A stretch of 64,000 bases of DNA from Ophiocordyceps camponoti-saundersi (nom. inval.). Taxonomy: Eukaryota; Ascomycota; Sordariomycetes; Hypocreales; Ophiocordycipitaceae. Each line of letters opens with the position of its first letter. The first letter of the stretch is position 1. The notes under the pieces were generated by a model. It had not been told where the DNA came from and did not search any database. It was given only the letters and a program-made list of their open reading frames with translations. Both the position numbers and the translations under genes were made by a program. The stretch is from the NCBI GenBank assembly GCA_003339415.1, contig PDHQ01000057.1, forward strand, positions 62,001 to 126,000. The letters are read 5' to 3'. Shown here one piece after another: positions 1 through 64,000 of this stretch.

Positions 1-1078
1 ACGGGCTCATGTCTTTCCAATGCGACGGCGAGTTTATTGGTCCATCGGAAGATCCTTACTCGCTCGATCGCTGGCAATGGTCTCCGAGGACGCAGAAGAC
101 GATTTGCTCCCGCCTTGACCGACTTGACGTCGACTTCAGAGTGTCTTCCGGTGAAGATGACGGAACGTTGGATACGTTGAGGCTCGAGTTCGTCGGCATG
201 GGAGGAGGAGCGAACATCACTATCAGGGCACCTCCGCCGGGGTTTCAAGGCTGGCAGCCCGTTGACTTGAAAGACGTCTTTGGATCCGAAACGATAGACA
301 TTGGTCGTATTAGACAAGTCCGCGTCAATGCTACGCAGAGAACGTGGAAAGGAGCAGACCCCTGGGGCCTCTCAGGTACGTTCTCGAATGCCAGATTGAA
401 CGAAGCTTGTGAGGCACTTACACGGATTTTTACGTCTCAGGCATCGGCCTCAGAGGACAGTGTGAAGAGTCAAAAGTACTCGTCAACAATCACCGCTTCA
501 CCTCCATAAACCAGCGAGTTTCTCGCGAACACGCCGTCACAAGGTATTGGTGGAACAAATACACTGCATGGGAGGGCTACACGGGACCCGAGGATTGGGC
601 TCCCAACACGCCCTGCAGTCACTTTCACCCGCTGGAAGTCTATCTCGAGATCGCCAACGAAGACTCGGCCGAAGCTGATAACGAAATCTACAGCGGATCG
701 CTGTATCTCACCCTGGGGAAGAACCGGACCCTCATTGCCCAACGTCCGTCACTGGGCAAGACTTACAACGTCACGATACTGAAGCCGGGTTCTTCTACGC
801 CGAGACCTATGCCTGTCGCCTTGAAAGACGTGGATTATGTCGGCTTCGAAAGCGTCGGCGGTAACGGCCGAGTGAAACTCGCGAGTGAGTAGAATGTGCA
901 TAGAGGTTCCCGTCCTGGCATCGTCTGACGCAGAACTGTTCTAGGAACTTATCTTGTAGGGCGGTGCGCCGGCACGGATAAGGAATTCCGCGTTGAGCGT
1001 GAGATTGGTGAATGGATTGGAGATGAGGGCACATGGGGGTTTCAACTGAGTGCTGCTGATTGGGGGGAAGCTCGGTGA
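1..1078 (+). CDS. 3' part of an enterotoxin-like (possible heat-labile enterotoxin A-chain family) protein
   Basis: The reading frame is open from the first base of the window, so the 5' end is missing. I place two GT-AG introns at 376-440 and 885-944, which keep the frame open to TGA at 1076-1078; without them the frame stops at 507. The product has two similar modules. The first (from about 150 to 470) contains a hydrophobic strand DTLRLEFVG, a GWQPVDL motif and an LRGQC end. The second (about 690-1078) has SGSLYLTL, an ALKDVDYVGF stretch and a GRCAG motif, and ends in a W-rich tail. From memory this W..VDL/FG/RCA pattern resembles the C-terminal region of secreted heat-labile-enterotoxin-like proteins of insect-associated Hypocreales. 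The catalytic ADP-ribosyltransferase part, if any, would lie before the window and cannot be judged. The gene structure is well supported; the family name is tentative (about 0.4). Confidence 0.72.
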
Positions 1079-1941
1079 TGTTGCATCGCCGGCCTGATGG
1101 AGAAGCTGCTACTGTGCAAACATCGTACTTACATACATGCATACTATATATTGTACATGATCTGTGAAACAGTTATTCCAATGTTAATTCCAACATTATT
1201 TGTATATAGCAAGAACTATGCTGTCTGTGGAAGCCATCGTGCTGCACTCATGTGCCCCTACGCGTGTTAGTCGTCGCCCCTTCGGATTCTCGTTAACCTC
1301 AGAGGGGGCCAGCCGCCCGTATAGAAGATTACTACCAAGGTATACTCCGGACGGATACTTTGAGTCTTACCCTATTCTCAGCGCTTATATACCACTCTAT
1401 CTATGCACAAGTCGACAGTCTTCAACCGACGATAAAATGTTCAACTCTGGGACGCACCGTATGCACAAACAACCGTCGTCGAGAAGCACGTGCCTATAAT
1501 AAACTTTCACTGTGTTCCTCGCCCAAATCATCCCCAGTTCATACAGTGCCGTTTCATGGTAGCATCACTATCCGTCGTATCAGTTGATACACCCTAACGA
1601 CAGAACGCCGTCACCCACGAAACTCTCGTCCTAAAAATCCTCCTGTGGCTGCGGCGGCGTCGATTTTTCCCTTTCCTTCGTCACCAATGAGCATCAACTG
1701 ATGCAGCAAACAAGCAGATATGCTGCCTCCCAGCCAATGAAGACGAGGGGAGGCCCCAGAGATACGGGCACCAATCCCAGTCTGCTGCTGTGAACCCAGC
1801 ACGGCCCGAGCGTCGTCGTCGTCGTTGTCCCATCGAACCAAATCGAATCAGAAAATCCTTTCGCAAGCTCAATATCGTCCAACACACTTCCATATCCGAC
1901 GATAACGACAACGACGACGACCACGGAAGACGACGTCAGCA
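1079..1941. other. Intergenic region: 3' flank of the first gene and RdRP promoter/5' UTR
   Basis: No convincing gene is seen. The first ~120 bases are AT-rich and look like a 3' UTR. Bases 1610-1941 directly before the RdRP start contain CGTCGT/ACGACG microsatellite-like stretches (1810-1930), probably 5' UTR. Short open frames here have no family features. Confidence 0.5.
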
Positions 1942-4900
1942 ATGGAGGTCTTCATGCGGAGTGTGCCCCCGCAACTTGGCGAAGATGGCCTCAAGAATGT
2001 GCTGACGCCGTTCATGGATCGGCTCAACATCGTCGACTGGACCTGCGAAAAGCGAAGGTACAAAGCCAATAGCTGCGTCACCTTTCTCAACCCCAACGAC
2101 GGCGCAAAATTTCTTGAGGTTCATGGGAAAACTCCTGCACTGCCCTCCGTCTTCCGATCGATTAATCCACAGTCTCTGCTTTCGCCTCAATGCCCACTTG
2201 GCTCTCAGCCGGGTTTGCCTCCCAAGCCTCCTCGCAAGCGCGACATCCCCCGTCTTTATCTGCTCGACAGATATGTCTTTGTCGAGATGAGCAAAAAGCC
2301 CGTCAATAAGCAAACACTTGGCTACCTTGAGAAAGAACGTCTGGCCAGGATTAACAGGCCAGCCGCCAAGGATCCCCTGCCCTCGGCCATCACTCGCACC
2401 GTCCTTGAAGTGGCCTGCGGCAAGATCGTTTACTCTGGCTATGAAAAGGATGAACCAACCTTTGCCTTCCAGTCTGGGATCAGCATGAGAGGACATGCGC
2501 TCTTCGGCCGCCGCTGCTTTACCACCACCTTCGGAGAGGAGTCGAGGATAGACATCCCCAACGACATCATTAACATGGCCACTGTAGGCCAAAACGCCTT
2601 TACTCTCGTTCTGACAGGATCCCCACGTTTCTTCACCACAACCAAGGCCGACCTCTTCGAGAGCATGCGAGATAAATGGACGCGGGTTGCTTCCCTCCCC
2701 TCCTGGCCTAACCACGCCAAGTATGCGCCGCACTGCCTGGTCTACCGATTCTCCGTGGCGCCGGCTAGTGACGATCACGAAACGATCAAGGCCCTGAAGT
2801 CGCGGCAGTTTTTCCCAATGACCCAATCAGGACTCACCGTCGACCGCCATCCTGCACCATTTGACGATTACTCCACCTGCATCCAAGCTTTCGAAGCCAG
2901 ACTGCAAAGCGTCAAGGTTGCCAGGGTCGTGCCCTTCCCCATCCTCTTCTTGGTCGAAACTATAGTGTGGAACAACTATCTTCACCCTGCAACCGCCCTG
3001 CGGATGCTCGAGCTAATTAGGCGCGCTGGAGAGCAGCTCCCACGCGGGCTCAAGGACCCATTACCCTTGTCGGCCGAGACTTTGAAGCAGGTGATACAGA
3101 AAATTCCCTACCCTGGCCCGGACACCAAACCAGCCGCACTCGATCCCGAGTACCTCATGAAACAGGCCATCGATCTAGAGGCTGAGAAGCGCAGCAAAGA
3201 GCCTCTTAGAACGAGCGTCTACGGTCCAAGCATCCCCGAAAAGCAAGCCTGGGTTTTCAAGGCCGTCGTGACGCCCACTACCATCACACTGCAAGGCCCT
3301 GAAACGGAGAGTAAGAACAGGGTGCTGCGCCTATTCCCCGACCATGGCGATTACTTTCTGCGGGTGTCGTTCATGGACGAAAACGGCCAGGACCTCACTT
3401 ACAGCCCCAATGTTTCCAATGAAGCCGTTTACGAGCGCTATCGACGAATTCTCAAAGAAGGCATCCCCATTGCCGGCCGTCGGTACTTCTTCCTCGGCTT
3501 CTCGCACTCGTCGCTTCGCTCTCACTCGACGTGGTTCATGGCGTCGTTTCTGGACGAAAATATGCAACGCCAGGATTATGACTCCGTCCTCAAGAAGCTG
3601 GGTGACTTCAGCGAGATCCGCATCGCGGCAAAGTGCGCAGCCAGGATCGGACAGGCCTTTTCGGAAACGCCCTACGCTGTCGACTTGGTCAAGACGGACA
3701 TCTTGAGTCGCCCAATCCCCGACGTCAAGACGGCCGACGGCTCCCGCGTCTTCAGCGACGGTGTCGGTACCATCTCGCGAGAGGCCATGGAAGAGCTGTG
3801 GAAGGCGCTGCCCCAGCGCTCCGCCGCCCCGACGTGCTTCCAGATTCGTTGGGGCGGCGTCAAGGGCATGCTGGCCCTCGATTCACAGCTTCGCGGAAAG
3901 CTCATCTGTTCACGCAAGTCGATGGACAAGTTTCCCAGCGACGACAAACGTGAGCTCGGCATTTGCGACGTGGCTGCGAGGCCCTTGCGCCTCTACCTCA
4001 ACCGTCAGCTTATCAAGATTCTTGAAGACATGCGGACCAACGAACGGTGGTTCAAGTCTCTGCAGGAAAGGGCTCTTCGCGTCCTGCGCGGCGTCACGGC
4101 GACGGCGGCCAACACGAGCACCTTCCTGCGCTACCAGAGCGTGGGAAGACCGCTGGGGCTGTCGTCGTTCATCAGCCGCCTCGACGCGATGAAAATTGAC
4201 TACCGCCGCGACGATTTCCTGCGCTCTGTCGTCGAGCACGTCGTCCTCCGCGAGCTGCGGCTGCTCAAGCACAAGGCTCGTATTCCCGTCGACCAGGGCG
4301 TCGCCCTCTATGGTATCATGGATGAAACGGGCTGGCTGGGCGAGAAGGAGGTCTACATCACCTTTGACAAGACGTACGCCCGACGCGGCTGGCGCATCAA
4401 GACGTCTCCCACTGACGGGCCGGTCATTGTAACTCGCAGCCCGGCCCTCCATCCAGGGGATATCCAGGTGGTCAAAATGCGGACGCCGCCGCCGGGACAT
4501 CCACTCCTCGATCTAGAGAACTGTATCGTCTTCAGCCAAAAGGGCACGCGCGATCTCCCCAGTCAGCTGTCCGGAGGTGACTTGGATGGCGACTTGTACC
4601 AGGTGAGAAGCACATGGCTATCGTCCCTCGAAGCTGTGAACTCACTGACAGAACTGGCAGATCATATGGGATCGGGAGGCGATGCCGATAAAACAGCATA
4701 TGCCGGCTGATTATCCTCGTGTCGAACCGGTCGAACTTGGTAGGCCGGTCAAGCCTGACGACATAGCCAACTTCTTTATCGACTTCATGCGGACCGACAT
4801 TTTGGGTCTCATAGCGATACGTCATCAAATCCTCGCCGACACGTGCGATGACGGGACGGAAGATCCCGCGTGCATTACGCTAGCTGAGATGCACTCGACG

Positions 4901-5954
4901 GCCGTCGACTTTTCCAAGACGGGCATCCCCGTAGACCCGCAAAAGCTGCCCCAGGCGTCACGAATACGTCCAGACTTGTGAGTTGGGATTATCCATCGGC
5001 GTTGTTGAAGGGATACTGACCTGTATTAGCCTGGCGCCAGCTCCGCCAGTTAAGATGTATGATCTCGGCCAGATCCTTCATATCGAAGATGAAGAAGATG
5101 ACCGGGATGACGGCGGCGGCGGCATGGGGACGACAAGGTACAAGTACTACATGTCGAAGAAGATTCTTGGCCAACTCTACCGCGGGGTGGACGAGACAAA
5201 GATCTGGAATGAAGACATCCACAGGACGGTCAACAAGAGAGGACCGTCCGTTTGGGACTTGCTGATGACGCGCGTTGAGAAGGATATCGAGGCGTGCGGA
5301 GTTCATCTCGATTATGAGTCGCACGCGAAACAAGCGCGGGAGATACGTTTCCTGTATGAAAACTCAATGGACAACCTTATGTCGCAGTTTTCATGTGACG
5401 CCAGGGGCCGCCTCAGCGAGGTAGAAGTCTTTTGCGGCTCACTGCTTAACAAGAGGGGCTCGCAGACGCGGAGGCAGCGCGATCTTTCGATCAAGCTTTT
5501 GGAGGAGACGGACAGGGTCACACGCTGGATCGTGAGCCTCATGCGTCATCGTGATAGGGCGAGTCCGAACAGATGCGACTACGACGGCGACGACGACTAC
5601 GATGACGATGACGATGAAGAAGGTGGAGTCAACCTGTACGATTCAAAAGACGTGGCCGAGACGAACGGCGACAAAGGAACGGCTGGTGAGGTTATCGAGG
5701 ACTCGTCCAAGAGAGAGAAGGCGGTGCAGCTGTGCTGGGCGTGTTTGGTGGTGGGCTGCGTTACGGAGGGCGGGACGCCTCACCGGGGCAACGGCGACAT
5801 GAAGAGCTTCCGGGTAGTCGCGGCGGCCTGTCTGCTAAGGGAGCTGAAGCTGCTACAGGGCCAGGCTCAGGACACGACGGGTGGGGGAGGATACGTGGGC
5901 GTTTCGGGCACCAGTCGACTCGCGGGACTGGCGATGAGGCCCAAGCAGGTGTGA
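1942..5954 (+). CDS. RNA-dependent RNA polymerase (cellular, SAD-1/RRP type)
   Basis: Cell-encoded RdRP (PF05183 family) that makes double-stranded RNA from aberrant single-stranded RNA for small-RNA silencing; SAD-1 relatives act in meiotic silencing, QDE-1 relatives in quelling. I place two introns, 4603-4660 and 4978-5029, giving three exons and about 1300 residues, a normal length. The catalytic loop LSGGDLDGDLYQ is intact, with DLDGD at residues 880-884, just before intron 1. Residues 1-60 look like the RRM-like start seen in SAD-1-type proteins (MEVFMRSVPPQLGEDGLKN). Upstream core blocks such as FSDGVGTIS (about 609-617) and the QIRWGGVKGML block (about 633-643) are present. Acidic stretches near residues 1010-1017 and 1175-1190 are probably flexible insertions. 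I see no broken motif. The paralogue (SAD-1 versus RRP-3 type) is inferred from the N-terminus only. Confidence 0.96.
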
Positions 5955-7188
5955 AAGGGGAGAAGAGAGAAAACCCCCGACGATTCCGGAGAGCCGCGAG
6001 ACCGGACTCGGAGAAGGGAGATGAACCGTCTAAGACGCGTGGTCGGAAGCGGGGGAAAGGGTTTTTTTTTTCACCCTATTCTTTTTTCGACCTAACCGGG
6101 ATCAGCGTTGGCTTCTACTGACATGTCTACATCTAGCTGTCTGGCTTGCTGAGTAGCTAGGTAAGTAGGTTGGTTATAAATGGTGTTTTGCAAAGGGCGA
6201 GGGTAGTGCTACGCGAATGAAGTTGATGGGTGATGTAAACTGAACGTCGGAGGCACAATTAATTATCATGTCATTGCAAGCATTGACTGCAGGAACAGAA
6301 AAACATATCCATCCCGACGTGCTCAGTACAAATGCCAACGAGAGGGGGGGGGGGGGGGGGGGGGGGGAGGACCCGTTAACGAAAAAAAAAAACAACAACA
6401 CGGCAAACAGGGGCAGGCGAAAGCGAGCGAGAAAGGGACAAGGGGACAGAGTAGAGCGAGTGTAGTTGTTTTTGTTTTCGGATCCCTATAAGAAAAAAAA
6501 AACAGAGACATGGCAAACCGGAGCCGCCTCCCGCGTGCGAACCGGTCAGCATTCACCGGCTTCGGGATCCCGGATGCGATTATGCATTGAACGGCAACAC
6601 GACGAGAGCGGAGAAGAATGCACAACGGTAATGGATTCAGGGGCAAGTAAGAAGAGGACAAACCCGTGTCTTATTTTCTCTCTCTTCATTCCTCCTCTTA
6701 TTCTTCGTCTTTGATGCCTGTCTCAAATGTTCGTCGACTTTGTTCTGTGTCTCGCTTGCTCCCGTACTGGCCGAGTTGGCTGGTTGATTTCGAGAGGTGA
6801 ACCATGACGAGAGCGGCGGAGAGTGAGTTGGCTACCTTTTTAGTTTGGTTTACTAGGCTGGCTTTTCCTCACTCTCTGCTCTTTTGCTGGTCCTTTCTCT
6901 CTTTCTTCTCCATCTACTCTCTACTCTTTTCTCCTGAGCTGTCATACTGCAGAAAACTTCTTTCTCCTCTTATTCCTCTCTACTCATTCACTTACACTTC
7001 CAGGCCAGGGAAAAGAAGAAGCTCTCTCTCTCTCTCTCTCTTCATCAACTCGTTCACTTACACCACTAAACTGCGGGATCAAAAAAAGCAAAGCTTCGCT
7101 GTCATCTATAACCTAGCTTCTTAGTGCCCCTTTCTCACCCTCTACAGGAGGCTAAAGCAGACCCGACTAGCTCTTTGGTCTGGGCGAG
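5955..7188. other. Intergenic region with poly-G tract and CT-rich promoter
   Basis: RdRP 3' flank, then a G run of about 27 bases (6341-6367) followed by A-rich sequence. Bases 6840-7070 are strongly pyrimidine-rich on the + strand, including a CT dinucleotide run at 7021-7040. This is the usual look of a fungal core promoter and suits transcription of the transporter gene that follows. No coding region is supported. Confidence 0.5.
6840..7075 (+). promoter_or_regulatory. Pyrimidine-rich promoter tract of the YaaH-family transporter
   Basis: A long CT-rich stretch ending about 115 bases before ATG 7189. Filamentous fungal genes often start transcription at or just after such tracts. A second CT-rich tract (7310-7470) lies inside the proposed first intron and could drive a shorter transcript starting at ATG 7494. 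Confidence 0.4.
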
Positions 7189-8692
7189 ATGGAGGACGGC
7201 GCCATGGCGGATCGGAACAAGGCGCCGGCGCCGTCTCGTTCGCTAGATACTATCCTTCCGAGAACAGGAACACCGGGAAGGTTGAGGACGAATGATCTAG
7301 GTAAACTCATATGCTCCCTTCCATCCCCTTTCTCTCTTCTCACTTCCTCTTCCCTCCTTTTCTTCACATTTATTTTCTCATGTTTTAAACTCGTTTTTCT
7401 CGACTTTCTTTTCTTCAACCCCTTTACCTTCGTTCTTCTCTTGTCTAACCTCGGAAACCAACTCAAGAAACAGGACGAGGCCTCACCAACACAATGTCGG
7501 ACAAGATCCATCCCCCTACGACGCCCCGGCCCGACGGGGAAGAAGGTCGGATGGAGGCTCTTCACAACCTGCGGACCGCCACGAGCGTCTCCATGAGCCC
7601 CGAGCTGTTTGAGAAGCTGTACCTGACGCCTTACAATAAAAAGGGGGGGAATTTGCGTCGTACTTTTGGCAATGGGTCGCCTCTGTGAGTTTATTTCTTT
7701 GTTGCCCTCCCTCGCTTCTTGGGTTTCTTTTGCTGATGATTTGGGTTTTTCTGGATAGTGGTCTTGCTGGCTTCATCATCTGTCTCAGTCCCCTATCCGC
7801 CGACCTCATGGGCTGGAGAGGCGCAGGCGGTCACGGAAACGCCTCACTGTAAGCCTCCTTTTGCTTTCCCCCCGTTCTGGACCTCCACTCGCTCCTCCTG
7901 TCCTTGTTTCTGTCGTTGCCCGTTCAATGGCTCAAGTTCCTTTACAGCGGCTCTTTCTGGTTCCAAGGCGGCGTCCTCATGATCATCGGCTGTATCCTCG
8001 AATGGGTTCTCGGCAACACTTTCCCGGCCGTAACGTTTGGTGTCTACGGGACTTTCTGGTGGGGTTTTGCCGCTACTCAGACGCCGGCTTTTGCTATCGG
8101 TTCTGCGTATGCGCCTGGAAAGTCGCCGCTTGAAGGGATGGAAACGCGCGGATTTCAGGCTAGCAATGGTATGGACTCTTCGAACCCCCCCTATTCTATT
8201 ACCCTTTCTTCAGTGAGAGGGAAGAAAAAGAATGAGTCTGAGTTCATGGAGCTGACGAGGTGATGTATAGCTTGGTGGCTGCTTTTCATGGCTATCATGA
8301 GCTTGCTCTTCTTCGTCTGCTCTCTTCGGACCAACGTCTTTCTTGCCACGCTGTTCTTCTGCCTCGTTCTTCAGTTTACCTTGCAGACGGGTGCGTCTCT
8401 TGCTCTGGCCAACGACTTGGAGACGAACAAGGCTGTCGCCAAAAACCTAGTTGTTGTACGCAGCATCCCCCCTCTCTAACCCCTATTTATGTCTATCCAT
8501 TGTTTCGATACGGTTCTCACAAAGTCTTTCCAGTCAGCCGGAGCGTTTTCGTTCATCGCCTCACTCGCTGGATGGTACCTCCTCACGGCCGAGCTACTCG
8601 CTGCCGTCGATTTCCCCTACCAGCTCAACGTCGGTCACCTGAGCGGCGTCGTCAAGGGCAAGTCGCAGATGAGGACGGGGAAGGAGGAGTGA
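7189..8692 (+). CDS. GPR1/FUN34/YaaH-family membrane transporter (acetate/ammonia transporter type)
   Basis: Six-helix plasma-membrane protein of the AceTr family (yeast Ato/Ady2, Aspergillus AcpA relatives), which carries acetate and similar monocarboxylates. Exons inferred from GT-AG sites: 7189-7300, 7474-7684, 7759-7848, 7948-8168, 8271-8455, 8534-8692, giving about 325 residues. Family hallmarks are visible: a GNGSPLGLAGF segment (the family NPxPLGL motif, here with N-G-S-P-L-G), then LMGWRGAGG, GGVLMIIGCILEWVLGNTFP, FGVYGTFWWGF and a last helix AGAFSFIASLAGWYLLTAELL. An alternative start is the methionine at 7494, in frame after intron 1, which removes about 45 residues of low-complexity N-terminus. 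The 7189 start is preferred because the first CT-rich tract lies upstream of it. The gene is convergent with the GMC gene downstream. The transported substrate is family-level inference. Confidence 0.9.
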
Positions 8693-9242
8693 GCCTCTTT
8701 GGCGCTGTGAAAAAGGGGGAGGGGGCGGTTTTGGAAGGAGTATGATGAGAGTAAGAAGATGAGTATCGGGGGGAGGAAGAAAAGGGAGGGGGGCATGGTT
8801 CGTGTACGACTATGTACTGGCCGCTGTCCGCTGATGAGGGCAGGCCTGTCTGTCCCCCCTTTTCACGGGAGGTTATCCGCGTCTGATCAAGAGAGAAGTC
8901 GACGGACAAAACATTCTATAAGCCTTCATTATATTCGGGTTTCTCTTCTGGTGTTGTTCTTGGTTATAGCCTATCATCTGAGCTTGAGACCGCCTATAGA
9001 ATAGGTAGGTATCAAGGCATTGAAAAACTTGTACATCATCATCAACGTTAGGCAAGACCTCATGCGGACAACCTCGTATGTTTCATTAGCTATACTCTAA
9101 AGTGTCCGTGTGTCTATATTTAAACATTACATGGCGGGAGCAGAAGATGGTATCGTTTTCTCGTTAGGTAGTTAGTTGGTTAGTTGGTTAGTTAGTTAGT
9201 TACCTAGTTGGTTAGTTACCGAGTTAGCCACTCAGGTCGAGT
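8693..9242. other. Convergent intergenic region with TTAG-type microsatellite
   Basis: Lies between two converging genes and should hold both 3' UTRs. Bases 9165-9235 are a degenerate GTTAGTTG/GTTAGTTA tetranucleotide array, not the TTAGGG telomere repeat. No gene is seen. Confidence 0.55.
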
Positions 9243-11507
9243 TCAGAACTCCCAGTCCTCCCGAATCATCTTAGCCCCGTGCTCGCCCAGCATGTAAACG
9301 GGGCCGGCGATGTTGACGTCCGGGATGGTAGGCATGATGCTACTATCGCAGACCCTGAGACCCTTTACGCCGTAGACGCGCATGCGGGCATCTACGACGC
9401 CGCCGTCCTCGAGGGGAAGCATGCGGTTCGTGCCGGTCGCGTGCCAGTTGGGGACGGTCATGGCCTTGACGTAGGAGAAGATGGCCTCGTCGTCGTCCGA
9501 CTTTACCGTCGGGCCGGGAGACACCTCTCCGTGGTCGGGCCCGACGAGGAAGTCTGAGAAGGCTGGGTGGGAGAGGATCTTGCGGGCGTCGCGGAAGCCG
9601 TTGAGGGCGACGATACGGTCGGCTGGGTGGGCCAAGTACTTGAAGATGACGGTCAGCAGCTTTGTTTGATATACAAGCAGCGTCTCTCTCTCTCTCTCTC
9701 TTTTTCTTCTTCGTAACTCACGTTGGGGTTGATGATGGGTCCGTCAAACATGGAGTCAGACTGAAGGGTGACGGACCCTGACGAGAGGGCAACCAGGTTC
9801 GAAACGGAGATGGAGATGTACGACCCGTTACTATCCGGCTGAAACGTCGTCGTCGGTCGAATAGGGTAAAAGAAGGCTTCGAAGAGAAACTCTACAGACG
9901 AACGGTTCGTCAAGCCTGCTTCGACGACGGCGCCGGCTCCCATCGACTCGAGCTTCTCATCGGACAGGGCCTGAAAGCCGTTGGTCATGCCGCCGGGGGC
10001 GGTGAAGGGACCGGTTCCGGAGCGGTAGTACTCTTCTTGGTAGTCCATTACGTTTGTGATGTTGTTGAAGAGTTGATGAACTGAGGCTTCGGGCTTGACG
10101 GATGCCATGATGCTGAAGACGGAATGATCCTTCATGCTGGATCGTATAAGCTACGTGGGAAAAGAGAGGGAAGTTTTTCTTGTTTCGTCTTACTTTTGTC
10201 CGACGTTTTCATTGATGACGACGGGATCGATGTGCTGGTTCGCGAGGGTGGCGTTTGGTCCGATACCCTGACCTCGTTGTCGTCAGCCAAGCCGTGAGAT
10301 AATAATCCAGGGGGGTTTAGACCGAACCGAAAGCATCAACAACTGAGGAGACTGAAACGTCCCCAGCGTAAGGATAACCTCCTTGGTAGCCTTGACGACG
10401 TACTCCCTCCCAATGCTATGATCGACGAAGATGACGCCATCAGCAACCGCCTCCCTCTTCTCGTCGATCTTCTTCAACGTAACCCGCACAACCGGCGAGT
10501 TAGGCTTTACAGTCAGATTCTTCCTCTTAGCCGCCCTCTTATAGTACTCATAAGAAGAGCTCCGTCGATAATCCGCAGTGATGGATCCCGTCCCGAGCTT
10601 CACGCCCACGTTGACACCCGCATTCAGCTCCTCCACAAGCGGCACGTCGACGGCCTCGCACGCCTCGATGAAGGCTCCGATAGAGGGCGTGACGTAGCCC
10701 TGGTAACCTATCTGGAGGGGTCCATCCCCGTAGGCGGAAGGGTCGTGGCCCTGATACGTCTTGTTCAGCAGGTATTCTCTCGGCGGGTTGAAGTGCGTTC
10801 CCCTGATGAAGGAAGGCAAGACGTCGTGCCAGCTCCAGCCTGGGTTTCCGAGTTTGACCCAGTGGTCGTAGACGCTTGCTGAGCCTCGGCCGTAGAAGAG
10901 GCCGTTGATGATGCTGCTTCCGCCGAGGCCACGACCACCTGAGGAGGGGGGGAATTTGACGGGTTAGGCTTCGATGAGGGAAAGGGGGGGGGGGGGAAAG
11001 TTGAGTTGGGGGGGTTGAGGAAAGGATCGTACGGTGGTAGGATATTTGTCGTCCGTTCATGTATGTCTGCGGCGCGGTGACGAAGTTCCAGTCGAAGAGG
11101 TTACCTAGAGAGGATGACAAGTCAGGGGAGGAGAGGGCAAAGAGAGGAGAGAAACTCACCTCGAAGCAGAGACACGGCACCGGGCATCTCATTCAAAGCC
11201 ACGACATCAGGATGAAGACCAGCTTCCAAGACGAGAACTCTCTGCTCGCTATTCTCCGTCAGTCGATCGGCGAGAACGAGACCGGACGTTCCACCTGTTC
11301 AATATTCAGCCCGTAAGCTACCGGGAAGTAAGAAAGCTACGGTATAAGCAGGTGATTTTTTTTTTCTCTCTCACCCCCGACGATGATGAAGTCGTATTCC
11401 TCTTTCCATATATAGCTGTTTGCCTTCTTGATACTCTTGGAAGCCTCGGTAGCAAAAGCCGTGTGTGCGACGGCGAGGAGAGCAGCCAAGATGGCGTCGT
11501 ACCGCAT
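9243..11507 (-). CDS. Secreted GMC-family FAD oxidoreductase
   Basis: Glucose-methanol-choline oxidoreductase, a flavoprotein that oxidises alcohols or sugars, probably extracellular. Exons on the minus strand inferred from GT-AG sites: 11375-11507, 11160-11294, 11033-11104, 10328-10938, 10194-10267, 9722-10136, 9243-9659, giving 618 residues, typical for the family. A signal peptide is clear at residues 1-19 (MRYDAILAALLAVAHTAFA). The FAD-binding motif IIVGGGTSGLVLADRL is at about 39-54, split by intron 1. The second signature GRGLGGSSIINGLFYGRG starts near 114. The C-terminal catalytic block NWHATGTNRM places the active-site His at 553, and DVNIAGP gives Asn at about 596 as the partner. Several N-glycosylation sites lie around 430-480. 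Intron 6 contains a GA/CT microsatellite (about 9684-9706). The substrate is unknown; aryl-alcohol oxidase, glucose oxidase or patulin-synthase-like activities are all possible. Confidence 0.94.
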
Positions 11508-11617
11508 CTTTGTATCGTGGTGAGAAACGACTGTCTTTACTTTGTTCAGCGGATGGACGGAAGAGGATTCTTCTTCTCCTTCTTCTTCTCCTTCTCCTCC
11601 TGCTTCTTCTTCTTCTT

Positions 11618-11618
<1 letters not shown>

Positions 11619-11652
<34 letters not shown>

Positions 11653-11779
11653 CCCCAACAAAAAAAAAAAAAAAAAAAAAAAAAAACAAAACGACACAAC
11701 CGACATAACAAATATGAATATACAACACGTGACACNNNNNNNNNNTTTTCGTGTGCCGGGGTGCGGGGGTTTTTTTCTT

Positions 11780-11820
<41 letters not shown>

Positions 11821-11844
11821 CCCCCCCCCCCCCCCCCCCCCCCC
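11619..11844. repeat. Homopolymer cluster (poly-C, poly-A, poly-T, poly-C)
   Basis: A C run at 11619-11649, an A run at about 11660-11686, then a gap, a T run at 11782-11820 and a C run at 11821-11844. Such clustered homopolymers beside a gap suggest a poorly resolved assembly join as much as real biology. Confidence 0.85.
11736..11745. other. Assembly gap (10 N)
   Basis: Ten undetermined bases inside the homopolymer cluster. The true length is unknown. Confidence 0.99.
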
Positions 11845-13530
11845 AGGCGAAGGAGAGAAAAATGAATTCTTATAATCTCACTTCTTCTCCTTCGATCATC
11901 GTTCTCTGTCTTTCGATGAGGGACCTTCCGTCTGTCTTCGATATCGTCCTTTCTCGTATGGCGTTTCTCCCACGTAGGAATGCGGTCAAGACTGAGACTC
12001 GAAGAAATAAATCACTCTGCTGTTAAACACGCCAGTTTTCGGAAACTTCCTTTACAACTCTTTCCCCCCATCGATTCCCATCCCAAAGGAAGAAGAACCA
12101 TATCATATCCTCAAACCTCTCCTTCACGAACAAATCATTAAGCAAGATGCTGCTCTTCACCAAGAAGCACAGACTCAACAGATCTCATCTCCCCTCAAAC
12201 CTCACTCCTCCTCCCCTTTCCCATGTCTGAGTCCCAACCCAGCCACAACTACAACTGCGATAGAGCGACTCGCCTTTCACGTTGAGGAGAAACCTAGACA
12301 ACGGACGGATCAAAGCTTGATCGTTCCACCAAGCTGGGATGGAAGACCCGAACAGTGTCGTAGCTTTTTTACGTTTCCTCCTCCCGTTTATTTGCCAACG
12401 TCTTCTCGTCACTCCCTTCTATCAAGCTGAGGAGAATCAACCTTGTTCACAGCTACAGACATACATATACTCACCCCATACGTGTAGATCGTATGTGCTA
12501 ACTGATATAAAGCTTCCTCGGGCAGATGATTGGAAAGCGAAACAACTTCTCACCAAGAACCAATCTCCGCCTCAATTTCTCACTTGATGAAAACTTCAAA
12601 GGCCGCCTTCCATCTATCCTATCCCCTAGATGAAGATCCAAAGAGCATCCTTCATCCATCCCCCACAGAGGCAAAGAAAACAACACCATTATACCATCCC
12701 ATCCCCTCCTCACTATCCCCCCTCAGAGGAAAACCATAACCCATATGGCAAATCTCTTTCCCGCCTTGGACTCTTCGTTATCGACTGGAAAGGGGGAAAA
12801 ACACTAGATAGGGGGAGAGGATTGAATAAATCGAGGGTATATGAACGAGTAACTCGCTTCCCTCTGGCTTCGTTATGCAGTTTCTGCATATCTAGAGACG
12901 GCCACGGCAAAGTGAAATGGTTCCCCCTTTTCTTCATCCAGCTCGTCATTCCCCAATCTCTTCATCTTATCCGTCTTCAACCTTCCCCATCTCTGGCCTA
13001 GTCAAAGGAGTAATCTATATACAACCGGCAGTAAAAGTCCCCATCCAGTCACATCAGCAGACAGACGCTTCTCCAGCATCCTCACCCCCTTTCCCCCCCC
13101 CCAAACCCCGGAAACCAGATGCAGGCGTGAAACATAGCTGTATCGGAGCATTCTCTTCGATATAGTACAGTGACAAACCCCTACACCACCCTCTCAACTC
13201 CCTCAACCCCCAACATGCAACCCCAACTGCAGAAACCAGCCATGTTTCCCCCACAATCGACTCTCGGCAATTTAAAGCCCATGCAGCCACCTGTCTGAGA
13301 TGACTACTACCTTGATAAAAACCAAAAAAAAAATAAAACCTGCTCGCTCCGGGAGACTGGAAAAGCAGAAAAAAAATGGCGCCTGCAGGGGTCCATATCG
13401 GAACGACCTGTCGGTAATGACCAAGCTGGAGGTGACCGTGTGTGACGAAGATGACGTTGATGTTGATGATGGAGACAAAAGGAAAGAAAAGCAAAAGAGC
13501 CAGCCATCAATCAATCACTCACTCACTCAC

Positions 13531-15885
13531 TCACACCCCCCCCTCCCCTGAAAAAAAGTAACTACACTCGAGCCTACCCCCCCAACGATTCTCCTCCTCC
13601 TCCACTCCCCTCCGGACCCTCCGAAAAGCCCGCAGTTCAGCCACCACGTCTCTCATACCAGCAAGCAGAGGCCCAGGCGGAGGGCTCAGCTCAGACGGCA
13701 TGACGGCAGCGGCGTAGGCCGTTTGGTAGACGTATGAACCTGGGGCAACGCCGGCTCGGACCTGGCAGGGCGTCACGGGTGCCTTGCCATGGCAGAGACC
13801 CTCCTCCAGCACCAGGCGTCGATAGTCACGAAAAGGAGAGCCTGATGGAAAAGAAGAGGCAGAGGCAGAGGCAGATTCAGGAGAAAAAGACGGGAGCCAG
13901 ATTGATTCGTCCACCTTGTCTCGGTCCATCTCCGACTTGTCCTTCTTGTGATTGCTGTTACCGGAATGGCATGATGGCAGCGGCGACGGCGGGCTGCTAA
14001 CAGGAAAGAAACTGAACCCCTGCTCCAGACCGTTACATTCCCCGCCATCAGCCACGTCTTGGCAGCAGCCGTCGTCCATCGGGTCGGGTTCAAACTCGAG
14101 CGCCAAGTGGCGTAGGCCCTGCAGCTTGGTCGCCGACGACCAAGGCGCATCCTTTATGGCCCGCTCCTGAGAAGCCAGCAGGTCGAGGAAGCGGATGAGG
14201 CTGGCCGTCAACGGGCCGGAAGATCGGCGAGGCACGCCAGTAAGCGTCAGCTTCACCAGTCGTGGGTTCATGTCAGGCTCATACGGCTGCGGATAGAGGT
14301 CGTGTACCCGGTCTAGGACCGAGGTTTCAGCCAGGTAGAGCCGCGACAGGGGAGACAGCTGCTGGTCGTCGCTTGTTTCAATCGTCGGCACGTGCGTGAC
14401 GAGGGAGTGGTGTATCCTCAGCGCCCGGAGGTTACACGACAAGACCGGCCGGAACAGGTGAGCGGCTCCGAGGAGACCGTAGAGACGGGGCAGGCCGCCG
14501 AGTCCGGGGATGCGTCCGGACGGCAGCAACGGCACCGAGCAGCAGTCAAAGTCCTCCAGCAGGCCGGAAGACAGGCGAAGCAGCCTCTGGAGACCAAGGG
14601 AAGACAGTCGGTTGCCGGACAGGTGTAAGTGAGTAATCCCGGGCGGACGCCGGTATCCGTCCTCCGGCTCCGACCCGGCACGATAAACGGCCTCGGCAGA
14701 GTCTAGGCGGAGCGGGGCGCGGTGACGGTTGAAACGAGGGAGTCGGCCGGCCTCTTCGCCGGCCTCATCGTAGGTAGGAAGGTCGACGAAATATCTCTCC
14801 GGGTGGGAAAACGAGTCGCTCCAGCTAGACTCGGCGATGAAGGCAAAGGGCTCATCCGGCAGCGAAACGGCTTCGCCTTCTACCTGAAAACGGGATACGG
14901 ACCGCAGAGAAGAAGAAGAAGAAACGGACATGAGCGGCAGAAGGGTATCGACAGCTGCATCGGTGAGCTGGTTATCACTCAAATCGAGGCTCCATAAGCG
15001 GGGCGGGAAGCAGGGGGCGAGGGCGGAGAGAGCGGCGTCATTCACCTCTCGTTGACGAAGCTTCAATACTGCGAGGTCAGGCAAAAGCCCAGGCCGAAGT
15101 AACGGACGGATGGAGCCCCGAACAGCCGAGGCGTCGAGGAAGACGAGGGTTCGAAAGGAAGGCCTATCCAGGATTCTACTTGGAAGCGGGAATGAACAGC
15201 TGGAGATGCTCAAGACGCGTAGGCGCAGGCCAAGACGGCCACCCAACACCACGGCCGGATCCAGATCCTCATGGCCGTCTAGAAGGAGGCAATCAAGGTT
15301 GGGGAGAAGGCTCAAGGCGGTGGCGAAGCTGCGTTCCAGAAGCCTTTCTGTGGAAAAGTCGCAGACGAGCTTGGCGAAGGCACGGGCATCGATGATGCGA
15401 GCCAGGGCACGGGTGGCGGGCGATGTGCGATGAAGCTTGTTGAAGACGAAGTCGATCCACCAGGAGAGATCTTGGGTGATGTGATCAGCACCCCTGGTTT
15501 TTATATAGGTATGTATTGTATCATGAGTAACATTGTTCATTCATTCATTCATTCATTCATCATCTTGACCACCGTCGTCGTCGTCGTCATCACCACCACC
15601 ACCACCATCATCATCATCACCACTACCATCATCACCACCTACCTTGACCAAAAGAGAGAAGAAAGGACATACGTACGTACCATCAGCAGGGTCCAGCCCA
15701 ACCTTTCTCACAAAAGTAAGCAAATCCCTCCAAACAGCCGGTGCAAAAACGCGCCAAAAGCGGGAATCGACACGACAAAGCGAAGCGAAATCCTCGACCC
15801 GGATATACGGCATCGCCAGAAGTAGCCAATCCGGTCTCGAGACGGCTTCCGTATACGACGGCGGCGGCGGCGGCAGCGACGCCAT
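13531..15885 (-). CDS. F-box-like protein with leucine-rich repeats
   Basis: Probable substrate-recognition subunit of an SCF ubiquitin ligase. The start is the ATG at 15883-15885. One intron (15494-15676) joins a 69-residue first exon to a long second exon, giving about 723 residues. Residues 20-55 look like an F-box (LLAMPYIRVEDFASLCRV, then FWRVFAPAVWRDLL). Leucine-rich repeats follow, best seen as LWSLDLSDNQLTDAAVDTLL (about 236-255) and THLHLSGNRLSSLGLQRLL (about 356-375), with an SSSLRSVS insertion between. The C-terminal third is less ordered and S/P-rich. The intron is rich in CATCAT/CACCAC microsatellite. Only about 200 bp separate the start codon from the target-site duplication of the giant element upstream. 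The fold is well supported by the repeats; the F-box is moderately supported and the substrate is unknown. Confidence 0.8.
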
Positions 15886-16084
15886 CGTTTATATTTTCTT
15901 CTTCTTCTTCTTCTTCTTCTTCTTCTTTCTACCTGCGTAGCAAAATTGTCAGACGAAGAGTAACAGAGTAGAATTTTAAAAAAAAGAAAAGAAACGGGAG
16001 AGAAAAACGAAACGGGAACCGGGTGAGATGGAAGCTGCCGACCTAGATAGGTAAGTAGGCTCCGTATGCATGCATGCATATGTT
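15886..16084 (-). promoter_or_regulatory. Truncated upstream region of the F-box gene
   Basis: Only this 199-bp stretch of unique sequence remains between the F-box start codon and the giant insertion. It contains a CTT repeat (15896-15927) that is GA-rich on the coding strand. Any promoter element farther upstream is now separated by about 29.5 kb. Confidence 0.45.
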
Positions 16085-16092
16085 TCTAGGAT
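16085..16092. repeat. Left 8-bp target-site duplication TCTAGGAT of the giant element
   Basis: TCTAGGAT occurs here directly before the left end and again at 45646-45653 directly after the right end. The match is perfect. Confidence 0.92.
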
Positions 16093-16105
16093 AAGTATTT
16101 ATATT

Positions 16106-16560
16106 AAGTATTCATATTTGCCACGGCACCTATTCCTATTAGACACGATACTCCTAGATTTAGCGGTACGTACCGAATTACTAAGGCATTTTCCGACCTA
16201 CCCTACCACGTAACGTGATAGCGGTATAAGGCCTAGGGAGACTTAAATATCGCTCGTAGTCCGTAAGTACCTATCTTTTTATCTACCCGCGCGCACGCTT
16301 TACGTTTTCTAGCCGGAAAAAAAATAGTAGAGGTAAGCAGAGGTAGGTATAGAAGGTATAGGTAAGCTTAGTTAGGCATAGAAACGTAAAAGTAGGTAGA
16401 GGTAGGCAGAAAAGATAGATACCTATAGATTATAAGTAACTTTAGGCGTCCTACGACTTTATACCGGGCAAAAAAAATTATCTTTATTATTAGGTATATA
16501 CCGCTAATTTCAGAATATCGTATCTAATAGGAATAGGTGCCGTGGCAAATATAAATACTC
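16106..16560 (+). mobile_element. Short non-autonomous TIR element (MITE copy 1), nested in the giant's left TIR
   Basis: 455 bp with terminal inverted repeats AGTATTCATATTTGCC... and ...GGCAAATATAAATACT. It is flanked by the perfect 8-bp duplication TTTATATT (16098-16105 and 16561-16568), which is bases 6-13 of the giant element's own terminal repeat. It is nearly identical to the copy at 51979-52432 but carries TG-to-TA and CA-to-TA changes (for example CGTATC for CGTGTC near the right end), a mild RIP imprint shared with its host. Confidence 0.93.
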
Positions 16561-16568
16561 TTTATATT

Positions 16569-16800
16569 TGCCACGGCACCTATTCCTATTAGACACGATA
16601 TTCCTAAAAAGGGTAGTACGTACCTCGTAACTAAGATATTTTTTCCGCGCTACGCTACGCTATATAATAGTAATATAAAATCCTAGAAAAAAAAAATATT
16701 ACTCGTAATCCTTAAGTACTTAATTTTCTTAAGCGCGCTTTATATTTAATAGCCGCTATAAATTACGGAAAATAACTATAATAGCTATACGCTAAGTATT
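16569..16800 (+). repeat. Left long terminal inverted repeat of the giant element
   Basis: The outer ~36 bases (TGCCACGGCACCTATTCC and following) are free of RIP. Farther in, the sequence diverges by RIP yet still aligns with the short elements (GTACGTACC, then ATTACTCGTAATCC, then AAGCGCGCTTT). Its inverted partner is at about 45405-45645. Confidence 0.85.
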
Positions 16801-18020
16801 AATATATATATACTAAGTATAAGTATATATAAGTACTAATATATATAGGTACCGGTATATATATAGGTATTAATATATATAAGTATTAGTATATATATAT
16901 AAGTATTAGTATATATAAGTATAAGTATATATAAGTATTAATATATATTTTAGGTATTAATATATATAAGTATTAATATATATAAATACTAGTATATATA
17001 TATAAGTATATATAAGTATTAATATATACTCTAGGTATTAGTATATATATACCGGGTATAAGTATATATAAATATAAGTATATATAAGTATTAATATATA
17101 TTTCGGGTATTAGTATATATATATAGGCACGAGTATATATATAAGTACCGGTATATATAGGTACCGGTATATATATAAGCACTGGTATATATAAGTATCG
17201 GTATATATATATAAGTACCGGTATATATAGGTATAGGTATATATAAGTATTAGTATATATTTTAAGTATAAGTATATATAAGTATTAGTATATATAAGTA
17301 CTAGTATATATATAAGCACTAGTATATATAAGTACTAATATATATAGGTATTAATATATACTCCGGGCACTAGTATATATATATAAGTATTAGTATATAT
17401 AGGTACCGGTATATATAAGTAGCGGTATATATATATAAGTAGCGGTATATATATAAGTATAGGTATATATAAGTACTAGTATATACTCCGGGTATTAGTA
17501 TATATATATATAAGTACCGGTATATATAAGTAGCGGTATATATATAGGCACTAGTATATATAAGCACTAGTATATATATATAAGTATTAATATATATAAG
17601 TACCGGTATATATATATAGGTATTAGTATATATAAGCACCGGTATATATAAGTATTAGTATATATTTTAAGTACCGGTATATATATATAAGTACCGGTAT
17701 ATATAAGTACCGGTATATATATATAGGTATTAGTATATATAGGCACTAGTATATATATATAAGTATTAGTATATATAAGTACTAGTATATATATAAGTAC
17801 TAGTATATATATATAAGTATTAATATATATAGGCACTAATATATATATAAGCACCGGTATATATATATATAAGTACTAGTATATATAGGTAATAGTATAT
17901 ATATAAGTATAAATATATATAAGTATTAATATATACTCCGAGCACTAGTATATATATATATAAGCACTAGTATATATAGGTACTAATATATATATATAAG
18001 TACTAATATATATATATAAG
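16797..18020. repeat. A-array 1: AT-rich palindromic short repeats
   Basis: Degenerate units of about 18-24 bp built on palindromic cores TATACTAGTATA and TATACCGGTATA joined by AAGTATT or AGGCAC spacers. The forward-looking peptides here (Y-I-Y-L repeats) are by-products of the TATA units, not genes. Confidence 0.85.
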
Positions 18021-18168
18021 CACTAAGTAGCGTAAGTCGATTTTATAGAAATTATATATAAAAAGTAATTAATTTCTAATATATTCTATAACTAAGCTAT
18101 GCTTACGAGAGTACGCTTAAATTCGGCTTATAAGACTTATAAGGGGGGGTTATAAATCCCCTTTTTAG
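18021..18168 (+). repeat. B-module 1 (~150 bp) with G/C hairpin
   Basis: Starts CACTAAGTAGCGTAAG, contains AAATTATATATAAAAAGTAA, and ends in the hairpin AAGGGGGGG-TTATAAAT-CCCC. It is repeated at 23795 and 26641 in this orientation and at 37141, 37451, 37795, 39208 and 39475 inverted. Confidence 0.85.
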
Positions 18169-21100
18169 CGGGTATATAGCGGCGGGCATAGCGGCGGGAG
18201 ATAATTATAAGAGATAGCTATAGTAAATATAGTAGCGGGTATAGTAGCGAGAGATAATTATAAGAAATAACTATAATAGGTATATAAGAGTAAGAGATAA
18301 TTATAAAAGATAGCTATAGCGGGTATACGGGGGCGGGAGATAATTATAGTAAGTATAGCGGCGAGAAATAATTATAGCGAGTATATAAGGGCGGGAGATA
18401 ATTATAATAAATATAGTAGTAAGAGATAATTATTATAGCAGGTATATAGTAATAAAAGATAATTATAAAAGATAATTATAGTAAGTATATAAAAGTAAGA
18501 GATAATTATAAAAAATAATTATAGCGGGAGATAATTATAGCGGGTATAGCGGTAAAAGATAACTATTATAGTAAGTATATAGCGGTAAGAGATAACTATA
18601 AAAGATAACTATAGTAAGTATATAAAGGCGGGAGATAATTATAATAAATATAATAATAATAATTATAATAAGTATATAAAGGTAAAAGATAATTATAGCG
18701 GGCATAGTAATAATAATTATAATAAATATATAGTAGCGAGAAATAATTATAAGAGATAATTATAATAGGTATATAAGGGCGGGAAATAACTATAAGAGAT
18801 AATTACGGTAAGTATAGTAACGAGAAATAATTACTATAGTAAGTATATAGCGGCGAGAGATAATTATAAAAGATAACTATAGCGAGTATATAAGGGCGGG
18901 AAATAATTATAGCAGGCATATAATAGTAAAAGATAATTATAAGAGATAATTATAGCGGGTATATAAGGGCGGGAGATAACTATAGCGAGTATAGTAATAG
19001 TAATTATAATAAGTATATAGCGGCGAGAGATAATTATAAAAAATAATTATAATAGGTATATAGGGGCGGGAGATAACTATAATAAGTATATAGCGGCGAG
19101 AAATAACTATAAAAGATAATTATAGCGGGTATATAAGGGCGGGAGATAATTATAAGAGATAACTATAGTAAGTATAGCGGCGAAAGATAATTATAAAAGA
19201 TAACTATAGTAAGTATATAAAGGTAGGAGATAATTATAGTAAGTATAGCGGCGAGAGATAATTATAAGAGATAGCTATAGTAGGTATAGCGGCGGGCATA
19301 GCGGCGAGAGATAACTATAAGAGATAACTATAGCGAGTATAGCGGCGAGAGATAACTATAAGAGATAATTATAGCGAATATAGCGGCGGGAGATAATTAT
19401 AAAAAATAGCTATAGTAAGTATATAGCAGCGAGAGATAACTGCTATAGCAAGCATAGTAGCGGGAGATAATTATAAGAAATAGCTATAGTAGGTATATAG
19501 TAGCGAGAGATAATTATAAGAGATAGCTATAGTAAGTATAGCGGCGGGCATAATAGCGAGAGATAACTACTATAGTAGGTATATAGCGGCGAGAGATAAT
19601 TATAAGAGATAGCTATAACGGGCATAGTAGCGGGCACGGCGGCGAGAGATAACTATTATAGCGGGCATATAGCGGCGAGAGATAATTATAAAAGATAGCT
19701 ATAATAAGTATATAAGGGCGGGAGATAATTATAAAAGATAATTATAGCGAGTATAGCAGCGAGAGATAATTATAAGAGATAATTATAGCGGGCATACAGG
19801 GGCGGGAGATAATTATAATAAGTATAATAGTAAGAGATAACTACTATAGCGGGCATATAATAGCGAGAGATAACTGCTATAATAAGTATATAGTAGCGAG
19901 AGATAATTATAAAAGATAGCTATAGCGGGTATATAAGGGCGGGAGATAACTATAAAAGATAACTATAGCGGGTATAGCGGCGAGAGATAATTATAAAAAA
20001 TAACTATAGCGGGCATATAAGAGCGAGAGATAATTATAGTAAGTATAGCGGTAAAAGATAACTATTATAATAGGTATATAATAGTAAGAGATAATTATAA
20101 AAGATAGCTATAGCGAGTATATAGCGGCGAGAGATAATTATAAGAAATAGCTATAGTAGGTATAGTAGCGGGTATAGCGGCGAGAGATAACTATTATAGC
20201 AGGCATATAGCAGCGAGAGATAATTATAAAAGATAGCTGCGGTAGGTATAATAGCGGGAGATAACTACTATAGCGGGCATATAGCGGCGAGAAATAATTA
20301 TAAAAGATAATTATAGTAAATATAATAGCGAGAGATAATTATAAAAGATAATTATAGTAAGTATAGCGGCGGGAGATAATTATAAGAGATAATTATAGCG
20401 GGCATAATAGTAAGTATAATAGCGAAAAATAATTATTATAGCGGGTATATAATAGTAAGAGATAATTATAAGAGATAATTATAATAAGTATATAGTAGCG
20501 GGAGATAATTATAAAAGATAATTATAGCGAGTATAGTAGCGGGTATAGCGGCGAGAGATAATTATAAAAAATAGCTGCGGCAGGTATAGCGGCGGGTATA
20601 GTAGCGAGAGATAATTATAAAAGATAGCTATAGCGGGCACGGCGGCAGGCACGGCGGCGAGAGATAATTATAAGAGATAATTATAGCGGGTATAGTAGCG
20701 AGAGATAACTATAAGAAATAGCTGCGGCGGGTATAGCGGCGGGAAATAATTATTATAATAAGTATATAGTAGCGAGAGATAACTATAAGAGATAGCTATA
20801 GCGGGCATAATAGCGGGAGATAACTATTATAATAAGTATATAGCAGCGAGAAATAATTATAAAAAATAGCTATAGCGGGCATAGTAGCGGGAGATAACTA
20901 CTATAGCAAGCATACGATAGCGGGAGATAATTATAAGAGATAGCTATAATAAGTATAGTAGCGGGAGATAATTATAAAAGATAGCTATAGCGGGCATAGT
21001 AGCGGGCATAGTAGCGAAAGATAACTATAAGAGATAATTACGGTAAATATAGCGGCGAGAGATAATTATAAAAGATAACTATAATAAGTATAGTAGTAGG

Positions 21101-21290
21101 AGATAATTATAAAAGATAACTGCGGCGAGTATATAGTAGCGGGAGATAACTATAAGAAATAGCTATAGCGGGTATACGGCGGCGGGAGATAACTATAAAA
21201 GATAACTACGGCGGGTATAGTAGCGGGAGATAACTATAAAAGATAGCTATAATAAGTATAGCGGTAAAAGATAGCTATAATATAAAGTAT
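18169..21290 (+). repeat. C-array 1: GAGATAATTATAAGAGATAGCTATAG repeats (3.1 kb)
   Basis: Dozens of tandem, RIP-varied units. Each has a GCGGCGGGAGATAATTATAA part and an AGATAGCTATAGCGGGTATA part. C and G survive mainly at CpG and GpG, where RIP does not act. Confidence 0.85.
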
Positions 21291-22214
21291 ATAAGTATAT
21301 ATATAAATAAAATATTATAGCCGCCGCCTTATCTCTTATTTATTATTTAAAAATAACTCCTCGTTATCTAAGTTTTTATTTAACTTATTATTATTACCCT
21401 CGCCCTCCCCCTCCTTATCTTCTTCCTCGTTATTTTTTTTATTTTCGTTTTTATTTTCGTTTTTATTTTTATTATCCTTATCTTCGTTATCTTTATTCTT
21501 CGCCCTTATATAAAAGTAGTTATAATAGCGATTTTTCGAATCCTAAATATATAAGCTATAAGCCGCTTCTTAAAACCCGCGTAGATAGTAGTAGCTTAAG
21601 AAAAGGCTATTTCTTCGCCTACCGTAATAATATCCGCACGGGCCTTAAGCGGGGAACCGCTTAGTAGCTTAAATAATAGTAATATAATAATAACTATCTT
21701 ACCGAATTACTTTAGTAATTAACTTAACCGCTATTTCGCTAGCTTAGAGGCGTAAGGAGATATTATATAGCGTTTTAGCTAAAAAGCGTTTTTCCTTATC
21801 TTATTATATAATTAGTATTTATTTACGAAAATATCTTATACGAAGAAGATATATACGGTAATAGCGCTTTAGATAAATTTAGTATAAATTTTAATATCGG
21901 TCCCTAAAATAATAATTACTATTTTACTTATAAGGGGGAGGCGGCTTAGTATTATAATAATAGATATAATAATCGTTATATAATTTTTTATTCTTTTTCT
22001 TATTTTTCTTTTTTAATTATTATAATAGTTATAAAAGGAAAGAAAATTTTTCTTATATAAAAAAAAGAAGAAAAAGGTACCCCTTTTACCTTATAGAACT
22101 TACTAGGGGTAAATAGCGACCTACTACTTACTACCGCTTAGTAATTTACCTTATACCTTTTCGCACTTTCTACTATAGCTAAAGCTATAGCTTAGAACTT
22201 TAACTTATATAACT
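21291..22214. other. RIP-mutated low-copy spacer between cassettes 1 and 2
   Basis: Non-tandem AT-rich sequence with TCTTCG/TTTTTATT stretches (21400-21500). It probably held coding sequence before RIP, but I cannot recover a recognisable frame on either strand. Confidence 0.5.
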
Positions 22215-23800
22215 TAATACCGGTATATATATAAGTACTAGTATATACGCTAGGTACTAATATATATAAGTATTAATATATATAGGTATTAGTATATATA
22301 TAAGTATTAATATATACGCCGGGCACCGGCATATACGCTAAGTACTAATATATATAAGTACTAGTATATATATATAAGTAGCGGTATATATATAAGCATA
22401 GGTATATATATAAGTACTAGTATATATATAAGTATTAGTATATATATATAAGTATTAATATATATATAAGTACCGGTATATATATATAAATATTAGTATA
22501 TATATATAAGGTATAAGTATATATATATTAGGTATTAGTATATATAGGCACCGGTATATATATATAAGTATTAGTATATATATATAAGGTATAGGTATAT
22601 ATAGGCACTAGTATATATATATAAGCACCGGCATATATATAAGTATAGGTATATATAAGCACCGGTATATATATATAAGCACTAGTATATATATATAAGC
22701 ACTAGTATATATATAAGCACTAGTATATATATATAAGTACTAGTATATATATATAAGGTATAGGTATATATATACTAAGTACTAGTATATATAAGTATTA
22801 GTATATATATATAAGTACTAGTATATATATAAGTATTAGTATATATAAGTATTAGTATATATATATAGGCACCGGTATATATATAGGCACTAGTATATAT
22901 ATATAAGCACCGGTATATACTCCGAGTATTAGTATATATATAAGCACTAGTATATATATAGGTATTAGTATATATATAAGCACTAGTATATATATACTAG
23001 GTATAAGTATATATAAGTATAAGTATATATAAGTACCGGCATATACTCCGAGTATTAGTATATATATATAGGCACTAGTATATATAGGCACTAGTATATA
23101 TATAAGCACTAGTATATATATATAAGTACTAGTATATATATAAGTATTAGTATATATATAAGCACCGGCATATATATACCGGGTATAAGTATATATAAGT
23201 ATAAGCATATATAGGCACTAATATATATAAGTACCGGTATATATATAAGCACTAGTATATATATATAAGCACTAGTATATATATAAGTACTAGCATATAT
23301 ATAAGTACCGGTATATATATACCGGGCATAGGCATATATAAGTATAAGTATATATAAGTATAGGTATATATAAGTATTAATATATACTCCAAGCACTAGT
23401 ATATATATATAGGCACCAGTATATATAAGCACTAGTATATATAAGCACTAGTATATATATATAGGCAGCGGTATATATATAGGTATAAGCATATATAAGC
23501 ACTAATATATATATAGGCACCGGCATATATATATAAGCACTAGTATATACTCTAGGCACTAATATATATATAAGTACTAGTATATATATAAGCACCGGTA
23601 TATATATAAGTACTAGTATATATATACCGAGTATAAGTATATATAGGTATAAGTATATATAAGTATTAGTATATACTCTAGGCACTAATATATATATATA
23701 TAGGCACTGATATATATAGGTAGTAATATATATATAAGTATAGGTATATATAAGTATTAGTATATATATATAGGTATTAGTATATATATATAAGTATTAA
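22215..23800. repeat. A-array 2
   Basis: Same palindromic TATACTAGTATA/TATACCGGTATA array as at 16797-18020, with occasional TATATACTCCGAG or TATACGCTAG spacers. Confidence 0.85.
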
Positions 23801-23942
23801 GTAATATAAGTTAATTTTATAGAAATTATATATAAAAAGTAATTAATTTTTAGTATATTTTACGACTAAGCTATACTTATAAGAGTGCGCTTAAATTTAG
23901 CTTATAGGACTTATAAGGGGGGGTTATAAATCCCCTTTTTAG
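23795..23942 (+). repeat. B-module 2
   Basis: RIP-diverged copy of the 150-bp module, ending in GGGGGGGTTATAAATCCCC. It is flanked by an A-array on the left and a C-array on the right, as in cassette 1. Confidence 0.85.
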
Positions 23943-24700
23943 CGGGCATACGGCGGCGGGCATAGTAGCGGGAGATAATTATAAGAGATAATTACGGCGG
24001 GCACGGCGGCGGGAGATAATTATAAAAGATAGCTATAGTAAGTATAGTAGCGGGCACGGCGGCGAAAAATAACTACTATAGCGGGCATATAGCGGCGAGA
24101 GATAATTATAAGAGATAGCTACGGCGAGTATAGTAGCGGAAGATAACTACTATAGCGGGTATATAGCGGCAAGAGATAACTATAAGAGATAATTATAATA
24201 AGTATAGCGGCGAGAGATAACTATAAGAGATAATTACGATAAGTATAGTAGCGGAAGATAATTATAAGAGATAACTATAGCGGGCATAATAGCGGGTATA
24301 GCGGCGAGAGATAATTACTATAGCAAGTATATAGTAGCGAGAGATAATTATAAAAGATAACTATAGCAGGTATATAGCGGCGGGAGATAATTATAAGAGA
24401 TAACTATAGTAGGCATAGCGGCGGGCATAGCGGCGAGAGATAATTATAAGAAATAGCTATAGCGAGTATAATAGCAGGCATAGCAGCGAGAGATAATTAT
24501 AAAAGATAGCTATAACGGGTATAGCGGCGAGCACGGCGGCGAGAAATAACTATAAGAGATAATTATAGCGGGTATAGCGGCGAGAGATAACTATAAGAGA
24601 TAGCTATAATAGGCACGGCGGCGGGAGATAACTATAAGAGATAGCTATAGCGGGTATAGTAGCGGGAGATAATTATAAAAAATAGCTATAGCGGGCATAT
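23943..24700 (+). repeat. C-array 2
   Basis: GAGATAATTATAAGAGATAG / GCTATAGCGGGCATAG units as in C-array 1, about 0.75 kb. Confidence 0.85.
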
Positions 24701-25724
24701 AATAGTAGAAAATATAGTAGGCTTAAGATTATACTTAAAAGTATCGTAAATCTAAGAGATTATAAGCGAGAGAGGTATTAAGAGAAGTATTAACTTACCT
24801 AATATTCTAAGAAAGTAAGCGTATTTTATAAACTACGCCCTTAACGGCGGCGAGAAAATATCCGCTACCTTCCCCCTAACTATCCCCCTTTATTCTTTTT
24901 AGCTATTAGCCCCTCCTTCTCTTATTAAGCTTTTAGTATAAGTAATAGCTATTTCTTAAGGGGCGGGAATAGCGGCGGCCCCTATTATTAAAAAGCTTAT
25001 TATAGCCTTATCTCCCTTACTATTAAGGGTTTTACCGCCGCCTCTTATAGCTTAAGCTACGAGATCGGTATTAAATATAATATTATCCTTAACCGCTTTT
25101 CTACCGCCTAAGGGATTACGATCTCTAAGCTTAAGGTATATTTATAAAAAGTATAGTATTTAATATTATAAATTATATAATCGTAATATAGCGAAAATAA
25201 GTCCTTTATATTTATTATTAATCTTTTAAAAGCGTAGTTTTAGCTAGAGATATTTCTTATTATAAAAATAAAGAGAAATCGCTTACTAAAGGTAATAAAG
25301 CTATCGTAAAGTTTCTAAGTATTATTTCTAAATCTTTTATAGCTTTTTATATTTTTAGTAAGGGCGTAAATAAGTATAATTAAGGGTAATTAGGGATAAT
25401 TAATACGTATAAAGAGAAGGAAAAAACGTAATAAGTATAACTTATAACTATAAATATTAAAAAAGATAGTAAAAAGCTTCCTTATACCTTATCTTATTAA
25501 TAAGGGGGAAATAAAAGAAAAAAGAGATACCTTAAAGAAAATAAATAATTATATATATTATAATTTTTACTTACTATTTTCGCCTTAAAGATTTAGGATA
25601 GTAAGTAGCGATAATATCTTATAATATATAGTTATTTTTATAGCGTAAAGAGGCGGGAAGTAAGTTAATTAATCTTTAAAAGAAAAAAATCTAGTAGCTT
25701 CCCGGTAATCTAAGGTAAGTATAA
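24701..25724. other. RIP-mutated low-copy spacer between cassettes 2 and 3
   Basis: AT-rich sequence with CCCCCTTTATTC and GGCGGCGG patches and many in-frame TAA/TAG. Probably a decayed gene or transposon, but not identifiable. Confidence 0.45.
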
Positions 25725-26640
25725 GGGGGCACCGGTATATATAAGTATTAATATATATATAAATAGCGGTATATATATAGGTAGTAGTATATATATAAGT
25801 ATAAGTATATATATAAGCACTAGTATATATAAGTATTAGTATATACTCCGGGCACTAGTATATATATAAGTACCGGTATATATATAAGCACTAGTATATA
25901 TATAAGTATATATAAGTATTAGTATATACTTCGGGCACTAGTATATATATATAAGCACTAGTATATATAAGTATAAGTATATATAAGCACCGGTATATAC
26001 TCCGAGCACCGGTATATATAAGCACCGATATATATAGGTAGCGGTATATATATATAAGTAGCGGTATATATATAGGTATAAGTATATATAAGCACTAGTA
26101 TATATATATAGGTAGCGGTATATATATAAGCACGGGTATATATAAGTACTAATATATACTTCGGGTACTAATATATATAAGCACCGGTATATATAAGTAA
26201 TAGTATATATATATAAGCACTAGTATACTAGTATATACGCTAGGTACTAGTATATATATAAATACCGGCATATATAAGCACTAGTATATATAAGTACTAG
26301 TATATATAAGCACCGGTATATATAAGTACTAGTATATATATAAGCACTAGCATATACGCTAGGCACTAGTATATACGCTAGGCACTAGCATATATATAAG
26401 CACTAGTATATATAAGCACCGGCATATATAGGCACTAGTATATATAAGCACTAGCATATATAGGCACTAGTATATATATAAGCACCGGCATATACGCTAA
26501 GCACTAGTATATACGCTAAGCACCGGTATATATATAAGTATTAGTATATTAATATATATGCCGGGCACCGGCATATATATAAGCACTAGTATATATAAGT
26601 ACTAGTATATATAGGCACCGGTATATTAGTATATATAAGC
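25725..26640. repeat. A-array 3
   Basis: Third palindromic AT-rich array, with more GCAC and TACGCTAGGCAC spacers than the others. Confidence 0.85.
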
Positions 26641-26790
26641 ACTAAATAGTATAAGTTAATTTTATAAAAATTATATATAAAAAGTAATTAAATTTTAGTA
26701 TATTTTACGATTAAAGCTATACTTATAGGAGTACGCCCGAATTTAGCTAGTAAGACTTATAAGGGGGGGTTATAAATCCCCCTTTTAGTA
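26641..26790 (+). repeat. B-module 3
   Basis: Third forward copy, ending AAGGGGGGG-TTATAAAT-CCCCC. Confidence 0.85.
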
Positions 26791-27170
26791 AGTATACGGT
26801 AGCGGAAGATAGCTACGGCGGGCATAGTAAAGGGAGATAGCTATAGCGGGTATAGTAAAAGGAGATAATTATAGCGAGTATAGCGGCAGGTATAGTAGCG
26901 GGCATAGCGGCGGGGGATAGCTATAATAAGTATAATAAAGGGAGATAGCTATAGCAGGCATAGCGGCAGAAGATAGCTATAGCGGGTATAATAAAAGGAG
27001 ATAGTTACGGCGGGTATAGTAAAAGGAGATAATTATAGCGGGCATAGCGGCGGGCATAGTAGCGGGGGATAGCTATAGTAAGCACGGTAAAGGGAGATAG
27101 CTACGGCGAGTATAGCGGTAAAAGATAGCTATAATAAGTATAATAAAAGGAGATAACTATAGCGTAGGGA
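26791..27170 (+). repeat. C-array 3
   Basis: Shorter C-type array with GGGAGATAGCTATAGCGGGC units, some with AAAGGGAGATAG variants. Confidence 0.8.
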
Positions 27171-27249
27171 ATAGTAATAATAGATAAGTACTTAGTATAT
27201 ATAATAGGGGGAGATAATTATAATAGACTTAGTAATAAGAGATAAGATT

Positions 27250-30200
27250 TTAATAAAAGGTAGGTAAAAACTTAAATAAAATTTTATTACTTACTACTTT
27301 TTTACCGGTAGCACTTCTTTACTAGCTTTACTTTCGTGCTAATAGTACTCTTTACTTTACTACCGGTAATATTTTCCCGCTAATAATACTTTTCTATTAT
27401 TTTTATTTTATTACCGGTAGCACTTTTTTATTAGCGGCACTCTTTACTTTATAGTACTTTTTACTTTACTATTAATAGTACTTTCCCGCTAGTAGCACTT
27501 TTTTACTACTTTTATTTTACTACTAGTAGCACTTTCTTACTAGCAGCACTCTTTACTTTATAGCACTCTTTACTCTGCTACTAGTAGCACTTTCCCGTTA
27601 GTAGCACTTTTCTATTACCTTTATTTTACTACTAGTAGTATTTTCCTACTAGCGGCACTTTTTACTTTACGGTACTTTTTACTTTACTACTAGTAATATT
27701 TTCCCGCTAGTAGTATTTTTCTACTAGCTAGCCGGTATACTTAGTCCGCTAATATAAAGAATATAGCCCTTAGGTAATAATTATAATTACTAAGAATATC
27801 TAACTAGCTAGGTTTTAAATATTATAGCTTATTACTTAAAAGAATAGGAGAAAGCTAAGCTAAACCGCCTCTTACTAGAAAAGAAAAGGGATAAGATTTA
27901 CTTTATTAATAAAATATAAAAAGCTTAAAAATAAGATATCTACTTTAAATCTTTATCGAGATAAGACGCGGAAGAAGATAGTAAGATAGCTATCTTTAGT
28001 AATATACCGCTATTATATAACTTATACGCTATTAGAATACTTTTAAAAATAAGAAAAATATTTTATAAAAAGATTACTAAAAATAGTAATCTTTGCTAGA
28101 TATCTTTAGTAATATATTATTATTATCTAACTTATACGCTATTAAGATATTTTAAAAAATAAGAAAAATATATTATAAAAAAATTATTAGAAATAGTAAT
28201 CTTTATTAGAAAAACTAAATAATTATTACTAGTAGTACCTTTTATATTATAATACTTTTTACTTTATTACCGGTAGTACTCTTTATATTATAATACTCTT
28301 TACTTTATTATTAATAGCACTTTTTATATTATAATACTCTTTACTTTTTATTTTATAATACTTTTTACTTTACTACCGGTAGTATTTTCTTACCGGCGGC
28401 ACTCTTAACTTTACTACCGGTAATAGAGTACTTCGCTAGAAACTAGCTAGCTTCCCTTTTCTACTACCTTTACTTTTAGCACTTTCCTACTAGCAGCACT
28501 CTTTACTTTATTATTAGTAAGAAGGTCGGCACTCTTTACTTTATTACCGATAGGAAAATTAGTATTTTTTACTCTCTTACTAGTAGCACTCTTTACTTTA
28601 CTACTAGTAGCACCTTCCTACTAGCGGCACTCTTTACTTTATTACCGGTAGCACTTTTTATTTTACGGCACTCTTTACTCTATTACCGGCTTTACTTTTT
28701 TACTAGTAGTACTTTCCTACTAGCAGCACTCTTTACTCTCTTACTAGTAATACTCTTTACTTTACGGTATTTTTTACTTTATTACTAATAGGAAGGTCGG
28801 CACTTTTTACTCTACTACTAATAAGAAGGTCGGCACTTTTTACTCTCTTACTAGTAGCACTCTTTACTCTATTACTAATAGCACCTTCCTACCGGTAGTA
28901 TTTTTTACTTTATTACCGGTAGCACTTTTTACTTTACGGCACTCTTTACTTTACTACTAGTAGTATTTTCTTACTAGCGGCACTTTTAACTTTATTACCG
29001 GTAGCACTTTTTACTTTATAATACTCTTTACTTTATTACTAGTAGTACTCTTTATATTACGATACTCTTTACTTTACTACTAGCAGTATTTTCCTACTAG
29101 TAGCACTCTTTACTTTATTATTAATAAGAAGGTCGGCATTCTTTACTCTTTTACTAATAACACTCTTTACTTTATAGCACTCTTTACTCTATTACTAGCA
29201 GCACTTTCCTACTAATAGCACTCTTAACTTTACTACTAATAGTACTTTTTACCTTATAATACTCTTTACTTTATTACCGGTAGCACTCTTTATATTACGA
29301 TATTTTTTACTTTACTACTAATAGCACTTTCTTATCGGCAGCACTCTTTACTCTACTACTAATAAGAAGGTCGGCACTTTTTACTTTTTTACTAGTAGTA
29401 CTCTTCGCTTTATAGTACTTTTTACTTTACTACCGGTAATACTTACCTACTAGCAGCACTTTTTACTTTTTAAGCGAAGCTAAAAAATATCGCGAAAAGG
29501 TCTTTATTAGAAATATTTTACGCTATTATTAAAAACTTAATAAATATAAATTATCTCGCTACGCTAAATATAAAGCTAGAGAGCTTAATTAACTTTAATA
29601 ATAACGATTAGGTTATATATTAGAATATCTTCGAAGTAAAACTAAGCGTTTATATCTTTAATATAAATTTAAAAGCTTAAGTTAGCTAGCTTAAGTAAAG
29701 AAATTAATTTTTTACTTATAAGTATTAAATTTTATACCTAAGTAAATTAAATCCCCTATAATAAAATACTCTTTATTTTACTATTAATAGTACCTACCTG
29801 CTAGCGGTACTCTTTACTTTATTTCTAATAATAAAATATTTCGCTAGAAACTAGCTAGCTTCCCTCTTCTATTACCTTTACTCTTAGCACTTTCCTACTA
29901 GCGGCACTCTTTACTCTACTACTAGTAGTACTTTCCTACTAGCAGCACTCTTTACTCTCTTACTAGTAGCACTCTTTACTTTATAGCACTCTTTACTTTA
30001 TTACTAGTAGAAAGGTTAGCACTCTTTACTTTATTACCGATAAGAAAGTTAGCACTCTTTACTTTTTTACTAATAGCACTCTTTACTCTGCTACCGGCAG
30101 CACTCTTTACTTTATAGCACTCTTTACTTTACTACTAGCTTTACTCTTTTACTAGCAGTACTTTCCTACTACCTTTACTCTTTTTTTACCTTTACTCTAT

Positions 30201-30250
30201 TACTAGTAGCACTCTTAGACTACTAGCTTCCCTCTTCTCTTACTAGCTAA
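27250..30250. repeat. Satellite of GCACTCTTTACTTTACTACTAG-type units
   Basis: About 3 kb of interspersed units combining GCACTCTTTACTTTA, CTACTAGTAG and CACTTTCCTACTAGCG. It is broken by non-tandem patches at 27720-28230 (itself a ~120-bp duplication with ATATCTTTAGTAATATA) and 29465-29770. Confidence 0.8.
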
Positions 30251-30439
30251 GTTCCCTAATAAGGAATTTTATAAAATATATAGAATCTTATTCTAATTTA
30301 TATATTATAAATAAGAATAAAATAATAAAAGTTAACTTTAATAAATTTAATAAAAAATAATAAATAAAAAGTAAGTTTAATAAAGCTTTTAATAAAAAGT
30401 AATAGGAAACTAGCGGTAAGAAACTTTATAATTATATAT

Positions 30440-30830
30440 ATATATATATATTACTCGCTATCTTTTTACTTCCTCGCTATCTCTCTATTTCCTCGCTATC
30501 TCTTTATTTCCTTACTATCTCTTTACTTCCTTACTATCTTTTTACTTCCTTACTATCTCTCTACTTCTTCGCTATCTCTTTACTTCCTCGCTATCTTTTT
30601 ACTTCCTTACTATCTTTACTTCCTCGCTATCTCTACCTCTTTCCCTCTTTCCCTCTTTCCCTCTTTCCCTTTTTCCCTCTTTCCCTCTTTCCCTCTTTCC
30701 CTCTTTCCCTCTTTCCCTCTTTCCCTTTTTCCCTTTTTCCCCCTTTCCCTCTTTTCCTCTTTCCCTTTTTCCCTTTTTCCCTTTTTCTATCTTTTTATTT
30801 TTCCCTCTTTCCCTCTTTTTAATATAAACT
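30440..30830. repeat. TTCCTCGCTATCTCTTTAC and CCCTCTTT minisatellites
   Basis: Two adjacent arrays: about ten units of a ~21-bp repeat (30455-30640) followed by about 25 units of the 8-bp repeat CCCTCTTT (30640-30815). Confidence 0.85.
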
Positions 30831-30959
30831 TAATTACTAAAAAGTTTAATAGTATTCCTAACTTTCTATTATTACCTTTATTTTCTTCTTTTAATATAGC
30901 TTTTATTTTTATTTAAGATTTCGCTTAGGAAAATAGTATTACTTTTATTAAATATAGGC

Positions 30960-33350
30960 TTAGTTAGAAGCGCGAATTTTATAAATAGCTTTTTATAATA
31001 TTTTATAATTTAGCTTATAATTATAGCTAATCCCGCTTATTTCGAAATATTAATCTCCGCTAAATCTTAACTTAGAAACTTAACTACCTTTTTAAGCTTC
31101 GAATTACTATATAGAAAAATACTAAATTAAAATAAACTTATTAAGTAATAGATAGTTATTATAACTATTTATAATCTATCTATCCCTCCGCTTATAATAT
31201 CTATTACTAATAATTACTTAAGTAATAAAAACTTAAAAAATTCTTATTAAAATATAAGGCTCTCTTAGCTTAAAAGCTAGATAATATTTTTTAAGATTAA
31301 TCTAATAATAAATACTCTTTCTTTTATAAGTTTAATATCTATAATAATAGATAAAAAATTTACCGTAAAGCGCTTAATAGTTTAACCTTAATATAGGCCT
31401 TTCTCTCCTACTTTTAATAAGATAAATTTAAATATTTTATTAAGCTAAATAAGGAAATAAAAGTTATAATAGCGATATAAATATACCCTTAATATAAAGA
31501 TATATAGAAATAGTATTTAGAAATCCTTAAAATAAACTATACTTATAAGATAAATCGGTATAGTAATATTTCGATTTTTTTTCTTAAAAATACTAATAAG
31601 AAATAAGTTTAAAATATTACTTTTTTAAGTTACGGCCCTTATAAAATATAAGTTTCTAGTAAATATTATATAAAAGCTTATAATAAATAAAAAAGAAAAG
31701 GCGTATAATTAGCTTTATAAGTATTTTAAAAAACTTTATTATTAAATTAACGCTAAATATCTTAATATAATAATTATAGATAAAGAGGTTATTTTTAAGA
31801 ATACTATTATAAAAATATTCCCTAATATATAATAATAGCTATACTTTTTCTATATTAACGCGAATATTAATATTATAAAAGTATTTCCTAATATATAGTA
31901 ATAGCTATATTTTTTCTATATTAACGCGAATATTAAGGCGTAGATTAATAAGCACTTTAATTATAATAATAAAGAAAACGAAGCTAAGAAGGGCTAAGCT
32001 AAAAGGTAAGCTAGGGACTAAGCTAGGGACTAAGCTAAGGACTAAGCTAAGAAGAGTACTTAAGCCCCGAATATAACTAACTTAAATACCTATAAGGGTA
32101 TATTAGTAGCGTAGAAAAAAGTTATATATACTCCTTTTAAGGTAAACTTTAAGACTTCTTAGTAGGAATTTAATAAGATATACGGAGAATAATATCTATT
32201 AATTTTTACCTATATCTTAAAAAAGTATATACTTTAGCGATAATAATAAGCTATTTACTTTATATTTAATTATAGGAATTATAGTTAAACGATAAATAGC
32301 CTAATAGAGTTTTTTTATAAAGATATTAAGTCTTATCTTCTTACTAATATTAAGGACCTTTATTACTTATACTTAATACTCTTATAGATAATCGCTAATA
32401 AAAAGTAAAAGTATAAGGAGGTAGCTACTTATAAAAAGATAAGGTAACGTTAAGTATATTTTAGTAAACGCTAGCTAGGTAAAATCCCTCTTATAAAAGT
32501 AATATAACTTTACTAATACCTTATAAGGAGAATTACCTTCTAAGATCTCTTATATAGCGATTAATCTTCTTATTTATCGGCACCGCTTTACCGAAGTAAT
32601 ATTATCTATACTAAATTACGAGCCTATTCTATAGCTATAATATACTAGCTAGTTTATATAATAATATAAGCTACCTTACTCTTATATTATAAAATAATAG
32701 CTATAAGCTAAGTAATAATTTAATAAAAAAGAGTATTATTTACGCTAGTAGCTAACTATACCTTTAGTAATACTTACCTATAAATATTATTAAAATAACT
32801 TACTAATTTATTCCTTAAGATTTAGATAAGCTACTATTACGGATTTAAAACCTTAATATTATCGTTAGTTTTTATAGCTAGCGTAGAGTCCCTTAGAATA
32901 TACTAATATTAGTGCCTTTTAGTTTTTAGCCCTCTCGCCTTAATTAAAATAGCTAGCCTCCTTTAAACTTATAATAAAGCTAAAGCTAAAAGAGCTAAAG
33001 CTAGCGGGGTTATTAATAAAGCTAAAGCTAGAGCTAGAGGGGTAATAAAGGGCAGCGTTAATTAGGCAGCTTATCGTATATAAGCTTAAGGTATTTTCTA
33101 CGAAGCGTACGGCAAGTTACTTCGAGAGGTAAGGTTCTTATAAAGGTAAGAGGGAGAGGGTATAAAGGAAGAGGTAAAGGAGAGGCGTTTTTAATAAAAG
33201 GAATAACGGAGGGTATCTTATTATTATAATAGTAAACGCTTATTATAGCGCTATCTTTAGAGAGATAATAAGGTAAGTTTAAATCGCTTTTATAAGAAGA
33301 ATAGTAACTTTTTTAAGTAAGATTTAAAGTATAATAAAAGAAATAAAGAT
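30960..33350 (+). pseudogene. RIP-decayed reading frame(s), possibly OrsD/DUF3505-like
   Basis: Long stretches lack frame breaks except TAA/TAG where RIP would have changed CAA/CAG. One frame covers about 31,000-31,320 and 31,980-33,340; another covers about 31,330-31,520. Reading TAA/TAG as Q gives NPAYFEILISAKSQL (about 31,030) and then LIQAFLSYFQQDKFKYF (about 31,390). That order (NPAY.VLIC..C, then QTFF...KYF) recalls the N-terminal region of fungal OrsD/DUF3505 (PF12013) proteins, some of them telomere-linked RecQ helicases. The expected cysteines are not visible. A Q/K/A-rich stretch follows near 31,980-32,060 and a KAKAKRAKASG region near 32,990. No helicase or transposase motif is visible. 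The coding origin is likely; the family is a weak inference. Confidence 0.4.
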
Positions 33351-33359
33351 ATATATAAT

Positions 33360-34190
33360 ATTAGCTCCCTTATTTTATAATAAAATATACTTAAGGATAT
33401 ATATTATACTTACTACTCTCCCTTACTTATTACTTTATAATAAAGTATACTTAAGGATATATATTATACTTACTACTCTCCTTTATTTACTACTTTATAA
33501 CAAAATATACCTAAGGATATATATTATACTTACTACTCTCCCTTACTTATTACTCTATAACGAAGTATACCTAAAAATATATACTATACTAGCTCCCCTG
33601 CTTACTATAATAAAGTATACCTAAGGATATATACTATACTAGCTCCCTTACTTACTACTTTATAACGAAGTATACCTAAGGATATATACTATGCCGGCTC
33701 CCTTACTTATTACTTTATAACGAAGTATACTTAAGAATATATATTATGCTAGCTCCCCTGCTTATTATAACGAAGTATACTTAAAAATATATATTATACC
33801 GGCTCCCCTACTTATTATAACGAAGTATACTTAAGGATATATACTATGCTAGCTCCTTTACCTACTACTTTATAATAAAGTATACCTAAGGATATATACT
33901 ATACTAGCTCCCTTACTTATTATAATAAAATATACCTAAGGATATATACTATGCCGGCTCCCCTACCTATTATAATAAAGTATATTTAAAAATATATACT
34001 ATACTAGCTCCCCTATTTATTACTTTATAATAAAGTATACTTAAGGATATATACTATACCGGCTCCCTTACTTATTATAACGAAGTATACTTAAAGATAT
34101 ATACTATACTAGCTCCCTTACCTATTACTTTATAATAAAGTATACCTAAAAATATATACTATACTTACTACTTTATTACTCTACTTACTA
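33360..34190. repeat. ~55-62 bp satellite (AAGTATACCTAAGGATATATAC units)
   Basis: About fourteen tandem units containing ACGAAGTATACCTAAG and TATACTATACTAGCTCCC, some with an extra CTACTTTATA segment. Confidence 0.85.
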
Positions 34191-34264
34191 CTATAATAAC
34201 TAATTTTTTTTATATTTCTTAAATTAAGTATACTTATATAGCTAAAGTTTAATATAATATACTT

Positions 34265-35030
34265 AAAAAGTTAATTTTAAAGTAACTTATTAGATAAGGA
34301 GGTTTGAAAGCTTAGTATACTTTATAATACGCCTCGCCTCTTAGCCTAGCCTTAAGTAGCTTATAGTAACTTATTAAATAAAGAGGTTCGAAAGCTTAGT
34401 ATACTTTATAGTATACCTCGCCTCCTAGCCCGGCCTTAAGTAGCTTATAGTAACTTACTAAATAGGGAGGTTCGAAAGCTTAGTATATTTTATAGTACGC
34501 CTCGCCTCCTAGCTTAGCCCTAAGTAGCTTATAATAACTTACTAAATAGGGAGGTTCGAAAGCTTAGTATACTTTATAGCACGCCTCGCCTCCTAGCTTA
34601 GCCCTAAGTAGCTTATAATAACTTACTAAATAGAGAGGTTCGAAAGCTTAGTATACTTTATAGCACGCCTCGCCTCCTAGCCTAGCTTTAAATAGCTTAT
34701 AGTAACTTATTAGATAGAGAGGTTTAAAAGCTTAGTATATTTTATAGCACGCCTCGCCTCCTAGCCCGGCCCTAAGTAGCTTATAGTAACTTATTAAATA
34801 AGGAGGTTTAAAAGCTTAATATATTTTATAGCACGCCTCGCCTCCTAGCCTAGCCCTAAGTAGCTTATAATAACTTACTAAATAAAGAGGTTTAAAAGCT
34901 TAGTATACTTTATAGTACGCCTCGCCTCCTAGCCCGGCCCTAAGTAGCTTATAATAACTTACTAAATAAGGAGGTTCGAAAGCTTAGTATACTTTATAAT
35001 ACGCCTCGCCTCCTAGCTTAGTTTATATAA
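34265..35030. repeat. 84-bp satellite (nine copies)
   Basis: Units begin near GTAACTTATTAAATAAGG, contain GGTTCGAAAGCTTAGTATAC and TACGCCTCGCCTCCTAGCC, and repeat every ~84 bp about nine times with RIP-type differences. Confidence 0.85.
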
Positions 35031-35034
35031 TCTA

Positions 35035-35865
35035 TCTATATTATATACCCTTACTTTACTAAGTATTTTAAGGAGTTAATCTTATAAGGCCTTAGATAAA
35101 AATAATAATATTAAATTAACTATATTTTATTTCTACTTACTATTAAATAAAGAATAGCTTAAAAGGTTACCTTTTAAGCTAAAAAAAAGCTATAAGTATA
35201 CCTTTTTAAGCTAGGAAAAGCTTAAATAGTTTATTTTTTTATAAGTCTAAAAGGCGTACTAATAAGTATAGCCTCTTATACTACTCCTTAAGAGTAAGAG
35301 AAAGGTTACTTTATATTATTTTTACTATTATAATATTAATAGCCCGCGGTTACCTCCTATTATAACTATAATATATAAGATAGCCCTTATCTTACTATAA
35401 ATAGACGCTAGGCTTTTAATATATAAGGTAAGAGTTACTTATAGCCGCGGCTTTAAGCTAGCCTTAGGCGCTAGCGGGGTTACTTAGCGGGGATCTTAAG
35501 GTAGCGTAAAAACTATTATCTATACTAAGTATACCGAAAGCTAGAGCTTACGAGGTCTATTCCGAATAAGATAATAGGCGTAGTTTAAATATAAGATAGG
35601 TATAGCGAGGCTATAAGAGGGGGGCGACGCTTAGCTTAAGCCTTATAAGGGGCACTCGCCTTATACTAGCTGCCCCCTCTTATATTATTATATATAGGAT
35701 AGTTACGGTAAGACCGTAAAAGGGGAGCGACGCTTAGCTTAGGCCTCCTTAAGTAAGGTACTTACTTTACGCTAGCTGCCCCCTTTTAAAATACCTATAG
35801 AGAAAATTTAAGTATACTTATATAAAGCTAATATTTACCGTAAAACGTTTTAGTATAACTAAATC
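35035..35865. other. RIP-mutated segment with a repeated GCGACGCTTAGCTTA block
   Basis: Mostly low-copy sequence. Two related ~70-bp blocks (about 35,620-35,690 and 35,735-35,800) share GCGACGCTTAGCTTA and CTAGCTGCCCCCTTTT. No gene is recognised. Confidence 0.45.
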
Positions 35866-35869
35866 GTAT

Positions 35870-36575
35870 AAGATTTATAAAACGCTAATACTTATAATAA
35901 AATAATTTTAGAAATATTAAAAGGATTAGAGTTAGGAAGCGTAGTATTTTAAATTAGTTATTTTAACTTATCTTAGTCTTTTACCCCGAAAATACTTAAG
36001 TAATACTTATATAAAGGATAATATTACTAGGAATCTTTTACCTTTTTACTTACTATAATATACTTTATATCGCTAATAGATATATTATTATATAGTAATA
36101 AGATTTATAAAATAATAATACTTATAATAAAGTAACTTTAAAAATATTTAGGGGATTAGAGTTAAGAAGCGTAATATTTTAAATTAGTTATTTCGACTTA
36201 TCCTAATCCTTTACTTTAAAAATACTTAAGTAATATTTATATAAAAGATAATATTACTAAGAATCTTTTACCCTCTTACTTACTATAATATACTTTATAT
36301 TGCTAATAGATATATTATTATATAGTAATAAGATTTATAAAATAATAATACTTATAATAAAGTAACTTTAGAAGTATTTAAGGGATTAGAGTTAGGAAGC
36401 GTAGTATTTTAAATTAATTATTTTAACTTATCTTAATCCTTTACCCCGAAAATACTTAAGTAATACTTATATAAAGAATAATATTACTAGGAATCTTTTA
36501 CCCTCTTACTTACTATAATATACTTTATATTACTAATAAATATATTATTATATAATAAAGCCTTTTTAATTATTA
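35870..36575. repeat. ~236-bp tandem repeat (three copies)
   Basis: Copies start with AGATTTATAAAATAATAATA near 35,870, 36,107 and 36,342. They include AAGGGATTAGAGTTAGGAAG and AGGAATCTTTTACCC. Confidence 0.85.
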
Positions 36576-36579
36576 TAAT

Positions 36580-37140
36580 ATACTTTATATTATTAATAAA
36601 TATATTATTATATATAAAATATTTTAAAAAACTAAGAGTTACTACTTACTACTTACGGTATTTATAATATTTAAATATAAAGTAGCTTAAGTAAACTTTA
36701 CTATTTAATTAACTTACTACTTACTACCTATTACTTACTACTTACTACTTATTACTTACTACCTATTACTTACTATATTAATAATACGCTTAGTATATAA
36801 ATCTTAATTATATACTATTAGTAAGATATTATATATATAGCTTAGTAATATAAAGTAACTTTAATTAAACTTTAAAGTACTTAGCACTTTAATCTACTTA
36901 CTACTTACGGTATCTTCGATATACTTAGTACTTTAATTTACTTACTACTTATAATATTTTTAATATACTTAGCACTTTAATCGGCTTATTACTTACGGTA
37001 TCTTCGGTATACTTAATACCTTAATCGGCTTACTACTTATAATATCTTCGGTGCACTTAGTACCTTAATTAGCTTACTACTTATAATATACTTATATTAT
37101 ACTTACTATAGCTATCTTTTACTATTATATGCCCGCTATT
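36580..37140. repeat. Short TACTTACTACC-type and ACTTAGCACTTTAATC-type repeats
   Basis: Two simple arrays: TTACTACTTACTACC (36,715-36,775) and a ~55-bp unit with ATACTTAGCACTTTAATC (36,880-37,090), bordering the first inverted cassette. Confidence 0.7.
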
Positions 37141-37290
37141 ATAAGGGGGGATTTATAACCCCCCCTTATAAATCTTAAAAAGCTAATTTAAGCGCACTTT
37201 TATAAGTAAAGCTTTAGTAATAAAATATACTATAAATTAATTACTTTTTATATATAATTTTTATAAAATTAACTTACGCTACTTAGTGCT
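37141..37290 (-). repeat. B-module 4 (inverted)
   Basis: Inverted copy starting with the hairpin GGGGGGATTTATAACCCCCC. A short A-array remnant (GTGCTTATATATAC) follows at the outer side. Confidence 0.85.
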
Positions 37291-37299
37291 TATATATAC

Positions 37300-37440
37300 T
37301 TATACTTAATTATCTCTCGCTATTATACCCGCTATAGCTATCTTTTACTACTATACTTATTATAGCTATCTCCCGCTACTATACTTACTATAGTTATCTC
37401 TTACTATTATATACCTCGCGCTATAATTATCTCCTATTAT
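37300..37440 (-). repeat. C-array fragment, inverted
   Basis: About 140 bp of ATCTCCCGCTACTATACTTAC units, the reverse complement of the left-arm C-arrays. Confidence 0.8.
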
Positions 37441-37450
37441 TATATACCCG

Positions 37451-37600
37451 CTAAAAGGGGGATTTATAAACCCCTTTCTTATAAGTCTTATTAGCTGAAT
37501 TCGGGCGCACTCTCGTAAATATAGCTTAGTTATAAAATATATTAAAATTTAATTACTTTTTATATATAATTTTTATAAAATTAACTTACGTTACTTATTA
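37451..37600 (-). repeat. B-module 5 (inverted)
   Basis: Inverted copy with hairpin AAAGGGGGATTTATAAACCC. Confidence 0.85.
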
Positions 37601-37609
37601 CCTATATAT

Positions 37610-37790
37610 ACTATACGCTATAATTATTTTCTTCCCTTATATACTTACTATAGTTCCCGCCGCTATACTCGCCGTAAGTATTTTCTTCCCCTATATACCT
37701 ATTATAGTTATCTTCTTCTCTTATATACCTGCTATAATTATCTTTTTCTCCTATATACTACCTACTATAATAGTCTCCTACCCCCGTATA
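37610..37790 (-). repeat. C-array fragment, inverted, with TATTTTCTTCCC variants
   Basis: Units combine TATATACCTGCTATAATTATC with TTCTTCTCC, a variant absent from the left arm. Confidence 0.75.
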
Positions 37791-37794
37791 CTTA

Positions 37795-37945
37795 CTAAAA
37801 GGGGGATTTATAAACCCCCCCCTTATAAGTTTTACTAGCTAAATTTAAGCGCACTTTTATAAATATAGCTTAGTTATAAAATATACTAGAATTTAATTAC
37901 TTTTTATATATATTTTTTATAAAATTAACTTACGCTACTTATTAC
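37795..37945 (-). repeat. B-module 6 (inverted)
   Basis: Inverted copy with hairpin AAGGGGGATTTATAAACCCC. Confidence 0.85.
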
Positions 37946-37949
37946 TTAT

Positions 37950-39205
37950 ATATATTACGCGCTATAGTTTTCTCTTATTATTATACTTACCGTAAGTATC
38001 TCCTATTACTATACCCGCTATAGCTATTTTTTATAATTATCTCCCGCTACTATGCCCGCTATAGTTGTTTTCTTCCCCCGTATACCTGCTATAATTCCTG
38101 CCGCTATACTTATTATAGCTATCTTTTTATAGTTATCTCTTATTACTATACTTACTATAACTATTTTTTATAATTATCTCTTACTATTATACTTATTATA
38201 ATTATCTTCTTTTACTATACTTGCTATAGTTATTTTTTTATAATTATCTTCCGCTACTATGCCCGCTATAGCTATCTCTTTATAATTATCTCTTACTACT
38301 ATACCCGCTATAGCTATCTTTTATAATTATCTCCCGCTATTATACCTGCTATAATTATTTTTTTTTACTATACCTGCTATAGCTATCTTTTTATAATTAT
38401 CTCCCGCTATTATACTTACTATAGCTATCTTTTTATAATTATCTCCCGCTATTATACTTATTATAGCTATCTCTTATAGTTATCTCCCGCTATTATGCCC
38501 GCTATAGTTATCTCCCTTTACTATACCTACTATAACTATCTTTTTATAGTTATCTCTTACTATTATATACTTACTATAGCTATCTTTTTATAATTATCTC
38601 TTACCGCTATATACCCGCTATAAGTATCTTCTTCCCTTATATACCCGCTATAATTATTTTCTTCTCTTATATACCCGCTATAATTATTTTCTTCTTCTAT
38701 ATACTACCTGCTATAATTATCTTTTACCGCTATATACTTATTATAGTTACTCTTACTATACTTATTATAGCTATTTCTTATAGTTATTTTCCGCTACTAT
38801 ACCCGCTATAGCTATCTCTTATTATTATATTTACTATAATAATTTTCTTCCCTTATATACTTATTATAATTATCTTTTATAACTATATACTTATTATAAT
38901 TACTATTACTATGCCTGCTATAATAGTTTTCTTCCCTTATATACTTATTATAGTTATTATTATTATACCCGCTATAGTAGTTTTCTTCCCCTATATACCC
39001 GCTATAGTTACTACTATTATACTTATTATAATAGTTTTCTTCCCTTATATACTACCCGCTATAATTATCTTCTTCCCCTATATACCCGCTATAGTTATCT
39101 TTTTCCTCTATATATTACGCGCCGTAATTATCTTCTACCGCTATATACTTATTATAATTATTATTACTATACTTATTATAATAATCTCTTACTTTTATAT
39201 ATTTA
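37950..39205 (-). repeat. C-array 4, inverted (1.25 kb)
   Basis: Reverse-complement C units (TATAGCTATCTTTTATAATT / ATCTCCCGCTACTATACCCG). The later part has TTTTCTTCCCTTATATAC variants. A 108-codon open frame at 38911-39237 (MPAIIVFFPYI repeats) is a by-product of these units. Confidence 0.85.
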
Positions 39206-39207
39206 CT

Positions 39208-39355
39208 AAAAGGGGGATCTATAACCCCCCCTTATAAGTCTTACTAGCTAAATTCGAGCGTACTCCCGTAAATATAGCTATAATCGTAAAATATACTAAA
39301 ATTTAATTACTTTTTATATATAATTTTTATAAAATTAACTTACGCTATTATATAT
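39208..39355 (-). repeat. B-module 7 (inverted)
   Basis: Inverted copy with hairpin AGGGGGATCTATAACCCCCC. Confidence 0.85.
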
Positions 39356-39374
39356 TATTTAAATAAAAAATTAT

Positions 39375-39475
39375 ATTTTTAGTATATTTATTATAGCTAT
39401 TTTCTACCCTTATATACTTATTATAATTACTATTACTATACCTATTATAATAGTCTCTTACTCTTATATACCCGC
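39375..39475 (-). repeat. C-array fragment between B-modules 7 and 8
   Basis: About 100 bp of inverted C-type units (TTATAGCTATTTTCTACCCT and TATACCTATTATAATAGTC). Confidence 0.75.
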
Positions 39476-39625
39476 TAAAAAGGGGATTTATAACCCCCCC
39501 TTATAAGTCCTACTAGCTAAATTTAAGCGTACTCCCGTAAGTATAGCTTAATCGTAAAATATATTAGAATTTAATTATTTTTTATATATAATTTTTATAA
39601 AATCGATTTACGCTACTTAATAGCT
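39475..39625 (-). repeat. B-module 8 (inverted)
   Basis: Inverted copy with hairpin AAGGGGATTTATAACCCCCC. It borders the outer A-array, as B1 does on the left. Confidence 0.85.
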
Positions 39626-40941
39626 ATATATACCGGTATATTAATACTTATATATATATATATATAAGTACTTATATATATACCGGTGCTTATATATATA
39701 CTAATACTTAGCGTATATATTAATATACTAGTACTTATATATATATTAGTGCTTATATATATGCCGGTACCTAGCGTATATATTAGTACTTATATATACT
39801 AATATTTATATATATATTAGTACTTATATATATCGGTGCTTAGCGTATATATTAATACCTATATATATACTAGTATTTATATATACTAATACTTATATAT
39901 CGGTACCTAGCGTATATATTATTATATTAGTACTTATATATATACTAATACTTATATATACCGGTACTTATATGCTAGTACCTAGCGTATATACTAATAC
40001 TTATATATACTAATATATATATATACCGGTACCTAGCGTATATACCGGTACTTATATATACTAGTACTTATATATACTAGTACTTATATATACCGGTACT
40101 TATATATATACCGGTGCTTATATATACTAATACTTATATATATTAGTATATATATATACTAGTGCCTAGCGTATATACTAATATATATATATACCGGTGC
40201 TTATATATATTAGTATTTATATATATACCGGTGCTTATATATACCGGTATATACTAGTGCCGGTATATACCGGTACCCGGTATATATATTAGTATATTAG
40301 TACTTATATATACCGGTATTTATATATATATTAGTGCCCGGAGTATATATTAGTACTTATATATACTAATACTTAGCGTATATATTAATATATTAGTGTT
40401 TATATATATACCGGTGCTTATATATACTAGTGCCTAGCGTATATACTAGTACCTATATATACCGGTGCTTATATATATGCCGGTGCTTATATATACTAGT
40501 GCCTAGCGTATATACTAGTGCTTATATATATACTAGTACCTATATATACTAATACCTATATGCTAGTGCTTATATATATATTAATACTTATATATATATA
40601 TTAATACTTAGAGTATATACTAGTGCCTATATATATACTAGTACTTATATATATATACTAATACTTATATATACTAATACTTATATATATATACTAGTGC
40701 CTATATATGCTAGTGCTTATATATATGCCGGTACCTATATATATATACCGGTGCCTATATATACTAGTACTTATATATATATACTAGTGCTTATATATAC
40801 TTATACTTATATATGCCGGTGCTTATATATATATAAATACTTATATATATGCCGGTGCCTATATATATACTAGTGCTTATATATATATACTAATACCTAG
40901 AGTATATACTAGTACTTATATATACTTATACCCGGTATATA
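39626..40941. repeat. A-array 4 (right arm, inner part)
   Basis: Palindromic TATACTAGTATA/TATACCGGTATA array, mirror of A-array 1. The nested mariner splits it from A-array 5. Confidence 0.85.
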
Positions 40942-43900
40942 CACCTATCTACGTGAATGTTTGTCTGCTAAGGGAGAGGGGGGGGGGGGGGGGGGGGGGT
41001 GGGGGGGGTCAAGGGGCCCGTTTTTAGTGTTTTTAAGAGCTTATTTCAGCTAATCAAGCCGGGCAGGCCGGGTCACAGGGATATAGGAGGGAACCTATAA
41101 CTAAGCCGTATTTCCTAGGGAAGAGAGGTATCTATAGGTTAATATAAGATAGTGAGAGTGTGAGGCTATAGGTTAGGCTTATAGGGGACGTTTTTAGTAT
41201 TTTAAGGCTACCGGCCGGGGTATTTTTAGTATTTTCTGATAGCCCGGTAGTAAGGCTACGAGTAAGGCTAACGATTAGGCTTAATAACGCTATTTTTAGT
41301 ATTTTCTAGTAAATTATATACCCCCCTTTAGCCTCGATTACGGCCTTAATCCTCTTAGGTATTAAGTTAATAAGGGATTTAAAATAATCCCCGCTTAACG
41401 ACTCCTATACCTCTATTATAGCTATCTTAAGGTCCTTGCTACTTAGCCTGCCCTCGGGATATCTCTAATCGATAGAAAACTTTATCTACGACTAGGCGTT
41501 CTTAATAGGGGAGAGATTAGGGCTACGGGCCGGCTACTTAGCTAGGTTACCTCCGGGGAATAAGGTCGCGATAAGATCTATCGTAGCTTTTACTTTATAT
41601 ATAAGGGCGTTATCTTATTAAATTATAGATACCCTAGCCGGCTAACGCCTCTAGAAGCTTGCAAAAAGGGGTAAAATTCTCTTATAATAGCCCTCCCCTT
41701 TAATTATACCCTAACCTTTTTACTATATAAGGCCTAGGCCCCTCTTACGGCCCCGGAAATAACCCTAAAATATCTATCTATTAGCTTTTTATTTAATATA
41801 TATAAATTTAATCGGGTTATCGTTTAGAATTTAGTAAGCTTTATATATAAAAGCCGGATAAGGGAGGGGAATATCGTGGCCTTAAAAAATAAAGGGGGAA
41901 AATAAAGGGGAAAAAGAAAGGGATAACCTACCCTCGAAGAGGGTAACCTAACCACGCTCTCTAATACTATTAACCTAGGTCTTATTAGACTATATCTACA
42001 TAGCCTAATCTTCCTTCGTAAGATATTAATATTCGAGGGCGAATTAAAGCCTCTTTTCCCGGGCTTTAGGGGGTAGATAAATAGCGCTGCGTTATCTCTT
42101 ATAGTAGGCTCCTACCGATTTTAGGGCTCTTATAATAGCCCCCGGGCTATACGGTAATAGCTTAGGGATAGTATTACGTAGCTTATAGGGGGCTATAAAT
42201 CGAGTTACCTTCCGTAGCGTATTAATTAGCTTTTTAAACCGGTCCCTTACGTCCGGAGGGATAATTAAGGGGCGGCTATAATTATAATATCCTAGCTTAA
42301 GGGGTTAACGAAGAGCATAGGAAACCTAGGAAGATAAATACGTTAAGATTAGGGGATTAAGATAGCCGTAATTAAGTAGTTAATTTACCTACTATTATAT
42401 AAGTTTTAGGGTAATAGCGATATTATTATTTAATATACCCCTAGCCTCCTTAAGGGTCCTAATTATAAGCCGTTAGTCCCTTATTATTAAGGCTAATTTT
42501 TTCCTTACCGTAATAGCTTTATCCGGCATATCCTTTTCTATATCCTCTCCCTTAGCGTTAACGTTATCGTTATCGCCCTAAGCCCCCTCCTATCTACCCT
42601 CTCCTTAGCTAGCCCCTAGTCTTATATCTAAGGGCGACGAAGGGCCGCCGGGGCCGGGTGCCTAGCCTACTACTAAATTAGCGATAGCCTTACCTTAGCT
42701 AGCGGCGGTGCCGCCGGCGTTAGCGGAGGGGGCGGTAGCGGTACTAACGGGCCCCGTAGCGGTAGGCGGAGGGGGGGGGGTTCGGGGAACGACTCTATTA
42801 TCGTCTCGAGATCGGCTAGGTCTATTATAGGGGTCGAGGGGGGGGGGGGCGTTATCGATAGCGGCGTTATCGGATAAGGGAGAGGTATTATAGGGGGGGT
42901 TAGCTACTAAGGTATCCTATTATCCTCGGCCTCCTCCTTAGCCCTAAGGCTAAGAAAGATAACTATCGCTAGTAGCTATAAGTATAGGGCCTTAATTATA
43001 AGGTACTATCGATAAGGGGGGTAATCTAAATATATATTAATCGATTAATTAATCGGTAAGGTAGTAATATTAATAATCTTAATATTAGTAATAATATTAA
43101 AAAGAGGGAAAAGGGGGGGGTCTCTAGTTAGTAGCTAGCTAAGATATAGAAGATATAGGCTTAGGAACCTAATCCCTAATAAATTATATAATATCCGGCT
43201 TTCCTAAAAAGGAGGGATATATTATAATAAGACGTAGCGCCGAGTATAATATTAATCCGGATAAAAAATTATAGTAAGTATTATAGTATATACTTAGACT
43301 TATCGCTCTTTTTTATAGATAACTACTATCTATAATAGTTTATTATTATAGCCGTTAAATTCCTTAGTAGATAGGCTTTCGAATACTTCTATTAGCTTCT
43401 CTATATCTCTCTTCTACGTAAAGTAATAGTCGATTAAAGATCGTAAGTTTGCTAAGTATCTAGTAATAACCTTAAATTAAGGGGGCGATAGCGGTAAGAA
43501 CTTTAATACCTTATAACTTCGTATCTAGAAGGCTATAGTAGATAAAAGTAGTACTATTTAACTTATCTTCTTCCGCTTTATCTAAAGGTATAGCTCTTAT
43601 TTAGATTAATCGCGATTTACTATTATAATAGGATAATTAAGATAGAATCTTACCTTATTATTATCTTTAGCCTTATATAGCCTCGCCTCGCCGGCCGGCA
43701 TCACGGGTTCTAGCCTTACGCTACGCGGCACCGGCTTCTAGAATAGGAGAAATAAAGGTCTTATAATAACCTCTAGCTACCTCTATTCCCTAGGAAATAC
43801 GGTGTAGCCGTAGGTTCCTCTCTATACCCCCTCTCGGCAGCCCTTATATCCGTATAAAATACTAAATTACCTAGCCGCCCGGACTATCGGCAGCCTTATT

Positions 43901-44096
43901 TATTAGGTCCTAGGACGACCTATAGATACCTCTCTTCCCTAGGAAATACCGTATAGCTATAGGTTCCTTCCTATATCCCTGAGACCTCCGCCGGGCCGGT
44001 TACGATTAGCTGCAACAAGCTTGAAGGCGCCCTCCCTAGCCCCCCCCCCCCCTCCCCCCCTCTCCCTTAGCAGACAAACATTCACGTAGATAGGTA
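40942..44096 (-). mobile_element. Nested Tc1/mariner element (~3.15 kb), RIP-decayed
   Basis: Ends are inverted copies: ACCTATCTACGTGAATGTTT and TTGTCTGCTAAGGGAGAGGG at the left, mirrored at 44061-44095. Both ends lie in TATA sequence, consistent with a TA target duplication. The inverted similarity continues inside (CAGGGATATAGGAGGGAACC near 41,079 against the mirror near 43,980). The terminal ~100 bp keep CpA/TpG, while the interior is RIP-mutated. It is longer than a usual 1.3-2 kb Tc1 element because of extended subterminal and low-complexity regions. Confidence 0.88.
41306..42400 (-). pseudogene. Tc1/mariner DDE transposase pseudogene
   Basis: On the minus strand the C-terminal part reads without frameshift; only RIP-type stops and substitutions occur. 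Visible blocks are SIIQQDNALIYKVKATIDLI (second catalytic Asp, about 41,570-41,630), FPGGNLAKxPARSPNLSPIK (the third catalytic position of SPDLNPIE, now Asn, about 41,500-41,560), DYFKSLINLIPKRIKAVIEA and KGGYIIY, ending with a stop at 41306-41308. TAA/TAG at former Q and W codons, and the Asp-to-Asn change, are what RIP would produce. The N-terminal boundary is approximate; upstream to about 43,000 is low-complexity G/C-rich sequence that may be a divergent N-terminus. Confidence 0.85.
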
Positions 44097-45404
44097 TATA
44101 TACTAGTATTTATATATATATTAGTATTTATATATATATATACCGGTATATATATACCGGTGCTTATATATGCCCGTGCTTATATATACTAGTACTTATA
44201 TATATACTAATACTTATATATATACCGGTGTTTATATATATACTAATACTTATATACTAGTGCTTAGCGTATATGCCGGTGCTTATATATATATTAATAC
44301 TTATATATACCGGTGCTTATATACTAATGCTTAGTATATATACTAGTGCTTATATATACTAGTGCTTATATATCGGTGCTCGGCGTATATACTAATATAC
44401 TAGTACTTATATATATATTAATACTTATATATACCGGTGCTTATATATCGGTGCTCAGCGTATATATTAGTATACCGGTGCTTATATATATATTAATACT
44501 TATATATACTAGTGCTTATATATTAGTACTTATATATATACTAGTACTTATATATATACCGGTGCTTATATATATACTAGTACTTATATATATATTAGTG
44601 CTTATATATATACCGGTGCTTATATACCGGTGCTTAATATATATACTAATACTTATATATACTAGTGCTTATATATTAATACCCGGCGTATATATTAGTA
44701 TACCGGTACTTATATATATATTAATACTTATATATATTAATACTTATATACCGGTACCTAGCGTATATATTAATACCTATATATACCGGTGCTTATATAT
44801 ACTAATACCTAATATATATATTAATACTTATATATATTAGTACTTATATATATATACTAGTATTAGTATATACTAATATTTAGCGTATATACTAATATAT
44901 ATATTAATACTTATATATACCGGTACTTATATATACTAATACTTAGCGTATATATTAGTATATATACTAATACTTATATATGCCGGTACCCGGCGTATAT
45001 ACTAATACTTATATATACTAATACCTAGCGTATATACTAGTACTTATATATACCGGTGCCTAGCGTATATATTAATACTTATATATATACCGGTACTTAT
45101 ATATATATCGGTACTTAGCGTATATATTAGTGCTTATATATATACTAATACCTAGTATATATATTAGTATATATACCGGTACTTATATATACTAGTATTT
45201 AGCATATATACTAATATATATACTAATACTTATATATATACTAATACTTATATATACTAATATTTATATATTAATACTTAGTATATATATTAATATATAT
45301 ACTAATACTTATATATATATTAATACTTATATATACTAATATTTATATACCGGTACTTAGCGTATATATTAATATCTATATATACCGGTGCCTATATATA
45401 TTAA
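44097..45404. repeat. A-array 5 (right arm, outer part)
   Basis: Continuation of the outer palindromic array after the mariner insertion, up to the right terminal inverted repeat. Open frames here (for example 44346-44840) are repeat by-products. Confidence 0.85.
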
Positions 45405-45645
45405 TATTAGCGTATAGCTACCGTAATTATTTTCCGTAATTCGTAGCGGCTATTAAACGCGAAGCGCGCTTAAGAAAATTAGGTATTTAGGGACTATAAG
45501 TAATATTTTTTTTTCTAGGACTTTATATTACTATTATATAGCGTAGCGTAGTACGGAAAAAATATCTTAGTAATTCGGTACGTATTGCTTAATTTAGGAA
45601 TATCGTGTCTAATAGGAATAGGTGCCGTGGCAAATATAAATACTC
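45405..45645 (-). repeat. Right long terminal inverted repeat of the giant element
   Basis: Inverted partner of 16569-16800: AATTCGTAGCGGC, AAGCGCGCTTAAG, TAGCGTAGCGTAGTACGG, and the intact end ATAGGAATAGGTGCCGTGGC. Confidence 0.88.
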
Positions 45646-45653
45646 TCTAGGAT
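45646..45653. repeat. Right 8-bp target-site duplication TCTAGGAT
   Basis: Perfect copy of 16085-16092, directly after AATACTC. Confidence 0.92.
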
Positions 45654-48060
45654 TCCCCTTGGGGGAGGGGAGTATCGGCCGAATACCGCAGTTGCTGTAT
45701 GTATGTACGCGTATGTCACCCCCCATAGGTACCTACCTAGGTAGGGTAGAAGCAGATGGATGGAAAGACGAGACGATGAGAAATATCCTTGATCCCTGAG
45801 GCTGCCATCAAAGGCAAGCAAGCCGCTCGTGATACTGACTTGATCTGGGTAAAGTACCAAGGCAGGCAAGTAGGTCCCTGACCTCCGCATCGGGATGACC
45901 TCGGCTCAGCTGTCCCAACTACCTTCTCTCGCGTTACTCATCATTCATCAACACCACTACTACTGCCACTCTACTGCCAGTCTGCAACCACCATCGTCGT
46001 CGTCGTCGTCGTCATCATCATCATCATCGTCACCTCTATCATCGTCACCACCATCATCACCATCATCACTGCCAATCCCTCACACCAATCGACATCCCCA
46101 ATGTCCTCCCTCACCCAACAACAGCAACAACAGACTAATATACACACCCTCCCTCATCTCCGCTCATCTCCCCCATCTCCCCCCCCTTCCCCGCCACCAC
46201 ATCTCTCGGTCCCGACTCCGATCGACCCCCCATCTCCCCTCCCCTCCCCTCCCCTCCCCTCCCCTTCCTTTTTCCCACCCATCTTCCACTCACTCCCCTT
46301 TCTCCAGTCCCCTTTATCTTCTTCTCCTTTCAAAAAGCAACAGCCACCAACAGACTCGAAATACACCCCTCCCTCTTTGTTTTTTATTTACCGACTGGCC
46401 TTGTCTACGGACGCCACCGCCTCCAACGATGAAGATGATCCAACCCATATATAGGTAGGTAGGTAGGCATATATATCCGTACATGCACACATCATACATA
46501 CATGATACATATGCATCTCCAATTTTTGCAACGTAAAACAAAAGCAAGCCCAAGAGATGCTACATGCAAACGTGACAATAGAAGAAAAAAAAAAACATCA
46601 TTCAAATCTCATATCGCTGATGAGCCACTTACTTACTTACCTACCTACCTATTCACGCAGTAGACGCCCTCACCTACATACAGTATATGACATACCCAAA
46701 ACATCATCTCCCAAAGAGACAACATCTCTCTCTCCCCCATAACCAGAACCCACCACCGCTTGGGCCCTTGACGCCCTTTTTCCCCTCCCCCAGATCCAAG
46801 ACTTTACCCGAGCCCGTGGCCTGAGCTCTGGGAAAAAAGGGCAGGGCAGGGCAGGGGCAGAAAAAGAAGAACAAGTCATGCTCTGAGACAAGCTCGAGAG
46901 CCAAGAAAGGAAAAAAAAAAAGTGACAGACAGACAGACAGGCACGAAACAGGAACGAAACCCCTGCCTGCCTGTCTCCCTCGTCCCCGTTCGTATCTTCT
47001 CTCCCTCTTTCGTATACCCTCTCCCCGTCTCTCTCTCTCCATCCCCCCCCCGTTTCTCACAGACACCCTCACGCACCGACACTCAAATGCAGCTTTGCCA
47101 AATAAGAAGAGCAAAAGCAAAAAAAAAAAGACACTTCTCACCTTTCTTCTGTCTTCCCACTTTTCATGCAGCCGCTTTGGCTTCTCGCCCAGTCTTTTTT
47201 CCTCACTCTTACCTTGTTTCCTTTTTGCTTCGTTGTTCTCTCCTTCTCTCACCACTTTTCGACGTGTCACCGCAGCCATTCCACTGCTAGAATAATCTTC
47301 GTCATACAAGGCAGTCTCATAGAGGTGTAGGTGTCAGGATTTCCTCGACTTAGTAGATTACAGCGTAATATGCTACAGGTACATTGTGCCCTTCTACCTC
47401 CGGGCAGGGGTACACATCGCGCGCCCTCCCTCTGTCGGCTCCCCATTATCGAGCCTTCTTGCATATACCTTCGTTTCCACCGTTAAAACATGCTGACCAG
47501 AATGTAGTCCTCAAATATTCGAGGTCTCGGGTTGTAAAGTGACGTATGTATGCTTGGCCGTGGCTTCGCCTTTCCCCGGATTGGATATCACAGTTTGGCT
47601 CCCCTAGCCCGCAGTTGAGCCATTTCATTTCCCGCGGTGCCCAAGAAAAAAAAGAGAAGACAAGAAAAATGTAAGAGAAGGAACCATGTACGCCAGGACG
47701 TGATGAAACAGATAGGCCCTGGCTTGTAAGAGAACAAAAAAATCTACCAGAAGGTGGGAAAGGAAGTAGGTGGTGATCACAAGATTAGGATTTTCGCTCC
47801 ACGGTAAAAAAAGGGAGTGACGCCAGACCAGCCGAAGGGGGGGGGGGGGGGGCCAAGGGGCGCCGGTGCCGGACTGGTGCAGCGAGGGAGAGGGACCCGT
47901 GTACTGACGCCGGGTCCGACAGGGAAACCACTTCTCCGCTACCAACGCTCAAGGGCGAAGGGGGGGGGATGAACGGATACGTGAGACGACGACACAGTGT
48001 TGGCGGAGAGCTCAGGGACGGCTTTTCTTTCTCTCCACATGACTTGGACGGTGATCCTCG
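45654..48060. other. Intergenic region right of the giant element
   Basis: Normal-composition sequence with microsatellites: GTC/ATC repeats at 45993-46030, a CCCCT repeat at 46230-46265, GGTA at 46455-46468 and a 17-bp G run near 47838. It probably contains the 3' UTR of the C2H2 gene. Open frames here are S/P- or K-rich low complexity, and I support no gene. Confidence 0.5.
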
Positions 48061-49260
48061 TCAGTAGTCGTCGCATCGTTTGTCCGCCATTTTCGACTTG
48101 GGCGGAGCCCGACGCTTGCGACTTCGCTCCTCTTGCTCGATAACTGGCACGGCGGCTGGGATGAACTCGACGCCGCGGTTTCGGCTGTTAGGCCTGGCGT
48201 GCAGCTTCCGGTGGTTGTTGAGGTTGTCTTGACGGTTGAACTGGTCCTTGCCGCAGAACTCGCAAGAAAAACGATTGGGGCCCTCGCCATGAAAGCTGTA
48301 GATTGTGTGTTAGCATGCTGGGAGACCTTTCTCAAAAACCGAGACGCAGAGTAAAAGAACTCACGTTTGCTTGTGACGCTTCAAGTGCTCGTTGCGTCGA
48401 AAGGCCTTGTGGCATCCGGGATAGTCGCACTTGCACATGGCACGACGGACAACATCGACGGCGGTTGTGTCACTCTGACCCGCAGCCTTTCTTGAGGCGC
48501 GGATCTGAGCACGTTGAAGCTCCGTTGTCTTGCGCTGGATCTCGTGAACCATGATCTTGCGGTGGGCTCGCAGCCGACCAGGAGAAGGTGGGCCGTGCAG
48601 GTGGAAGCGATCGAGGGGGGACTGAGACTGGCGCTCAATGTCAAGAGCTTCTAGGTCGTGGGACGGCAAGCCCTTGGGGGGTTGCTGTGGGGGAAAGAAG
48701 GAAATGGGGCTGTCATTGGCGCAGGACCAAGTCGACGAGGAGTCGGCCATGTCGGAGCCGGAGAGGCTGTGTGTGGGCGTCATCATGAAAGGGGCAGCTG
48801 GTCCCATGGCGGTGGTGGTGTGAGGCGAGATAGAATACATGGGGTAGATGCCCGAAGGCGTGACAGAGCCGCCCATGGGGTGCTGGGAGGCCATGTTCAT
48901 GTCAAGCATGTGGTCGTAGTCTGGAGTAGCGATGCCTTCGGGCTTGCGCATGGGGGTGCTGGGCAAGCTGTTGGCAAAGGGTACCTGATCGGGATCGGGC
49001 TTCACAGAGCCGAAGACGTACTTTGACATGTTGGTGCTCGACGACGGCGTCAGCTCGCCGGCATTGGATTGGGCGAAAGAGGAGCCGTCAAAGTCGAGGC
49101 TGAGTTCGTGCGGTGTCGAACGTCTGGATGTGGGGGTGAAGGGGTCGTAGGCCGACGAGGCCGACGAGAAGCTCGTGCCGGCCGAAGGGCACGACATGGC
49201 TTGGCTGCACATGCTGAAGCTGTCGTCCATGTCGAACCGAAAATCCGAGTCGAATTGCAT
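48061..49260 (-). CDS. C2H2 zinc-finger transcription factor (two fingers)
   Basis: Nuclear DNA-binding regulator. Exon 1 is 48365-49260 and exon 2 is 48061-48295, with a 69-bp intron inside the first finger, giving 376 residues. The first ~230 residues are S/T/P/M-rich and probably a regulatory or activation region (MQFDSDFRFDMDDSFSM start, STPMRKPEG and TPTHSLSGS segments). Finger 1 uses C278, C283, H296 and H301 (CDYPGCHKAFRRNEHLKRH). Finger 2 uses C310, C313, H327 and H331 (CEFCGKDQFNRQDNLNNHRK). A basic tail ERSRKRRAPPKSK (about residues 355-367) is a likely nuclear-localisation signal. The finger pair resembles regulators of fungal development, but I do not recognise a definite orthologue; it does not match the BrlA finger pattern. 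The neighbouring DNA is gene-poor on both sides. Confidence 0.92.
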
Positions 49261-50478
49261 GGTTGCGTGTGTGGAGGGAGGAAGAGAAAGCAGGTGAAAG
49301 AGGAAGGACGGTGGAGTACAGGAATAGGAGAAGGAGGAGGAAGAGAGGAGGTAGGGGGAGGGAAGGAAGAGGAGGGAGAAGGAAAAGGGAGAACAAGAAA
49401 AGACGGAATGTACACAAGGGAGATGAAAATGGATGAATGACTGGAGGAGGCAGTGTTGGTGCTCCTTCTGTGAATGATTTGTTTATTGATGATGACAATG
49501 ACGATGATGACGATGATGTTGATGGAGGTGGTGATGAAGATGAAGATGATGATAATAATGTTGTTGTTGTTGTTATTGATGATGACGCTGATGCTGAATG
49601 ATATGGACGTGATGTTCTTCGTCGTCGTCGTCGTCGTGTGGATGATGTTGTTATGATGATGATGATGATGATGTTGATAATGTTGATGTTGATGGTATTG
49701 ATGATGATGTTGATGTTGTTGTTGTTGTTAATAGTATATGGAGAACGTAAAAGAGAGAAACGGCCGACAAGGCTCAGAGTAAGGAAAAGCAAAGGAACGG
49801 GTTCGTGGGAACAAGGGATCGAAATCTGGCCAAACTTCTCGGCACCGGCTCGCAAACTCACATGCGTGACGAGCGGGCGGGAGTCTAAGAGAGAGGCAGG
49901 AGTGGTCCTGGTCGGGAATGCTCTGCGCAGTGCACGAGGGGCGCCCCTGAAGATATAGCAGAGCAGAGGAATGAGGTGTGGGGGAGGTGCCGACGGGCGT
50001 GAGACATGCAAGGTGCAGATCGACCCCAGCCGATCGTGAGACGTGTGGTGGTGCCTGTGAGCGAGAGTCGCCGAGAGACAAGGTGGTCTGGCCCAGCGGC
50101 AGGATGGAATGGAAAGGTCGATATTAGTCGCGGAGGCAATAGATCTCGATGGAGTGTGTGCGTGTGTGTGTGTGTGCGTGTGTGTGTGGTCAATCAAGGA
50201 GGGCGAGAGAGAAGCTCCACCGGGACTATCGATGGGTATAGATTGATGTTTTGGACTGTTTCTGAGGTGCTTCCTCCCCCCCCTTGTTGGAGTCAGTCGG
50301 CCGTCGGGACTGAAGGGAGCGTCCAGGAGATGAGGAGGCCTGCCTAGTTATAGGGGGGGTAGGGGGGGGGGGGGGGGGGGGGAGGGAGAAGCGCGTATGG
50401 GAAGGGGGTTGATGATGTGGTACGACACTGACCGGATTGACACATTGTGCGTGCGTGTGTGTCTATGCATACATGCAT

Positions 50479-50486
50479 NNNNNNNN
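50479..50486. other. Assembly gap (8 N)
   Basis: Eight undetermined bases directly before the 81-base G run. Confidence 0.99.
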
Positions 50487-50488
50487 GT

Positions 50489-50569
<81 letters not shown>
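50489..50569. repeat. Poly-G run of 81 bases
   Basis: Uninterrupted G from 50489 to 50569 beside an N gap. A second G run lies at 50361-50381. Length is likely unreliable. Confidence 0.85.
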
Positions 50570-50570
<1 letters not shown>

Positions 50571-51978
50571 AAGTAGGAGGGGCGTAAAAGGAGGAGGAGG
50601 CCGTGAAGGCGCCACAGGGCCCATCCATTGCCTCCATCGAGCCCACCAGGCAGCCAACGCCCGCTCGAGCCTGGGGCCGAAGGATCAAGGGGACCCGACC
50701 CGGGCGAGGGGACGGCACTAGAACCAACCGCGTGGCACGGTGCGATGGGCGAGGGCCGGGGCCGTGGTGGGCGGAGGAGATACTGCATTGGTACGGACGA
50801 GGAGGGTGAGTCGGTACGGGGGAGGAGAGGTGACGGGGGCGGGGAGGAGGAGGTACCGTTGGGGGAGAGATGGAAGTCAAAGCGTTGAGAGAAAGAGAGA
50901 GAGAGAGAGTGAGAGTGAGAGTGAGAAAGAGCAAAGAAGAAAAAAGAGGATGAAGAAAAAGGAAAGAGATGATACATACAAAGAAAAGAAAGTGAGGCAC
51001 ACACACACTCTCTCTATCTCTCTATCTCTCTCTCTTCTCTCTCACTCTCACGCACGCATGCACGCACGTATGTACATACATACATACATCCATACACTCG
51101 TAAGTTGTATGTAGGTACGTACGTATGTATGTACATACGCCATCAGAGAGGAGGCGTGTGTCGAAGAGAGGAGAGTGAGAAAGAGACAGAGAGGTGGTGG
51201 TGGGTGAGGTGAGGCTTGTGTGGGAGAAAAGAGCAATAGTGGGGCACCGGTGGTTTAGTTTTTTACTTATTTATTCTTTTTCAGAGAAAGAACGACCCGG
51301 GCAATGCACCTGCCTGTCGTCCGTCAGAAACCCGGTACCTAGTAGCTCGACGGATGAGCAGCAGGCAGACCTTGTACCGGCTAGTGCCTCCTCCCACCCC
51401 CTCAAAAGAAATAGTATGTAGGTAGGTACGGGGCAACCTTGGGATGTGGCTCATCCAGGGGGAGAGGGGGGGAGGACGACGAGGAGGAGATGGCAGGAGC
51501 CGGAGGGAGGGTGGAGGGGTGTGGAAGGAGGAAAGCACGGCAGAGGGGCCACTGTAAGTACATACAATGGTACATACAGTATGGGTGTGCTTGTACATAC
51601 ATCCATACACAATTGTCGAGATATCAGCAAATATGAATGAGCGAGCACATTCGACACATTGTATCTACTGCCCTAATTCATCCCAACTGTAGCACAATGT
51701 CAGAGAAGACAGAATCATGGTCTTTGGTCATACAGACCAAGCTCTCCCCTACAGATGACGGCATCAAACGCAGAAAAGAAAGAAAGGAAAAGACTCGATG
51801 AAAAAGCACATACATAAAACAGCCAAAATACCTATTACATACTACTTCAGAACTGCAAGTGAGGAAGAAAAAGACGGCGGAGGTGGGGAGGGGGGCGTGT
51901 ACTTGGATTTAACCTCCTCCCCTAAAAAAAAAGGCTCTAGATGGGAGTTATTCGCCGAATGAAGAAAGAAAAGAAAAG

Positions 51979-52432
51979 GAGTATTCATATTTGCCACGGC
52001 ACCTATTCCTATTAGACACGACACTCCTAGATTTAGCGGTACGTACCGAATTACTAAGGCATTTTCCGACCTACCCCACCACGTAACGTGATAGCGGTAT
52101 AAGGCCTAGGGAGACTTAAATATCGCTCGTAGTCCGTAAGTACCTATCTTTTTATCTACCCGCGCGCACGCTTTGCGTTTTCTAGCCGGAAAAAAAAAGT
52201 AGAGGTAAGCAGAGGTAGGTATAGAAGGTATAGGTAGGCTTAGTTAGGTATAGAAACGTAAAAGTAGGTAGAGGTAGGTAGAAAAGATAGATACCTATAG
52301 ATTACGAGTAACTTTAGGCGTCCTACGACTTTATACCGGGCAAAAAAAATTATCTTTGTTATTAGGTACGTACCGCTAATTTCAGAATGTCGTGTCTAAT
52401 AGGAATAGGTGCCGTGGCAAATATAAATACTT
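51979..52432 (+). mobile_element. Short non-autonomous TIR element (MITE copy 2)
   Basis: 454 bp, TIRs GAGTATTCATATTTGCC and GGCAAATATAAATACT, flanked by the perfect 8-bp duplication AAGAAAAG (51971-51978 and 52433-52440). It keeps CpA/TpG throughout and so represents the un-RIPped form of the copy at 16106. It has no coding capacity; the short MSCLIGIG-type peptide is a by-product of the terminal repeat. Confidence 0.95.
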
Positions 52433-52440
52433 AAGAAAAG

Positions 52441-52996
52441 AAGCAAAATCCACACCCTAAAAAGAGGCCTTTTTTCAATGTGTTAAAATCCTTTTAATTC
52501 AAAAAAATAAAATAAAATAATATCGATTTTTATCTTCTCTCCCCTCTTTCCTGGTAGACTGAGTTGGTAAAAAAGAAAGAGAGAGGGTGGTGGATTGGTG
52601 AAAAGTGACGGGAATACTAAACACGAACGCCACGGCTGGCTGGGGCGGTTATTATTATTATTTTTATTATTTTAGTTTTGAAAAAAAAAACGAGTTTCAT
52701 TGTCTCTGTTTGAAAATACAGCTTCTCCTTTCTTCAATTATTTTATTTTAGGGAAGGGGAGAGAGGAGAGCAGGAGGAGGAGGAGGAGGATGAGGAGGCT
52801 TGCCCTTGGTAATGTTCCATTCTAACTAATATAGCTAAAATGAATTGAAATAAACACCTCATCTGGTTTGAAAAAAAAAAACCAACGAAACTGATGGATG
52901 ATGAAAAGGAAATAAAGAAAAAAAAATTGGCTTGAAACGACGAGTTTCTTTTTGAGTGGCGGATGATAAGTTGCTTGTATCGTGCGTGCGTGCGTG

Positions 52997-53038
<42 letters not shown>

Positions 53039-53960
53039 TACTTGGGTGTGTACATACTACATGCACATACATAAGAGGAGTCCCTAAGACTGATGATATG
53101 GGTCGGCTGCTCCGCCCGTCAGCTCGGTACTGATCGGGTGGGGAACCCTGGTCTGCAGGTGTCGGTAGATTCTGGCTGGATCTGATGAGAGCCAGAGCGA
53201 GAGAGAGAGAGAGGTATACGAGAGAAAGTCAGTAAACTCCGTTTCGTATCATATTACAAAACAGCACATACATACATACATACATACATAGTTCGTAGAC
53301 ACGCCTGAAAAAAAAACAAGAGACACAAAGCACACAGACAAGTTCACCTCCCCTTTCTTCCTCCTAACAGGAACACAATGCGAACAATAACCTCCTTTTT
53401 TGTTTCTCTGCGCTCTGTCTTTGTCTTATAAAGAACGAAAAGCAATCGACATTAAGCCCGCTTAGCTAAGACGTCATCCCCCCCCCCCCCCATGCCAGGT
53501 TGGCAGGTATCCACAATTTTTGTTTCCCCCGCCCCGTTTTAGCTCACCGTTTTTTTCCCTCTCACGCTGCCGTAATACGTACATACATAAGGTACCGGGA
53601 TAGGTCTCCACTACCGTTTATCCCGAGTTCCGTTTCGGATCCGCTCCGTCTTTTTTTTCAACTGTCGCGGCAAATGCTTCCCGAACACACATGAATGTGT
53701 ATGCATGTACATACATAGATACACAACTTTTTTGTGTCTCTTGGAAGAGAAGTATGGTAGATACCGGGGGGGCGTGGAAAGTAGAAAGGAAAACAGCAAA
53801 GGAGGCAGAAAAAAACGACGGAGTTTTTCTATTAAATTTTCAAAGAGTGCACATACATACATACGGATATCCGTAGACATGAAGTCTCAACTGCATTTGC
53901 ATACCTACCTACCTACAGCAAACAGTACATACATACATATACATATACTGACGTATTCAT

Positions 53961-53996
<36 letters not shown>

Positions 53997-54644
53997 TGCC
54001 TTCTCAACTGACCACACCCTAACAACTCACTCACTCACTCACTCACCACCACCACCACCAACAACAACGAAGCCACTACTATAGCCGCGCCGTTCCGCCC
54101 CGATCCCGCGAGAAAGGAATGGATGAGCCGTCCGTCTTGGAATGGAACTTGCGAGAGGAAGAGGAGCCCGAAAAAAAAAGGGGAAAGCGGGGGAGAGGGG
54201 TGGGTGGTGTTATGATGGGTAGCATGATAGCATTTTGGGTTGATTTTCTAGTTTTGTCACCTAAATTCTCAGTCTGTCGTACACCTAAACACATGTATCT
54301 ACATACATACATACGTACATAAAATACCGTACATGCATACATACATATGTATGTATATGAACCTGTATCCGTATGTATGTTTCCATACTGATGTGTGCCT
54401 GTGAATACCTACGTGCGAGTAAATAGGGGGAGAGAGAGGAAGGGGGGGGGCGTCCCTACAATAAGAAAGAAAAGGAAAGGAACATCTCCATCCATCCCAT
54501 CCACAAGACGGGCCAATCCTCTCCTGTTGGTTGGCTCACCGCGCTTCCCCCCGGGATTCCGAGAGGTTGGCGTCGGGCAGCCCATAGCGAGCGAGCGAGG
54601 CCCGCATGGCGCGCGGTCTGCCGCATGAGCAGAGCGGCATTAAG

Positions 54645-54680
<36 letters not shown>

Positions 54681-57600
54681 CTCTCTCCCCTCTGCTTCTT
54701 TCCCCTCTTCTATACTGTACAAGTATGTATAATATGCGTGTTCTATGTGCATATGACTATCTACACGGATACATACAGTATGTACGTACATACCTCCATA
54801 TATCCATAGGAGGTAGGTATTTCTTTTCAGTTCTTGATATTCCTTCTTCCTCTCCGTCTTTTTTTCCCCTCATCTGTTTTTCTTCCTCTTGCTGCTTGCT
54901 GCTGCAACTTGCCTACCTACCTACATCATGCACAGCCCGTACATACATGCACACAGACGTGTCTACCCAGAAACTCCCTGTACCCTGCCCGTCGCAGGAC
55001 CAGGCCGTCTTTTTGACTTTCAGTAGCCGTTGAGCCAAAAACGGTTCCCTCTCTGTCTCTCCGTCTCTCTCCGCCAATCATCTTCTCTCATTCTCATTCT
55101 CTCTCTCTCTCTCTCTCTCTTGCTTCGTGTGAGTGGTTCTTTTCGCTCTCCGCCTTTAAATCGTCGTAACCAAAACTCCCCCCCCTCTCTCTTCTAAACT
55201 AAACTAACCAACTAACCAACATGCCTTTAGTCTATATCTGTACACGCCTAGAGATAGCAGATTGGGTTACCCCAGCTATGTCCTACTTTAAAGCCATAAG
55301 AAAGACGCACGTAATCAATGGCGTCTCATCGTTTTATTTTTGTTTTTTTTTCTTCCTTCTCTTTCCTTTCCCCTTCCCCCTCCCCACCCCCGTAGTTAGC
55401 CTTTCTTTCTTTTCCTTGTCCATGACGCCATCCTCTTCTGTCAACCATAGTCAGAAAGAGGAATGGAACAGATGCCCACCCCCGTATATGTATGTACATA
55501 TGTATGTACGTGCGTCGTAGCAAAGAAGAAAGGAAGAAAAAAAAAACCCGAGTTATGGCTACCCGAATCGGTAAAGCGTTCACTTACAAAAACTGCTACC
55601 GTCTCGTGCCGGCTGGGGAATCAAAACAAAAAAAAAGGGGGGGGGGAGAAACAGAGACGGATGGACGGATGGATGGATATGATGGGCATATTCGGAACTA
55701 TGGGCATTTGTGACGATTGCCCCTCTTTTTCTGATCAGCCTTTTGTTTATCAGTTCTCGTCTTTGTGTCTGTTTCCGAGGATCGACGACGACGCTGGCTG
55801 ATGGCATCCATCCAAGCAAGGATGCAACGCACCACGTCCCATACATACATACAAACATACATACATCCCATACATGGCCATCGAACCGTAGAGCGTTGTA
55901 TCTCTCATGTTTATCTGCTTCTTGTATTTACCTATCTACCATGTACGGATCTTCGTACGTATGCACTTACATACATGCATTGTATGCATGTATGCACATA
56001 CTTTTTTACCCTACCTCTAGTACGTCCGTACGCACACAGATGCGTATACATACATACAGACCTACGGATACCCAGTACATGCATACATAGATGCGGTGCA
56101 ACGCCGGCCTTTGTTTCAGTTTCCTTTCTGCGTTCTTTTTCTCTCCAATCTCTGACTTTCTCTTTCCTTTTCTCCTCTGCAAAGTACGTGTACATACATA
56201 TGTATGCCCACTTCTTGACCGTTCATTCATACCCTCTCTTTGGCTTGTCGACTCCATCACCTCCCCCCCTGACCCTCTCTCTCTATCTCTCTCTCACGCA
56301 CTTTTCCTCAGAACCGTCGCTTTGCCTTGCATCTGCATACATACATACAGATATATGTATACACGGATACATGCTCTACCCATGACGGCCCACGGCAGAG
56401 ACAAACTCCCCTGGCGTGATGTCATTGGGGGGGGAAACCACCTTGCTCGGCCCCTGGTCCGCGCTACCCACCCCCCCCCCCCCCCCCCCCCCCCCCCGGT
56501 CAAGTCAAAGGCGCGACATGGAGCCGTAACTGGGGCTGCCAAGTGTCCAAAAAAAAAGGCTAAACCCACCAACCTGGGCCTTTGCTGTCAAGATACTATG
56601 TATGATGATGTGTGCTGTCTGTGTGTGTGTGTGTACATTATTTCCGCACATCTCGCCAGTATGATATGAAGTATAGTACTAATGTACGGATAGAAGTACG
56701 GATATATACATACATACATACATATAGCATGTTGTAGAAGACGGAACCTGATATGGGACAAAGAAAGACATGGGCGAGACAGACAAAGGTGCTGTAGACG
56801 TAACCGGTTCCCCTGCCACGAGACTGAAAAGATGATTGGCTCGTGGCCTTTGCCTTTCCCCCTTACCCACCCTTTTACCCTCCCCCATATTTACCCTTCT
56901 CTCTTGCATCTACCTCATTTCACCTTGATAATGCCAAAACTCGTATTCCCGCTTCTCCTTCCCCGTCTTCTTCTTCTTCTTCTGCTTCTTCTTCTTCTTC
57001 TTCTTCAACACGACCTCCCCCCCGGACGAGCCACTTCTTACCAGGCAGAAAGCAGCGGGCGCACATCGACGGCACTGCAGCATGCAGCTGTAACGCCCGT
57101 CTTCAAGAACACCCACCCACCCTCTTTTGCCTCGTCGTAGACATTGTTGCATCATCATCACCCAACCCCCCCAGAACTGGCTTCGGCATCGCTTCGGGGC
57201 CGAAACAAGAGCCAGGAGCCAGGACAGGGGGGGAATAGAAGAAGGAACGAAAGGAAGGAAAGGAACGAACGAAAGAAAGAGAGAGAGAGAGAGAGATAGG
57301 CGTGATACATACGGACATGTACATACAGATACAGAGCACGAAAAGGTAAAATTGCCCGTGGTGGTGGTGGTGGTGGAGGACTGCTGGTGGTGGTGGAGGA
57401 GGACTGGTGGTGGTGCACCAACATGGGTGGCCATTGGAACATGACCGACCAGGGCCGCCCACTGACTTGACTGACAACCACCACCAGTTAACCGTATCTT
57501 CAAATGTCGTACGCATGTAAATCCACACTCCTGTTTCCCCTACAGGCTACACACGTTGTACATACAACGGCTTGGTTCGGTTGGCAGCCTTCACCCGTGC

Positions 57601-58853
57601 GAGCGGTCATAGCCTCAACATGGCACTCACTCACTCACTCACTTGACCTCGCCAGCTGATGATTCTCTGATCCCAAGGGAGCGAGCGAGTTGAGCGCCCT
57701 GTGCGTTTCTGCGCCCCGACAGCACAATTAGACAGGAGGGTTCATGTCATGTCATCATTGTCTGTCTGTCTGTCTGTATTGTATTGTATGTATGTACATA
57801 TTGTATTCACTTGATTCATAAACCTTTCACGGACGGACTCACTGGCGCCCGGCTGTTAAGTGGGTAAGTGTGTGAGTGAATTACAACCTGTTTGAAATGG
57901 GCTCCCCGACTCGAGCCCGACCCGTCTCGGCGCCCAGTCAGACGCCTGCTCCCCGCCCCTCCCTCTCTCTCATCCCCCCCCGAGACCGACGGCCACGGTC
58001 GAGAGATGATGATAGATGGTCAATAATTTCACCCAGTCTATATGTATGTACATGCAATACGTCTACACCTCCCCCCTTCTTCTCCTTCTTCTTCCTCCTC
58101 ACCCCCTCTTCTCTTTTACCACCCCCCTACCCCCCCTTTCCCCCCCCCCCCTCCCCCCTGTCTCTCTCTCCAGCTCTATCCTCTCCTCTACCTACCTATC
58201 CATCTCTCACTCTCACTCTCAACCTCTCGAATTATGTATCCCGTTCTTCCCCACCTTCTTCTTGCCTGTTGTCTCCATTTTCCCATTTCCACAAACATGG
58301 CATTTCCCCTTTTTTCTTACTTGATTGCCCCTGAATCCGATAATCTGCCCTTAATATTGATCTTAACCTTTCGCCCTTGTGTCTACATACAGTACATACA
58401 TACATACATACGTCATTCTGTTCTTCGTGATCAAGACCGAGGGTTATCCCAGCTCGTGTCTTTTCTTTTCCTTTTTTTTTCTTCTTCTTTGCATCATCTC
58501 TCTCTTCCTTTCTCCGCTCTCTCCATCGCCTAGTACCAGCCCATCTTCGTCACTCGGTCAACCGAAATCGCTCTTGGCTCTTTATGCCCCCTCCCCCCCC
58601 TCTCCTTCTCCTCTCTTTCCCATCCCACATCGTCACACCCCGGGTACCAGAGAACGAGCAGAACTGAGTGTGTGCTGTATGTATGTATGTATGTATGTAT
58701 GTATGTTACGTACATACATACATGCATACATACAGACATGCATGAGAGAGACGAGAGAGATAGAGAGCGTTTGTTTTCTTCCCCCTTCCTCCGCTCCTGC
58801 GGGGAACGCGGAAAAAAAGTCTAAATAACAGAGTGGAAAAGAAGACAAGAGGC

Positions 58854-58885
<32 letters not shown>

Positions 58886-59540
58886 CCCCGCAACGGCCCG
58901 TCGAGGCTCGGCGTTGCATTTTCCTCCTCTCCTCCTCGTTCTCGTTGCGTTCCATACACACAGACAAGTCCAAGCTTCTCGTCCATTCTACCACACTCTA
59001 CCATAGATAAATAAACTCAAGCCGTCGTGTTTGCACCTGCAACCTCCAAAAAGGCCGGCCGGCCCTCCCTCCTCCGAAGCCCGAGCCGGTGTTATGTAGT
59101 TCCCCCGGGGAGGGGGGGGAGAGCCCCGCTCGCTGCCCCGCCCCGGAGTCCCCCATGTCCCGCCGCTACCCGGATGAGAGAAATATTCTCCGCCTCGAAT
59201 TTACAGATCGAGCATGTCGTGCTCGTCATGCCTGCCTGGGCTGGGGAACCATCCTGCCTGGCCTCTACACCCAAGGTCTGCGGCGCCCAAGTTCCACTCA
59301 AAAATCCATGGATGAATAGATACATAGACTGGGGGGCTGCGTTCCTCTCCCACGGCCGCCAAGGTAGCCGCTTGCTATTTAGGTAGCCCTGTTGGATACG
59401 ACGTGGGCATCAGGCCAGCGCTGCCTCTGCCTCTGCATGTCGGATGGATCTTGGAGGAAGGGTCCTTCTGAGAAAGTCTTCAATCCACCGAGGGCGTTCG
59501 TTCATGCAGCCCATGGGAGAGCTCATGCGTGCGCCGGCCT

Positions 59541-59583
<43 letters not shown>

Positions 59584-59682
59584 AAGAAAGAAACATGTCT
59601 TGACCCCTGTCCTGGGCCTTGTTTCGTTTCCTCTTGTCAGGGGTCGCCGGACGCCTTTCCCCATCGAATCGATAGACTGCGT
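52441..59682. other. 7.2-kb gene desert with dense microsatellites
   Basis: No convincing coding region on either strand. Contents: A/T-rich DNA (52,440-52,950), GT repeat (52,998-53,034), CT repeats (53,966-53,994, 54,650-54,675, 55,103-55,120), many CATA/TATG arrays (53,268-53,290, 54,300-54,355, 55,840-55,870, 56,705-56,725, 58,677-58,735), a 28-base C run (about 56,470-56,497), CTT repeat (56,968-57,005), TGG repeat (57,357-57,412), GA repeats (58,855-58,872, 59,551-59,578) and G/C-rich unique sequence at 59,030-59,530. Long untranslated or regulatory DNA of the C2H2 gene is possible. Confidence 0.5.
58677..58736. repeat. Inverted TATG/CATA microsatellite (cruciform-capable)
   Basis: TATG repeated about seven times (58,677-58,706), then TTACG, then TACATACATACATGCATACA. 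The two arms are reverse complements and could form a hairpin. Confidence 0.8.
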
Positions 59683-59690
59683 TTCTTTTT

Positions 59691-60133
59691 GAGTATTCAT
59701 ATTTGCCACGGCACCTATTCCTATTAGACACGACATCACTAAAATAAGCGGTACGTACCTAATTAGTAAGATCTTTTTCTTACCCGGTACAAAGTCGTAG
59801 GAAATCTAAAGTCACTGGTAATCTATAGGTATCTATCTTTTCTACCTACCTCTGCCCGCCTTTATTCTTTTTTACCTACCTTAGCTTCCTATACCTTCCT
59901 AGGCTACCTCTACCTATTTCTGCCGTTTTTACTAGGTAAAAAACGCAAAGCGCGCGCGCGTAGGTGAGTAAGAAGATAAGTACCTACGGACTACGAGTGA
60001 CGTTCTATCTTATACTAGCATTATATCGCGTAGTGGGGCGGCCCGAAAAATGCCTTAGTAATTAGGTACGTATCCCTAAATCTGGGAATATCGTGTCTAA
60101 TAGGAATAGGTGCCGTGGCAAATATGAATACTC
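59691..60133 (-). mobile_element. Short non-autonomous TIR element (MITE copy 3), opposite orientation
   Basis: 443 bp, TIRs GAGTATTCATATTTGCC and GGCAAATATGAATACTC, flanked by the perfect 8-bp duplication TTCTTTTT (59683-59690 and 60134-60141). The interior matches copies 1 and 2 in reverse orientation (AACGCAAAGCGCGCGCGCG on the right side) with more divergence, so it is an older or different subfamily. Confidence 0.95.
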
Positions 60134-60141
60134 TTCTTTTT

Positions 60142-60712
60142 CGTCTTTGGGTCCCTTTTTATCGTTAGTTTTCTTCCTCGCTGGCTTCTTCCTTGGCCTT
60201 CTCCACAGAGAGGCTCTCTATTCGTGGGGGACGGGGATCGTAAAGGACTCAACAACCACCAAGTACGGGTATTTGCAAATTAGAAACGTCTTCGCCACCC
60301 ACACACCGTCATGGGCCTGCCCTTGCTCTCCTCCCCCCTTCTTTTTCCCCTTGTCCATTATCTATCTTTCCAAACAAGTTATGACGCAGTTCGCTAGCAA
60401 GAAAGTACAGCGTGAAAGCGAGTAATCTATCGAATGCAGGTCATCGGCACGTGGCCGAATTATTCCTTCTTCTCGTGGATGCAACCGAGCTTACCTCTAT
60501 GTATGTATGTATGCATGTACTTGGCTAGATAGCTTTAGATTCGTGGATTAAAAAAGGAAATCGGGCCGGACAAAGACAAGGAAACAATGGCAAAAGGAAA
60601 CATGACTTGAGAGAGGATCAAAAGCAAAGTTGATAGTAGTAAGATGATGTGCTGTAAAGTCCGGAACGGCTATTGTCCCGTGCCCGAGTTTACATACATA
60701 CATACATACATG

Positions 60713-60744
<32 letters not shown>

Positions 60745-63513
60745 AGGAGGAGAAGAAGAAGAAGAGCAGACGTCATCGGCCCAAGACAAGAGCCATTCGA
60801 GGATTCAACTTGCTTGGTAGCACATCATGCGTATGATGTATCCGTATGTACATATGCACGTACAACGCATGTCTGTATGGATTTATAATGCTATATGTAT
60901 GTACAGAATCGTCCAGACTCTCTCGGCTGTACAACTATCATGTCCATACCAATGCAGGTATGCATACATATGTACTATGTAAATTCTAACATGCATGCAC
61001 ATAGTGCATACATACATACATAGACATTACGTTTCGCAAGCGCGGCAGTTGGGTAATGCAGACTTTCGTTACCTCCGCCGGATGCAAGTAACCGAGCAGA
61101 GCCTTACAGGGCTTCTAGAAGAAGCTGCTCGAATGAAAGAAAAGAAGAAAGAACAAAGATCCTTACATACAGCAACGTGACGGGAATTCGGGATTCTGTT
61201 GTGAAACGAAGCACCACCCCCGTTCAGCCGGTGGGAGGAAGGGGGGGGGAGAACCGGCAGCCGGCAATGCCAGAGGACTATGTACATACATATGTACATA
61301 CATACATACATGTGTAGGTACATAGGACTCAGGAGGCAAGGGGAGGTAAGAAATAAGAGCCCAAAAAGGAAATTTAAACTGATAGGAGAAACAACCAAAC
61401 CAGCCTAGACACACATATGCCTATTCTATTCACACACATAAACATAGAAGTGGAGGTGAGAGGGACACAAGTACAAAAAAATCAAATATAAATAGAAAGA
61501 AATACTTACATCTTAAAGCCCCTCTGGAAAGAAAGGAAAAAACAGGGGAGGGTGGGCAGCCTCGTCTCTCGGAAGGACGCCGAGAAAGAAGACATCTATC
61601 TATCTATCTATCTATACTAGTGAAGTGTGCATTGAATATCGCTCTGATACATACCTTCCTTCCAACCTGCATCTAAATATATGTACATATATATACATAT
61701 ATCCGTACACATAACAGATATGCATTGTATGTATGTACAGACGTTTGTACAACATACATAAATATGTATAATGGGCGGAACAGCCAAGATTAGCTGCCAA
61801 GTCACGCATGTATGTACATATGCATGTGCGTATGTACTGTATGTATGTATGTAGATAGGTGTATAAAGATAGGTAGTCTGACACTTGACAGCTGCTGGAA
61901 AGGCCTGGGATACCCTGCCAAAAGCCGGCAGACGTCGGGTTCCGACATACATATATATAGATGGAGGATTATACGGACATGCATGCATACCTACCTACGT
62001 ACCTACATATGTACATACATACATGCATACATGCATACATATAGACACTATCATCATGCATCCCGGACCTTACATGCCTTACCTTACCTGCTTCTAAACA
62101 GACCTTTCTGCCACGATGGGGAAAAGACAACAAGGATTTTGGAGCCAGGAATGGAGAGGCAAAAATAACCTCGGGTCAGTCCCCCCCCCTGATCCCCATG
62201 GACCACTGGTATGTATTGCATGGAGAAATGGATGGATGGCAAACAGCGGCTTATTTTTGTCTGTCTTCCGGTTCGTCTTTCTTGTCATGTTCTTTTGAAT
62301 TTTCTCCTTCTGGATTCTCTCATCTTTTTTTTTCTCACGTCTCTACAATAAACTACTATGTACATGGAATCTCTCTCCTCTCATGCTCTTCCCTTTTTCC
62401 CCTGCCCATCTCACCGTACTAACATACATACATACATACATGCATACTTCCATCTCTCATTCAATAAGCTCGCCCACAAGTCAAAAGCCCACGCGGTCCG
62501 GCAGCCGAGCCAAACTCCACACTCTTTTCCCCCTTTTTCTTCTTCTTTGCACCATCGGGGGGCTATAACGTTGTACATATACGTAATGTATATGTGTACA
62601 ACATAAACAGACCCTCAGCGCGGCACCAGCGGGTAGCACGGACCATTTTTTTTCTTCTCTTTTCTCTCTCAACAGGCACACAACTCCCGAGGAAGAGAGA
62701 GAGAGAGAGAGATGCTCATGGCTTCCTTCCAGTAACCGCCAAACCCGATAGGTCCAAGATACTCGAGTCTGAAACGCCGGCTCTCGTTGCGGCGGCGGCG
62801 TCCCGGCCGATACCCCAGAAGAAGAACATGTCGTTTTATTCTATGTTCTTCTTCCTCTTCTCTTCCTCTTCTCCTCGTCTCTATCCCACACCACCCCCCC
62901 CCCCCCCCCCCTTACCCCCCTTCTTGACCTTTAGTTGCCCATCTTGTTATGAATAACGTGCAGGTCTGTTCCTACATATGTATGTATGTATGTATGTATG
63001 CAACATGTATGTACGTTGCATACATATTCGTGCACGACAGACAGCCTGACTCTGATTGACTTTCGGACCCAGCCATGCGCGCCATCTCACGACAGGCAGA
63101 ACCCCATCCATCCAACCAATCCCATGCAATCCATATGCCGGTCTCGCCTATAGCCTATAGCAGACAACTGACCTCTCACAGTTTCACACAGGCAGCTCAC
63201 CCCATACGTACATACATACAGTCATACATACATACATACATATATGTATGTACATATGCACATCGGCTCTGTGCCGAGGCTGCGAACCCCCCCCCCCGTC
63301 AGTCAACCAGTCGGATAAAACCCGCCCCTGGCCCATCCTCCGTCCTTCAGCGCGGCAGGGGGCTCAACAGAGAGAGGGCTGTGTGCCTCGTACGATCCAT
63401 ACATACATATGTAGCTCTTCCGTCGGTAGCCTTTCCTTTTCCTTTTTCCCTTTCCTTTGCTCGCCAATGGGCTATCTCGTTTCCTATCCGTGGCCTGCCC
63501 GACTACATAGACG

Positions 63514-63575
<62 letters not shown>

Positions 63576-64000
63576 TTCCTCTCCTCTCCTCTCCTCTCCT
63601 CTTCCTTTTCTCCCAGGTATGACTGAACATGACAGCTCCCTCCATGTGTCTACTGTATATATGTACATATGCATGTAGTTTGAGCTTTTCTCATGTCCCC
63701 TTTCCTTCTGTAGCCGCTACTTTCTCCATCTGTCTCTCTCTCGTCAGCTGCAAGTATCGCGTGGTCGACGTTTTCCCTGTCCGTGCTTTCGCGCCATAGA
63801 AAGGGGGCTACTATAATAGAGTGATGTTTTATCACTTATCATATGTACAACACGAGGAAGCATCTCCAAATGATGTAACTCCGTATGTACGTGCGTGTGT
63901 ATCCGTAAAGTGTGTGCATACAGACATGCATACGCCGCTGCAGTCTCGTGCATGACGCCTTTTCGGGCCTGAGCCATGGGAAAGACAGAAAAAGCAAATA
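60142..64000. other. Gene-poor, microsatellite-rich end of the window
   Basis: No credible gene. Contents: ACG trinucleotide repeat (60,713-60,742), many CATA/TATG clusters (60,691-60,710, 61,265-61,315, 61,680-61,735, 61,845-61,860, 62,010-62,042, 62,422-62,445, 62,975-63,028, 63,205-63,255), a TATC repeat (61,596-61,614) and a 62-base C run (63,514-63,575). Open frames are short, Y/I/H-rich products of these repeats. Confidence 0.5.
63514..63575. repeat. Poly-C run of 62 bases
   Basis: Uninterrupted C, followed by CTCTC repeats. Same class as the G run at 50489-50569. Confidence 0.9.

Follow-up and report, generated by a model that had tools for sequence, protein, structure and literature searches.

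Does the AT-rich, RIP-mutated block within the 64-kb stretch of DNA analysed here (the window) reflect a slow accumulation of repeats or a single insertion, and if the latter, of what kind? Inverted ends of ~240 bp, an 8-bp target-site duplication (TSD), a collinear second copy on contig C44 with a TSD of its own, a core with a broken MULE transposase, mirrored satellite arms and 30 MITE-sized pairs of ends with the same tips together identify the block, with high confidence, as a member of a family of giant Mutator-like elements (MULEs). The features of the element and the MITEs of the window are listed in Table 1.

Table 1. Features of the giant element and MITEs in the window (window coordinates)
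Position	Strand	Feature	Remarks
16085–16092	.	Left 8-bp TSD	TCTAGGAT
16093–16105	+	Outermost 13 bp of left TIR	AAGTATTTATATT
16106–16560	+	Nested 455-bp MITE, same kind of ends as the giant	TSD TTTATATT, 8/8
16569–16795	+	Remaining left TIR	A-type end
16795–18016	+	Left arm, S1 satellite	Units of about 16–20 bp
18174–21280	+	Left arm, S2 satellite	Units containing AGATAAYTATAARAGATA
21292–22217	.	926-bp block	No Pfam domain
22223–26626	+	Left arm continued	S1, S2, ~1-kb non-satellite block, S1
27342–30818	+	Pyrimidine-rich minisatellites S3 and S4	Ahead of transposase; no mirror on other side
30826–33325	+	RIP-broken transposase region	Matched along its length by C44, C111 and C305
31602–31865	+	MULE transposase domain PF10551	7 stops (2 TAG, 5 TAA)
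33495–36558	+	Minisatellites	About 50, 84 and 230 bp
37140–40941	-	Right arm	Spacer motif, S2 and S1 satellites
40942–44096	.	Nested 3,155-bp Tc1/mariner-like element	TIR CACCTATCTACGTGAATGTTTGTC, TA duplication; borders by eye
44097–45406	-	Right arm, S1 satellite
45407–45645	-	Right TIR	B-type end
45646–45653	.	Right 8-bp TSD	TCTAGGAT
51979–52432		MITE	TSD AAGAAAAG, 8/8
59691–60133		MITE	TSD TTCTTTTT, 8/8

Borders of the insertion and a further complete copy

The + strand of the window contained TCTAGGAT only twice, once at each border of the element, and both copies directly abutted its inverted ends; one further occurrence, at 16680, lay on the - strand. This bears out the perfect 8-bp TSD beside inverted ends that had been described in a first-pass annotation. 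The right end, CCGTGGCAAATATAAATACTC (45625–45645), was uninterrupted, and the left TIR, split by the nested MITE, resumed as TGCCACGG at 16569, which explains why the left end had been written with an ellipsis. The TSD of this MITE (16098–16105 and 16561–16568) was duplicated out of the giant's own TIR. The TIRs, previously given as ~40 bp, were indeed present at both ends, and their similarity extended to about 240 bp (87% identity over 227 bp), after which satellites began.

A second copy, of 20,383 bp, was found at C44:167902–188284, flanked by a perfect 8-bp TSD, TTGTTATA, that differs from TCTAGGAT. The two copies had the same ends and a collinear interior, with 97.7% of the C44 element aligning to the window element and 84.8% of the latter aligning back; the window parts of at least 80 bp that lacked a C44 match were the central part of the nested MITE, two short runs of satellite, the Tc1/mariner-like element and the 926-bp block. 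Because the C44 copy is collinear and carries its own TSD, the window block is a single insertion that belongs to a family of such elements. The RIP index (CpA+TpG) was 0.77–1.50 outside both window borders, right up to the TSDs, and 0.00–0.21 just inside them.

Nested insertions and net size

The block measured 29.6 kb in all, of which the nested MITE (463 bp including its TSD) and the Tc1/mariner-like DNA made up ~3.6 kb, leaving ~25.9 kb of the element's own DNA. The earlier description of a single ~29.5-kb element therefore stands as one insertion between exact borders, and its size is to be reduced by the ~3.6 kb of nested DNA. Both nested elements would have entered the window copy afterwards. 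The sole domain match in the Tc1/mariner-like element, HTH_Tnp_Tc3_2, was sub-threshold (E 0.025). This element had long G/C runs immediately inside its TIRs, and full or partial copies of it were present on many contigs, including C711, C730, C233, C221, C413, C377, C355 and C670. The 926-bp block recurred at 85–86% identity in the copies on C305 and C180, and a repeat spread over many further contigs matched it more weakly, at 65–80%.

Mirrored satellite arms

The arms are satellite arrays that run in opposite orientation on the left and on the right. Matches to the S1 pattern (+:-) numbered 124:0 in the left half and 1:84 in the right half of the window element, and 107:0 and 0:163, respectively, in C44, giving both copies the inverted arms of tandem repeats that characterise foldback-type elements. 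The same orientation rule held for S2 (+ 65, - 8 in the window; + 12, - 3 in C44) and for the spacer motif (+ 3, - 5 and + 2, - 5, respectively). S3 and S4 were repeats of the core, without mirroring of the S1 type.

The ~1-kb non-satellite block of the left arm (24720–25722) was common to other giants. Capture of a host gene, as in a Pack-MULE, was suggested for this block by exon-like matches in C222, C551 and C701; this idea was dropped because the C551 match, the one of the three that was read, was poor in CpA/TpG and had no frame longer than 64 amino acids.

An interior consisting mostly of tandem repeats (217 rows, 150 of them listed) and the presence of free MITEs nearby are what might be expected if satellites had piled up over time in an AT-rich island that two MITE ends happened to flank. 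Such a history is scarcely credible, however, given that the outer TSD is perfect, that giant ends are alike over ~227 bp, the match of MITE ends to them mostly covering just the initial 75–163 bp, that C44 is collinear with a TSD of its own, and that both copies have mirror-oriented arms and the RIP border is sharp. The collinear C44 copy with its different perfect TSD and the abrupt stop of RIP at the borders uphold the first-pass view of a single inserted DNA transposon rather than a slow pile-up.

A MULE core broken by RIP

We scanned most of the non-satellite DNA of the C44 element against Pfam in six frames, with X at stops (L049:3740–4752 and 6730–9683; L050:60–2701, 3640–5502 and 5500–8102; the satellites, L050:2702–3639 and L051 lay outside the scan). 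The only domain above its cut-off was the MULE transposase domain PF10551 (E 1.4e-11), which in the window copy, stop-broken, scored narrowly above the cut-off (E 2.2e-6; 28.5 bits against 27.6). The scanned C44 parts contained no hAT transposase domain, no polymerase or integrase of the Maverick/Polinton type and no recognisable cargo gene. Sub-threshold Pfam matches to HLH (E 0.22), 2C_adapt (0.051), EST1 (0.034), Flu_PB2_1st (0.14) and DUF5429 (0.67) were judged to be chance.

Genome-wide, PF10551 was found at eight places. Six of these are copies with the core DNA of the giant (C44, C305, C111, C497, C506 and C529, the last being the window element), each with seven stops, all TAG or TAA, and the other two are stop-free fragments on C110. 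No intact transposase gene was found among these eight places; the stop-free C110 frames were rejected as a full gene, being rearranged fragments. The C110 locus (L072, C110:79500–86500) is a jumble of transposon fragments, little touched by RIP in appearance, among them MULE pieces that are free of stops and related to the transposase of the giant.

Alignment of four of the six cores (six pairwise comparisons) revealed 248–317 differences per 2494–2500 aligned bases, at most two per pair being other than transitions. This near-exclusive occurrence of transitions indicates that RIP acted on copies that were still almost identical. The cores are thus young copies killed by RIP, and their ancient look was made by RIP and not by age. 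CpA+TpG was nearly gone in the four aligned cores (index 0.03–0.07; C44 core 0.07), and the C44 element as a whole was only partly RIP-mutated (index 0.64, GC 0.433), with CA-rich units retained in its satellites. A silencing-type RNA-dependent RNA polymerase gene (window 1942–4710; PF05183, E 4.5e-149, with a fungal PH_fung_RdRP domain) lies about 11 kb away from the giant; this fungal polymerase and the RIP-type mutation point to a filamentous ascomycete as the host.

MITEs and giant ends across the genome

With up to three mismatches allowed, the 45.7-Mb genome contained 71 + 57 occurrences of the element's tip, compared with 1 + 1 for a reversed control pattern. Exact tip searches with flanks yielded 109 ends (95 + 14) that formed 32 neighbouring pairs and left 45 ends unpaired; the window giant, with its split left tip, is outside this count. 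TSDs were perfect in 27 of the 32 pairs (18 of 8 bp and nine of 9 bp), the exceptions being C99:149129, C111:621839, C133, C304 and C399. Thirty pairs were MITE-sized (433–463 bp), and the other two were C44 and a 13,924-bp pair on C111 that had no TSD. The three 443–455-bp elements of the window, reported earlier to share the giant's ends and to carry 8-bp duplications of their own, proved real (Table 1).

Among the 40 of 73 first-look candidates that were scored, the 227-bp subterminal sequence was found in at least 14 places at E <1e-50 (the window's two included, and two of the 14 partial), plus three contig edges. The resulting 17 giant-type ends imply at least nine giants. A string test assigned 12 of the 17 ends to type A (CCTAAAAAGGGTAGTA) or type B (CCTAAATTAAGC), and each of the four giants that could be paired had one end of either type: the window element, C44, C111:621839/C727 and C111:635762/C180. 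The B end at C111:621839 and the A end on C727 have the same TSD, CTGCTTAA; the B end at C111:635762 and the A end on C180 lie within one split MITE, the outer flanks of which, TGCGGGAT, match 8/8, and the TSD of this giant itself differs by one transition (ATTCATAT / ATTTATAT).

The 13.9-kb C111 pair (621839–635762) was accordingly not accepted as a valid two-ended copy: the ends that face each other are both of type B, and their flanks match C727 and C180 instead. Two giants thus appear to have swapped ends between contigs (C111/C727:127/C180:21922), whether by misassembly or by a genuine exchange. A 49-kb span on C497 was likewise not counted as a giant with both ends, because the initial 61 bp of the query are missing from its right end and its inner blocks are rearranged in order. 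Only the window element and C44 had both ends on one contig together with a matching TSD.

The tips mostly keep AGTATTC, with C in 94 of the 109 exact ends, giant ends included. This retention would be in keeping with MITEs that, at ~450 bp, are close to the length limit of RIP.

Superfamily and mode of movement

MULEs have TSDs of 8–11 bp, commonly 9, and long TIRs are typical of them, though not universal; hAT elements have an 8-bp TSD, and Maverick/Polinton elements have a 6-bp TSD and encode a viral-type polymerase and integrase. The PF10551 core, the perfect 8- or 9-bp TSDs of 27 of the 32 adjacent pairs and the TIRs of about 240 bp in the window copy all agree with a MULE. A Maverick/Polinton was rejected on the 8-bp TSD and on the scanned C44 parts, in which no such domains were found.

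The link between the TIRs and the MULE gene is positional, and no other transposase could be read, so that the giant might belong to another superfamily, such as hAT, with the MULE gene a passenger inserted in an ancestor. We consider this improbable: the MULE region lies in the same collinear core of the window and C44 copies and extends over its full length in both C111 and C305, TIRs of ~240 bp and mixed 8- and 9-bp TSDs suit a MULE better than a hAT element, and the six-frame scans of most non-satellite C44 parts gave no other transposase.

Taking the giant as a MULE, an intact ancestor would have encoded a transposase that bound the TIRs. This enzyme may have moved the whole 20–26-kb unit by cutting DNA, with staggered cuts of 8–9 bp at the target, and the same enzyme would have mobilised the MITEs in trans. 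RIP would then have seen the giant copies as repeats and broken them, sparing most of the ~450-bp MITEs.

Soundness of the assembly

Misjoins or rearrangements of the family occur in C111, C99, C133 and C304, and four contigs (C727, C73, C98 and C279) start 126 bp inside a family tip, as could happen if the assembly had joined satellites of different loci between two unrelated TIR ends. Three MITE-sized pairs (C99, C133 and C304) had unrelated flanks, and the flanks of C399 matched 6/8. For the window element such an artefact is nonetheless improbable: its outer flanks carry a perfect TSD despite the splitting of the left TIR by a nested insertion, it contains neither N bases nor a repeated 75-mer, it has no 100-mer in common with C44, and C44 independently shows the same block order. 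The C44 element also has no N bases and no repeated 127-mer (six 100-mers repeat). Misjoins of the family elsewhere in the assembly remain a caution, some joins being contradicted by TSDs.

Comparison with known systems

Discussion of giant mobile DNA in fungi usually centres on Starships. The present element resembles them in being such DNA, and it is unlike them in having TIRs, an 8-bp TSD, no DUF3435 captain and, in the scanned parts, no recognised cargo gene. The single DUF3435 captain-type match found in the genome sits on another contig (C75:32363–33187) and has 10 stops, in keeping with the first-pass statement that the structure is not that of a Starship.

The closest fungal Mutator-like elements are presumably Hop of Fusarium oxysporum (about 3.3 kb) and Mutyl of Yarrowia (about 7.4 kb), which share with this element the MULE transposase domain, TIRs and the size class of the TSD. 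They are far smaller than the 20–26 kb found here, where large mirrored satellite arms are present. Long inverted tandem-repeat arms that flank a transposase core are shared with the FB/Galileo foldback elements of Drosophila. Galileo, however, belongs to the P-superfamily, whereas the gene here is of the MULE type, and FB/Galileo arms form one long near-identical palindrome, whereas the arms here consist of oppositely oriented arrays built from the same units.

A bolder proposal, which we hold only tentatively and think doubtful, is that these elements form a fungal MULE lineage of their own, giant, foldback-like and autonomous, in which the mirrored arms are functional, their orientation being kept by selection or by intra-element conversion, and in which the arms provoke rearrangement between copies, the C111–C727–C180 swap being a real exchange.

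As a giant MULE, the element indicates that a classic DDE-type superfamily builds 20–26-kb units that, after RIP, resemble a heterochromatic AT island. Exact borders in AT islands would allow RIP-mutated blocks to be re-read as single insertions. A giant MULE with mirrored satellite arms differs from Hop and Mutyl, from Starships and from the foldback elements compared above, and is probably a variant of an established type of element.
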